Positions 1 through 42,850 of a stretch of DNA of 42,850 nt are shown here, piece by piece (within the stretch, counting starts at the first letter, position 1; every line of letters begins with the position of its first letter). A program made the position numbers and the translations under genes. Location: positions 1-42,850 of the forward strand of contig JAHIUD010000023.1 of assembly GCA_018817515.1 (NCBI GenBank), written 5' to 3'. The notes beneath the pieces were generated by a model, which saw only the letters and a program-made list of their open reading frames with translations, did not search any database and had not been told where the DNA came from. The DNA comes from Pseudomonadota bacterium (GTDB taxonomy: Bacteria; Desulfobacterota; Desulfovibrionia; Desulfovibrionales; Desulfovibrionaceae).

Positions 1-863
1 GCGTGGCCCGCGATGTGCCCGCGCGCGATGTTTACGCCGCCGGTGGTGATGGTCCGCGCGATGACCTCGCAGCGGGTCTCCGGCGCGTTCATGATGACGC
101 GGCTGCCGGTGTCCACATGCGAGCCCTTGGGCGTCACGATGACCGAGTTGAACCGGGCGATGGCCCCGCGCCCGTTGAGGTAGATGGCCGGGTACATCTG
201 CAGGGTGCCCACCGCGTTCATGAGCACGTAGTTGCTCTGGAACACGCCGCCCTCCTCCACCACGCCCACCGAGCGCGGGCGCACCGTGGCGTTCTCGCCC
301 CAGTTGTGGACCATGGTGAAGGTCAGCTTGCCGCCCTTCTTGACGTAGAATTCCGTGATGCCCAGGTGCGCGGCGTGGGTGCTGCCGTGGGCCGTGGAGC
401 AGCCGGTCATAATGTGCACCTCGCTGCCCTCTTCCACCACCACGATATTGTGCACGTTCTGGCCCGCGTTGTCGGCCTTGAGGAACAGGCAGGACTGCAC
501 GGGCTTTTCGATCTTCGCGCCCGGCTTGGTGCGGATGAAGTAGCCGCCGTGGGTGTTCTCGGCCACGTTCCTGGTGAACTCGTCCTTGCCTGGGTCAACG
601 AGCTTCCAGGCGTACTCCGGGAGGTTGTCGTAGCGCTTCATGGCCACGTTGAAGTCGAGCAGCTCCAGGCCCGGGTCGCGGCTCTTGCAGTGCACGGTGC
701 TCTGGTCCATGTGCATGAACACGGCGCTGGCGGAATCGGAATCGACATCCACGCCCGCGTGCAGGATGCGGTGCTTGTCGCTGGCGTCCAGGGTGCGCAG
801 GTCGGCTATCTCGCCGCGCTCGATGCCGGTGAAGGCGAAGTCGTTCAGGTTGACGTCTTTCAT
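1..863 (-). CDS. SufB/SufD-family Fe-S cluster scaffold protein (3' end beyond window)
   Basis: Reading the minus strand from ATG at 863 gives an open frame of 287 codons that runs off the left edge. The product begins MKDVNLNDFAF and shows the repetitive beta-helix character of SufB/SufD proteins, with segments such as HNIVVVEEGSEVHIMTGC and a late stretch ETRCEVIARTITTGG. Family knowledge: SufB-type proteins form the cytosolic scaffold on which Fe-S clusters are built, together with the SufC ATPase. Its ATG overlaps the TGA of sufC by 4 bp (ATGA), so the two are translationally coupled. Only one SufB/D-like gene is visible, as in minimal Suf systems of anaerobes. SufB versus SufD cannot be settled without the C-terminus. 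Long rightward open frames over this interval are GC-driven shadows. Confidence 0.9.
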   Translation of the reverse strand, partial: MKDVNLNDFAFTGIERGEIADLRTLDASDKHRILHAGVDVDSDSASAVFMHMDQSTVHCKSRDPGLELLDFNVAMKRYDNLPEYAWKLVDPGKDEFTRNVAENTHGGYFIRTKPGAKIEKPVQSCLFLKADNAGQNVHNIVVVEEGSEVHIMTGCSTAHGSTHAAHLGITEFYVKKGGKLTFTMVHNWGENATVRPRSVGVVEEGGVFQSNYVLMNAVGTLQMYPAIYLNGRGAIARFNSVIVTPKGSHVDTGSRVIMNAPETRCEVIARTITTGGVNIARGHIAGH

Positions 864-1663
864 GATGGGGTCCTTGTGAGGTCAAGGGGCTTAAGCCCCG
901 AGGGCTCGTTCAGGCACTTGATGCACTCCTGGTAGCCGAAGCTGCGGATGTGCTCCAGAATGTCGCGCGGCCGCGCCTCGCAGCAAAGGTGGCCCTCGTA
1001 GAGCACCTGGCCTCGGTCGGCGTTGATGTAGTCGAGGATGTAGCCGGTGTGGGTGATGATGAGCCCGCTGGTGCGCAGCTTGCATTTGAGCGGCTTGACG
1101 CAAGCGCCGGGCGGCAGGTCCACCTCGCCGTCCAGCAGGCGGCGCACCACTTTCCCGATGAGCTGCATGTTCTCCAGGTCAACGCCGCTTTCCGGCTCGT
1201 CAAAGAGCACGAAGCTGGGCTTCTGGGCCATGAGCTGCAACAACTCCGAGCGTTTGATCTCGCCGCCGGAGAAACCGGAGTTGATGTCGCGCTCCAGGAA
1301 ATCCACGAAGTTGACCTTGGCGGCCATGGCCTCGGGGTCGATGTCGCGGCCGCGGGCGCACATCTGCACCAGGTGCCGGGTCTTGAGTCCGTGGATGGTG
1401 GGCGGGCGCTGGAAGCTCATGCCGATCCCCAAGCGCGCGCGCTCGTACATGGGCATGTGGGTGATGTCCTGGCCGCGGAAGGTGATCTTGCCGCCGGTGA
1501 CGGTATAGCCCGAGAAGCCCATGAGGGTCATGAGCAGGGACGTCTTGCCCGAGCCGTTGGGCCCGAAAAGGATGAAGGTCTCGCCTTCCTTGATATGCAG
1601 GTCGATGCCGCGCAGCACCTCGCGGTTGCCGATGCTGACGCGCAGATCCTCAATCTTGAGCAT
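860..1663 (-). CDS. sufC: SufC, ABC-type ATPase of the Suf Fe-S assembly complex
   Basis: This 267-residue protein has all the ABC ATPase landmarks: Walker A GPNGSGKT at residues 34-41, Q-loop near FQRPPT at 85, signature FSGGE at 131-135, Walker B FVLFDEPESGVD at 151-162, and an H-loop in IITHTG. SufC powers conformational change of the SufB/D scaffold during cluster assembly in the cytosol. It is the first gene of a leftward pair and overlaps the next gene by 4 bp. The ATG at 1663 lies just before the MLKIEDLRV strand typical of the family. About 180 bp separate it from the divergent Smr gene, so the promoters must lie there, but none is obvious. Confidence 0.95.
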   Translation of the reverse strand: MLKIEDLRVSIGNREVLRGIDLHIKEGETFILFGPNGSGKTSLLMTLMGFSGYTVTGGKITFRGQDITHMPMYERARLGIGMSFQRPPTIHGLKTRHLVQMCARGRDIDPEAMAAKVNFVDFLERDINSGFSGGEIKRSELLQLMAQKPSFVLFDEPESGVDLENMQLIGKVVRRLLDGEVDLPPGACVKPLKCKLRTSGLIITHTGYILDYINADRGQVLYEGHLCCEARPRDILEHIRSFGYQECIKCLNEPSGLKPLDLTRTPS

Positions 1664-1843
1664 GGGAGCCTCGTCTTTCGCCGCCTGGTTTCGGCCCGGT
1701 TACAGACCGGCGGTCGCGGGCTGTTTCCTACCGATTTTGGCGGGCGAAGTCCAGTTGCCGCGCCAAAGCCTTCGCCTGCCCTGCCCCCGGCGCGCTTTGC
1801 TCCCGGCGGGCTTTGATGTACACTGCCGCAAGCGAGGCACATC

Positions 1844-2629
1844 ATGGCGAAGAAGCTCAACTCTCTGGACGACCTGAAGGACCTGAAGCTGCCGGGCGGC
1901 AAGGCCAGGACCACCCCGCTGGACCTGGCACGCATCGCCATGAAGGGCGGCCACGTCCCTCCGAAATCATCCCCCCAGGCCAACCAGCCCAAGACCTCGA
2001 CAAAGTCCGCGCAGACGGCCCCCGAACAGGACAGCGCCGACGACTCCCTGTTCTTCCGGGCCATGCAGGGCGTCGCACCGGTGGCCGGCAGCGGCCGCCA
2101 GATCCAGCCGCCCCCACCGCTCCCGCCAGCCAGCGAGCCCGAGGACGGCGACGACACGGACGCCAGGCTCATGCAGCAGGCGGTGCAAGGCGCCATAGAG
2201 TTCGACCTGGAGCTGTCGGACGAGTACATGCGCGGGTTCGTGCGCGGACTGGACTCCAAGATCTTCCAGCAGCTCAAGGCCGGGAGCCTGTCCGTGGAGG
2301 GGCACCTGGACCTGCACGGACAGAACGCGGACCAGGCGCGCGACGCGCTGATGTTCTTCATGCGCGAAAGCTATCTGGCAGGCCGGCGCGTGGTGCTGGT
2401 AATCCCCGGTCGGGGCAAGAACTCGCCGGGGGGCCTGAGCATCCTGCGCGCGGAGATCCAAAGCTGGCTTACGCGCGAGCCGCTGCGGCGCATCGTGCTG
2501 GCCTTTTGCACGGCCCAGCCGCGCGACGGCGGCACAGGCGCGCTGTACGTGCTGCTGCGGAAAATCCGCAAGAGCGTGGGCAAGGTGGCCTGGGACAAGC
2601 AGATGAACTGGGAGGATCTTGACCGCTGA
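1844..2629 (+). CDS. Smr-domain protein
   Basis: This 261-residue protein has a basic, proline-rich N-terminal half (residues 1-115) followed by a C-terminal Smr domain. Visible motifs are DLHG at 156-159, VIPGRGKNS at 186-194 and GGTGALYVLL at 229-238. Smr domains, found alone or at the end of MutS2, are nicking endonucleases or RNA-binding/cleaving domains; stand-alone bacterial versions are linked to DNA repair or ribosome-collision rescue. The exact role here is unknown. The ATG at 1844 follows GAGG with a 6-nt spacing. It is the last host protein gene before the tRNA used as phage attachment site. Confidence 0.85.
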   Translation: MAKKLNSLDDLKDLKLPGGKARTTPLDLARIAMKGGHVPPKSSPQANQPKTSTKSAQTAPEQDSADDSLFFRAMQGVAPVAGSGRQIQPPPPLPPASEPEDGDDTDARLMQQAVQGAIEFDLELSDEYMRGFVRGLDSKIFQQLKAGSLSVEGHLDLHGQNADQARDALMFFMRESYLAGRRVVLVIPGRGKNSPGGLSILRAEIQSWLTREPLRRIVLAFCTAQPRDGGTGALYVLLRKIRKSVGKVAWDKQMNWEDLDR

Positions 2630-2716
2630 CGCCGCCCCTGACTGGCCCTTGCCAGCGGCCCCTGCTCAATGTATATCCCCCCTCTCGAAACGGCATCACA
2701 CCCGCCTTTCAAGTGC

Positions 2717-2810
2717 GGAGAGGTAGCGAAGTGGCCGTAACGCGCCCGACTCGAAATCGGGTTACGGACTAATAATCCGTACGTGGGTTCAAATCCCACC
2801 CTCTCCGCCA
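2717..2810 (+). tRNA. tRNA-Ser(CGA)
   Basis: The acceptor arms GGAGAGG (2717-2723) and CCTCTCC (2800-2806) pair fully, followed by discriminator G and an encoded CCA. The anticodon arm is CCCGA-CTCGAAA-TCGGG, giving anticodon CGA, which reads UCG serine codons. A long variable arm lies between the anticodon and T arms, as expected for class II tRNA-Ser, and the T arm is GTGGG-TTCAAAT-CCCAC. The gene is intact. Its last 33 bp are also the left attachment repeat of the prophage, so integration kept the tRNA functional. Confidence 0.97.
2778..2810 (+). repeat. attL core (33-bp direct repeat inside tRNA-Ser 3' end)
   Basis: The 33 bases covering the end of the variable arm, the T arm and the acceptor with CCA are identical to 37474-37506. 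Identity stops right after CCA on one side and one base before GTACGTGGG on the other. Confidence 0.95.
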
Positions 2811-2860
2811 TTTTTATCCAACAATTCAAGCGGTTAAGACAAGCGGACCCCCCGAAAAGC

Positions 2861-2880
2861 GTTTGGCACATGTTTGGCAC
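2861..2880 (+). repeat. Tandem GTTTGGCAC direct repeats near attL
   Basis: The 9-bp word GTTTGGCAC occurs at 2861-2869 and 2872-2880, 51 bp inside attL. Two short direct repeats at this distance from the core are what arm-type binding sites of a tyrosine integrase look like. The assignment is by position only. Confidence 0.4.
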
Positions 2881-2887
2881 TACCCCA

Positions 2888-2916
2888 GGGGGGAGGATGT
2901 TTTCCTCCCCCCTTTT
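2888..2916 (+). terminator. Rho-independent terminator inside attL
   Basis: GGGGGGAGGA (2888-2897) pairs perfectly with TCCTCCCCCC (2903-2912) around a 5-nt loop and is followed by TTTT. It would stop transcripts leaving the tRNA gene from entering the phage origin-like region. Confidence 0.8.
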
Positions 2917-3057
2917 GCGTGTGCGGCCGCAGCTCGGCACCGGCGTGGGCACAGTCCCTCCCTGGCCGGGTGGATGATCCCCCCCTGACCGAGCCCAGGC
3001 ACGCGCGCATCACGTGCGCATGCGCCTGCGCGTGCGTGGGCAAAGTTCCAGCGGGTG

Positions 3058-3373
3058 GGGGGCATCGGAATGGGGTGACTTTGGTTACAAGCTTTTCGAG
3101 ACGCCCGCGACCTATTGAGAGACAAGGCTTGCCGGGCTTCAATAATAAGTAACTTTTTTAGTAACTAAAGGTGACATTGTTACTGTAAGCTGTGCACCTT
3201 GACGGCGTTTTTGGGGGTGCTATAATGCCCTTAAATCATTGAGTGTAACTTTTTAGGTTACTCTTTGTTACCCCTGCCTGTTACAAGATTTGCCCTCGAA
3301 AATCCCTGCAAAACGCCACTTTTCAGGCATTGCATCCGGCTTGTCACAAATGTCACCCCGTTCCGATGCCCCC
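3058..3373. other. Candidate replication origin: inverted repeat plus GTNAC iterons
   Basis: This interval has no credible gene. Arms at 3058-3092 and 3339-3373 form an inverted repeat matching at 31 of 35 positions. In and between the arms the pentamer GTNAC occurs twelve times: GTGAC 3075; GTTAC 3084; GTAAC 3149 and 3161; GTGAC 3171; GTTAC 3179; GTAAC 3245; GTTAC 3257, 3267 and 3280; GTCAC 3343 and 3352. Many sit in the longer form GGTKACA. An AT-rich patch (3141-3170) lies in the middle. Family knowledge: P4-type primase-helicases bind iterated short repeats at ori and an accessory region. This phage encodes a primase-helicase and no rolling-circle initiator, so origin is the best reading. 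A partition site or enhancer is also possible. Confidence 0.55.
3199..3226 (+). promoter_or_regulatory. Strong sigma70-type promoter inside the origin-like region
   Basis: TTGACG (3199-3204) and a perfect TATAAT (3221-3226) are 16 bp apart. Initiation near 3233 would make a transcript crossing four GTNAC sites and the right inverted-repeat arm, with no good start codon until 3507. It could give a primer or activating RNA for replication, or a leader for the 3507 gene. Confidence 0.7.
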
Positions 3374-3444
3374 TCTCCTACAGCCTCACCCTCCCCCCGA
3401 AAACGCCCTGTGCTGGACGCTTCCGGCGTATCTGCTATAGGCAG

Positions 3445-3481
3445 TTGCCAATACCTTCGTCATAGGGCAAATAGCCCTATG
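3445..3481 (+). promoter_or_regulatory. Promoter/operator with TAGGGC-N5-GCCCTA dyad (copy 1 of 3)
   Basis: TTGCCA (3445-3450) is followed after 12 nt by TAGGGC, then AAATA, then GCCCTA. The dyad extends to CATAGGGC/GCCCTATG. The same TTGnCA-N12-dyad arrangement occurs at 4410-4444 and 28277-28311. If TTGCCA is a -35 box, the dyad covers the -10 region, so it is a likely operator. The gene at 3507 starts about 25 bp downstream. Confidence 0.6.
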
Positions 3482-3506
3482 ACACAAAAAAATGAGGGGG
3501 GGCAAT

Positions 3507-4367
3507 ATGGCGTTGATCCAGTGCCCGGAGTGCAAGAAGTCCATATCCAGCGAGGCCTCGACGTGCCCGAAATGCGGAGCGCCGATCACAGCCGAGCATG
3601 TCGCGTCCGCCGTCCAACAACGGAAAACTATGCGGCTTGGCTGCCTGGCCTTTGTCGCCATCTTCCTGATCGGCGGGCTCTGGATGGGCATGAAGGACTC
3701 AAAGGACATGCCCACCAGGTCAGCCGTTGAAAAGAGCCTCCGCACCGGCGGCACGATGGGGCCGACCGATGTCGCAGACCTCTACGGCGGCAAGGCCGTG
3801 CTCTCCGGCAACGGTGCCGCGTGGTGGGTCAAGGATGGAAATGTGTACTCGGCAAACGGCAATGCCCTGGGCATTTCAAACGCGCCAGCATCGCCGCCTT
3901 CCGTCGATTACGCGGCCATCAATCGTGCAATCGGGGGCGAAAAGATGCCGCTCCCGCCGCACCTGGGGATGACCACGACCGCCTTCATCGGCAAGGTCAA
4001 CGAGGCCCTGGCCGCCGCAAAGCTCCAGCCTCTGGCAAAAGAAACATTCTTCAGCTACTCGGCCACGGTGGGCAAGGAGAGAACCGGGGCGCTGCGCTTT
4101 GAGGAGGTCGGCGGAATGCTCACAGCTGTCTACGCCGAAATGCCCCTTGAGGCCGACCGTGATAGCCCGCGCCGCAAGGCCCAGCTCGGCATGGTCATGG
4201 CCGTCATCTCCGCCTTGGTTCCAGAGGGCGAGGCAGGTACGGACAAAGCTGTTGCTGGGCTGTTCAGGAAAGGGGAGGCTACCGGGAGCTATGATGCGGG
4301 GGGCCTTGTCCTGACCTCCGAAAAGAAGGCCAGCAGCTTCTCCGTCACCGCCAAACCAAAACGTTGA
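3507..4367 (+). CDS. Zinc-ribbon, single-pass membrane protein of unknown function
   Basis: The product is 286 residues. Residues 6-24 form a zinc ribbon with CPECKK and CPKCGAP knuckles. A basic stretch (QQRKTMR) leads into one hydrophobic segment (about residues 44-60, LGCLAFVAIFLIGGLW), after which a larger soluble domain follows. The layout predicts a cytoplasmic zinc ribbon and an external C-terminal domain. The ATG at 3507 is preferred over an in-frame ATG at 3492 because it follows a GAGGGGGGG tract at good spacing. It stands alone behind the shared operator, like an accessory lysogenic conversion (moron) gene. I do not recognise a specific family for the C-terminal domain. Confidence 0.75.
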   Translation: MALIQCPECKKSISSEASTCPKCGAPITAEHVASAVQQRKTMRLGCLAFVAIFLIGGLWMGMKDSKDMPTRSAVEKSLRTGGTMGPTDVADLYGGKAVLSGNGAAWWVKDGNVYSANGNALGISNAPASPPSVDYAAINRAIGGEKMPLPPHLGMTTTAFIGKVNEALAAAKLQPLAKETFFSYSATVGKERTGALRFEEVGGMLTAVYAEMPLEADRDSPRRKAQLGMVMAVISALVPEGEAGTDKAVAGLFRKGEATGSYDAGGLVLTSEKKASSFSVTAKPKR

Positions 4368-4409
4368 GAGCGCTGACAAAAAATGGGGGGGGGACCAAAT
4401 TGATCCCCC

Positions 4410-4444
4410 TTGACACATGTTCCGTCCTAGGGCAGACAGCCCTA
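4410..4444 (+). promoter_or_regulatory. Promoter/operator with TAGGGC-N5-GCCCTA dyad (copy 2 of 3)
   Basis: TTGACA (4410-4415), 12 nt, then TAGGGC (4428-4433)-AGACA-GCCCTA (4439-4444). No convincing -10 hexamer lies at the normal spacing, which suggests activator dependence or an unusual promoter. It precedes the leader RNA of the antirepressor-like gene. The upstream run GGGGGA...TCCCCC (4389-4409) may be a weak terminator for the 3507 gene. Confidence 0.6.
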
Positions 4445-4640
4445 CAGGAGTTCGTAACTCCTTTAGCAACAGGCGGCCCCACACCCGTCAGACCTTGTGG
4501 GATTTTTGCTTTCCAGCCCCCTGGAAAGTCCTCGGCTATCAGCCGGGTGTTGGGGAAATACAAGACCCGCGAGGGGAAATACCCAACCGGCCTGTTGCGG
4601 TTACGAGCACCCGGCCCTTGCCTATCGTAGGGCATGGGGT
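4445..4640 (+). ncRNA. C4-like antisense/leader RNA, copy A (upstream of antirepressor-like gene)
   Basis: The stretch has no supported ORF but shares an ordered set of helices with 28312-28500. P1: GGAG 4447-4450 with CTCC 4458-4461. P2: CCCACA 4478-4483 with TGTGGG 4496-4501. P3: CTTTCCAG 4509-4516 with CTGGAAAG 4521-4528. A closing helix: CCGGGTG 4543-4549 with CACCCGG 4608-4614. A CCC-GCGA-GGG tetraloop hairpin: 4566-4575. An anti-SD hairpin: AACCG 4585-4589 with CGGTT 4598-4602, loop GCCTGTTG. A last hairpin: TGCC 4619-4622 with GGCA 4631-4634. The loop is complementary at 7 positions to CAACAGG (4653-4659) in the ribosome-binding region of the next gene. TTACGA (4601-4606) pairs with TCGTAA (4644-4649) in the same leader. 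Known parallel: the C4 RNA upstream of ant in P1/P7/N15 and CI RNA of P4. The 5' end is a guess from the promoter element. Confidence 0.75.
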
Positions 4641-4667
4641 CAATCGTAAATTCAACAGGAGCCCTTC

Positions 4668-5636
4668 ATGTCTGAACTTCTGCCCTTCGCATTTGAGGAT
4701 TCCCTGGTGCGCGTGCGCGCGGACGCCGACGGCGAGCCGTGGTTCGTGGCCAAGGACGTGTGCAACGTGCTCGGTCTGGAGAATCCAAGAACGAGCACCG
4801 CCCTCTTGGATGATGACGAAAAGGGGGTCCATACTATGGACACCCTTGGCGGCCCCCAGGAGATGTCCACCGTCTCCGAGTCCGGCCTCTACAGCCTGGT
4901 CTTCCGCTCCCGCAAGCCGGAGGCCAAGCGCTTCCGCAAGTGGGTCACGGCAGAGGTACTGCCCAGCCTGCGCAAGACAGGCAGCTACGCGGCAGGCCCG
5001 GCCTCGGCCAGCATGGAGCAACTGCGCGAGCTGGTGGCCGTGTGGGCCATGCTGACGGAAATGCCGCGCGCCGCGCTGCTGTCCCAGGTGCTCTTGCGCT
5101 TCGGCCTCGCAGGGGAGGAAGAGCCCGCTGGTGCGGTGCTGGCCGCCGTGCGCTTCGTGCTGGAGCAAAACGACGTCCTGCTGTGCAAGGGCCGCCGGGT
5201 AAGCCAGAAGTCCGTGCGGCTGTACGAGGCCTTCACCAACGGCGAGCTGTTCGAGCCGGAGCTGGTCTCCGCCTTCTGGAAGCAGTTCGACCTGCTCAAC
5301 ACCGAGCCCGGCCCGGACGGGGACGCGCCCGGCTGGCTCAACCACTCCCGCTCGCCGGGCCTGCTGGCCGTGAACCTGCCGCAGTTCCTGCGCGCCTCGC
5401 AGACCTTCGGGCTGTTCGCCTTCAACGGTGCGGAGCTACGGCGGCTTCTGCGGCGCAGCTACCCGCGCAAGCTGGCCGCCGTCAACAAGACCATGCGCAG
5501 CCCTCACGCTGGCAAACCGGTAAAATGCTGGGTGTTCTACCTTAACACGAGCCCGATATCGGACGATTGGGGAGACAGTCCCACCGCGCGCGGCACGCGT
5601 CCGGAAACCGAACCCAACGGGGAGGGGCGGGCATGA
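4668..5636 (+). CDS. BRO-N domain antirepressor-like protein with primase-type C-terminal domain
   Basis: The protein has 322 residues. Residues 5-105 form a BRO-N (Bro/antirepressor) DNA-binding domain, with WFVAKDVCNVLGL, the SESGLYSLVFRSRKPEAKRFRKWVT core and VLPSLRKTG. Residues about 197-291 resemble the last 95 residues of the phage primase-helicase (30803-33508): both have an FW..F helix, a .LA.NL..F motif and end in KPxKCWVF. BRO-N proteins often act as phage antirepressors that trigger induction. The ATG at 4668 follows CAGGAG, which is the target of the leader RNA loop upstream. The stop overlaps the next gene (ATGA). Translation is probably RNA-controlled and transcription dyad-controlled. 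Confidence 0.85.
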   Translation: MSELLPFAFEDSLVRVRADADGEPWFVAKDVCNVLGLENPRTSTALLDDDEKGVHTMDTLGGPQEMSTVSESGLYSLVFRSRKPEAKRFRKWVTAEVLPSLRKTGSYAAGPASASMEQLRELVAVWAMLTEMPRAALLSQVLLRFGLAGEEEPAGAVLAAVRFVLEQNDVLLCKGRRVSQKSVRLYEAFTNGELFEPELVSAFWKQFDLLNTEPGPDGDAPGWLNHSRSPGLLAVNLPQFLRASQTFGLFAFNGAELRRLLRRSYPRKLAAVNKTMRSPHAGKPVKCWVFYLNTSPISDDWGDSPTARGTRPETEPNGEGRA

Positions 5637-5881
5637 GCACCGACACCGTATACCCGGATGCCTTTGCCGTGGTCGCCGGTTTGGATCGGACCGCCAACGA
5701 TCTGTATGAGCTGGCGCAAGAGTGCTGGACAGCCGCAGAAATTGTTCGCACTGCTGTCCGTTCCGGCGAACCAAAGGCCGAAGCACTCGACCACCTGCAC
5801 AAGCAGCTCGCCTGGCTGACCGGCGATATGGAGCGCATGCGCGCCGCGCTCCGTAGGGAGGAGCCCTCCCATGCACGTTGA
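5633..5881 (+). CDS. Small hypothetical protein (antirepressor operon)
   Basis: This 82-residue protein starts at ATG 5633 after GGAGGGGCGG and overlaps the antirepressor stop by 4 bp. It is helical, acidic N-terminally and basic C-terminally, with no motif I recognise. Tight overlap on both sides places it in one operon with the antirepressor-like gene and under the same leader RNA. Confidence 0.7.
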   Translation: MSTDTVYPDAFAVVAGLDRTANDLYELAQECWTAAEIVRTAVRSGEPKAEALDHLHKQLAWLTGDMERMRAALRREEPSHAR

Positions 5882-6074
5882 AACAGAACCCCTCGCCAGG
5901 CTGTTCGCCCACGTCGAGGCCCTGCGCACTACTGCGGAAGGCCTGCCGGACGAACAGGGTGGGCTTGCCCTGCTGCTGACCCTCCAGGCCGAAGACATTG
6001 AGGCCATAGCCAACAGGATGGATGGAGAAGGCTGGCGGCCTCGCGAGATGAAACAGGCCGACGCGCCCAACTAG
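5871..6074 (+). CDS. Small hypothetical protein (end of antirepressor operon)
   Basis: This 67-residue protein overlaps the preceding gene by 11 bp and has GTAGGGAGGAG upstream as ribosome-binding site. It is mostly helical and acidic. It is the last gene before a strong terminator. Function unknown. Confidence 0.7.
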   Translation: MHVETEPLARLFAHVEALRTTAEGLPDEQGGLALLLTLQAEDIEAIANRMDGEGWRPREMKQADAPN

Positions 6075-6084
6075 CCCACGGTGC

Positions 6085-6120
6085 AAGCTCCGGAGTCGGC
6101 AACGGCTCCGGAGCTTTTTT
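6085..6120 (+). terminator. Rho-independent terminator of the antirepressor operon
   Basis: AAGCTCCGGAG (6085-6095) pairs over 11 bp with CTCCGGAGCTT (6106-6116), followed by a T run to 6120. Confidence 0.92.
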
Positions 6121-6171
6121 GTGTATAAAATACACAAAATACTTGACCGCTACACAAGAAGTGTGTAGTTT
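6117..6171 (+). promoter_or_regulatory. hicAB promoter/operator with two dyads
   Basis: A 23-bp palindrome centred at 6128 (TTTTGTGTAT-AAA-ATACACAAAA, 6117-6139) is followed by TTGACC (6143-6148) and a second dyad CTACAC-N7-GTGTAG (6150-6168). TAGTTT at 6166-6171 is a possible -10 box at 17-bp spacing. HicB antitoxins repress their own promoter, so these dyads are the likely HicB/HicAB sites. Confidence 0.65.
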
Positions 6172-6195
6172 TCTTTTCAGGCGAACGGAGGGAAC

Positions 6196-6384
6196 GTGGA
6201 AAGCAGACAGGTCATCAAAAAGCTGGAGGAAGACGGCTGGGAACATGTGGGGACGCGCGGCGACCACTGGTACTTCAAGCACCCCGCCAAGCCCGGCAAG
6301 GTCACAGTCCAGCACCCGGTAAAGGATTTGTGGATCAAGAACATCAAAAGCATCGAAAAGGCGTCCGGGGTGAAGCTGCGCTAG
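6196..6384 (+). CDS. hicA: HicA-family mRNA interferase toxin
   Basis: This 62-residue protein has the HicA double-stranded-RNA-binding fold signature: an N-terminal helix MESRQVIKKLEEDGW, then GTRGDHWYFKHP containing the expected catalytic histidine, then VTVQHPVKDL and a terminal helix. HicA toxins cleave mRNA and are neutralised by HicB. Translation starts at GTG 6196 after CGGAGGGAAC. It precedes hicB, the usual order. An inverted repeat straddles its stop codon. Confidence 0.92.
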   Translation: MESRQVIKKLEEDGWEHVGTRGDHWYFKHPAKPGKVTVQHPVKDLWIKNIKSIEKASGVKLR

Positions 6385-6415
6385 GCGGCTTCACCCCTCG
6401 GTCGAGCGTCTCGAC
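6367..6415 (+). promoter_or_regulatory. Two hairpins between hicA and hicB
   Basis: GGGGTGAAGC (6367-6376) and GCTTCACCCC (6388-6397) form a perfect 10-bp stem that encloses the hicA stop. It is followed by GTCGAG-CGT-CTCGAC (6401-6415). There is no T run, so an attenuator or mRNA-stability element that sets the HicB:HicA ratio is more likely than a terminator. Confidence 0.5.
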
Positions 6416-6468
6416 GGGATCGCGTACTCACTATCTGACTGAACCTACTGCCACATTGAGGCGATACC

Positions 6469-6927
6469 ATGTACTACATCGCTGTATTTCACCCCATAGA
6501 AGAACACCCCGGCGGCTATGTCGCGACCTTCCCGGACCTGCCGGGTTGCGTCACCCAGGGAGAGAACTTCGCCCAGGCGTTCGCCATGGCCCAGGAGGCT
6601 CTGGAAGGATTCCTGGACGTGCTGCGCCAGGACGGTGATCCCATCCCGGCTCCGTCCGACTTCAAGGCGGCCAGGGCCAAGGCGGAGGCCGAGGCCATGG
6701 AGGATGGCGAGGCCCTGCACCAGGCCGCCATTCTGCAGGCCGTGCCCGCGCCGCCACAGGGCGCCCCGGTCCGGATCAACGTGTCTCTGGCCCCGAACGT
6801 CCTGGCGCGCATCGACAGGGTCGCCAAGGTCGAGGGGCTGACCCGCTCTGGCTTCCTTGCGGCGGCCGCGCGGCACTACATGAACCAGATAGCGGCCGAG
6901 GAGCCCGGCGGAGAGGCTCGGGGCTAG
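6469..6927 (+). CDS. hicB: HicB-family antitoxin
   Basis: This 152-residue protein has an N-terminal HicB partial RNase-H-like fold (MYYIAVFHP...GGYVATFPDLPGCVTQGENFAQA), a linker rich in Ala and Glu, and a C-terminal ribbon-helix-helix DNA-binding segment (RINVSLAPNVLARIDRVAKVEGLTRSGFLA). It neutralises HicA and represses the operon. The 84-bp gap from hicA is long for this pair and contains two hairpins. The linker (about residues 60-95) makes it longer than the simplest HicB proteins. Confidence 0.93.
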   Translation: MYYIAVFHPIEEHPGGYVATFPDLPGCVTQGENFAQAFAMAQEALEGFLDVLRQDGDPIPAPSDFKAARAKAEAEAMEDGEALHQAAILQAVPAPPQGAPVRINVSLAPNVLARIDRVAKVEGLTRSGFLAAAARHYMNQIAAEEPGGEARG

Positions 6928-7178
6928 CCCGCGGCTGCGCCGCCCAGTACGCCCTGCGCCTGGGCCTGGGTGGCGCAACCGCGCAGAGCCTCGCGCATCG
7001 CCTCCGGGAGGTCGAGAGCTGACGGGGACAACGTGTGCGAGAAGCTCAAGTCCACCACGAAGGTGTGCCCGCACAGGGGATTCGTGCAGGAGCAATAGAG
7101 GTGGCTGAAGGTGGGCGTTATCTCACGCGTGGTCGCGATGCGGGCTTTGCTGCGGCAGCGGTCGCATTTGATGCGCAT
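6924..7178 (-). CDS. ogr: Ogr/Delta-type zinc-finger late transcription activator
   Basis: The 84-residue protein has the exact Ogr spacing C-X2-C-X22-C-X4-C (Cys5, Cys8, Cys31, Cys36) and the TTREITPTFSHLYCSC core. In P2 and P4, Ogr/Delta binds upstream of late promoters and contacts RNA polymerase to switch on head and tail genes. The ATG at 7178 is preferred over an in-frame TTG at 7187 because GGAGG lies 9 nt upstream of the ATG and directly abuts the TTG. It is convergent with hicB (4-bp overlap) and sits downstream of the portal gene. It has its own promoter at 7200-7228. Confidence 0.92.
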   Translation of the reverse strand: MRIKCDRCRSKARIATTREITPTFSHLYCSCTNPLCGHTFVVDLSFSHTLSPSALDLPEAMREALRGCATQAQAQGVLGGAAAG

Positions 7179-7199
7179 GGTGTCCAACCTCCAAAAAGA

Positions 7200-7228
7200 A
7201 CACTATCCGATATGTCGGATTTTGTCAA
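7200..7228 (-). promoter_or_regulatory. ogr promoter with operator dyad in the spacer
   Basis: On the minus strand TTGACA (7228-7223) and TAGTGT (7205-7200) are exactly 17 bp apart. The spacer carries a perfect dyad ATCCGA-N4-TCGGAT (7205-7220), a typical site for a repressor. Its sequence is unlike the TAGGGC dyads. Confidence 0.7.
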
Positions 7229-7267
7229 ATAACTGTAGCCAAATCACCTGTTTCTTTGTCAACATGC

Positions 7268-8245
7268 TTACGCCCCCACTTTCTCGATGACCGGCCACGA
7301 CACCGTGAGCCCAGGCCGAAGGCAGCTGTTCACCTCCAGCAGAATCTCGCGGATGGGCTGCACCTCGTTGCGCGCGTAGACGGCGTCCGTCTTGGTGATG
7401 TCGCCGAAGCCCGCCGTGTTGGTCGGGATGATGCTGGCCATGGCCGGGGGAATGCGGTGGGCCGCGATTATGTCATCACGCGAAATGTTCTTGATGCGCT
7501 CCAGCTCGTCCTTGGTGGAGAAGTCGCCAACCGGCAGAATCTGGATGTCCTTCTCGCGGCCATTGGGGATGTGCAGGAACATGTTGCGGAAGTTGCCCAG
7601 CCCCTTGGAGCCCTCGATGGACGCCTTGATCTTGTTCCGCGAGTCTTCATCAAGCCCGGAGGACGCGGAGTAGAAGATGTAGCCCACGTGCGCGCCATTG
7701 CGGTAGTAGCGCCGCCGGAAGAGCGTCGCATCCTCGTTGAGCAGCATGGACTGCACGGCGCCCAGGTAATAGGGCATGCCGTATATTTCCTGGCTCACGT
7801 CGTAGTTGCGCAGGTGCAACACCTCACCCGGCTGGAAGGACACCAACTGCCCGGTGCACGTCAACATGCCGTACTGCCCGGCCTCCTTCATCCGCCGCAT
7901 GTTGATGGCCGGGAGGTGCCGGAGCGCGATCACCTCGCCGTAGAAGTTGTAAATCTTCTGCAGGTAGGTGTTGGCGAACACGTGGTAGTCGGTGGCCGCC
8001 GCGTGCATGGCCCAGCGCGAAACCGCCGTGGAGGGGATGAATCCGCGCATGATCATGTTGGTCTTGAACTCGACGATGGGGCCGTGGTAGGCGTTCGCGC
8101 GCAGCAGCCTGGCCAGGCCGCGCCAGGGCACCGGCGTCTGGAAGTATTGCCCGTTGTCCAAAAGCCAAACGCCAAGGCCGTCCAGCATCTGCCCTGCCAG
8201 GGCCGGTTCCGGGTCGCCGAAGGTGAAGTAGGCTACGTTATCCAT
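7268..8245 (-). CDS. Phage portal protein (P2 gpQ type)
   Basis: This 325-residue protein is a PBSX/P2-type portal. Recognisable regions are YFTFGDPEPAL at the N-terminus, GPIVEFKTNMIMRGF, HLRNYDVSQEIYGMPYYLGAVQS, GYIFYSASSGLDEDS, and the C-terminal IIAAHRIPPAMASIIP. The portal forms the dodecameric DNA gate of the head and the docking site for terminase and tail. The ATG at 8245 follows GGGAGGGGAC. It lies 17 bp downstream of the terminase gene, matching the leftward P2 P-Q unit. Confidence 0.95.
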   Translation of the reverse strand: MDNVAYFTFGDPEPALAGQMLDGLGVWLLDNGQYFQTPVPWRGLARLLRANAYHGPIVEFKTNMIMRGFIPSTAVSRWAMHAAATDYHVFANTYLQKIYNFYGEVIALRHLPAINMRRMKEAGQYGMLTCTGQLVSFQPGEVLHLRNYDVSQEIYGMPYYLGAVQSMLLNEDATLFRRRYYRNGAHVGYIFYSASSGLDEDSRNKIKASIEGSKGLGNFRNMFLHIPNGREKDIQILPVGDFSTKDELERIKNISRDDIIAAHRIPPAMASIIPTNTAGFGDITKTDAVYARNEVQPIREILLEVNSCLRPGLTVSWPVIEKVGA

Positions 8246-8262
8246 GTCCCCTCCCGAGGGTG

Positions 8263-10077
8263 TTATGCGCCGATGGCGACAGTGCAGCCGCTGTTGCCTG
8301 TCTGGCGCGCGAGCGGCTCGGCGGCCAGGCCGTGCATGATCGCCCAGGCCACGTCGGCGTGGCCGGTGCTTGCCGTCCGGTTGGCCGCATAGGTGATCTG
8401 GCCGTTGCCGGTCACAACCTGCCGAATGGTCATGAAGGCGTGTCCGATTTCTGTTTCAGCCGCGTTCCATTCCAGCCGCCTCTCCTCCATGACCTCCAGC
8501 GCCTTGAGCACCAGGGCGGTCTTGGTCTGGACGGAATAGACTATGGGCGTGGCCGTTGGGCAGAACTGCCGCACCTGCTCATACACGCCGATGCCCGGCC
8601 CCGTGGTGTCGATGCCGAGGTGCGCGAAGCGGTATTTGTCATTCAGCTCCTTGATGCGCCCGGCCTGCCACAGGTAGGACTTGCCCACCCACTTGTGCCG
8701 CTCGATGACCTTGGCCTTGTCGCCCGGCTTGAGCGGCGGCAGGATCACGGCGAAGCTGGCGTCGTCGCGCGTCCGGCTGGGGTCGTATCCGCCCCACACC
8801 GGCCGGTTCCCCACGGGGTGGGTGTCGCCAAGCGCAACTTCATCCCAATCGGCCGGGTCCGCCATGCAGCTCTCAAGCAGCGCCAGGCCGAAGACGGACA
8901 GCGCGTCGTCGACGAACTCGCAGCTGAAGAGCTGCCGGAACTCTTCCGGCGAGTATTCGAGCTTGAGCTGGGCGGCGTCGAACAAGTCGCAGCCTCCGGC
9001 CTCCGCGTCGGCCAGGGTCACGATCTGCCGCCACCAGGTGTCCGGGCACAGGGTTCCGGCCCGGTGCGCCGCGGCGTCCGGCCACGGCTTGGGCCTGGGG
9101 AAGCGGGCCTGATAGTCCGCGCCGGACCACAGCCCATTGGCCTCGTGCGTCACTGCCGAGGGAGTCGAGAACAGGGTGCGCCGCCACTTCCGGTGCGCGG
9201 CCATGCCGGTGGCCACCTTGAACAGCTCGCGGAATTTGGTGATCCAGAAGAACTCGTCGATGTAGACGTGGCCGTGGTAGGACTGCGCGCTCTTGGAATT
9301 GTTCGAGAGGAAGTGCAGCTCGGCCGGGCCGTTCGCCGTGTGCAGGATGAGCGGGTTGCCGGAGAGCGTGATGTCGAAGGCCTCGCCCACGAGCTGCATG
9401 ATGTAGGTTCGGAACACGTTCGACTGCGCGCGCGTGGCCGAAAGGAAGATCTGATTGTCGCCGGTCAAGGCCGCGTTCTCAAAGGCCTCCTGCGCGAAGT
9501 ACCACGTCGCGCCGATCTGGCGGCTCTTGAGGATCGCCCGGTTGCGCTGGGCTTGGGCCGCACGCCAGACCCGCTGGTAGTCGTAGAACCGGGTGTGGAA
9601 TTTTTCCTGGAACAGCGCTGGCGTCAGGCGGGACACGTCGTTCTTGACCTTGGGGCCGCGCTTGCGGGCGGCGCCGTCCTGGGGGCGCCTCTCTCCGCCT
9701 CCGTGCGCCTCCGTGCGGGCCTCGTCTCCGCCGCCGTCCCCGCTCTTCCGTGACAGCTCGCGCACGCGCATGGCCTGCAGGCGCTCCATGGAGCCGATGA
9801 GCAGCTCCACTTCCTTCAACTCCTGCGGCGATTTCTGGTCACGCTCGACGAGAATGGCGAGCCGCCGCGCCATGGCCTGCTCTGGGGTCTCGTGCGTCAG
9901 CAGGGCGTCCCAATCTTCGGTGGCGGCCCAGTGGTACAGCGTCCGCCGAGGCACGTTCAGGGCGTCGGCGGTCTCCGCCACCGTGTACCGGCGCAGATAG
10001 AGGCCCCTTGCGGCCGTCTTGATCTCTTCCGGGTAGTGCCGGGCGCGGGCCTGTCCGTGCGTGTCGTCGTGCTCCAT
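8263..10077 (-). CDS. Terminase large subunit, ATPase/nuclease (P2 gpP type)
   Basis: The 604-residue protein starts with a HTH segment (ETADALNVPRRTLYHW) typical of gpP. The motor domain has the Walker-A-like KSRQIGATW and the Walker-B-like HVYIDEFFWI. A C-terminal nuclease-type domain contains GYDPSRTRDDASFAV. It cuts and packages phage DNA into proheads through the portal. Start choice: ATG 10077 places the HTH near the N-terminus as in P2; the frame is open upstream to 10197 but the extra residues look non-conserved and neither site has a strong Shine-Dalgarno sequence. It diverges from the scaffold/capsid operon. Confidence 0.93.
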   Translation of the reverse strand: MEHDDTHGQARARHYPEEIKTAARGLYLRRYTVAETADALNVPRRTLYHWAATEDWDALLTHETPEQAMARRLAILVERDQKSPQELKEVELLIGSMERLQAMRVRELSRKSGDGGGDEARTEAHGGGERRPQDGAARKRGPKVKNDVSRLTPALFQEKFHTRFYDYQRVWRAAQAQRNRAILKSRQIGATWYFAQEAFENAALTGDNQIFLSATRAQSNVFRTYIMQLVGEAFDITLSGNPLILHTANGPAELHFLSNNSKSAQSYHGHVYIDEFFWITKFRELFKVATGMAAHRKWRRTLFSTPSAVTHEANGLWSGADYQARFPRPKPWPDAAAHRAGTLCPDTWWRQIVTLADAEAGGCDLFDAAQLKLEYSPEEFRQLFSCEFVDDALSVFGLALLESCMADPADWDEVALGDTHPVGNRPVWGGYDPSRTRDDASFAVILPPLKPGDKAKVIERHKWVGKSYLWQAGRIKELNDKYRFAHLGIDTTGPGIGVYEQVRQFCPTATPIVYSVQTKTALVLKALEVMEERRLEWNAAETEIGHAFMTIRQVVTGNGQITYAANRTASTGHADVAWAIMHGLAAEPLARQTGNSGCTVAIGA

Positions 10078-10190
10078 GCTGCCGCCATAGCACCATCGGG
10101 GCTCGGGCTCGCGCCCGGCGTGTCCGAACCGCCCGAAATCGGAAGCCATGTCTTTGACCTGCGCCCGCGAGATGTGCCTACATGGCGGGC

Positions 10191-10262
10191 ATGACAAAGC
10201 TCACCACAGACCTCGTGCGCTTCGGGCGTGCATCTTCTGACCATGGGGAGAGGGACATGTAA
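10191..10262 (+). CDS. 23-codon upstream ORF, partial duplicate of the scaffold gene start
   Basis: ATG at 10191 opens a 23-codon frame (MTKLTTDLVRFGRA...GERDM) that ends in TAA overlapping the ATG of the next gene (TAATG). Its first 41 bp match 10262-10302 at all but five positions, so it is a partial tandem duplication of the 5' end of the scaffold gene. The GGAGAGGGAC ribosome-binding site of the real gene lies inside this frame. It may act as a translational coupling leader or be an inert duplication. No good ribosome-binding site is visible for the small ORF itself. Confidence 0.45.
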   Translation: MTKLTTDLVRFGRASSDHGERDM

Positions 10263-11110
10263 TGACAAAACTCACCACAGACTTCGTGCGCATTGGGCGT
10301 TCCGGCAAGGCCATCGATGGCCGCGACATCGACCCGCAGTGGTTGAGGGACATGGCCGAGGGCTATGACCCGTCGGTGTACACCGCCATGATTTGGCCGG
10401 AACACCTCCGCGTGACGAACTTCGGCAAAGTCCTGGAGCTGGCGACGGAAGAGGCAAACGGCGTCGTGACGCTGCTGGCCCGTCTCCAGCCCAACGCCAA
10501 CTACGTGTTGGACAACCGCTACGGCCAGCACCTGTTCTTCAGCATGGAGCTGGCCCAGAACTTCGCTGGGACGGGCAAGACCTATCTCGTGGGCTTGGGC
10601 GTGACGGACTCCCCGGCATCCCTGGGCACCGACGAACTCAAGTTCTCCGCGCGGCACACGCATCCGGGGAGCATCTTCCTGCCCGGAGAGGCCTTCTCTT
10701 TGCCCAGGCCGGAGGAGGTGCCCGGCTGGTTCACCCGCTTCATGGAGAAGTTCATCCCTTCCAACCCCAACGAGGAACACGAGGAAACCATGGACAAGGC
10801 ACAGTACGAGGCCCTGACCGGCAAGCTCGACACCATGACCGCCGACGTTGCGGCCCTGAAAGAAAAGTTCGAGGCGCTCTCGGTCAATCCCGAAAAAGAC
10901 GCCGCCAAGCCCGAGAAGGACGCCGCGCAGGGCGGCCAGTCCGCCGAAGGCGATGGCGCCCCCGACCGCTTCGCCTCCATCGAGGCCGGTATGACCAAGC
11001 TTGGCGAGCAGCTCGCCGAGATCAAGACGCGGTTCGAGACTGCCAACCCCGGCACCAAGGTTCCGCCCACCCAGGGCGCGGCCGCCGACGCCGACGTCAA
11101 CATCCTGTAA
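10262..11110 (+). CDS. Capsid scaffolding protein/protease (P2 gpO type)
   Basis: The 282-residue protein begins MTKLTTDFVRIG and contains the gpO signature AIDGRDIDPQWLRDMAEGYDP and AMIWPEHLR. The N-terminal half corresponds to the serine protease domain of gpO, and the C-terminal half (from about residue 180) is a coiled-coil-like scaffold with alternating Ala/Glu/Lys and an EKDAA repeat. It directs capsid assembly and processes head proteins. The ATG at 10262 follows GGAGAGGGAC. The first gene of the rightward late operon, it is preceded by a partial duplicate of its own start. Confidence 0.92.
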   Translation: MTKLTTDFVRIGRSGKAIDGRDIDPQWLRDMAEGYDPSVYTAMIWPEHLRVTNFGKVLELATEEANGVVTLLARLQPNANYVLDNRYGQHLFFSMELAQNFAGTGKTYLVGLGVTDSPASLGTDELKFSARHTHPGSIFLPGEAFSLPRPEEVPGWFTRFMEKFIPSNPNEEHEETMDKAQYEALTGKLDTMTADVAALKEKFEALSVNPEKDAAKPEKDAAQGGQSAEGDGAPDRFASIEAGMTKLGEQLAEIKTRFETANPGTKVPPTQGAAADADVNIL

Positions 11111-11120
11111 GGAGCGCGCC

Positions 11121-12146
11121 ATGAGAACGACGACCCGCCAGCTTTTCAGCGCCCTGTGCGCCACCCTCGCCGCAAACTACGGCGTCCCCTCGGTCATGAT
11201 TGCCTTCACCGTGGCTCCTGCTGTGGCCCAGGCTCTTCTGGACAAGATCGTTGAGCAGGCCTCCTTCCTGCCCAAGATCAACATCCTCTCGGTGGACGAA
11301 CTCGTGGGCGAGAACCTGCTCGGCTACGCCAACGCCACCGTCACCAGCCGCACCGACACCTCCCAGGCCGACAAGGAGCGCACCCCGCGCAACGTCCTGG
11401 GCCTGGGGAAGTACGGCTACACCCTCTTGCAAACCAACGCCGACGTGGCTCTGCGCTACGCGCTCATGGACGCCTGGGCCAAGTTCCCAGACTTCCAGGC
11501 ACGCTACGCCCGTTACGTGCAGCAGCGCATGGCCAACGACATGGAGCTGATCGGCTGGCACGGCACCTCCGCCGCCGCCACCACGGACCCCGCAGTCAAC
11601 ACGCTGCTGCAGGACGTGAACAAGGGCTGGATGCAGTACATGCGCGACAACCTGCCCGCGAACATCCTGGCCGAAGGCGAGGCCGCCGGGCTCATCAAGA
11701 TCGGCGAGGGCGGCGACTGGCCGAACCTGGACGTGGCCGTCAACGACCTGCTGCAGGGCATCCCGGAGTACATGCGCCGGGGTCTGGTGGCGTTCATCGG
11801 CTCCGACCTCATCGCGCGCGAGAAGGCCACCCTGTTCGCCGCCGTGGGAAGCAAACCCACCGAGAAGGCCGCCATGTCCGCCTCCCTGACCACCTTCGGC
11901 GGCCTGCCCTGGGAGACCCCCAGCAACTTCCCCGGCCGCGGCCTGGTCATCACCTCCTACGACAACATCTCGATCTACCGGCAGTCCAACTCCCTGCGCC
12001 GCCAGATCGTCGACAACCCCAAGAAGGACCAGGTCGAGGACTACTCCAGCCGCAACGAGGGCTACGTCGTGGAGACCCCGGAGAAGTTCGTGGCCGTGGA
12101 GTTCGCCAACGTCCGCCTGCCCGACGGCGCGGCTGGCTGGGAGTAG
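11121..12146 (+). CDS. Major capsid protein (P2 gpN type)
   Basis: This 341-residue protein is recognised by the gpN pattern MRTTTRQLFSALCATLAANYGV, SFLPKINILSVDELVGENLLG, a central GWHGTSAA, and the C-terminal SYDNISIYRQSNSLRRQIVDNPKKDQVEDY and EFANVRL. P2 gpN is of similar length (357). It builds the icosahedral shell. ATG 11121 has GGAG 7 nt upstream. It lies between scaffold and small terminase, as in P2. Confidence 0.96.
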   Translation: MRTTTRQLFSALCATLAANYGVPSVMIAFTVAPAVAQALLDKIVEQASFLPKINILSVDELVGENLLGYANATVTSRTDTSQADKERTPRNVLGLGKYGYTLLQTNADVALRYALMDAWAKFPDFQARYARYVQQRMANDMELIGWHGTSAAATTDPAVNTLLQDVNKGWMQYMRDNLPANILAEGEAAGLIKIGEGGDWPNLDVAVNDLLQGIPEYMRRGLVAFIGSDLIAREKATLFAAVGSKPTEKAAMSASLTTFGGLPWETPSNFPGRGLVITSYDNISIYRQSNSLRRQIVDNPKKDQVEDYSSRNEGYVVETPEKFVAVEFANVRLPDGAAGWE

Positions 12147-12149
12147 GCC

Positions 12150-12929
12150 ATGAGCCTCATGCGCACGCACCAGAAGCGCCTCGCGGCGTCCGGAGGCCCT
12201 GACGCGGAGTCCCTCTCCGCCGGGGCGCGGGTGCTCGGCATCATGCCCCAGGGCCTCATGGGCGGCAGCAAGCTCGCCGCCATGCTCGCCGCTTCGCTGG
12301 AGGAAGACCTCAAGGCCCTGCACGAGGTCGCGTCCGTGGAGCGCAAGGCCGCTCTCAAGCGCGACACCCTGCTGCCCAAGTACCGCGACTATGTCGCGCG
12401 GCTCATGGGGGAGGGTAAGGGCCACGAGCTGATCGGCTACTACGTGGTCTGGGCCTTCGACGCCGGGGCCATCGAAGAGGCCCTACAGGTCGCCTTCTGG
12501 TGCCTGGAGCACGGGCAGGATCTGCCCGAACGCTTCAAGTCGCCCATGGCCCTCTTCGTGGCCATGCAGACCCTCGCCTGGGCCGAGGCCGAGTACAACG
12601 CCGGGCGCGGCTTCGAGCCGTACCTGGGAACCGTGCTGGCCTCCATGGTGGCCGAGGGCGGCGATGCCGAAGCCTGGGACGTGCCCGACAGGATCAAGGC
12701 TGGCTACTACCGCCTTGTGGGCCTGCAGGCCGAGAAGACCGGAGACCTCGACGGCGCCGCCTCGAACCTCGAACGGGCCATGGCCCTTGGGGGCAAGGTC
12801 AAGACCGCGCTCGATGCCGTGCGCAAGCGGCAGGAGCGCGGCGATAAGCAGCTCAACTCCGCCGACGGGACCGGGGGCGCAAGCACCTCCGGCGCTCCCG
12901 GTTCCGAAGCGGAGACCACGGGGAGCTAG
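12150..12929 (+). CDS. Terminase small/endonuclease subunit (P2 gpM type)
   Basis: The 259-residue protein begins with the gpM hallmark MSLMRTHQKRLAA. The central helices contain KRDTLLPKYRDYVARLM and LIGYYVVWAFDAGAIEEAL. The C-terminus holds a tetratricopeptide-like segment and a low-complexity Ser/Gly/Thr tail. In P2 this subunit works with gpP in cos recognition and cleavage. Only 3 bp separate it from the capsid gene. Confidence 0.92.
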   Translation: MSLMRTHQKRLAASGGPDAESLSAGARVLGIMPQGLMGGSKLAAMLAASLEEDLKALHEVASVERKAALKRDTLLPKYRDYVARLMGEGKGHELIGYYVVWAFDAGAIEEALQVAFWCLEHGQDLPERFKSPMALFVAMQTLAWAEAEYNAGRGFEPYLGTVLASMVAEGGDAEAWDVPDRIKAGYYRLVGLQAEKTGDLDGAASNLERAMALGGKVKTALDAVRKRQERGDKQLNSADGTGGASTSGAPGSEAETTGS

Positions 12930-12946
12930 ATACTCCTCTCGCCACC

Positions 12947-13010
12947 GGGGCTGTCCGGGCATAGGCGCTGCGCGGGTGCGCAGAGACGACCGAAGGCTAC
13001 GGACAGCCCC
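12947..13010 (+). promoter_or_regulatory. Nested hairpins between the gpM- and gpL-type genes
   Basis: GGGGCTGTCCG (12947-12957) pairs over 11 bp with CGGACAGCCCC (13000-13010). Inside lies a second hairpin CTGCGC-GGGT-GCGCAG (12968-12983). No T run follows. It could be an RNase processing site or partial attenuator in the late mRNA. Confidence 0.5.
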
Positions 13011-13030
13011 AACCTGGAGGGCACTCGGAC

Positions 13031-13486
13031 ATGAGCTTCAACGCGCTGCCCCGCACCACGGCGACCACGGTGTTACAAGGTGACGGCTGGTACCCGGACA
13101 TCCCCGTCGCCGAATTCGTCGACAGCTACAGGCTGCCCGCTGAATTCGGCGAGCCGCTCTTGTCCGACCATCTGTCCCTGGCCGTGCTGTGGACCCGCAG
13201 GCAGCTCTTGGCCTGGCGCGCGGAGCGCGAGACCGAAGGCGTCGCCAAGCTCGCGGACATTTCACTCTCCGGCGTCGCAGACGGTGCGGCCCTGCTCTAC
13301 AAGCGCGCCGTGTTCTGCCACGCAAAGGCCCTGCTGCTCGGCCAGTTCGCCACGGTGGACCGGCGCGAGGCGGCGCGCAACGAGGCCAAGGAAGGGGCCG
13401 ACACAGCCGCCACGTTCTACGCCTGGGCGCAGAACGCCATCACGGACTTGCTCGGCCAGGGTCGCACGGACGTAGCGCTCATCTAG
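13031..13486 (+). CDS. Head completion/stabilisation protein (P2 gpL type)
   Basis: The 151-residue protein shows the gpL pattern: an N-terminal WYPDIPVAEFVDSYRLPAE, a central LLYKRAVFCHAKALLLGQFATVDRREAA and a C-terminal YAWAQNAITDLLGQGRTDVALI. gpL completes the packaged head at the portal. The ATG at 13031 has GGAGG about 12 nt upstream. Position after the gpM-type gene matches P2. Confidence 0.9.
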   Translation: MSFNALPRTTATTVLQGDGWYPDIPVAEFVDSYRLPAEFGEPLLSDHLSLAVLWTRRQLLAWRAERETEGVAKLADISLSGVADGAALLYKRAVFCHAKALLLGQFATVDRREAARNEAKEGADTAATFYAWAQNAITDLLGQGRTDVALI

Positions 13487-13495
13487 GGGGACGGC

Positions 13496-13978
13496 ATGAG
13501 AAAGATTTCCGCGCTCGTCGCCCACCTCCGGGGCGCAACCGGCCTCCCGCTGGAGAACTTCCACGCATACGCGGACAAGGGCGACGTGACTCCGTCCGGC
13601 CGCCACCTCGGCTCGGTCCTCTCGGAAAATGACGGCCCGGCGCGCGAACAGGTCGAGATCGGCGTCTGGAAGTACGACGCCGTGATCCAGATCGAACGCT
13701 ACCCCGGCGACGGCCCGGCGCTGCTGGCCATCGTGCTCGCATGGCTGGCCGACGTGGATCTGGACCGGGACGGCCTGGCCGATCCCGAAGTCGATGCCGA
13801 AATCAACGACCTCCTCACGGCGGACCTTGAAATCGCCGTGGAGTTCGAGGAGCGCATCGTCATCATCGAAGACCCGGCCGGGGGCATTTCCTTTCGCGGT
13901 CGGCCCTGGAGCGTGCTGCCCACGCCGGACATCGCGGAAGCGCGTTCCGTCGCCCTGGGGAACGGCCATGCAGATTAA
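13496..13978 (+). CDS. Tail completion protein (P2 gpR type)
   Basis: This 160-residue protein is assigned to the gpR family from ALLAIVLAWLADVDLDRDGLADPEVD, the following VDxxIND strand pattern and the C-terminal IEDPAGGISF. Its place before a gpS-type gene also fits P2 order R-S. It is thought to finish the head-proximal end of the tail. It lies 9 bp after the gpL-type gene and overlaps the next by 11 bp. Confidence 0.82.
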   Translation: MRKISALVAHLRGATGLPLENFHAYADKGDVTPSGRHLGSVLSENDGPAREQVEIGVWKYDAVIQIERYPGDGPALLAIVLAWLADVDLDRDGLADPEVDAEINDLLTADLEIAVEFEERIVIIEDPAGGISFRGRPWSVLPTPDIAEARSVALGNGHAD

Positions 13979-14657
13979 GCTCACGGCAGAGGTCGATCAT
14001 CGCAGAGCTGCTCGCCTCGACAAGCAGCTTGATGCCCTGGGCGGCGAGATCAAGGACCGCATGAAGCAGGCGCGGAAGCTCGGGGGCTATGTCCGCACCC
14101 AGAGCAGGCGCAATATCCGCCGCCAGGAAACGGTCGAGGGCGCGCCCTTTGCCCCGCGCAAAAGGCAGCGCGCCGACCGGGCCATGCTCTCCGGCCTCGC
14201 CAAGACTGTGGAGGTCGTATCCCGGCCTGATCTGGGCGGGGTCGCAGTGACCTGGAAGAACGCCCTCACCGCAAAGATCGCCTACCGGCACCAGCAGGGC
14301 GTCGGCGAAGACTGGACCCCGGAGAAGGCCGCCAAGGTCTACGGCCGCCCGGACTACAAGGCAGCCTGCACCAGGAGCCAGGCCACGGCTCTCCTGCGGG
14401 TGGGCTACCGGCTCATGGTCCCCATGAAGGGCGGCGGAAGGCGGCCCATGCGGGTGACTGTGGGCTGGCTCGAATCTCGTTTGAGCCTTGGGCAGGCGGG
14501 AATCATCCTGCGGCTCATGCGCACGAAGAAGTCCCAGGGTGCGCAGTCGTGGCGCGACACAGTACCGGAACGGCCCTTCCTTGGAGTGACTCCGGGCGAG
14601 GCTGAAAAGATGTGCGAGAAGCTCGCCAAAACCGTGTTGGGCAAGGTGCCCAGATAA
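13968..14657 (+). CDS. Phage virion morphogenesis protein (P2 gpS type)
   Basis: The 229-residue protein starts at ATG 13968, overlapping the gpR-type stop by 11 bp. It has the virion morphogenesis (gpS) features: a helical N-terminus, SRRNIRRQETVEGAPFAPRKRQ, a VTWKNALTAKIAYRHQQG strand region and the C-terminal ERPFLGVTPGEAEKM. It helps complete tails before joining to heads. A basic insertion with GCGGRRPMR-like residues lies in the middle. Confidence 0.88.
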   Translation: MQIKLTAEVDHRRAARLDKQLDALGGEIKDRMKQARKLGGYVRTQSRRNIRRQETVEGAPFAPRKRQRADRAMLSGLAKTVEVVSRPDLGGVAVTWKNALTAKIAYRHQQGVGEDWTPEKAAKVYGRPDYKAACTRSQATALLRVGYRLMVPMKGGGRRPMRVTVGWLESRLSLGQAGIILRLMRTKKSQGAQSWRDTVPERPFLGVTPGEAEKMCEKLAKTVLGKVPR

Positions 14658-14666
14658 GGAGACCCC

Positions 14667-15776
14667 ATGCTTGGACGCATACAGGTCAACAATCTCAACC
14701 TGATCCAGGGAGAGCTGCCCTCCGTCGAGAACTACTTCCTCTTCGTGGGGCGCGGCGCAGGCACCAACGAGGGCAAGCTCGTGACCATGAGCCAGGAAAC
14801 CAACCTCGACGCCGTCCTGGGCGCGGCCGACTCCAACCTCAAAACCCAGATCCAGGCCGCCCGCCTGAACGCCGGGCAGAACTGGTTCGCCTGCGTTATC
14901 CCCCTGGCCGTGGACGCCACCTGGGAAGACGCCGTCGACTTCGCCATGGAGCGCACCTCCGTGGAGGCCATCGTGGTGACCGACCCGGTGACCGCCTCCA
15001 CGGACGTGGAAGACATGCAGGCCAAGGCCGAGGCCATCATGGCCACGTACATGCGGCCCGTGTTCATCGTGGGCTGCTCGCGCAAGCCCCTGGTCACCGA
15101 GACCTGGGCGGAGTTCCAGGACGTCCTGCGGGCCATCACCGCCAATGTGGCGGCCGATCAGGTCTCTCTCGTGGCCACCCTGTGGGGTCCGGAGGTCGGC
15201 GCGTACGCCGGGCGGCTCGCCAACCGTTCCGTCACCGTGGCCGACTCGCCCATGCGCGTGGCCACCGGCCCGCTCGTCGGCGAGTGGTCCGACCGCCCCG
15301 AGGACAAGGACGGCCTCATCCTGGACATGTCCGTGCTCGATGCCCTGGACAAGGCCCGCTGGTCGGTGCCGCAGTGGTACCCCGACTACCCCGGCGTCTA
15401 TTGGGGCGACGGCAACGTGCTGGACGTGCCCGGCGGCGACTACCAGGTCATCGAGAACCTCCGCGTGGTGCAGAAGGCCATGCGCAGGGTCTACCCGCTG
15501 GCCGTGGCCAGGATCGCCGACAGGCGCCTGAACTCTAGCCCGGCCAGCATCGCCGCCGCGAAGACCTACTTCATGCGCCCCCTGCGGGGCATGAGCCGGA
15601 GCCGCAAGATTCTCGGCCTGGTGTTCCCCGGCGAGATCGAACCCCCCAAGGACGCGGACATCGCCATCGTCTGGATGTCCAAGTACAGCGTGGAAATTTG
15701 GCTGACGGCCCGGCCTTACAACAGCCCCAAGGCCATCACCAACAACATCCTCCTTGATCTGACCAACTACGGGTAG
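14667..15776 (+). CDS. Contractile tail sheath protein (DUF2586 type)
   Basis: This 369-residue protein looks like the DUF2586 group of sheath proteins used by P2-like phages of deltaproteobacteria. It begins LGRIQVNNLNLIQGELP, followed by ENYFLFVGRG. The C-terminal third has LRVVQKAMRRVYPLAVARIADRRLNS, then MSRSRKILGLVFPGEI. The sheath polymerises around the tube and contracts on infection. AAGGAGACCCC lies just upstream of ATG 14667. It corresponds in position to P2 FI. Confidence 0.88.
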   Translation: MLGRIQVNNLNLIQGELPSVENYFLFVGRGAGTNEGKLVTMSQETNLDAVLGAADSNLKTQIQAARLNAGQNWFACVIPLAVDATWEDAVDFAMERTSVEAIVVTDPVTASTDVEDMQAKAEAIMATYMRPVFIVGCSRKPLVTETWAEFQDVLRAITANVAADQVSLVATLWGPEVGAYAGRLANRSVTVADSPMRVATGPLVGEWSDRPEDKDGLILDMSVLDALDKARWSVPQWYPDYPGVYWGDGNVLDVPGGDYQVIENLRVVQKAMRRVYPLAVARIADRRLNSSPASIAAAKTYFMRPLRGMSRSRKILGLVFPGEIEPPKDADIAIVWMSKYSVEIWLTARPYNSPKAITNNILLDLTNYG

Positions 15777-15783
15777 GTGAACC

Positions 15784-16293
15784 ATGGCCCAGCGCATCAG
15801 CGGAAAAAACTTCGACATTCGTCTCGGCGACCTCGCCATGAACATCAACAAGGCCACCCTTTCCATCGAGGACGGCACCGAGGTCGCGCTCGACAACGGC
15901 GTGCCGAACGGGTGGGTGGCTGGCGACACGAAGGCCTCCGGCGAGCTTGAGCTCGACGCGCAGGCCGTGTCCCTGGTCATGGAGGCGGCCAAGGCTGCCG
16001 GGAGCTTCCGCGAACTCGAAACCTTCGACATGCTCTTCTACGCCAAGACCGGCAGCGAAGAGGAGATGAAGGTCGAGGCCTTCGGCTGCAAGCTCTCCAT
16101 CGACTCGCTGCTCGACGTGGACAAGAAGGGCGGGGAAAAGCACCTCACCAAGGTCAAGTACGTGGTGACCTCCCCCGACTTCGTGCGCATCAACGGCGTG
16201 CCCTACCTCTCCGCCGAGGAGACCGAGGGCCTGGTGCGCAGCGACGACGACGAGGGCGCCGACGGCACCAAGAACACCCAGGCCAACGGGTAG
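15784..16293 (+). CDS. Tail tube protein (DUF2597 type)
   Basis: The 169-residue protein follows the sheath gene by 7 bp. It begins MAQRISGKNFDIRLGDL, with later VPNGWVAGDTKASGELELDAQ and a tail of Asp/Glu. This matches the DUF2597 tube group that pairs with DUF2586 sheaths. It forms the inner tail tube, the counterpart of P2 FII. Confidence 0.85.
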   Translation: MAQRISGKNFDIRLGDLAMNINKATLSIEDGTEVALDNGVPNGWVAGDTKASGELELDAQAVSLVMEAAKAAGSFRELETFDMLFYAKTGSEEEMKVEAFGCKLSIDSLLDVDKKGGEKHLTKVKYVVTSPDFVRINGVPYLSAEETEGLVRSDDDEGADGTKNTQANG

Positions 16294-16296
16294 ACC

Positions 16297-16494
16297 GTGG
16301 ACTCCGCGGACATCGCATCCGAGCGCGAGGCGATCCACCGCGAGGAGTCTTTGGCGCGCGTGCGAAAGACGCAGGCCAGCGGCCCCAGCCGCGAAACATG
16401 CGAGAACTGCGGAGACCGCATACCCGAGGCCAGGAGACAGGCTGTGCCAGGCTGCCGCCTGTGCATACGCTGCCAGAAGGAGCGTGAGGAATGA
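16297..16494 (+). CDS. DksA/TraR-type C4 zinc-finger protein
   Basis: This 65-residue protein has the TraR/DksA zinc finger CENCGDRIPEARRQAVPGCRLCIRCQ (two CxxC pairs) behind a short helix. Phage TraR-like proteins bind the RNA polymerase secondary channel and mimic DksA with ppGpp. Translation starts at GTG 16297, 4 bp after the tube gene. Its stop overlaps the lysin start (ATGA). The short N-terminal helix still has acidic residues (DSAD), as TraR uses. Confidence 0.85.
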   Translation: MDSADIASEREAIHREESLARVRKTQASGPSRETCENCGDRIPEARRQAVPGCRLCIRCQKEREE

Positions 16495-17069
16495 GCGATC
16501 ATCGTCTTGCCGGGAAGGGCGGCATGTCAAACCGCGAAGCCTGCTTCGCCTTCACAGTCATGAGGCCGGATACGGAGGGGGGCGCGAAGTACACCTGTCG
16601 GGCCGCCGCAGACGACCCCGGCGGCCCGACCAAGTACGGCGTGACCCTTGCGACCCTGCGCCGCTACCGGAGCGACCCCACACTGACCGCCGACGACGTG
16701 AAGGCGCTGACCGAGGAAGAGGCCCGCGCCATTTTCGAACAAGGCTACTACGACCACATCAACGCCGACCTGCTGCCCGCTCCGCTGGCCTTGATGGCCG
16801 TGGATTGGGTGTTTAACGGCGGCCCGGCTGTGAGACGGCTTCAGGAGCGCCTGGGGGTCAACCCTGACGGCGTGATCGGACCGCACACCGCTGCCGTGGC
16901 CAACTCGCTGTCGCCCGACCTCATGGGCGCGGTGATCAGCGCCTACGGTGCGGCCCGCCTTGAATACATGCAGGCGCTCCGCAACTGGGAAGCGAACAAG
17001 AACGGCTGGAGCACCCGCGTTCATGTCTGCATGGACGAAGCGCGCAAGCTCATCAACGAGGAGGGGTAG
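16491..17069 (+). CDS. Endolysin, GH108-type muramidase with peptidoglycan-binding domain
   Basis: The 192-residue protein has the glycoside hydrolase 108 core MRPDTEGGAKYT, with the EGG glutamate as catalytic residue, then DDPGGPTKYGVT. A C-terminal peptidoglycan-binding segment has RRLQERLGVNPDGVIGPHT. It degrades cell-wall glycan strands for lysis. No signal peptide is visible, so it needs the neighbouring holins. ATG 16491 overlaps the zinc-finger stop and has AAGGAG upstream; an in-frame ATG at 16524 is an alternative. Confidence 0.93.
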   Translation: MSDHRLAGKGGMSNREACFAFTVMRPDTEGGAKYTCRAAADDPGGPTKYGVTLATLRRYRSDPTLTADDVKALTEEEARAIFEQGYYDHINADLLPAPLALMAVDWVFNGGPAVRRLQERLGVNPDGVIGPHTAAVANSLSPDLMGAVISAYGAARLEYMQALRNWEANKNGWSTRVHVCMDEARKLINEEG

Positions 17070-17072
17070 GCC

Positions 17073-17591
17073 ATGGGATTCGACTGGAAAGCAACCCTTG
17101 CCGCCGTGGCCCCGGCCATTGGCACGGCCATCGGCGGTCCGTTCGGCGCTCTGGCCGGGACAGCGGTCAAGGCCGTGCTCGGGCTCGGTGAGGACTCCAC
17201 GGAGGAGGCCACGGCCCAGGCGCTTGCCAAGGCCACGCCGGAGCAGCTCCTTGCCCTCAAGCAGGCCGACAACGAATTCAAGCTCAACATGCAGAAGCTC
17301 GGCATCGACCTGGCCAAGATCGACGCCGAAGACCGGGCGAGCGCCAGGCAGCGGGAAATGGAGGTCCGGGACTGGACTCCCAGAGCCCTTGCCGTCGGCC
17401 TCACCCTCGGCTTCTTCGGCCTTCTCGGGTGGCTCGTGGCTCACGAACCGCCCGCCGGATCGCGGGACATCCTGAACATCATGCTCGGCTCGCTCGGCAC
17501 TGGCTGGATCACGATGCTGGCCTACTACTTCGGCTCCAGCAAGAGCGGCGACAGCGCCATCAAGACGCTCGGCGCGCAGGCGGGAAAATGA
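17073..17591 (+). CDS. Holin, 3TM family
   Basis: The 172-residue protein has an N-terminal hydrophobic Gly/Ala-rich segment (about 8-38), a charged amphipathic middle, and two membrane segments near residues 105-123 (LAVGLTLGFFGLLGWLV) and 131-150 (ILNIMLGSLGTGWITMLAYYF). This is the layout of the 3TM holin family linked with gene-transfer agents and phages. It lies 3 bp after the endolysin and overlaps the next gene by 4 bp. Confidence 0.82.
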   Translation: MGFDWKATLAAVAPAIGTAIGGPFGALAGTAVKAVLGLGEDSTEEATAQALAKATPEQLLALKQADNEFKLNMQKLGIDLAKIDAEDRASARQREMEVRDWTPRALAVGLTLGFFGLLGWLVAHEPPAGSRDILNIMLGSLGTGWITMLAYYFGSSKSGDSAIKTLGAQAGK

Positions 17592-17935
17592 CCACGCCGG
17601 TCGAGGCCTCGGACGCGCTCATGAGGGCCGGGTCGTATGTCGCTGGCGCTCTGCCCCTGCTGCTCCTGGCTGCTCTGGGCGGCGTCGTGCGCTCCATGCA
17701 GGCTGGCCGGTGCGGTCTCAAGGCCGTGGCCTACGCCGCCATCAGCGCCGGTTTTGCCGGAGTACTGGTGCATCTGCTCCTGCAGTCCTCCGGCCTGCCC
17801 ATGGGGCTCCAGGCAGCCATGGTGGGCATCAGCGGCTACGCCTCCGGAGAGCTGCTCAAGATCATGGCCGTGCGCCTGTGCAGGTGGGCCGACAGCGCGT
17901 TGCCCTGCAAGGATCATGGCGACCACCAGGGCTAA
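17588..17935 (+). CDS. Second holin-like membrane protein
   Basis: The 115-residue protein starts at ATG 17588, overlapping the first holin. Three hydrophobic segments are visible: GSYVAGALPLLLLAALGGVV, AVAYAAISAGFAGVLVHLLL, and GLQAAMVGISGYASGELLKIM. The pattern resembles LydA-type holins. Having two adjacent membrane proteins suggests a holin/antiholin or holin/pinholin pair. Confidence 0.72.
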   Translation: MTTPVEASDALMRAGSYVAGALPLLLLAALGGVVRSMQAGRCGLKAVAYAAISAGFAGVLVHLLLQSSGLPMGLQAAMVGISGYASGELLKIMAVRLCRWADSALPCKDHGDHQG

Positions 17936-17972
17936 CGGCACCACAAAACCGAAACACGAGAGGAAGGACCAA

Positions 17973-18233
17973 ATGACCAAGACCATCAAGCTCAAGATCG
18001 ACGGCAAGCTCATCGCGTTCAACGTGGATGCCGCGGCCTACGACAAGTACCTGAACGAGCTGATGCCCAGCAACAAGATCGCCCCCGCGCGCAACTTCCT
18101 GCTGCGCACCGTGGCGGCGGAAGACCGCGAGGCCCTCAAGTCCGCACTGGAGAAGCCGAGCATGGGCCTGCAGATCGCAGGCAAGCTCGTCGAGGAGTTC
18201 ACCCCGGACATCGAGATCGAGCTGGGGGAGTAG
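17973..18233 (+). CDS. Tail assembly chaperone, short form (P2 gpE equivalent)
   Basis: The 86-residue protein (MTKTIKLKIDGKLIAFNVDA...) is small, helical and acidic at the end, and sits just before the tape-measure gene, where tail chaperones occur. AGGAAGGACC precedes the ATG. The frame ends CTG GGG GAG TAG, a run of five G next to the stop, and the -1 frame continues open to 18418. The short form probably coats the tape measure during tube assembly. Confidence 0.78.
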   Translation: MTKTIKLKIDGKLIAFNVDAAAYDKYLNELMPSNKIAPARNFLLRTVAAEDREALKSALEKPSMGLQIAGKLVEEFTPDIEIELGE

Positions 18234-18418
18234 AGGCGCGGGCCGCGGCCATCGGCGAGAGCGGGCTGTCACAACTGCTGACCCTGTCCCGCCGGTGGTT
18301 TCCGGGCCGCGAGCCGGACGGCGAGGCCATGGCCGAGGCGCTGTTCCTGGAACAGGATTATTGGGAGAAGATGGCCACCGCCGTGGCCAACGGCATAGCA
18401 AGAGCGTTCAGGGGGTAG
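18227..18418 (+). CDS. Tail assembly chaperone -1 frameshift extension (P2 gpE' equivalent)
   Basis: The -1 frame relative to the short chaperone is open from before the G5 run to TAG at 18416-18418 and ends 3 bp before the tape-measure ATG. It encodes about 62 residues (GVEARAAAIGESGLSQLLTLS... then YWEKMATAVANGIARAF), which would be fused to the short form. P2 E/E' and lambda G/GT use -1 frameshifting at this spot. The only in-frame ATG is internal, so separate translation is less likely. The exact slip site is inferred. Confidence 0.7.
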   Translation, partial: GVEARAAAIGESGLSQLLTLSRRWFPGREPDGEAMAEALFLEQDYWEKMATAVANGIARAFRG

Positions 18419-18421
18419 GGA

Positions 18422-20218
18422 ATGGCGACGCGACTGGAACGGCTCATGTTCGCCATCGGCATGCGCGACGAGGCTTCCAGCAAGATGGGCAAGCTGCGCA
18501 AGGCCATCACCGGCATGACCGAGACTGTGCATGACCAGTTTCTGCGCGTCGGCACCGGGGCTATGGGGGCCTATTCGCAGGCCCAGGGCATCCACCAGCT
18601 GGTGGCCCCGGCCATCGACCTCAACCGGGCCATGGGTGAAGTGTCCAGCCTGGACGTGGACAATTCCTCGCTGGCCAGCCTGCAGGCGTCGGCGAAGCAG
18701 TTCGCCATGGACTACGGCGGCTCCGCGGCCGACGTGGTGCGCGCCTCCTACGACATTCAATCGGCCATCGCCGGGTTGAAGGGCAACGAGCTGGGTACAT
18801 TCTCCGTGGCCTCCGGCGTGCTCGCCCGCGCCACGAAGGCCGACGTCGGCGTCATCACCAGCTACATGGGCACCATGTACGGCATCTTCAAGGACCAGGC
18901 CGACCGCATGGGTAAGGCGCAATGGGTCGAACAACTCACCGGCCAGACGGCGCTCGCCGTGCAGATGTTCAAGACCAAAGGCCCGGAGATGAGCGCCGCC
19001 TTCACGGCCTTGGGCGCCAACGCCAAGGCAGCGGGCATCGCCGCCTCCGAGCAAATCGCCATCCTGGGCACGCTGCAGTCCACCATGGGCGGCAGCGAGG
19101 CCGGCACGAAGTACAAAGCCTTCCTGGCCGGTGTGGGCAACGCACAGAAGGAGCTGGGGCTCAAGTTCACCGACAAGGGCGGCAACATGCTGGGCATGGT
19201 GGCCATCCTCGACAAGCTGAAGGGCAAGTTCGGAGACACCCTCAACGTCGCCGAATCGGACGCGCTCAAGAAGGCCTTCGGTTCGGACGAAGCCGTCAGC
19301 CTCATCAAACAGCTCATGACGGACAGCACGGGCCTGGCCAAGAGCATAGACTCCCTCGGCAAGGTCCAAGGAATGGACAAGGCGCGGGAGATGGCCTCCA
19401 AAATGACCGACGTTTGGCATAAGGGGTCCGGGGCCATCGGCGTGCTCGCCGCGTCCTTCGGGCAGCAGCTCCTGCCGCCGCTTGAGAAGCTCGTGGGCAA
19501 GGGGGTCGACGTCATGAAGACCATGGTGCGCTGGATCGACATCGCCCCGAATCTGGCCCGCTGGATCGGGTACGGGGCCATCACCGTCATGGCCCTGGCC
19601 GCCGTCATGGGGGTGCTCTCCGCGGCCATAGCGATCAACAAGATCGCCTGGCTGGCCCTGGGCGGGCCGGTCCGGCTCGCCGTCTCGCTCTTCGGCCTGC
19701 TGCGCAAGCTGACCTTCCTGCAAACGGCGGCGACGTGGCTGCTCAATACCTCCCTGTACGGCTGCCCCATGATCTGGGTCGTCATCGGCGTCGTGGCGCT
19801 GATCGCCGCCGTTGGCGCGCTGATCTACTGGTGGGACGACCTCAAGGCGGCATTCCTGGACACGTCCTGGGGCAAGGCCATTATGGCGACCATCGACTCC
19901 CTCATGGCCCCGTTTAAACTTCTGGGCGAGACGTGGGATTGGATCTCCCAGAAGTTTGGCTTCAGCAGCTCTACCGAGGTGACAGCCAAGGCCCAGGCTG
20001 CAGCACGGTCGGCGGAAATCCCGAAGGCCCCGGCCATGCTTTCCTCCATCAACGCGCCGCGCTCCTCGGAGATCCCCGTGGGCGGCGTCCTGGCCAACAA
20101 CTCCACACTAAACCGTTCCAACTCGCGGCAAACGACCATCGGCAGCGTGACCATCCACAGCGAGCAGCCCATGACCTCGGGCCAGCTTGACGAGTGGGCG
20201 GCCCTGCAAGCGGGGTAA
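18422..20218 (+). CDS. Tail tape measure protein (P2 gpT type)
   Basis: The 598-residue protein has an N-terminal helical region (MATRLERLMFAIGMRDEASSKMGKLRKAITG), a central phage tail-length domain (FAMDYGGSAADVVRASYDIQSAIAGL, SEQIAILGTLQSTMGGSEAGTKYKAFL), then hydrophobic segments around 395-420 and 460-485 and a Ser/Asn-rich C-terminus. Tape measures set tail length and exit to help DNA cross the membrane. At about 600 residues it implies a short to medium tail. Confidence 0.92.
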   Translation: MATRLERLMFAIGMRDEASSKMGKLRKAITGMTETVHDQFLRVGTGAMGAYSQAQGIHQLVAPAIDLNRAMGEVSSLDVDNSSLASLQASAKQFAMDYGGSAADVVRASYDIQSAIAGLKGNELGTFSVASGVLARATKADVGVITSYMGTMYGIFKDQADRMGKAQWVEQLTGQTALAVQMFKTKGPEMSAAFTALGANAKAAGIAASEQIAILGTLQSTMGGSEAGTKYKAFLAGVGNAQKELGLKFTDKGGNMLGMVAILDKLKGKFGDTLNVAESDALKKAFGSDEAVSLIKQLMTDSTGLAKSIDSLGKVQGMDKAREMASKMTDVWHKGSGAIGVLAASFGQQLLPPLEKLVGKGVDVMKTMVRWIDIAPNLARWIGYGAITVMALAAVMGVLSAAIAINKIAWLALGGPVRLAVSLFGLLRKLTFLQTAATWLLNTSLYGCPMIWVVIGVVALIAAVGALIYWWDDLKAAFLDTSWGKAIMATIDSLMAPFKLLGETWDWISQKFGFSSSTEVTAKAQAAARSAEIPKAPAMLSSINAPRSSEIPVGGVLANNSTLNRSNSRQTTIGSVTIHSEQPMTSGQLDEWAALQAG

Positions 20219-20221
20219 GGC

Positions 20222-20545
20222 ATGGCGGACTACATCGACCTGCGCATCACCAAGGACGATCTGACCCTGGACGCCGGGGGCAACCCCGTGCTGCTGGATG
20301 GCCGGGCGTCCATCGCCCAGGACATCATGCACATGATCCGGGAGTCGGGCCTGCTGGTGGAGATCATCGCCAACCGCGACGCGCGGAAGCGCCGCGCGAA
20401 CATCGTCAAGATCACCATCGCAGTGGACGACGACGAGCGGATCGTGCCCGGCACCGCCGTCATCAAGGAGTCCTCCCCGGGCGAGTACTGGCTCACGGCC
20501 CGAACGGTCAAATATGGCGACATGAGCCTGCAACTGGAGGCTTAG
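20222..20545 (+). CDS. DUF2590-type phage protein, probable baseplate wedge component
   Basis: This 107-residue protein (MADYIDLRITKDDLTLDAGGNPVLLDGRASIAQDIMHMIRESG...) fits the DUF2590 group, found between tape measure and baseplate J in P2-like phages of this kind. The .DLTLD.GGNPVLLDG. start resembles gp25/gpW wedge proteins, so a wedge role is inferred. It abuts the gpJ-type gene directly. Confidence 0.75.
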   Translation: MADYIDLRITKDDLTLDAGGNPVLLDGRASIAQDIMHMIRESGLLVEIIANRDARKRRANIVKITIAVDDDERIVPGTAVIKESSPGEYWLTARTVKYGDMSLQLEA

Positions 20546-21739
20546 ATGGCCAGCACCCAAGACATCGCCAAAGAGCTGTTCACCACGATGCTGCGCGAGT
20601 CCGGCATGCCGGTCACGCAAGACGAGATGCAGGCCGAGTGGGACGTCATCAACACGGCCCAGGGCAGCCTCATCACCAACAGCAGCGCCTGGAGCCCGTT
20701 CTGGCGGCTCATCTCGGCCATCGTCACGGCGCCCGCCCTATGGCTCGTCTCGTTGCTGGTGGGCACGGCCCTGCCGAACACCTTCCTGCGCTTCGCCTCC
20801 GGCGCCTGGCTCGACATCTTTGCCTGGGGCGTCGACGTGCTGCGCAAGCAGGCCACCAGCGCCCAGGGAGCGTTGCGGTTCACGCGCTCATCCGCCGCGG
20901 GCACCATCACCATCCCGGCCGGGACCGTCGTGGAATCGCCGGAGCTTTCCGGCATGACCTACGCCGTGGCCACCATCGCCGAGGCGGTCATCCCGGAGGG
21001 GCAGCTCTCCCTCGACGTACCCGTGCAGGCCGAGCAGCCGGGCGTGGCCTACAACCTCGGGCCGGGGTACTACTCCATCATGGCCAAGCCGGTGCCAGGC
21101 ATCGTCTCCGTGACCAACCTGGCCGACTGGCTGACCTCTCCCGGCGCCGACGTGGAGGACGACGAGGCCCTGCGCCTGCGCGCGCGGAATCAGTTCGCCG
21201 CCGTCGGGCAATACCACCACGACGCGGCCTACAAGGCCCTGATCGCGAAATACGCTGGCATCCGCATTGACTACCTCTTCTTCGAGAAGGACGGCCCGCG
21301 CGGCCCCGGCACGGCGAATTGCCACATCATGATCGAGAGCGGCATCCCCTCGCAGGAACTCATCGAGGCCATTAACGCCCACATCCTGGACTCCGGGAAC
21401 CATGGGCACGGCGATGACATGCTCTGCATGCCCATCGGCGCCCTGCCCGTCGACCTCGCGGTCGCGGTGTTCCCCGTCACGTCCGCGAGCGAGGAACGGG
21501 TGACGGCGCTGCTGCAGGCGGTCGAAGACCGCATCCGGTGCGCCTTCCGCGAGAATACCGCCTTCACGGTGACGCGCACCCTGCCCCTGTCCAGGTTCAG
21601 CTTCTCGCGCCTGTCCGAGGAACTGCACGCGGGCCTGCCCGATCTGCGCAGCGTGGAGTTCGGGCGTGAGGACATCGTCGCCTATCTGCAACTCCCCACC
21701 CTGGGCGACCTGTCCATGACGCTCGGAGTCGAGTCGTGA
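20546..21739 (+). CDS. Baseplate assembly protein J
   Basis: The 397-residue protein matches the baseplate J family: a helical N-terminus, the beta region GALRFTRSSAAGTITIPAGTVV, a stretch PGVAYNLGPGYYSIM..PVPGIVSVTN, then GADVEDDEALRLRARNQF and a C-terminal half for wedge contacts. It forms the baseplate wedge with gpI- and gpW-type proteins. Its stop overlaps the next gene by 4 bp. Confidence 0.94.
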   Translation: MASTQDIAKELFTTMLRESGMPVTQDEMQAEWDVINTAQGSLITNSSAWSPFWRLISAIVTAPALWLVSLLVGTALPNTFLRFASGAWLDIFAWGVDVLRKQATSAQGALRFTRSSAAGTITIPAGTVVESPELSGMTYAVATIAEAVIPEGQLSLDVPVQAEQPGVAYNLGPGYYSIMAKPVPGIVSVTNLADWLTSPGADVEDDEALRLRARNQFAAVGQYHHDAAYKALIAKYAGIRIDYLFFEKDGPRGPGTANCHIMIESGIPSQELIEAINAHILDSGNHGHGDDMLCMPIGALPVDLAVAVFPVTSASEERVTALLQAVEDRIRCAFRENTAFTVTRTLPLSRFSFSRLSEELHAGLPDLRSVEFGREDIVAYLQLPTLGDLSMTLGVES

Positions 21740-22338
21740 GCGACGCCCCCACCCCCAAGCTCCCCTTCTGGATGGAAGGCGCGGAGACCGGGGCCTTGGC
21801 TGCGGCCGCGCGGGAATGGTTCTCCAGGCTCGGCCAGGCGGCCACGCTGCCAGCCCGCCAGCTCGACCCGCTCACCTGCACCGGCGCCATCCTGGACCTG
21901 CTGGCGTGGCAGCGCAACGTCACACGCTACAAGGGCGAGCCCGAGCGCGCCTACCGGCTGCGCGTGGCCCACGCCTACGCCAACGCCAAGGACGCCGGAG
22001 GCGTGGCTGGGTGGGGCCGCATCTTCCAGCGCCTGGAGGTGGGCGGCGTCTCCCTGGAAGAGCGCATGGCCGGGCAGGATTGGGACGTGGTCGGCGTCGT
22101 GCTCTCCGATGATGACCTTGCCGCTAATCAGCGCCTGGTCGAGATCATCATCGAGGAATACGGCCGGACCTGCCGCCGCTACCGGCTCGTCTCCAGGCAG
22201 CGGGCGGACATCGCCGCCAGAATTTTCGCCTTCGACAATGACCACATGACGGTCTGCGCGGTCATGCCCCCCCTGTCCCTGGGGGTGCGCCTCGCGGCCT
22301 TTGACGACAACCACAGCACCGTGGAGGCCCGCCAATGA
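21736..22338 (+). CDS. Tail protein I (baseplate, P2 gpI type)
   Basis: This 200-residue protein has the gpI pattern: hydrophobic core DPLTCTGAILDLLAWQRNVTRYKGEPERAYRLRVAHAYANAKDAG near the N-terminus, then a gpI-like region DWDVVGVVLSDDDLAANQRLVEIIIEEYGRTCRRYRL. It joins baseplate J to the fibres. ATG 21736 overlaps gpJ, and the stop overlaps the fibre gene, so J-I-H are coupled. Confidence 0.86.
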   Translation: MSDAPTPKLPFWMEGAETGALAAAAREWFSRLGQAATLPARQLDPLTCTGAILDLLAWQRNVTRYKGEPERAYRLRVAHAYANAKDAGGVAGWGRIFQRLEVGGVSLEERMAGQDWDVVGVVLSDDDLAANQRLVEIIIEEYGRTCRRYRLVSRQRADIAARIFAFDNDHMTVCAVMPPLSLGVRLAAFDDNHSTVEARQ

Positions 22339-23900
22339 GCATCTGCATCACCCAGGCCGGAGAGGCCCTCATCGCCAGCCTGCAGGCCCAGGGCCTGCCC
22401 CTGGTCATCGACACCATGATCTTCGCCAACGTGCCCGGCCTGGACCCGGCCCAGGCCGCCGACAGAGCGCAGGCCGTGCCCGCCGCGCATGTGGTGCATA
22501 ACGCGGACATCCCCGCGGAGTACCGGGCCTTCGTGAACCCCAACCAGGTCGTCTACTCCGTGCTGCTCGGGTCGGACGTGGGCGACTTCACCTTCAATTG
22601 GCAGGGCCTGTACTGCTCGGCCCACCAGACGCTCATCGCCGTGGCCGAGCTGCCCGCCATCGAGAAGCGGGCCAACGACGAGGGAACGAACACGCCGGGC
22701 AACAACCTGACCCGCAACTTCCTGCTCCAGTTCACCGGCGCGCAGGTGCTCACCGGCCTGACCGTGGAGGCGGAGGTCTGGCAGCTCGACTTCACCGTGC
22801 GGCTCAAGGGCATCGACGAGCGCGAGCGCCTCTCCAACCGGGACATTTACGGCCGGGACGCGTTCCTGGGCGACGGCTGGCTCCTGGTGCACGCCGCTGG
22901 CGCCTACCACTTCGAGCCCGGCACGGGCTACGTGGAGGGCATCCGCGCGGCCCTGGCCGGCCAGCTCCCCGCCGTTCCCGCGCCCCTGCCCTGCGACGTG
23001 TACCTGGACGTCTGCCTGGCCCCCCAGGGGTCCGACGTCGTCACCCTCGGGACCCCGCGCTTCGTGGCCCAGGGAGCGGGCCTGCCGGACTACGCGGAAG
23101 GCGCGCCCTTCCACACCCCGCACTACTGCGCCCAGATCGCCCACGTGGCGGCCGACGGCACGGTCACGGACCTGCGGCCGAAGACGGTGCCTGTGGTGGA
23201 ACAGCCCATCGATGCCCACAACACCGACCCGGAGGCCCACCCGAACCTTCTGGCCACCACCGCTGCACCGGGGCTTGCCCGCATCGCCACCAGGGCGGAT
23301 GTCTTGGCCGGGGTGGGCAACAACACCATAGTCACGCCGGAAGACCTGGCGGCGGCACTTACCGCCGCTCCCACCGTAGAGGAGGGGTACTTCGACGGCG
23401 GCTCTGTCATTCCGGCCATTACCGACGGCGCGGCCTTGGCCGTGGTCGAGGATGGCGCGAACAAGCTGACGCGCAATGTCCTGTCGTTCCCCGGCGCGGT
23501 CAAGGACACACACGGCTTCTTCAACTTCCGCGCGCCCAGCAACTGGGACGGCGAGATGGTCCGGGCCAAGGTTCTCTGCAAAGGCACCGCAGGATGCTCG
23601 GCCGGAGACGACATCCGCTTCTACTTGGCCTGCGCGGCCGTGGCCCCCGGCGAAAATTTGGACGTTGCGCTGGGCGTTGCCGTCACCATGGATGGCGACG
23701 TGGTCGACGCGGACAAGCTCATCGAATCCTCGACCAGCGCGGTGCTGAACCCCTCGGGCACCCCGGCCGCCGGGGACTTGCTGCGCTTTCGCCTGTCGCG
23801 CGATCACGACTACGGCGCACAACCTATGGCCGAGCCCGCCGAACTCGTCGGCATCGTGCTGCAGTTTGGCATCATCGGAAACATCGCCGCCTGGGCGTAG
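22335..23900 (+). CDS. Tail fibre protein (DUF3751-type N-terminus)
   Basis: The 521-residue protein begins with a baseplate-attachment domain of the tail-collar fibre type (MSICITQAGEALIASLQAQGLPLVIDTMIFANVPG, VYSVLLGSDVGDFTFNWQGLYC). A repetitive shaft follows, including AHNTDPEAHPNLLAT, an AHNxDPxAHP element common in phage fibres. The C-terminus (about 370-521) is a globular, receptor-type domain. It determines host binding with the next gene. It overlaps gpI by 4 bp. Confidence 0.88.
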   Translation: MSICITQAGEALIASLQAQGLPLVIDTMIFANVPGLDPAQAADRAQAVPAAHVVHNADIPAEYRAFVNPNQVVYSVLLGSDVGDFTFNWQGLYCSAHQTLIAVAELPAIEKRANDEGTNTPGNNLTRNFLLQFTGAQVLTGLTVEAEVWQLDFTVRLKGIDERERLSNRDIYGRDAFLGDGWLLVHAAGAYHFEPGTGYVEGIRAALAGQLPAVPAPLPCDVYLDVCLAPQGSDVVTLGTPRFVAQGAGLPDYAEGAPFHTPHYCAQIAHVAADGTVTDLRPKTVPVVEQPIDAHNTDPEAHPNLLATTAAPGLARIATRADVLAGVGNNTIVTPEDLAAALTAAPTVEEGYFDGGSVIPAITDGAALAVVEDGANKLTRNVLSFPGAVKDTHGFFNFRAPSNWDGEMVRAKVLCKGTAGCSAGDDIRFYLACAAVAPGENLDVALGVAVTMDGDVVDADKLIESSTSAVLNPSGTPAAGDLLRFRLSRDHDYGAQPMAEPAELVGIVLQFGIIGNIAAWA

Positions 23901-23913
23901 GGGAGGGGCTATT

Positions 23914-24639
23914 ATGTTCTTGTGCCATAGTTCCGGTGCTGCCGCGCGCGGCCTACCGGTGTTCCTTCCTGTCACCGAAGACAAGGCGACCCCCGAAACG
24001 TTCGTGCTCAATGTCAAAGGCGTGGCTGGAGCCAATGAGATCGGAGCTGGGGGAGGCGTCCCCGGAGCGGATCAGGTGTTGACGCAATTCGGCGGCCTGG
24101 CTGGCGTGGTTGACGGTTTTCGCCAGGTGGCTGCGGGCAGAGGCCTGGCCTGCACGGCAGCCTTGTTGGCGGCGCTTTTGAACGGCGAAGAATGGACCAT
24201 GATGTTTTATTTGAGGGGACTCGCCTTCGGTGCCAACATCAACCGCCTCAATTATTTACAGGGTACCGCCATTCTCGATTTTGACATGGAAGGGACCGGG
24301 CACTGGTGCCCGCAGATTGCTGGTTATACCAACGCTTTTATCTCGAACATGACGACTCTGCCCATTGCAACGCCCTCAAGCAACTTATGGGCTGCATTGT
24401 GGCGTAAAGCCGGGAATACGCACTTCGGGTTCACAACCGCAGGTTCTGCCATTGTCCCACCCACCGGTTGGGACTCTATCCCCGAGCTTCAGCGCTCTGT
24501 TGCCGTCAACTGCGGGAACTACTCCGGTGAGACCTGGGGCACACTCCGAGACCTGATCGGCTATTCAACCACGAACACCACATACGGGATCGGCTCCATC
24601 GTTATCAGCAAGATCGGCCTCCAGGCCGCGCCCGTGTAG
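23914..24639 (+). CDS. Tail tip/fibre-associated protein of unknown fold
   Basis: The 241-residue protein starts at ATG 23914 after GGGGAGGGGC. It has no charged shaft and is rich in Gly, Ala, Asn and Thr, with segments such as NRLNYLQGTAILDFDMEGTGHWCPQ and ETWGTLRDLIGYSTTNTTYG. Codon use and GC are visibly lower than in neighbouring structural genes, particularly 24200-24600, which suggests recent exchange, as is common for receptor-binding modules. I do not recognise a family. Confidence 0.72.
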   Translation: MFLCHSSGAAARGLPVFLPVTEDKATPETFVLNVKGVAGANEIGAGGGVPGADQVLTQFGGLAGVVDGFRQVAAGRGLACTAALLAALLNGEEWTMMFYLRGLAFGANINRLNYLQGTAILDFDMEGTGHWCPQIAGYTNAFISNMTTLPIATPSSNLWAALWRKAGNTHFGFTTAGSAIVPPTGWDSIPELQRSVAVNCGNYSGETWGTLRDLIGYSTTNTTYGIGSIVISKIGLQAAPV

Positions 24640-24648
24640 GGAGGGGAG

Positions 24649-24981
24649 ATGCAATACACAGAGTTCGACTTGACAGACCTCGGCTATGTGGACGGCGAGG
24701 GCAAGCCCCTGGCCAGCATCGCCGGGCGCGACAACCAGACCGACCCCTTCCGCCACCTCGGATATGAGGGCTACCCTGCCGCCGCTGTGCGCTGCATTGA
24801 TGTGCCCGGCGACATCAAGACAAAGACCCTGGCCATCCTTCCTGATGGTGAGCCGCTGCCCGAGGATGGGACCGTGGTCCTGGTCGACGACGTGGTCGAC
24901 CTGCTGGTGGCCGAGTACGGCTGGCCCGAGGGCACCACGCTGGCAGAAGGCATTCCGGTTGAGCCAGAGCGGAGGCTGTAG
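24649..24981 (+). CDS. Hypothetical protein next to the fibre genes
   Basis: The 110-residue acidic protein (MQYTEFDLTDLGYVDGEGKPLASIAGRD...) follows the tip protein by 9 bp with AGGGAGGGGAG upstream. Its size and place fit a small fibre chaperone or cap, but no motif supports a function. Confidence 0.65.
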   Translation: MQYTEFDLTDLGYVDGEGKPLASIAGRDNQTDPFRHLGYEGYPAAAVRCIDVPGDIKTKTLAILPDGEPLPEDGTVVLVDDVVDLLVAEYGWPEGTTLAEGIPVEPERRL

Positions 24982-24984
24982 GCC

Positions 24985-25023
24985 ATGGGCGGCTTCTACG
25001 AAGACTCCCATCAGGCGGCCTAG
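24985..25023 (+). CDS. 12-codon mini-ORF, possible remnant of a fibre-assembly gene
   Basis: ATG at 24985 encodes MGGFYEDSHQAA and stops 3 bp before the next gene. GGAGG lies about 10 nt upstream. Phage fibre-assembly proteins often begin with a GFY..-IHG motif, so this may be a truncated remnant or a short leader. Weak evidence. Confidence 0.3.
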   Translation: MGGFYEDSHQAA

Positions 25024-25026
25024 CGC

Positions 25027-25968
25027 ATGCAGTTCTGGCAGGGCATTACCTTCACCCCACCGGCCGCGGTAAGCGACATCGCCGCCGGGCTTGCCGGGCA
25101 TCTCACGGATGCCCAGGAGGCGCTTGCGCAGGGCGCGCAGGCGCTCCAGGGGCTGTCCCTGCCGGAGCCTCCCCCGTTCATCGGGAGCGCGGACGAGCTG
25201 CGCGAAAGCGCAGGCGCGCTGCTCTCCTCGCAGGCGCGCTACCTCGCGGTCACGCCGTACCTGCAGGGCATCGGCACCATGCGTGGCGACCAAGCCTTCC
25301 TCACGCCGCAAAAGGCCATCGAGGTCATTGGCTCGCGCATGCTCGAGGACGCGATCAGCGCGGCCACCGACGGCGTCATTCCGTCGTTTGACACCGGGCT
25401 GGTCATGCTGGTCATGGCCGCGCAAGAGCCGGGGCAGCTTGCGAATGCGCTGAACGGCTTCAACACGGTGTTCCCCATCCCGGAGCTGCGCCAGGCGGAG
25501 CGCAGGGCAAAGGCCTTGGCCACCATTGAGCTGGACAAATTCAAGATTCCGGAGCTGCCAAAGTTCCCCCCATGGGGGAACGCCGCCCCGGAGCGGAGCG
25601 CGACCGGCCTGGCTGTGGCCCGCGCCCTGGGCGGGCAGCTCGCCATGGCGGAAGGGCTGGAGGCGGCCAAGGTCTCGCCGACAGCGAGGCTCGCGGAATT
25701 CACCTCCAAGCTGTCCACGGCCGCGGCGCAGCGGCAGCAAGACCTGCAAGACCTGGCCGAAGGCATGACCGGGGCGAGCGACGCCTGGCGCGGCATCTAC
25801 CTTGAGGGGGCGGTGGCCACCCTGGCTCCGCTGCTCGCGAAATTCGCGCCACCCATGGACGATTCCTTCAAGTGTTGCGTGAGTGTTTGCTGGTACGGGA
25901 CCAAGAGCCAGGTGGCCTACTTCAAGGAGGCCTTCGGCCTGACGAACCCCCTGGAGGGAATCCTGTGA
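25027..25968 (+). CDS. Phage structural protein of unknown role, between fibres and hub
   Basis: The 313-residue protein (MQFWQGITFTPPAAVSDIAAGL...) is mainly helical and Ala-rich, with several predicted long helices (RMLEDAISAATDG, LAEFTSKLSTAAAQRQQDLQDL). It lies between fibre genes and the hub/spike genes. Overlap with the next gene (GTGA) suggests co-assembly. I do not recognise the family; a DNA-circulation-like or baseplate accessory role is possible. Confidence 0.7.
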   Translation: MQFWQGITFTPPAAVSDIAAGLAGHLTDAQEALAQGAQALQGLSLPEPPPFIGSADELRESAGALLSSQARYLAVTPYLQGIGTMRGDQAFLTPQKAIEVIGSRMLEDAISAATDGVIPSFDTGLVMLVMAAQEPGQLANALNGFNTVFPIPELRQAERRAKALATIELDKFKIPELPKFPPWGNAAPERSATGLAVARALGGQLAMAEGLEAAKVSPTARLAEFTSKLSTAAAQRQQDLQDLAEGMTGASDAWRGIYLEGAVATLAPLLAKFAPPMDDSFKCCVSVCWYGTKSQVAYFKEAFGLTNPLEGIL

Positions 25969-26510
25969 GCTTCCTGCTACTCGATGACTTCACCGTGCCC
26001 GGCTATGGCCTGCAGGCGTCTCTCTCGAACAAGTTCAAGGACGAGGACGCCTCCGGCGAGACCTCGTCGACCTCCACGGCCAAGAAGGGCACCAAGGGCA
26101 AGCGGCTGGAGTGCAAGATTTACATCCGCTTCAAGGACGAGGCGGACCTTCGCGCCCTGACGCGGGTGGCCGAGCAGACGAGCGGCGGCGACAACAAAGT
26201 CTACGCCATCACCAACCGCACGGCCAACGCGGCCGGGATGCGCCAGGGGCGCTTCAGCGGCGACTTCAAGGCCGACGAGCAGGAGGGGAAACGCTGCTGG
26301 CTCGTGTCCTTCACCATCGCCGAGCACATCTCCGTGCCGGAGCGGGCGGAATCCCGCGAGACGCCGAAGACGGCGGAGGCACAGCAAAGCGAAGGCGAGA
26401 CCGTCGCTTCGTCGACCACGAGCGGGGCGAAGCCGGAGCTGTCCTGGTTCGAGAAGAAGCTCAAGGCCGTCAATGACGCGCTAGGCGACTATGACGCGGG
26501 GGGCAAGTAG
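25965..26510 (+). CDS. Putative tail adaptor protein before the baseplate hub
   Basis: The 181-residue protein starts at GTG 25965, overlapping the preceding stop, with GGAGGG upstream. The N-terminal 120 residues form a beta-rich domain (LLDDFTVPGYGLQASLSNKFKDE, LECKIYIRFKDEADLRAL); the C-terminus is a Glu/Thr/Ser linker and a short helix. Its position before a gpD-like hub suggests a tube-baseplate adaptor, as LysM-type or gpU proteins are. That role is inferred. Confidence 0.65.
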   Translation: MSFLLLDDFTVPGYGLQASLSNKFKDEDASGETSSTSTAKKGTKGKRLECKIYIRFKDEADLRALTRVAEQTSGGDNKVYAITNRTANAAGMRQGRFSGDFKADEQEGKRCWLVSFTIAEHISVPERAESRETPKTAEAQQSEGETVASSTTSGAKPELSWFEKKLKAVNDALGDYDAGGK

Positions 26511-27196
26511 TGCGCCTACTCAAGCGCCTTGAGATCGACGGGGCCGAAGTCCCCCTCGTCTCCGAGGAAATCCGGCTCGACCTCGACAGGCCCGGCCGGG
26601 CCATCTTCCAGGTGCGTGCGGAGGCGGAGCTGTCCGGGCGGGTCACGTTCGCCCTGGGCTGGCATTTCGCGGACACCCTGACGCTCTTCTTCACCGGCGA
26701 GGTGGAGAGGAGCACGGCCGTGGACGCCACACAGCAGCGGCTGTTCTGCCGGGAGCTTTCGGGCCGGCTCGACGCGCAACACCCCCTTTCGCTGCGCCAC
26801 CCCACCCTGCGCGAGGTGCTCGCGGCCTATGCGGAGCGCACGGGCCTGCGCTTCATCCTGCCGGACAAGCCTTACGCCTCGAAGCGCGTACCCGCGTTCT
26901 ACGGCCTCGGCTCCGGCTATCACGGCATGGCCAGCATCGGCGACGTGTTCGGCATCGAGGACTTCATCTGGCAGGCCCAAGGCGACGGGGCCGTGTTCGT
27001 CGGCTCATGGGCCGATTCGCGCTGGCCAGCCACGCCCGTGAGCCTGCCCCAGGAATTCTTCACCCGCGTGACGTCCGGGATGCAGACCGTGACCTGCGTT
27101 CCGGGCCTGCGCCCGGGCGCGGTGCTCAACGAGCGCCGGGTGACGTCCGTGCGCCTGGCCGGGCACCAAATGGAGGTGGCATGCAAGACGCCATAA
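26510..27196 (+). CDS. Baseplate hub protein (gpD-like)
   Basis: The 228-residue protein begins at GTG 26510, which shares a base with the previous TAG. It has the early gpD-type strands LEIDGAEVPLVSEEIRLDLDRPGRAIFQV and later LSLRHPTLREVLAAYAERTGLRFILP, resembling the late-control D/hub family. It is shorter than P2 gpD (about 387), so this hub may lack the C-terminal domain or use the neighbouring adaptor. It overlaps the spike gene by 16 bp. Confidence 0.72.
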   Translation: MRLLKRLEIDGAEVPLVSEEIRLDLDRPGRAIFQVRAEAELSGRVTFALGWHFADTLTLFFTGEVERSTAVDATQQRLFCRELSGRLDAQHPLSLRHPTLREVLAAYAERTGLRFILPDKPYASKRVPAFYGLGSGYHGMASIGDVFGIEDFIWQAQGDGAVFVGSWADSRWPATPVSLPQEFFTRVTSGMQTVTCVPGLRPGAVLNERRVTSVRLAGHQMEVACKTP

Positions 27197-28257
27197 AGGC
27201 CGCGGTGCTTAAGCTCTTCCCCGAGCTGTCCGGCGGCCTGCACCTGGACCGCTATGCCCGCGTGGTGGCCCTGGCCGACCAACCGGGCGAGGGCGTGAGC
27301 TGCGAGCGGTTCCGGCCCCGCTACGCCGTGGACGTGCAGATACTCACGCCGGACATGGAGCCGGACCCGGCCTTCCCGCTCTATACGGCCGTGCCTCTTC
27401 CCGTGCCCGCCGGGGCTGGCCAGGAGTGCGGCGCGTTCGCCTTCCCGGAGCCGGGCGCCCTGGTGGTCGTCGGCTTCGCCTACGGCCGCCCGGACCATCC
27501 TATCATCCGGCAGGTCTACCCCATGGGCGTCTCGCTCCCGGCCGTGGCGCCGAAGGAGTTCCTGCTGCAGCAGTCCCCGACCGTGCTCCAGCGCGCGGAC
27601 GCCGAGGGCAACTGGACACGGCTGACCGACGCGGCCATCACGGACGATTCCATGTCCCGGCTGGTGCGCACCGTGTCCAGCGTGAGCGAGATCGCGCGCG
27701 AGCTGGTGAAGGTTTCCGAGCACTCGACCCTGGAAGTCGGCGGCATGTACACCGTTGAGGTCGGCACGGTCATGTCCCTGCTGGCCGGGCTGCGCGCCGA
27801 CCTCGGGACGCTCGGGGAGCTCAACCTCACCGCGGGAGGCGACTCGACGCACTCCACGGCTGGGAACGCGGCCGAGACCGTCGGCAAGGATCAAAGCTGC
27901 ATCGTGAAGGGCTCGCGCACCGTCAATGTGACCGGTGCGCAGGCCACCACGACGGGCGGCGACCTGTCCGAGACGGTCGGAGGAGAGAGCACCGAGCAGG
28001 CCCAGGGGGACAAGAGCATCACGGCGCAGGATATCTTCCTGCAGGCGCGCGGCAAGCTCACCTGTACGGCGGCCATGGGCGGCATCAGCCTCTTCGGCGA
28101 GATCATGGCCGCCCTGGGGGATATCCGCGAGGCGCTGGTGATCCTTTCGTCCCACACACACCCGCAGGCTGGCGTCATAGACCAGGGCGGGGCCGTGGCC
28201 GACGAGGCCACCTCCCTGGGCGGGCACATCGGCAACCTCGGGAGCGCGGCGAACTAG
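27181..28257 (+). CDS. Baseplate spike protein (gpV-like)
   Basis: The 358-residue protein has an N-terminal OB-like domain (YARVVALADQ..., GQECGAFAFPEPGALVVVGFAYGRPDHPIIRQVYPMG), a repetitive beta-helix shaft (AETVGKDQSCIVKGSRTVNVTG, DLSETVGGES), and a C-terminal LSSHTHPQAG. In P2 gpV an HxH motif binds iron at the spike tip; HTH here occupies that place. ATG 27181 is chosen because it fits the OB domain start. Confidence 0.86.
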   Translation: MQDAIKAAVLKLFPELSGGLHLDRYARVVALADQPGEGVSCERFRPRYAVDVQILTPDMEPDPAFPLYTAVPLPVPAGAGQECGAFAFPEPGALVVVGFAYGRPDHPIIRQVYPMGVSLPAVAPKEFLLQQSPTVLQRADAEGNWTRLTDAAITDDSMSRLVRTVSSVSEIARELVKVSEHSTLEVGGMYTVEVGTVMSLLAGLRADLGTLGELNLTAGGDSTHSTAGNAAETVGKDQSCIVKGSRTVNVTGAQATTTGGDLSETVGGESTEQAQGDKSITAQDIFLQARGKLTCTAAMGGISLFGEIMAALGDIREALVILSSHTHPQAGVIDQGGAVADEATSLGGHIGNLGSAAN

Positions 28258-28276
28258 ACTAGTTGCGCCCCACCCC

Positions 28277-28311
28277 TTGACATCCGAACCGACCTAGGGC
28301 AGACAGCCCTA
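28277..28311 (+). promoter_or_regulatory. Promoter/operator with TAGGGC-N5-GCCCTA dyad (copy 3 of 3)
   Basis: TTGACA (28277-28282), 12 nt, TAGGGC (28295-28300)-AGACA-GCCCTA (28306-28311). Spacing, dyad and AGACA centre are identical to 4410-4444. It directs the second leader RNA and the 28530 gene. Confidence 0.6.
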
Positions 28312-28500
28312 CAGGTGCTAGTAACACCTTCAGCCCAGGACGGTCCACACCCGTCAGTCTTTGTGGATTTTTTGTTTTCAGGCCAGAATGGCCCCTCGGT
28401 CATCAGCCGGGTGTGGGACGAATACAAGACCCGCAAGGGGAACACTCCCGCCGCTCCTGGGCGGTTACTAGCACCCGGTTCTCGCCGATAGTACGGCGTG
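28312..28500 (+). ncRNA. C4-like antisense/leader RNA, copy B (upstream of 28530 gene)
   Basis: The order of helices matches 4445-4640. P1: GGTG 28314-28317 with CACC 28325-28328 (copy A has GGAG/CTCC, a covarying pair). P2: TCCACA 28344-28349 with TGTGGA 28362-28367 (copy A C-G pair becomes U-A). A hairpin GGCCA-GAA-TGGCC lies at 28381-28393. Closing helix: CCGGGTG 28407-28413 with CACCCGG 28472-28478. Tetraloop hairpin: CCC-GCAA-GGG 28430-28439. Anti-SD hairpin: CCG 28451-28453 with CGG 28462-28464, loop CTCCTGGG 28454-28461. Last hairpin: CGCCG 28483-28487 with CGGCG 28494-28498. The loop is complementary at all eight bases to CCCAGGAG (28515-28522), the Shine-Dalgarno sequence of the next gene. 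Confidence 0.78.
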
Positions 28501-28529
28501 GGCCACTAGTTAACCCCAGGAGACCCACC

Positions 28530-29003
28530 ATGACCACGCCCAGCACGACCACGCCCAGCACCACGCCCGCCCCCATGACCAGCATTCCCGCCGACGTTTC
28601 CGAGCACGCGTGCAGCCTCGCCCGCGAACTGGACGCCCTGCTCGAAAGCGTCGAGTTCGTTTCCCGCTACATGCCCCGCTGCCCGGAGCATGCGTGGCTG
28701 CGGGAGGTTTACGAGTACGTGGAAGAGTACCACGAGAGCCTGGAGGCGGCCATCACGGACTACCCCACGCAGTCCGTCCTGCCGCTCATCCTGGGGCAGA
28801 TCAGCAGCACGTTCGCGCCCGTCCCGAGCCTGCTCACCGCCATGGCCCCGTTCCACCCGCAGGAGACCGGGGTGGCCCTGGGCTATCTGGCCACCCGCTT
28901 CGATGACATCATCACCAAGGCGCTGCGCCTGGGCGCGTTCCTGCTCAACGCCCCCCGGCCCTGCCCCGTGCCGCACGAGGAAACCACGGGCGACGCCGCA
29001 TAA
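28530..29003 (+). CDS. Unknown protein under C4-like RNA control
   Basis: The 157-residue acidic protein starts at ATG 28530, 7 nt after CCAGGAG. Residues 1-20 are a Thr/Pro/Ser low-complexity stretch (TTPSTTTPST); residues 28-140 are helical (SLARELDALLESVEFVSRYM, WLREVYEYVEEYHESLEAAI). It has no homology I recognise and no BRO-N domain. It is a single-gene unit, ending in a strong terminator, with the same promoter/operator and the same type of leader RNA as the antirepressor-like gene. That context suggests a regulatory or superinfection-related role, but this is only an inference. Confidence 0.72.
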   Translation: MTTPSTTTPSTTPAPMTSIPADVSEHACSLARELDALLESVEFVSRYMPRCPEHAWLREVYEYVEEYHESLEAAITDYPTQSVLPLILGQISSTFAPVPSLLTAMAPFHPQETGVALGYLATRFDDIITKALRLGAFLLNAPRPCPVPHEETTGDAA

Positions 29004-29039
29004 GCAACAGCCTATCCGGGCCGACAAGGGCCACGATAC

Positions 29040-29076
29040 AGGGCGACCGTGACACACATCATGGTCGCCCTTTTTT
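29040..29076 (+). terminator. Terminator of the 28530 unit
   Basis: AGGGCGACC (29040-29048) pairs with GGTCGCCCT (29063-29071) and is followed by TTTTTT. Confidence 0.92.
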
Positions 29077-29177
29077 GTCGCCCTGCGGCCTGCCAGGAGA
29101 CCGGCAGGGACTGCATCGGCATCGAGCTGTCCGAGGAGTACTTCGAGGTCGCGCGGCGTCGCCTGGAGGTGGCGTAG
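29076..29177 (+). pseudogene. 3' remnant of a DNA methyltransferase gene
   Basis: The frame ending in TAG at 29175-29177 reads AACQETGRDCIGIELSEEY and then FEVARRRLEVA. This is the C-terminal signature of phage-type DNA (adenine-N6 or cytosine-N4) methyltransferases (...GR.FIGIEL.EEYFEIARRRL). The body of the gene, including the catalytic motif and start codon, is absent, since the frame runs into the preceding terminator. So the phage once carried, or recombined with, a modification gene here. Confidence 0.75.
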
Positions 29178-29227
29178 CGCTCTAGCCTTGCGCTGCCTCG
29201 CGCAGCCTTCTGGCGCCCCTGCCCCCT

Positions 29228-29264
29228 GTGGCCGACGGTACAACCGTCGGCCACTTCCGTTTTT
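29228..29264 (+). terminator. Strong hairpin with T tract
   Basis: GTGGCCGACGGT (29228-29239) pairs perfectly over 12 bp with ACCGTCGGCCAC (29243-29254), 3-nt loop, followed by TTCCGTTTTT. It seals the end of the late region and the methyltransferase remnant. Confidence 0.8.
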
Positions 29265-29653
29265 CGCCCCGGCCCAGGCCATTCCGGCCGCCTTCCACCT
29301 CGCCCTGCCCCAGGCGCCGCCTCTGCGAGCAAAAGAACGCGGCCTCCGGGAAAAAATCACTCCTCCGCACCAAACCTTCGGGGTTTTCGAGGTCGTTTTT
29401 GCAACCCCAGGCCCCGGCGCAAGGGGGGACGGAGCGCCTAGCCCGTAGCGCCGGGAAGCGCCCCCGGCACGTTGCGCAGGAAGCGAGGAAACGCAAGGGC
29501 TGGCAAGCTCATCGCGCTGACGAGCGGAGCCAGACTGCGCGCAACCCCCTAAATGCCAAAGCCTTTTAAAGTAGGGGCGGCACCGTCGGGGGTCGAACTC
29601 GCAGCACGGGACAAAACGCCCCACACTAGGCCGACAAACCGGGGCGTTACGCC
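29265..29653. other. GC-rich spacer between late region and repressor, no gene seen
   Basis: I see no coding frame with credible protein character on either strand. GGGGCG (29574) and CGCCCC (29627) could pair over a long loop, and GGGGCGTTACGCCC (29641-29654) is a tight hairpin at the 3' end of the repressor gene that may serve as its terminator. A GTTCGA on the minus strand recalls a tRNA T-loop, but the rest of a tRNA is missing. Confidence 0.5.
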
Positions 29654-29929
29654 CTAGGCAGGCAGCATCCCGCGGGCCTTCGCCTCCTGCACCATATTCC
29701 ACAGCATGGTCGGAAAGTCCGTGCCCAGGACGTCGGCCATGCGGTAGGCCTCGTCGAGCGTCAGCTTGCGCTTGCGCTTCTCGAAGTCTCGGCAACTGCG
29801 CCACAGACGAATGCCCGACGCAGCTCCGAAGACCCGCCTGCCGAACTCCGAATGCGACAACGGCGATGCATCAACCCGTTCCGCCATGAGGGTGATGAAC
29901 ACCCGCTCAAAACTATCGGTGTTTTCCAT
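29654..29929 (-). CDS. Putative lysogeny repressor, small HTH protein
   Basis: The 91-residue basic protein contains a helix-turn-helix-like core SHSEFGRRVFGAASGIRLWRSCRD followed by RKLTLDEAYRMADVLGTDFPTML, similar to small XRE-type phage regulators. It is transcribed divergently from the early operon, with three GCCCT half-sites in the 86-bp gap. This is the classic cI/cro layout, so it is the best candidate for the repressor. The ATG at 29929 has only a weak TAGG upstream. Confidence 0.72.
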   Translation of the reverse strand: MENTDSFERVFITLMAERVDASPLSHSEFGRRVFGAASGIRLWRSCRDFEKRKRKLTLDEAYRMADVLGTDFPTMLWNMVQEAKARGMLPA

Positions 29930-29946
29930 AGCTTACCTATACAGGA

Positions 29947-30009
29947 TAAAATGCCCTAGAAAAATCTGACAAAATGCCCTTGACACCCTAGGGCATTTTG
30001 CCCCATGTA
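29947..30009. promoter_or_regulatory. Divergent lysogeny switch: operators and promoters
   Basis: Three copies of one half-site occur: TAAAATGCCCTAG (29947-29959), CAAAATGCCCT (29970-29980) and its inverse AGGGCATTTTG (29990-30000). The last two form a perfect 11-bp inverted repeat with a 9-bp spacer. TTGACA (29980-29985) is a rightward -35 box, putting the start near 30015. TTGTCA on the minus strand (29972-29967) is a leftward -35 box. The half-site core matches the TAGGGC dyads at 3463, 4428 and 28295. Confidence 0.72.
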
Positions 30010-30015
30010 GGCACC

Positions 30016-30291
30016 ATGAAAAACGCACTCGCAATCCATCTCCATCGGCTGGCCCGGCAGCACGGCTCATGGAGCCGAGTCGCCGAGGCCCTGGGGCTCG
30101 ACCCGCGCAACCTGCGCAGAAACCGGAACAAACTCATGAACCAGCCCACAAGGCGGGTGCTGATCCTCGCCGGAAAGCACCTCGCGCTGCGCCTGCTGCT
30201 GCGCGAACTGCGCTCCTCCGGGGCCGTCACCCCAGGGCAAATCAAGGCGGCCTGCAGGCGTGTGTCCATGACGAATCCCCCTAGCGAGTAG
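30016..30291 (+). CDS. Small HTH protein, Cro-like position
   Basis: The 91-residue very basic protein has an HTH-like core WSRVAEALGLDPRNLRRNRNKL followed by VLILAGKHLALRLLLREL. As the first gene right of the divergent switch it occupies the Cro position. ATG 30016 is near the predicted transcription start, so the message may be leaderless; an in-frame TTG at 29998 lies inside the operator and is less likely. Confidence 0.7.
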   Translation: MKNALAIHLHRLARQHGSWSRVAEALGLDPRNLRRNRNKLMNQPTRRVLILAGKHLALRLLLRELRSSGAVTPGQIKAACRRVSMTNPPSE

Positions 30292-30336
30292 CGACGGGAA
30301 GCACCACGTAGGTGTCCAAAACGAGGAGCGGACAGC

Positions 30337-30810
30337 ATGATCGAAACAGAAGCCAGACCCCTGCATCACCTTGACGCCATCGACGCCTTCAAGCTGGCCA
30401 TCGAAAAGAGCAACAAGCCTCTCCCCGAGATCGCAAAGGAGATGGGCTGGAAGCCGTTCTTCGTGAAGCGCGTGTTCAGCGCCGAGAAGTTCTTCCCCTC
30501 CGTGGAAGACATCCCGCGCTTTTGCGCAGTTCTCGGCAATCAGGTCATCATCCACTGGCAGCTTTCCCGCGCCACCTTCTACGGCCTGGACGAAGCGCAC
30601 CAGGACGTGGACTGCAACGCGCTCCTGCGCCGCGTGAACGATTTGTTCGCAGAGGTCGGCGACGTCGCGGCCGAGGCCCGCACGAGCACCGCCGACAACA
30701 AGCTGGAGCCCATCGAATGCCGCCGCCTCATCAAGGAACTCTCCGACGTGCTCGACCGTGGCATGTCCCTCGTGGCTGACCTGCGGGCACTGGAGCGGGC
30801 GAATGCCTAG
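30337..30810 (+). CDS. CII-like phage regulatory protein
   Basis: The 157-residue protein has the phage regulatory CII pattern: DAIDAFKLAIEKSNKPLPEIAKEMGWKPFFVKRVF, then FCAVLGNQVIIHWQLSR and a long C-terminal helical part. Such proteins control the lysis-lysogeny decision. GGAGCGGACAGC precedes the ATG. Its end overlaps the primase start by 8 bp. Confidence 0.72.
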   Translation: MIETEARPLHHLDAIDAFKLAIEKSNKPLPEIAKEMGWKPFFVKRVFSAEKFFPSVEDIPRFCAVLGNQVIIHWQLSRATFYGLDEAHQDVDCNALLRRVNDLFAEVGDVAAEARTSTADNKLEPIECRRLIKELSDVLDRGMSLVADLRALERANA

Positions 30811-33508
30811 CCCAGGGCGGATCGACATCACCCCGGACGAGATCATCCGGGCCTTGCTGACGGACTCGCGCTACGAGTTCAGCCAGGCCGGGGACTACCT
30901 CCGCAAGGGGGTCTGCCCAGGCTGCGGGAAGCGCACCCTCTACGTCGGCAAGCAACACCCCTGGGTGCTACGCTGCGAGCGGCTCAACAAGTGCGGCTTC
31001 GAGGCCTCCGTGCGGGAACAACTGCCCGCCGTCTTCGCCGACTTCGCCAACCGCTACCCCCCGACCGAGAGCAACCGCGACGCCACGGCGGAAGCCTACC
31101 TCGGCCTTGACCGCGGCTTCGACCTCTCGCGCATTCGCGGCTGGTACGAGCAGGCGGCCTGGGCCGTGCCTGGCACGACAGACCACGTGCCCACGGTGCG
31201 CTTCTACCTGGACGCCGCCCGCACCCGGTATTGGGAGCGGCTCATCGGGCGGACCAAGAAGGACGGCCAGAAGGCCCACTTCGGGGGCAAGCGCAAGGAA
31301 GACGGCACGCTCTTCCAGGGCAACGTGTGGACGCCGCCGGGGCAGAAGCTCGCCAAGGGCGACCGCTGCTTCATGGTGGAGGGCATCTTCCACGCCATAG
31401 CCCTGCACCATGCGGGCCATAAGGCTGCTGCGCAGTTCTCGTGCAACCACTTCCCCGAGGCCTTCGTCGCGGAGAACAAGGGCAAGGGCGTCCACTGGGT
31501 CGTCGCCCTGGACTCGGACCCGGCCGGGAAGAAGTACGCCCGCACCCACCACAAGCGGCTCAAGGAGCTGGGCGAGCTGGCCACCGTGCTGCTTCTGCCC
31601 GAGGCCAAGGATTGGGATGACCTCTGGCGCGAGGGGCGCATCGAGCCCGCCTTCATCTCCGAGCGCCTCTACCACGGCCGCCTCTTCATGGCCGAGACGG
31701 TCGAGGAAAAGGCCTACCACTACTACGTGCGCAACCGGCGCATGTCCTTCATCCTGGACTTCCGCAACGCCCTGTACTCCATCACCATGCCCGCGGCCTT
31801 CGAGAAGGAGCTGGCGGCGGAGAGCATGGGGATCGAGGTGACGGCCGCAGCGCGCAAGGAGCAGGCGACAAGCGAGAACCCCATCGAGGAGTTCCTGAAC
31901 TCGGTCGCAGGCCGCCAGCTCTTCAGCCGCCACTGCCAGGTCGAACAAATCTCGAACGTGCAGCCGCGCTTCCTCTACATGGAGCGCGACGTGGTGATGG
32001 AGGAACAGCGCTACGTCTTCGGCATCTCCTACGCCAACGGCCAGCCCGACGACCTCATCGCGCTCGAAGGCACGGCCATCACCAGCCCAGACGCCTTCCA
32101 CAAGGCCCTGCTCAACCGCTCGCGCGGCGGCACCTTCGACGGCGACATGCGCCAGCTCAAGATCCTGCGCGACCGCTGGCTGAACAAGCGCATGACCACG
32201 GTGCAGGCCCTGCCCTTCGTGGGGTACGACCGGGACGCCGGGGCCTACATCTTCCAGAAGCACGCGTGGCACAACGGCCGCAAGATTCCGGTGAACGACA
32301 ACGGCTACTTCGACATCAACCGCGTGGGCATCAAGACCGTGCTCAACGGCGTGTACATCCACACCGACGGCAAGTTCGACCCGAGCTGGATCAAGCCCTT
32401 TGCCAAGGCCTTCCACTGGCAGGGGCTGGCCACGCTGGCCTTCTGGCTGGGCTCCCTCTTCGTCCAGCAAATCCGGGCGCGGCACAAGACCTTCCCCTTC
32501 CTGGAGCTGACCGGCGAGCCCGGCGCGGGCAAGTCGACCATCCTGGAGTTCCTGTGGAAATGCGTCGGCCGCGAGGACTACGAGGGCTTCGACCTGCTCA
32601 AGTCCACCCCGGCCGGGCGCCGCCGCGCGTTCTCCCAGGCGTCCAACCTGCCCGTGGTCATCATTGAGTCCGACCGCGACAACGGCGACAAGGACTCCAA
32701 GCAGAAGCAATTCGGTTTCGACGAGGTGAAGCCGTTCTACAACGGGCGCGGCACAGGCACCCTGGGCGTGGCCCGGCGCAGCAACGACGTGGAGGAGCAT
32801 CTGTTCCAGGCCTCGCTCTTGATCTCGCAGAATGCGGAGGTCGACGGCTCCGAGGCGCTCCTGCAGCGCATCGTGCATTGCCACGCGGACAAGGCGCACC
32901 ACAAGGCGGGCACGCGCGATGTCGCCCGCTGGTTCGAGCGCCAGACCGCGGCGGACGTGGGGGGCTTCCTGGGCGCGGCCCTGGCCAGCGAGAGGAAGAT
33001 CCTGGAGGCCTACACCGAGGCCTTCGAGCGCATGGAGGCCAACTATGCCGCAGCCGAGGGGCTCCGGATGGAGCGCATCATCAAGAACCATGCACAGATT
33101 GCGGCCTGCGGCGAAGCCCTTGCCGTCCTGTTCCCGGACATGCAGGGCCACCTGCAGGAGGGGCTGACCGAGTATCTCTACCTGCGCGCCAAGTCCAGGG
33201 AACAGCGCCTGGCGGCAGACCATCCCTTGGTCGAGCAGTTCTGGGAGGTCTTCGAGTACATGTCCAACGCACGGCACAAGGGCGATGGCAGCATCCTTGA
33301 CCACTCGACCAACCCCGACATCCTTGCCATCAACCTGAACCACTTCCGCGAACTGGCCCAATCCGCTGGCCAGCCCATCATCGACCTGCAGCAGGTGAAG
33401 AAGCTGCTGCCCCACACCCGGCGCTTCAAATTCATCGAGGCCAACCGGACCGTCCGTTCTTGCATCCTGGACAAGCCAATCAAGTGCTGGGTCTTCCAGC
33501 GCAAATAG
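30803..33508 (+). CDS. Phage primase-helicase
   Basis: This 901-residue protein combines replication activities. An N-terminal zinc ribbon has Cys38/41 and Cys58/64 (CPGC...C-X5-C). A toprim-like primase domain follows, with MVEGIFHA (Glu193) and VVALDSDPAGKK (DSD 237-239). A helicase domain has Walker A GEPGAGKST near residue 571. The C-terminal ~95 residues (807-901) end in DKPIKCWVF and resemble the C-terminus of the BRO-N protein at 4668. In P4 alpha the C-terminal domain binds origin repeats; the same role is inferred here. ATG 30803 overlaps the CII-like gene by 8 bp with GGAGCGGG upstream. It replaces the gpA initiator of P2. Confidence 0.88.
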   Translation: MPSPGRIDITPDEIIRALLTDSRYEFSQAGDYLRKGVCPGCGKRTLYVGKQHPWVLRCERLNKCGFEASVREQLPAVFADFANRYPPTESNRDATAEAYLGLDRGFDLSRIRGWYEQAAWAVPGTTDHVPTVRFYLDAARTRYWERLIGRTKKDGQKAHFGGKRKEDGTLFQGNVWTPPGQKLAKGDRCFMVEGIFHAIALHHAGHKAAAQFSCNHFPEAFVAENKGKGVHWVVALDSDPAGKKYARTHHKRLKELGELATVLLLPEAKDWDDLWREGRIEPAFISERLYHGRLFMAETVEEKAYHYYVRNRRMSFILDFRNALYSITMPAAFEKELAAESMGIEVTAAARKEQATSENPIEEFLNSVAGRQLFSRHCQVEQISNVQPRFLYMERDVVMEEQRYVFGISYANGQPDDLIALEGTAITSPDAFHKALLNRSRGGTFDGDMRQLKILRDRWLNKRMTTVQALPFVGYDRDAGAYIFQKHAWHNGRKIPVNDNGYFDINRVGIKTVLNGVYIHTDGKFDPSWIKPFAKAFHWQGLATLAFWLGSLFVQQIRARHKTFPFLELTGEPGAGKSTILEFLWKCVGREDYEGFDLLKSTPAGRRRAFSQASNLPVVIIESDRDNGDKDSKQKQFGFDEVKPFYNGRGTGTLGVARRSNDVEEHLFQASLLISQNAEVDGSEALLQRIVHCHADKAHHKAGTRDVARWFERQTAADVGGFLGAALASERKILEAYTEAFERMEANYAAAEGLRMERIIKNHAQIAACGEALAVLFPDMQGHLQEGLTEYLYLRAKSREQRLAADHPLVEQFWEVFEYMSNARHKGDGSILDHSTNPDILAINLNHFRELAQSAGQPIIDLQQVKKLLPHTRRFKFIEANRTVRSCILDKPIKCWVFQRK

Positions 33509-33521
33509 GGAGGAGAAACAC

Positions 33522-34019
33522 ATGGCAAAGGTCAAGATCGAACTCACCCCCGAACGTGTGGCCGCCTACGAGGCCGCCATGGCCCGCATCGTGGGAGTCA
33601 CCGGCGCAACCACCCAGGTGCGGCTGGCCGAGGTAATCGAAGTCCGGCAGTCCTCGATCTCCGACGCCAAGCGCCGGGCGAGCATTCCGCCGGAGTGGCT
33701 GCTCAAGCTCATGCGCTCGCACCAGGTCATGCCCGACTGGGCTCTCACCGGCCAGGGTCCAAAGTTCATCGGCGAGGCCGCGCCCGCCGCGGTTGCCCGC
33801 GTGGAGAGCAGGCTCAACGACATGACCGTCGTGCTGCAGGACACCGTCGACGCGATCACCGACGCGCTGCGCATGGCGCGCATGACCGCAGACGAATTCG
33901 CCCTGGCCAAGTCCGCCAGCATGACCGAGCTGGCCAAGTCGCGCGAGACCATCAAGAACCTGCAGGGCCAGCTCCGCGACATGAGCGCGGATCTGTCCGC
34001 CAGTAACTTCACCATGTAG
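33522..34019 (+). CDS. CI-type HTH domain protein
   Basis: The 165-residue protein carries a CI-repressor-family HTH: TQVRLAEVIEVRQSSISDAKRRASIPPEWLLKLM, then PDWALTGQGPKF. A long C-terminal helix (about 100-160) could be an oligomerisation coiled coil. It has no LexA-like protease domain, so it would not self-cleave on SOS; loss of repression would then need an antirepressor. GGGAGGAGAAACAC precedes the ATG. Confidence 0.85.
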   Translation: MAKVKIELTPERVAAYEAAMARIVGVTGATTQVRLAEVIEVRQSSISDAKRRASIPPEWLLKLMRSHQVMPDWALTGQGPKFIGEAAPAAVARVESRLNDMTVVLQDTVDAITDALRMARMTADEFALAKSASMTELAKSRETIKNLQGQLRDMSADLSASNFTM

Positions 34020-34034
34020 GCCGGGGGGGGCATC

Positions 34035-34589
34035 ATGAGCGAGATCATCTACCAGCACTTCATCGGCAGGGGTCCGGAGGCCGAGGCCATCATAGCGGTG
34101 GCCAACGAGAAGTACACTACGTTCTTGGAGGCGTCGAACGCCTTCAAGGAAGAGCGCGGATACGAGAACGTCTGGCAGACCCACCACTTCACCGGGCCTC
34201 CCAGCGTCAGTGGCCCGGTGTTCAAGGAACGCCTGGACGACAAGGCGGCAAGAGCGAAGGGCCTGAAGTTGGATTGCCTCGTTGACGAGGGGCACGCCTA
34301 CGCCCCGCGCCTGGGGACCAAGCTGGGCAAAGAACTCCAGGCGGCCCTGGACGTGCTGAACAAGAGCAGCATCCACCGGGTCAAGTTCGCCGTGGCGCAA
34401 TGCGGCATGGAGCACGATGTCTTCGTCGGGAGACGCTTCGCCCGCACCGCTGGCGGCTTCAAGGACGGCGTCATCGTCGTCAAGGTGCCCACCGGCAACG
34501 GCGACTCCCAGAACGGGAGCATGCCGACGCCACCGCCCTGGCTGATGCCCTGCAAAGAGTCAGAGGCCTTGGCGGCGCTGGGACAGTAG
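34035..34589 (+). CDS. Phage early protein of unknown function
   Basis: The 184-residue protein (MSEIIYQHFIGRGPEAEAIIAVANEKY...) is 15 bp downstream of the CI-type gene. It looks soluble with a mixed fold; the central FKEERGYENVWQTHHF and LGTKLGKELQAALDVL are not in a family I recognise. It is co-directional with the early operon. Confidence 0.72.
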   Translation: MSEIIYQHFIGRGPEAEAIIAVANEKYTTFLEASNAFKEERGYENVWQTHHFTGPPSVSGPVFKERLDDKAARAKGLKLDCLVDEGHAYAPRLGTKLGKELQAALDVLNKSSIHRVKFAVAQCGMEHDVFVGRRFARTAGGFKDGVIVVKVPTGNGDSQNGSMPTPPPWLMPCKESEALAALGQ

Positions 34590-34643
34590 AACGCAACAGC
34601 GCCCCTGGACACCGGGGGCGCTTCAACGAGGAGGCATCGCGCC

Positions 34644-34880
34644 ATGTGCAACTGCATCGACGAAATGACCAAGAGGCTGCGCGAACACTACGACGGGAAG
34701 TTCAAGAAGCCCGTCGAGAGCATCCAGCTCCAGACCTGCCTCAATTTAAGCAGGGGCGGCGAGGACACCTACACCGAGGTCAAGATCGCATTGGTCGGCC
34801 AGAAGAAGGAAGAGACGGCAATCCTGGCCCACACCTACTGTCCGTTCTGCGGCGAGAAGCTGCGCGAGAAGGGGGCGTAG
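34644..34880 (+). CDS. Small zinc-knuckle phage protein
   Basis: The 78-residue protein has an N-terminal CNC and a C-terminal CPFCGEKLREKG knuckle, likely to bind a metal. GAGGAGGCATC precedes the ATG. Upstream, AGCGCCCC/GGGGGCGCT (about 34600-34624) forms a hairpin before the gene. Small early proteins of this kind are common in phages; function unknown. Confidence 0.68.
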   Translation: MCNCIDEMTKRLREHYDGKFKKPVESIQLQTCLNLSRGGEDTYTEVKIALVGQKKEETAILAHTYCPFCGEKLREKGA

Positions 34881-34883
34881 ACC

Positions 34884-35807
34884 ATGGCAACCACACGAAT
34901 CGAATGGGCCGACCGCGTCTGGAACCCCGTAACCGGGTGCAGCAAATGCAGCGACGCCTGCGACAACTGCTACGCCGAGCGCATGAGCAAGCGTCTGGCC
35001 GGGCGCTGCGGCTACCCGACGCTCGACCCCTTCAAAGTGACCTGGCACCAGGACAGGCTCTTTGAGCCCATCAGTTGGAACAAGCCTTCGCGCGTGTTCG
35101 TCTGCTCTATGGCCGACCTGTTCCACAGCGATGTGCGCGATGAGTGGATCCTCTGCATCTTCGCCGTCATGGCCTTGAGCCCACGACAGACCTTCCTGCT
35201 GCTCACCAAGCGCCCGGAGCGGGCTCACGAGTTCCTGTGCCTCGAGAACCTCCAGGACAGCATCATCGAAGTGGCGGGGTCCCGCTTTGGCGTGGACGGC
35301 GCGAACCGTGTCCGTGCTGCATTCAATGGCGGCAGCGCGCTCCCCAACGTCTGGCTGGGGACCACCATCTGGGACCAGGCCAGCGCCGACCGCTCCGTGC
35401 CCTTCCTGCTCTCCACACCGGCGGCCAAGCGCTTCGTCTCCATCGAGCCCATGCTCGGGCCGGTGGACCTGCGCGATGGTTTAGGCCTCATGTGTTCGCC
35501 CGGCGACCTCGACTGGATCATCTGCGGCGGCGAGACCGGCCCCGGCGCGCGGCCCATGCACCCGGACTGGCCGCGGCGACTGCGCGACGACTCCGTGGCA
35601 TCTGGCGTGCCGTTCTTCTTCAAGCAGCACGGGGCCTGGGTCGGACTGGAAGCGGATGATGGGGAGTGGCCCACGGACGGGGAAACCTGCATCCGACTCA
35701 CCCAGGAAGGCCGCAGGGCTGACGATGGCTACCCCATGCAGCGTGTCGGCAAGACGTTCGCTGGCCGCGAGTTGGACGGCCGGACCTGGGAGGAGATGCC
35801 CGCATGA
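34884..35807 (+). CDS. Gp37/Gp68-type DUF5131 protein
   Basis: The 307-residue protein has the DUF5131 start IEWADRVWNPVTGCSKCSDACDNCYAERM (Cys19, 22, 26, 29), followed by VFVCSMADLFHSDV, FLLLTKRPER, and the C-terminal ICGGETGPGARPM. Members are common in phages and integrative elements, resemble radical SAM proteins in the Cys-rich start, and remain functionally unclear. It overlaps the next gene by 4 bp. Confidence 0.9.
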   Translation: MATTRIEWADRVWNPVTGCSKCSDACDNCYAERMSKRLAGRCGYPTLDPFKVTWHQDRLFEPISWNKPSRVFVCSMADLFHSDVRDEWILCIFAVMALSPRQTFLLLTKRPERAHEFLCLENLQDSIIEVAGSRFGVDGANRVRAAFNGGSALPNVWLGTTIWDQASADRSVPFLLSTPAAKRFVSIEPMLGPVDLRDGLGLMCSPGDLDWIICGGETGPGARPMHPDWPRRLRDDSVASGVPFFFKQHGAWVGLEADDGEWPTDGETCIRLTQEGRRADDGYPMQRVGKTFAGRELDGRTWEEMPA

Positions 35808-36004
35808 AGCGCGACCCCATGCTCATCGTCATCATCGGCAACGTGCGCCGGGCCGGGCCGGAAGGCTGCACCATCGGCTGGCTCTGCAATCGGATCAACT
35901 ACGGGCAACTGGCCATCGAGAAGGCCCTCGGGCTCCAGATTCAGGCAGGGCTCATGACCGAGGAGAACGGGGTGTACCGCATCGTGGGAGGAGCGACCGC
36001 ATGA
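35804..36004 (+). CDS. Small hypothetical protein, wHTH-like
   Basis: The 66-residue protein (MKRDPMLIVIIGNVRRAGPEGCTIGWLCNRINYGQ...) has a pattern like a small winged helix (helix, LAIEKALGLQIQAGLMTEENGVYRIV wing). It overlaps genes on both sides by 4 bp, so all three are translated together. Confidence 0.62.
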   Translation: MKRDPMLIVIIGNVRRAGPEGCTIGWLCNRINYGQLAIEKALGLQIQAGLMTEENGVYRIVGGATA

Positions 36005-36192
36005 GCCGCTACAACTACGGCGACCGCATCTTCTCACGCCGCCACAAGAGCGGTGAGATCCACGTCGACGTCGCCGGGAGCAAGGTTCTCCTCGGCCGCG
36101 TGATCCGCAAGGACGGCAAGCCTGGGCGCGAAGTCGTCGTGTCGACCGGGGACGTTTCCTACCGCTGGCCGTTCCTGCCGGGCCTGAAGTAA
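36001..36192 (+). CDS. Small basic hypothetical protein
   Basis: The 63-residue protein begins MSRYNYGDRIFSRRHKSGEIHVDV and is beta-rich. ATG 36001 overlaps the previous gene. It is the last of the early operon before the integrase. Function unknown. Confidence 0.6.
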   Translation: MSRYNYGDRIFSRRHKSGEIHVDVAGSKVLLGRVIRKDGKPGREVVVSTGDVSYRWPFLPGLK

Positions 36193-36285
36193 GCCCCGAC
36201 GGGATCGGAGAAGGACGTTTTGCCCCAGGCCCGTTTACACCGCCGCGATGGCCGTGCTACCTCCCGCACCCAGGAGGGCATGGTC

Positions 36286-37458
36286 ATGAAGGGCAACATC
36301 TATTGCCAGCAGCGGTGCCCGCTCTGCGGCGGCGGCCTGGTCTACGACGGGCGGGCCGGGGTCTGCGCTTGCGAGGCGCACCCGGATCAAGTCGGGACGA
36401 CGAAGTTCAAGGTGGTCTACGGCCGCTCCATCGAGCGGCGGTTTCCCAACATCCGGCAGGCGGAACGGTTCCTGACCGGCATCCGCTTCAAGGATGACGA
36501 AGGCACTCTCGACCCCAGGGACTACCAGTTTGACCAGCCCCTGGCCTTCGACAAGCTCGCCGACTCCTGGCTTGAGGCCAAGGCGAAAACAGTCGCACCA
36601 GGGACGATGAAACCCTACAAGGCCACCATGAACAGGGCGAAGGCCGCCTGGGGAGACCGTAACGCCAAGACCATCTCCTTCGGCGACCTCGAAGACCTGT
36701 TCCTGGAAACCGGCGAAACCCACTCCGAGAAGACCGTCTACAACGATAAGACCTGCCTGGAGACGTTCTGGAAGTGGGCGAGCAAGCGCGAGGGCGTGCC
36801 CATCCCGGAGTTCCCGGACGTGAAGTTCACCCTCGGCTGGCGCGAGATCATCACCCTCGACATCCAGGTCCAGATCCTCGACAAGCTCGACGAGATCGCG
36901 CCCTTCCGCGTGGCCCTGGCCATCCGCTGGCTGGCGACCTACATCGCCATCCGGCCGGTCGAAATGCGCAACCTGCGCGAAGAGGACGTGAACGTGGGCG
37001 GGCTCCTCGTGGTGCGCCCGGCCACGGCGAAGGAGCGCAAGCCGAAGTTGATCCCCCTGTTGGAGGAAGACATCGCGCTCGTGTGCTCCCTGCCCAAGGT
37101 GCTGAACAAGAAGCTCCCCTTCTTCCGCCACGAGAAGAAGTCCGGGACGGCCGAGTCCGGGGACATGATGAGCCACAACGTTCTGTGGCGCTGGTGGCGC
37201 CGGGCCTGCGCCGAGCTCAATATCGAAGGCGTCGACCTCTACGGCGGCACCCGGCACTCGTCGGCCACCGCCCTGGGCGAGCACTTCGGCAAGGACGAGC
37301 TGCGCCAGAACGGCACCATGCACGGCACGAACAAGGCCTTCGAGCGGTACGTCCGCGGCGAGGCCAAGCCCCAGCGCGCCATTACCGAAAAGCTCAACGA
37401 GATGCGCGCTGGCAAGGTGGTCAGTATGGCGCCGGTTGGGCACAAGGCTTGTAAGTAG
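36286..37458 (+). CDS. Prophage tyrosine integrase with N-terminal zinc finger
   Basis: The 390-residue protein has an N-terminal Cys cluster (CQQRCPLCGG...CACEAHP), an arm/core-binding domain, and a C-terminal catalytic domain: AIRPVEMRNL (first Arg), GGTRHSSATALGEHFG (second Arg and His), and ERYVR with the nucleophilic Tyr. The HxxR histidine appears replaced by Gly (GGTR). ATG 36286 is preferred because AGGAGG (36272-36277) lies 8 nt upstream; ATG 36280 is an alternative. It ends 15 bp before attR, as expected for the integrase that made these 33-bp repeats. Confidence 0.92.
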   Translation: MKGNIYCQQRCPLCGGGLVYDGRAGVCACEAHPDQVGTTKFKVVYGRSIERRFPNIRQAERFLTGIRFKDDEGTLDPRDYQFDQPLAFDKLADSWLEAKAKTVAPGTMKPYKATMNRAKAAWGDRNAKTISFGDLEDLFLETGETHSEKTVYNDKTCLETFWKWASKREGVPIPEFPDVKFTLGWREIITLDIQVQILDKLDEIAPFRVALAIRWLATYIAIRPVEMRNLREEDVNVGGLLVVRPATAKERKPKLIPLLEEDIALVCSLPKVLNKKLPFFRHEKKSGTAESGDMMSHNVLWRWWRRACAELNIEGVDLYGGTRHSSATALGEHFGKDELRQNGTMHGTNKAFERYVRGEAKPQRAITEKLNEMRAGKVVSMAPVGHKACK

Positions 37459-37473
37459 CTGAAATTATAAGTA

Positions 37474-37506
37474 CGTACGTGGGTTCAAATCCCACCCTCT
37501 CCGCCA
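37474..37506 (+). repeat. attR core, also attachment site of the next island
   Basis: Exact 33-bp copy of 2778-2810. Upstream there is a further GTAC (GTACGTACGTGGG). A second integrase gene begins 174 bp downstream, so this copy also serves as the left boundary of a second element. Confidence 0.95.
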
Positions 37507-37528
37507 GTCTTAAAATCCACAGTCCTCC

Positions 37529-37600
37529 ATATTTGTCTATTCTTTAAGGAAATACGCTAGTTTAACCAACAAACCAGCCCAGGTTTGTCTAGGTTTACCT
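37529..37600 (+). repeat. TTTGTCTA direct repeats between attR and the second integrase
   Basis: TTTGTCTA occurs twice (in ATATTTGTCTATTC and in AGGTTTGTCTAGG), followed by AGGTTTACCTA. Short direct repeats at this position may be arm sites for the second integrase. Confidence 0.35.
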
Positions 37601-37679
37601 ATTGACATCTAGCCCCATTTGGGGGCATCGGTGGGGGCATTGGAGCAAAATTCTTCCACAGCAACCGGAGGATGCCCCC

Positions 37680-38912
37680 GTGCCCAGCAAGCTTACTGAT
37701 GTCGCCATTCGCAACGCCAAGGCCGGCCCCAAAGCGAAAAGGCTGTTTGACGGTGGTGGCCTCTACCTTGAGGTCTCACCAACCGGGAGCAAGCTGTGGC
37801 GACTCAAATATCGCTTCGGCGGCAAAGAGAAACGCCTCTCCCTGGGCATTTACCCCACCATCACACTTGCAGAAGCACGTGAGCGCCGGGACGATGCGCG
37901 CAAACTGTTGGCGCATGGCGAAGACCCGTCTGCGGCAAAGAAAGCGGTGCAGGCAGAGATTGTTGCCAACTCCGAAACCTTTTTGGTTGTCGCCAACGAG
38001 TGGTTTGGGAAGTACAAGGGCAAGCTGTCTCAAAGCTCCGCCGATGATATCCTACGCCGTCTTGAACTCAACATTTACCCATTCATCGGCAACCGGCCAA
38101 TCAGGGAAATCACAACCCGCGAGCTCAACATGGTGATTGAGCGGATGGTAAAGCGTGGTGCGATTGAAACAGCACGCCGCCAAATCCAAAAGTGCAACCA
38201 AATATACCGCTACGCTATTGCCACAGGGAGGCTCACCACCAACCCCGCCGAAGTCCTCCGAGGCTCAGTCCCGCCGGCCCGAGAGAATCACTTTGCCAGC
38301 ATCCACGACCCGCAAGGAATTGGCGCACTTCTCCGCGATATTGACAACTATCACGGTACATTTGTCGTTTGTTGCGCGCTCAAACTCGCACCCCTGACCT
38401 TTGTACGGCCCGGAGAACTCCGGCGCATGGAGTGGTCAGAGGTCAACTTTGATAAAGCGCTTTGGACCATCCCTGCGAGTAAGATGAAAATGGAGGCGAC
38501 GCACCTTGTCCCTTTGTCTCGGCAGGCACTTGCAATTCTCCTCGAGCTACACAAGCTGACCGGACAATGGAGCTATGCCTTCCCCGGTGCCCGCACAAAA
38601 AGCCGGTGCATGTCAGAGAACACCGTAAACGCTGCCCTGCGTCGCCTCGGCTACACGGCCGACGAGATGACAGGACACGGCTTCCGGTCGCAAGCCTTCA
38701 CGAATCTTGCCCTTCAAGGCTGGGACAAAGACCACATTGACGTGCAACTCGCCCACGCAAAGGGGAGCAAGGTTCGGCGCGCATACGACTTCGCCAAATA
38801 CCTCCCGCAGCGAAAAGTGCTCATGCAGGCTTGGGCTGACCACCTCGACGAATTGAGGGATGGCAACGTCAATGCCGACTGCACCCCACCGGCGGCATTC
38901 CGCCACGCTTGA
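37680..38912 (+). CDS. P4-type tyrosine integrase of a second element
   Basis: The 410-residue protein has the P4/CP4 arm-binding N-terminus (LTDVAIRNAKAGPKAKRLFDGGGLYLEV, then LGIYPTITLAEARERRDDARKLLAHGEDPS) and a complete catalytic domain: FVRPGELRRMEW, MTGHGFRSQAF with the HxxR, and RRAYDFAKYL with the Tyr. GTG 37680 is chosen because CGGAGG lies 9 nt upstream and the domain starts right there; an upstream TTG at 37602 coincides with a TTGACA box. Location against a tRNA 3'-end repeat is typical of P4 integrases, so it marks a second island in the same tRNA. Confidence 0.93.
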   Translation: MPSKLTDVAIRNAKAGPKAKRLFDGGGLYLEVSPTGSKLWRLKYRFGGKEKRLSLGIYPTITLAEARERRDDARKLLAHGEDPSAAKKAVQAEIVANSETFLVVANEWFGKYKGKLSQSSADDILRRLELNIYPFIGNRPIREITTRELNMVIERMVKRGAIETARRQIQKCNQIYRYAIATGRLTTNPAEVLRGSVPPARENHFASIHDPQGIGALLRDIDNYHGTFVVCCALKLAPLTFVRPGELRRMEWSEVNFDKALWTIPASKMKMEATHLVPLSRQALAILLELHKLTGQWSYAFPGARTKSRCMSENTVNAALRRLGYTADEMTGHGFRSQAFTNLALQGWDKDHIDVQLAHAKGSKVRRAYDFAKYLPQRKVLMQAWADHLDELRDGNVNADCTPPAAFRHA

Positions 38913-39014
38913 CGTTTACCCGGTGCGCAGGTAGCCAAATTGTAGACGACCTGTTAGGCATATTCATTCACAACGCATTGGGCAAAAGTCCAATCACTCT
39001 CACCCCACTTACGA

Positions 39015-39052
39015 AAATACCCTCTTTTGAGGAACTCTCAAAGGGGGTATTT
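39015..39052. terminator. Bidirectional terminator between integrase and methyltransferase
   Basis: AAATACCCTCTTTTGAG (39015-39031) pairs with CTCAAAGGGGGTATTT (39037-39052), one mismatch. T and A runs on both sides allow it to end the two convergent transcripts. Confidence 0.8.
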
Positions 39053-39131
39053 CATTTCTAGCACAATACTATTGAAAGAGATTATGTCCGTCAGCCGTGG
39101 ATGCGACTGACCACGCAACCACGAAACAAAC

Positions 39132-40322
39132 CTATACAGAATAGGCCAGCAAGGAATGCTGGGCCGCTTCCTTGACCGGACTGTACTGGTCGCCGATTGT
39201 GTCAATATTATCAAAATACCACAATATCCTTTCTGCCAACGCTCTTGCAAGCAATGGTGGAACCGCATTCCCGATTTGTTGGTATTGCGAAAGATGCTTT
39301 TCCCAAGACATTGTTGTTCGCTTACCCTTAAAGATATATGTGTCAGGGAATGACTGGATTCTGGCTCCTTCTCTGGCTGTGAAATTTCTATTGTGGAATG
39401 GATGGATAAAATTACTCTGAAAGCTTGCCGCAACTGTTGGACATGGCTTGTCAGGGTAAGGGCGCATGTTATTTTGAGAAAAAACCTTCCCACTAATCGA
39501 ATTCGCATCACCGCGTTTTCTTTGTGAATGCTCTTCAGAAGCGTGTTTAACAGACTGACCAAACCCAATAGTCGAAAACCTGTCAACAAGTCTTTGCGTG
39601 TGGCGCATAGCAACATGATTATGAACCAGAAGAGAATCTGCTCTCACCATAGACTGGTATTCATTCTGCGGCGGCATCGGATACTGCTGTGTTTCTAAGC
39701 CGCAACCAGCTTCAATCACAGGCAAGTCGCTAATAGCGTCTGCAAGTGAGACATACTGCTGAGCTGCACGCTTGATGGGCGGGGTGAGAAGCCTCGGGTT
39801 AAGTGGATAGTTCGCCTTTACACCGACAAAAAAGACCCTCTGCCGTGATTGTGGCACACCGTAGTCACAAGCGTTCAGGATGATAGTGCAGACCTTATAC
39901 CCAGCATTACAGAACTCATCAGAGACGATATCTTTCACGCATTGGCGACTTTTTGTTTTCATTGATAATAGGCCAAGCACGTTTTCCATGACGAAAAACT
40001 TGGGAGAGAGATACTTTACAAAACGAACAAACTCGACAAAAAGGCTATTCCTCGGGTCTTTGGAGTCCCTATTGCCTGACAGCGAAAACCCTTGACACGG
40101 TGGCCCACCTATAATCCCATCGACATCGGAAATACTGATGGGCAAATCACTCGCATTAAGTGTCGTTATGTCTTGGGTTACGACATGAACAGAGGGATTG
40201 TTGAAGGCGTAAGTTTCCGAAGCCCAAAGGTCTTTTTCAACAGCAAGAATTGAATTGAATCCCGCCAGTTTAAAGCCATGACTGAAGCCACCACAACCGG
40301 CAAACAAATCTACTATGTTCAT
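39132..40322 (-). CDS. DNA (cytosine-5) methyltransferase
   Basis: The 396-residue protein has all C5-methyltransferase motifs: I DLFAGCGGFSHGF, IV GGPPCQGFS with catalytic Cys near residue 76, VI MENV, VIII QSRQRVFFVG, a variable region of about 100 residues that sets the target, IX TAREGARIQSFPD, X QIGNAVPPLLA. It modifies the host DNA recognised by the companion endonuclease. It starts at ATG 40322 (GTG 40325 is an alternative), overlapping the endonuclease stop. Base composition is much lower in GC than the flanks, which indicates transfer. Confidence 0.95.
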   Translation of the reverse strand: MNIVDLFAGCGGFSHGFKLAGFNSILAVEKDLWASETYAFNNPSVHVVTQDITTLNASDLPISISDVDGIIGGPPCQGFSLSGNRDSKDPRNSLFVEFVRFVKYLSPKFFVMENVLGLLSMKTKSRQCVKDIVSDEFCNAGYKVCTIILNACDYGVPQSRQRVFFVGVKANYPLNPRLLTPPIKRAAQQYVSLADAISDLPVIEAGCGLETQQYPMPPQNEYQSMVRADSLLVHNHVAMRHTQRLVDRFSTIGFGQSVKHASEEHSQRKRGDANSISGKVFSQNNMRPYPDKPCPTVAASFQSNFIHPFHNRNFTAREGARIQSFPDTYIFKGKRTTMSWEKHLSQYQQIGNAVPPLLARALAERILWYFDNIDTIGDQYSPVKEAAQHSLLAYSV

Positions 40323-41050
40323 CACTTGAAAACCCCATTGAGCGATTCCAGCAAGTAGCCAACCGCCGTTTCGAGATGTTCCACTTTAAGCGGCTTGAAA
40401 AAATCTGGTTTATTTATTGGGCGGTCGACCTTCCTTTCCCCCTCTAGAAGAGTAACGATATTGAGGTCAACATTCTGGAAATACGACATGATTGTGTGGG
40501 TTGGAAAACTACCGAGCGGATACCTTCCAGCCGTAGAGTAGTCTCCACCTAGCTGGCTTTCGAGTTGGAATAAAAAACAATGAAGATTGGGGAATCGAGT
40601 CTTTAACAAATAGAAATCAACTAAAATTCTTTTTATCATGGCATTTTCAGTGTATGCCTTACACTCAATTCCGAGGAAAAATTTCCTGTCAATAAAAACA
40701 TGCTTATCAACAGATAGGCCGTAAGTGTGCCTTGTCATGTTCGCCGTAATATACTTTTTTAGTCTACTGTCTTTGATGGCGTCAATATATGATTTTTGTA
40801 TTGGTATCTTAATCTTTTCTGAATTGACTATCAATCGTGATGGGTCTGCCGCCATTTCGACGTCCCAAGCAACTCTAATAAGACTCTCTGTAATGAACTC
40901 CTGCATCTTCCCTTTTGCCGCACGCACGAACCCACCATAGGCTCTATTGTCATCTCTCATTGACTTTGCAGCATTATGCTCCATAACTTCCATGACGCTG
41001 TCATACTGTGCAACGAGTTTTTGCAATTCAGCAGTAGTTTTCGTTTTCAT
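40322..41050 (-). CDS. Probable type II restriction endonuclease
   Basis: The 242-residue protein has a PD-(D/E)XK-like active site: Asp121 in VFIDRKFF, then Glu129 and Lys131 in GIECKAY, with Glu53 upstream. It has the size of a type II enzyme and sits directly upstream of the C5 methyltransferase with coupled translation. AGAGGATAAA precedes the ATG. Target sequence and family were not recognised. GC is as low as in its partner. The endonuclease being first in the operon is less usual than methylase first. Confidence 0.78.
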   Translation of the reverse strand: MKTKTTAELQKLVAQYDSVMEVMEHNAAKSMRDDNRAYGGFVRAAKGKMQEFITESLIRVAWDVEMAADPSRLIVNSEKIKIPIQKSYIDAIKDSRLKKYITANMTRHTYGLSVDKHVFIDRKFFLGIECKAYTENAMIKRILVDFYLLKTRFPNLHCFLFQLESQLGGDYSTAGRYPLGSFPTHTIMSYFQNVDLNIVTLLEGERKVDRPINKPDFFKPLKVEHLETAVGYLLESLNGVFK

Positions 41051-41136
41051 TTTATCCTCTTTCTTGAACTATGCCCCAAAGCCCACCACGTGTCAATTCC
41101 ATGACATTCCTGCTGGTTACCTAACCTCTTCCGCCT

Positions 41137-41409
41137 CTACCTATTTTGGTAACGAGGTTTTGTTATGATATCCCCTTTCTCATGAGCGACGATGATAAAT
41201 GAGACATGGGAGACACGCCGTAGGCCGTAAAATTTATGGAAGTAGGCGGGTAGCCGCCGCCAAGAATAGCCTTCACTCCGCAGGAGCCTCACTACCGGCC
41301 ACAATTCGCGAATCCTATCCCGCACCGTCTGACGGCGCACCTGACGGGCACGTCTGAAGGTTCTTGCGCGGTCGCGTTCTTCGGCCTCTGGCAGTGCGTT
41401 TGTTTTCAT
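41137..41409 (-). CDS. Small basic protein, mobilisation/regulator-like
   Basis: The 90-residue, strongly basic protein (MKTNALPEAEERDRARTFRRARQ...) has IRELWPVVRLLRSEGYSWRRLPAYFHKFYG, like small plasmid or mobilisation accessory proteins. An ATG at 41439 would overlap the integrase end; 41409 avoids this. Function is not established. Confidence 0.55.
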   Translation of the reverse strand: MKTNALPEAEERDRARTFRRARQVRRQTVRDRIRELWPVVRLLRSEGYSWRRLPAYFHKFYGLRRVSHVSFIIVAHEKGDIITKPRYQNR

Positions 41410-41413
41410 CTTG

Positions 41414-42382
41414 TCACCGGAAGTACGTTGCGAGTTCACTCTCGCGATGATGTCCCACGCGCTCCATCGCCTCGCGCTGAATCCCGCGCATCGAGAGGTT
41501 GCCTGTTTCTGCCGCCGACAAAACGAATGCTTGAATGTAGTTATGCCTCAGGCCATGGGAGCCGGAGTATGCCTCACCCATCTCATGGCAGGCCGAGCGC
41601 AGTGAGCGAAGGTACGAGCCATAACCGAAGCGCAGGGCGTTCGCGTCCTTCGCCAGCGCCTCTTGCAAGGCGTGGTATGTTGCGAGGGGCACGAACTGGA
41701 CACGCTCAAAGCCCCCCTTCCCATTTACGTGAACGCGCCCCGCGAGAGCCCCAGTGACAGGGTCACGCACCACACCGAGCAGGTCTGCTCTCGTGATGCC
41801 CTGCACTTCTGAAATCCGAAAACCGGCCTTGAATTGAAGTTCTGCAGCGAGACGGTGAGCGGACAACTTGACTGTCTCCACCAGGCGCGCAGGGCCTGCG
41901 TAGGCGCGTCGCGTGGTATCAAGGCGAGGAGCCGTCGCGTTGAAGTCCCGACGCGCTACTTCGATGCCATCCTTGAGGCGGGCTTCGGCGGGTATGTGCA
42001 TCTTCTTCGGGCACCGCGCCAACGCGGCATCAAGCTTGCCAAGCGCGGCGGCAACCGTCCGGAGGGTGTTGCATGATGCCCCCAAGGTCATCTTGGTTCG
42101 CAGGAACGCTTCCGCGTGCGCTGGGCGGATGTCGGCGACCTGCTTGACGCCGCTGGCCGCAAGGAAGCGTGCGAAGTCGATGCTAACGCCCTTGTACAGG
42201 TCATAGGCGCGGTAGCTCGTTATCCGCGTTCGTTCTGCCATCCTCGCCGAAGTCGCACCTTTGCCATGGTCAGCAAGTTGCGCGCGCGCTTCCCGCTTCT
42301 CTTCAAACCGGCTGGCACCCACCGCCAGAATCTGCGATGCGCTCCAGACGCTCTTCATTTGAGAGACGAGATTTCTGGCCAT
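41414..42382 (-). CDS. Third tyrosine recombinase/integrase-like protein
   Basis: The 322-residue protein has a SAM-like N-terminal domain (about 50-130) and a catalytic domain with FKAGFRISEVQGIT (Arg), GKGGFERVQFVPL (Lys), SHGLRHNYIQAF (HxxRH), VGHHRESELATYFR with the Tyr third from the end. All catalytic residues are present. GGAAG lies 7 nt before the ATG. It is shorter than the other two integrases and GC-rich, resembling plasmid or integron-like recombinases. It may belong to another nested element. Confidence 0.85.
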   Translation of the reverse strand: MARNLVSQMKSVWSASQILAVGASRFEEKREARAQLADHGKGATSARMAERTRITSYRAYDLYKGVSIDFARFLAASGVKQVADIRPAHAEAFLRTKMTLGASCNTLRTVAAALGKLDAALARCPKKMHIPAEARLKDGIEVARRDFNATAPRLDTTRRAYAGPARLVETVKLSAHRLAAELQFKAGFRISEVQGITRADLLGVVRDPVTGALAGRVHVNGKGGFERVQFVPLATYHALQEALAKDANALRFGYGSYLRSLRSACHEMGEAYSGSHGLRHNYIQAFVLSAAETGNLSMRGIQREAMERVGHHRESELATYFR

Positions 42383-42709
42383 CTTGCACTTCCTTTCCTA
42401 AAAGTTAAATCTTGGCAGGTTCGCAATCTGCCACATTCCGGCCTTCCGTCTCGTGGAAGGTGAGGCCACGCGTGAAGTCGCATGGCCTTGAACGGTGGAA
42501 AGTCGTTCGACGCCTGCAAGAGCAGGTACTGTGGGGGGGGTGGCTAGGCGAGGGCTCGTCAAGCAAGCTTTTCAGTTTCATGCGAGGTGGGAAGACTGCC
42601 GCGCCGCGTCAACACCTCAAAACTCCGCCATCATTGCCACAAGGAAAAAGGAAACGTGCATATGCGCTTCAGCGTAGCACCTGGAAAAAGTTAAATGCAA
42701 GAGCCCCGG
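42383..42709. other. Noncoding interval before the IS element
   Basis: Open frames here lack credible start signals or protein character. I see no clear repeats, promoter pairs or RNA structure. Confidence 0.5.
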
Positions 42710-42850
42710 TGACCTGCCTGCCCCTTTTCGGACCAGCTGAAACTTGAGAGAGTGACCCCCAGAGAAGAAGGGGGAGCCATGAGGAAGGGAAGATTTTCCG
42801 AGGAGCAGATGGTGGGCATCCTGCGCGAGGCTGACCGCGATCCGGTGACC
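42710..42850 (+). mobile_element. Left end of an IS3-family insertion sequence
   Basis: The terminus begins with TGACCTGCCTGCCCCTTTTC, an IS3-type end, about 70 bp before a transposase start. The element continues past the window, so the right end and target duplication are not visible. Confidence 0.75.
42779..42850 (+). CDS. IS3-family transposase OrfA (partial)
   Basis: ATG 42779 after GGGGGAG opens MRKGRFSEEQMVGILREADR, the standard beginning of the IS3-family OrfA HTH protein (IS407-like). Only 24 codons are in the window. Confidence 0.85.
   Translation, partial: MRKGRFSEEQMVGILREADRDPVT

Follow-up and report, generated by a model that had tools for sequence, protein, structure and literature searches.

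Two phage leaders bearing RNAs of the sRNA-Xcc1 family are laid out like C4-type antisense control cassettes

C4-type control of lysogeny involves processing by RNase P, a free RNA of ~77 nt and repression in trans. An earlier note on the 42,850-nucleotide stretch of DNA analysed here (the window) described two C4-like RNAs, A and B, each with a hairpin loop complementary to the Shine-Dalgarno sequence (SD) of the gene that follows. The loop–SD matches lie where the note had placed them (7 nt in copy A and 8 nt in copy B, read directly), and the paired stem changes that it listed, GGAG/CTCC vs GGTG/CACC and CCCACA/TGTGGG vs TCCACA/TGTGGA, are present in the two leaders, which align with 206 identical columns out of 274. 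Behind the CCCACA/TGTGGG helix comes a T run, which gives it the look of an intrinsic terminator. What the note had missed is a probable decoy, with a putative terminator behind it, upstream of each antisense RNA, an arrangement that reads as a1b1 / antisense / a2b2. The features are as follows.

4410..4443, + strand: promoter/operator candidate A, TTGACA plus CCTAGGGCAGACAGCCCT, read from the sequence
4447..4476, + strand: putative decoy A (a1b1-like), hairpin GGAG-TTCGTAA-CTCC, then CAACAGGCGG; both target segments copied
4478..4507, + strand: candidate intrinsic terminator of leader A
4541..4624, + strand: antisense RNA A, Rfam RF02221, 58.1 bits (gathering score 53)
4590..4597 and 4601..4606, + strand: antisense segments of copy A, P3 loop GCCTGTTG and second segment TTACGA
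4644..4661, + strand: target A, TCGTAA (4644-4649), CAACAGG (4653-4659) and Shine-Dalgarno AGGAG (4657-4661)
4668..5636, + strand: antirepressor gene with a Bro-N domain (Pfam Bro-N, 2.5e-24; PHROG anti-repressor Ant, 1.2e-51)
28277..28310, + strand: promoter/operator candidate B, TTGACA plus CCTAGGGCAGACAGCCCT
28314..28343, + strand: putative decoy B, hairpin GGTG-CTAGTAA-CACC, then CCCAGGACGG
28344..28373, + strand: candidate intrinsic terminator of leader B
28405..28488, + strand: antisense RNA B, Rfam RF02221, 56.6 bits (gathering score 53)
28454..28461 and 28465..28471, + strand: antisense segments of copy B, P3 loop CTCCTGGG and second segment TTACTAG
28506..28522, + strand: target B, CTAGTTAA (28506-28513) and CCCAGGAG (28515-28522, including the Shine-Dalgarno)
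28530..29003, + strand: gene of 157 aa, proposed to be gated by B and matching no family in Pfam or PHROG
29952..29995, no strand assigned: third occurrence of CCTAGGGCA (29987-29995, + strand), accompanied by an inverted CTAGGGCA (29952-29959)

Two antisense segments face the SD and the sequence just upstream of it in both leaders. In copy A, the loop pairs with CAACAGG ahead of the ATG at 4668, and the strand that follows P3 pairs TTACGA with TCGTAA. In copy B, the loop pairs with CCCAGGAG ahead of the ATG at 28530, and TTACTAG is set against CTAGTTAA, a match made imperfect by one extra T. Both leaders also carry an upstream a1b1-like copy of the target: TCGTAA (within 4451-4457) and CAACAGG (4467-4473) in decoy A, with 9 nt of complementarity to loop A, and CTAGTAA (28318-28324) and CCCAGG (28334-28339) in decoy B, with 8 nt to loop B (segments read from the sequence). 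An antirepressor is the product of the target operon in copy A, as judged by Pfam and PHROG. No recognised antirepressor was found for the copy B product in Pfam and PHROG searches, and tblastn against the phage collection returned no match to this protein. A terminator-like hairpin (29040-29071) lies 3′ of the copy B gene, which may therefore be a single-gene unit. The motif CCTAGGGCA occurs only three times in the window, at 4426, 28293 and 29987, a count reached in 0/100 shuffles, and its third site, situated between divergent regulator genes at 29.6–30.3 kb, is a candidate shared operator.

The parallel with C4 drawn in the earlier note holds for layout and pairing, which are like those of P1 C4, but not for membership of the Rfam C4 family. 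When a 501-base stretch containing copy A was searched at E≤10, RF02221 (sRNA-Xcc1) was the sole match; at their gathering scores, RF01695 (C4) and RF03163 (c4-a1b1) gave no match anywhere in the window, copy B included, and RF01695 gave none in the window's own genome at E≤0.001. Neither RF03163 nor RF01394 (isrK) matched the decoy region of copy A at E≤10; the same search on P1 found RF03163 above its gathering score and isrK below, with 35.1 bits on the P1 a1b1–terminator stretch (gathering score 50). A structural alignment was made of 63 RNAs, with outer stem and length as the criteria of choice. Since it includes the two copies of the window, their match to the resulting model (R1) is by construction; this model did not match P1 C4 at E≤0.01. 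Six named phages were picked from records found by RNA similarity (9 and 42 records), which makes their RF02221 match likewise one of construction; their loci gave no match to RF01695 or RF03163 at E≤0.01. Membership of C4 was rejected on this covariance-model evidence. In Xanthomonas, all 18 symE loci scanned scored above the RF02221 gathering threshold. Covariation among homologues is evident in the P3 stem (113 double-change cells vs 38.8 in shuffled alignments), although two of five measures do not exceed shuffles (double-change pairs, 500/500; further pair types, 206/500).

Loop–SD matching was compared with chance in relatives, with swapped pairs as controls. Loci were drawn from at least 120 stretches matching in a viral scan. 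The 127 core matches listed count the window's two copies twice; the 125 remaining without duplicates became 121 with enough sequence, 104 non-redundant and 91 after similarity thinning, of which 85, the window's two copies included, have an ATG reading frame and 83 of these enough upstream DNA. Among these listed viral-contig matches, the loop pairs with the SD window over at least 7 nt in 48/85 own pairs vs 1.6% of swapped pairs, and the mean run of 6.31 exceeds the largest value (4.22) in 10,000 permutations; the run is shorter than 5 nt in 12/85. With the SD core masked, 54/83 listed loci still match over at least 5 nt (vs 13.2%). For the whole 3′ part against downstream sequence, the listed loci give 73/91 vs 13.5% of swapped pairs, a result reached in 0/10,000 permutations, and the second segment matches over at least 6 nt in 52/85 of them vs 11.6%. 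The 83 listed loci hold 74 distinct loops; an ordered decoy is present in 53 of them, compared with 0–6 in 20 shuffles, and a terminator-like hairpin follows the decoy in 51 (vs 36/249 shuffles). In one further pair comparison, the core filter removed 26/80 loci.

A second set came from the window's own taxonomic family, for which 121 matches are listed, including the window's two. From the other 119, 79 loci were taken up (the best locus of 30 genomes plus 49 chosen mostly from multi-copy genomes), 77 of them usable and 70 left after thinning. The downstream match was found in 61/70 vs 16%, and an upstream match of at least 9 nt in 37/70 vs 3.6%. Own pairs exceed swapped pairs in both sets, and the joint change of loop and target across relatives bears out the suggestion that the two have co-evolved.

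Gene specificity within the window is less clear-cut. Loop A has only 4 nt of complementarity to SD B; loop B matches SD A over 7 nt (GCTCCTG), equal to A's own 7. The gene-specific match claimed for both loops is therefore seen for loop A and not for loop B, and the 'separate specificities' of the two RNAs are only partly supported. From these matches, no action of A on B would be expected, and B may act on A. Predicted duplex energies do not help: the antisense strand of B on target A gives −17.4, the same as A on its own target, for which 25 other gene starts average −16.0 (best −24.0), and B on its own target gives −23.0, where other gene starts in the window average −19.6 (best −26.8). 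Only the decoys stand out (−26.7 and −33.2), and duplex energy was rejected as evidence for targets, being non-discriminating in this GC-rich window.

Which genes lie behind such RNAs elsewhere? Among 82 of the 85 downstream proteins (matches listed) that were scanned, the domains found include Bro-N (13), pRha (12), KilA-N (12), AntA (9), P22_AR_N (7) and ORF6N (5), all of which we take to be antirepressor-type; up to 58/82 proteins would then carry such a domain. The same kind of switch appears, from these contexts, to precede lysis-triggering genes in other phages. Two copies in one prophage, thought unusual in the earlier note, proved not to be rare: at least two lie within 40 kb on one contig in 14/64 RF02221-positive genomes of the window's family (counted by eye, the window's own genome included), and five clustered copies are listed for one Xylella strain in part of PMC12189769.

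Our preferred reading, to which we give a probability of about 0.8, is that both leaders are lysogeny-control cassettes of the C4 type, built on an RF02221 scaffold. It is based on sequence anatomy, matched co-variation and gene context, all observed directly: matched loop–target pairs, ordered decoys and antirepressor-type targets together indicate that RF02221 functions in the way C4 does, with a different scaffold. We infer that the leaders are transcribed and processed to release a free RNA, that this RNA represses, and in which direction the decoy acts. A phage promoter would drive a leader comprising decoy, terminator, a structured antisense RNA of ~78–88 nt and the translation start of the gene. 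Read-through of the leader terminator would yield the antisense RNA, whose P3 loop and post-P3 strand would pair with the SD and with the stretch immediately 5′ of it, preventing translation of the antirepressor (copy A) and of the small protein of unassigned family (copy B). Because both segments recur in the decoy, whose pairing reaches into the P3 stem, the decoy could titrate or re-fold the antisense RNA and thereby set a threshold.

Other accounts share parts of this anatomy. Control in the manner of P4 CI, in which the RNA pairs with the decoy in nascent leaders and causes their termination, SD pairing being secondary, is possible but clearly the less probable course; it would make sense of the terminator-like hairpins that follow the decoy in the listed loci, of the decoy pairing being stronger than the target pairing in the window and of the Xanthomonas symE cassettes, where the loop varies with the decoy and the SD is unmatched, but phage loci also match the SD, beyond its core. 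A little less probable still is a switch purely in cis, an attenuator from which the antisense part is never released and in which decoy and SD compete within one mRNA. In minimum-energy folds of the full leaders, decoy and antisense part are paired with each other (z −3.5 and −4.0), which fits this account too, and IsrK of Gifsy-1 offers a precedent for alternative structures inside a read-through mRNA (part of PMC4825925); against it, Northern and RACE experiments in Xanthomonas are reported to show sRNA-Xcc1 as a discrete RNA of ~88–100 nt (PMC2996969), and for C4 homologues in Acinetobacter the distribution of reads points to processing (PMC5320573).

Two further explanations seem to us very improbable. 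Chance complementarity, or a generic anti-SD hairpin devoid of specificity, could draw on the frequency of CCT in loops, complementary to many SDs, and on the match of loop B to SD A; as a general account it is contradicted by the excess of own over swapped pairs in two sets, and in the listed viral loci also by the result with the SD core masked. A bacterial trans-acting virulence RNA is what the family name and literature imply: sRNA-Xcc1 RNAs appear as virulence-linked or unassigned in portions of PMC2996969, PMC12444791 and PMC12189769, and a title in the references of PMC12444791 places sRNA-Xcc1 under HrpG/HrpX as trans-acting. Yet viral contigs or phage records contain many of the copies studied here, immediately 5′ of antirepressor-type genes whose SDs they match.

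The Xanthomonas integron cassettes were examined separately. Pairing of sRNA-Xcc1 with the symE SD was predicted but failed the test, loop–SD runs being only 3–4 nt in 16/16 cassettes; there the loop matches the decoy instead and varies with it. When a phage target for the integron RNA was sought with a P3-plus-tail pattern, the single match was rejected as a coincidence in coding sequence, and in 0/137 target-pattern matches listed did a loose core pattern find an RF02221-like core in the preceding 260 nt. At the published EDL933 coordinate of the EHEC RNA lie other genes, and the loose core pattern had no match in that piece.

On the preferred reading, a named and widely annotated RNA family would gain a concrete, testable function with a target legible in adjoining sequence, and doubt would fall on reports in which homologues of sRNA-Xcc1 figure as virulence or cross-kingdom RNAs. 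The distinct loops of the listed loci amount to a natural library of matched antisense, decoy and target sets. More speculatively, and we think improbably, RF02221 could be a widespread re-targetable three-part module, with several prophage copies serving different genes and orphan copies (tandem, or at integron symE) acting in trans on antirepressors that other phages encode, which would amount to heterologous immunity based on RNA.

Comparison with known systems places these leaders as follows. The decoy, terminator and target fall outside the 87-position Rfam model of sRNA-Xcc1. IsrK of Salmonella Gifsy-1 is similar as a short terminated RNA 5′ of a read-through mRNA and has complementary sequence in common with the downstream RNA STnc1160, as PMC4825925 describes; it differs in that the short Gifsy-1 RNA activates orf45-anrP translation, and no isrK match was found around copy A. 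The CI RNA of P4, compared by description rather than by P4 sequence, resembles them in pairing with two sites, one upstream and one downstream (seqA/seqC), but acts by transcription termination (same source). C4 of P1/P7, with its c4-a1b1 element, differs in that the P2 of RF02221 RNAs is another conserved domain, of larger size (AATACAA-ACCCG-AGGGGAA), and the first gene in P1 is icd. It is alike in several respects: the succession of promoter, a1/b1, terminator-like hairpin, antisense RNA, a2/b2 and gene; an antisense RNA with outer stem, P2 and P3; a P3 loop on the SD segment and a post-P3 strand on the upstream segment (the P1 pairing read by eye); and control of an antirepressor operon, P1 having annotated a1, b1, a2 and b2.

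The two leaders that precede the gene starts at 4668 (copy A) and 28530 (copy B) are identical at 206 of 274 aligned columns:

4405-4670, leader A, paralogue of leader B
28272-28532, leader B, paralogue of leader A

From 5′ to 3′, each contains a TTGACA followed ten bases downstream by CCTAGGGCAGACAGCCCT, a hairpin whose loop exposes one target segment, a copy of the Shine-Dalgarno (SD) segment with CGG at its end, a hairpin and T run resembling a terminator, an RF02221 (sRNA-Xcc1) RNA, the two target segments, of which the second overlaps the SD, and the ATG. The match between the P3 loop of the RNA and its downstream SD, described in the earlier note, is correct in both leaders when the sequence is read directly. 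The helices of that note's single RNA wrongly included the decoy hairpin (part of the upstream copy of both target segments) and the terminator. In predicted folds of the full leaders, the decoy pairs with the antisense part (z −3.5 in A and −4.0 in B), and the strongest predicted duplexes in the window are those of the RNAs on their decoys (−26.7 and −33.2 kcal/mol). Predicted duplexes on the own targets (−17.4 kcal/mol for A and −23.0 for B; cross pairs, −12.7 to −19.1) are unexceptional against 25 other gene starts of the window.

Relatives were collected from viral contigs with a 22-base RNA core (19 bases specified) that found at least 120 stretches; among the matches listed, 91 loci, including the window's two, were kept after short, redundant and similar rows were dropped. 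The 3′ part of the RNA has a complementary run of at least 7 nt in its own downstream 110 nt in 73 of these 91 listed loci, against 13.5% of swapped pairs (an RNA with another locus's target), and the observed mean was not reached in any of 10,000 permutations. Only 9 of the listed RNAs match their own target strictly better than any other of the 91, and 26 have it tied for best; short complementary runs elsewhere are therefore common. For the 85 of 91 listed loci with an ATG frame, the P3 loop alone matches the 28 nt before the ATG over at least 7 nt in 48 (swapped, 1.6%) and over fewer than 5 nt in 12, and the strand after P3 matches a stretch further upstream over at least 6 nt in 52 (swapped, 11.6%). 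Because a loop match of at least 5 nt persists with the SD core masked (54/83 among the matches listed; swapped, 13.2%), it is more than a generic anti-SD, and 74 distinct P3 loops occur among the 83 listed loci.

The upstream half of the cassette recurs as well. Among the matches listed, the upstream leader repeats the two target segments, in their order and inside a 25-nt span, in 53 of 83 loci (0 to 6 in 20 shuffled pairings of the 83 loci), the loop matches both its own SD window and its own leader over at least 6 nt in 53 of 83 (swapped, 2.7%), and 51 of 83 have a terminator-like hairpin in the 103 nt preceding the RNA (36 of 249 shuffled stretches). In 63 aligned RNAs, compared with 500 shuffles that do not allow for relatedness, the P3 stem has 113 cells in which both sides change versus 38.8 and a covariation score of 0.532 versus 0.166, which no shuffle equalled; double-change pairs and further pair types, two of five measures, do not rise above the shuffles.

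Separate specificities for the two copies hold in one direction only: loop A is complementary to SD A over 7 nt and to SD B over 4, whereas loop B matches SD B over 8 nt and SD A over 7 (GCTCCTG), since SD A reads CAGGAGC. On target A, B has a predicted energy of −17.4 kcal/mol, equal to that of A itself, and the copy B RNA may act on the copy A target. The second segments and decoys differ between the copies (loop A on decoy B, 4 nt; loop B on decoy A, 6 nt), so discrimination could rest on these.

Of 199 genomes in the window's taxonomic family, 64 yielded RF02221, the window's own among them; 44 exceed the family cut-off, and a single genome has as many as 13 copies. A second set began with 79 of the 119 matches outside the window. 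In the 70 loci left after thinning, a downstream run of at least 7 nt is present in 61 (swapped, 16%) and an upstream run of at least 9 nt in 37 (swapped, 3.6%). By eye, two or more copies fall within 40 kb of a single contig in 14 of the 64 genomes, and in three besides the window (G079, G147 and G156) copies lie 24 to 27.5 kb apart; the suggestion that two cassettes in one element are unusual was too strong. Within same-contig sets own runs mostly exceed cross runs, with exceptions (own/cross) in G195 (6/9), G079 (7/7), G132 (7/7) and the window's B (8/7), and in the tandem copies of G108:C4 (cross runs up to 10). Tandem copies a few hundred bases apart occur at four loci, L173 (G108:C4), L175 (G108:C3), L074 and L113, each with at least one copy lacking a matched gene of its own. 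A divergent viral-contig class with the common core and a short loop (L003, L006, L017, L018, L086, L089 and L118) has matches of only 4-7 nt, immediately 5′ of the ATG of a small protein that starts MNPLCTVLP in 6 of 7 loci.

Pfam domains in 82 downstream proteins among the matches listed are Bro-N (13), pRha (12), KilA-N (12), AntA (9), P22_AR_N (7) and ORF6N (5), together 58 of 82 provided that no protein has two. RF02221 scored in all six named phages, as expected by construction, since they were chosen from records found by RNA similarity. In Aaphi23, Bordetella phage vB_BaM-IFTN1 and Escherichia phage Rac-SA53 the RNA is followed by an annotated antirepressor gene, in Acinetobacter phage 4316 by one annotated KilA-N; the Smp131 RNA falls within a frame that carries the annotation anti-repressor, and in Vibrio phage VPBES the RNA is annotated sRNA-Xcc1 and followed by a hypothetical gene. 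Their longest complementary runs, taken without a swapped control, are 7 to 10 nt both downstream and upstream. In Smp131, Aaphi23 and VPBES the longest downstream run falls on the SD segment, in the other three phages on the second segment. Copy A precedes a Bro-N antirepressor. The 157-aa product of the copy B gene matched no Pfam or PHROG family; it has relatives in one other genome among the 199, where both genes lie directly 3′ of RF02221 RNAs, and weak relatives in two loci reached via their RNAs (L016 and L122). Residues 199-290 of the antirepressor (4668-5636) resemble residues 824-913 of the phage primase (30758-33508; 35% identity, E 5e-14), the C-terminal part of the one and the C-terminal end of the other, and both match the end of phrog_1139.

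Two further features of the window are:

29654-30810, divergent regulator region: 91-aa gene (minus strand), Fis-like HTH gene, CII-like gene (Phage_CP76)
2717-2807, tRNA gene (long variable arm) located 5′ of the phage genes

The window has three occurrences of the motif CCTAGGGCA (0 of 100 shuffles reach three), one at each cassette promoter and one near 29.99 kb between two divergent regulator genes, and we infer that these sites are operators. CTAGGGCA repeats lie between the 91-aa gene and the Fis-like HTH gene, the latter a weak assignment below cut-off. The tRNA gene may, as a guess, be an attachment site.

In integron cassettes of Xanthomonas, a 2025 paper reports sRNA-Xcc1 ahead of symE (PMC12444791). 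We fetched 24 symE loci, scanned 18, all with RF02221 upstream of symE, and aligned 16, in which the loop has two main variants and there are two decoys. The predicted pairing with the symE SD failed, at only 3-4 nt in 16/16 loci; of the 15 rows with a decoy, 14 have a loop-decoy match of 7-8 nt (exception, L217). The RNA would therefore act on the leader (termination), act elsewhere or be a relic, and a sequence-pattern search found no phage target for it among the matches listed. On a Xanthomonas plasmid with a symE gene (L197, about 2130-2160), what appears to be only the RF02221 3′ end lies beside an IS5-like element; cmscan did not find RF02221 there.

Two further papers describe, in A. 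baumannii, numerous C4 homologues whose a′ loops vary and which show signs of processing (PMC5320573) and, in one Xylella strain, seven RF02221 copies, five of them clustered, discussed as virulence or plant-directed RNAs, with a C4 antisense RNA tabulated in another strain and no link drawn in the sections seen (PMC12189769). In the limited library searched, with the spelling 'antirepressor', no paper tied sRNA-Xcc1 to an antirepressor or to C4 RNA; two papers there name RF02221.

The earlier note called the RNAs C4-like, which is right in kind and wrong in family name: neither window RNA matches Rfam RF01695 (C4), copy A at E up to 10 and copy B at the gathering score, and RF01695 exceeded its cut-off in none of the 199 family genomes; one of these (G080:C1) has five weak matches, all below cut-off. 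A C4-like way of working is well supported for them. Across the phage loci examined, RF02221 appears to be a control module of C4 type for antirepressors, and this apparent role is the main gain of the analysis. The P1 record annotates a1, b1, C4, a2, b2 and icd-ant, and its sequence, read by eye, places the P3 loop opposite b2, which lies at the SD, and the strand following P3 opposite a2. The window cassettes share this topology, although their RNA is another scaffold; and just as a C1 repressor operator is annotated at the P1 c4 promoter, both cassette promoters carry CCTAGGGCA.
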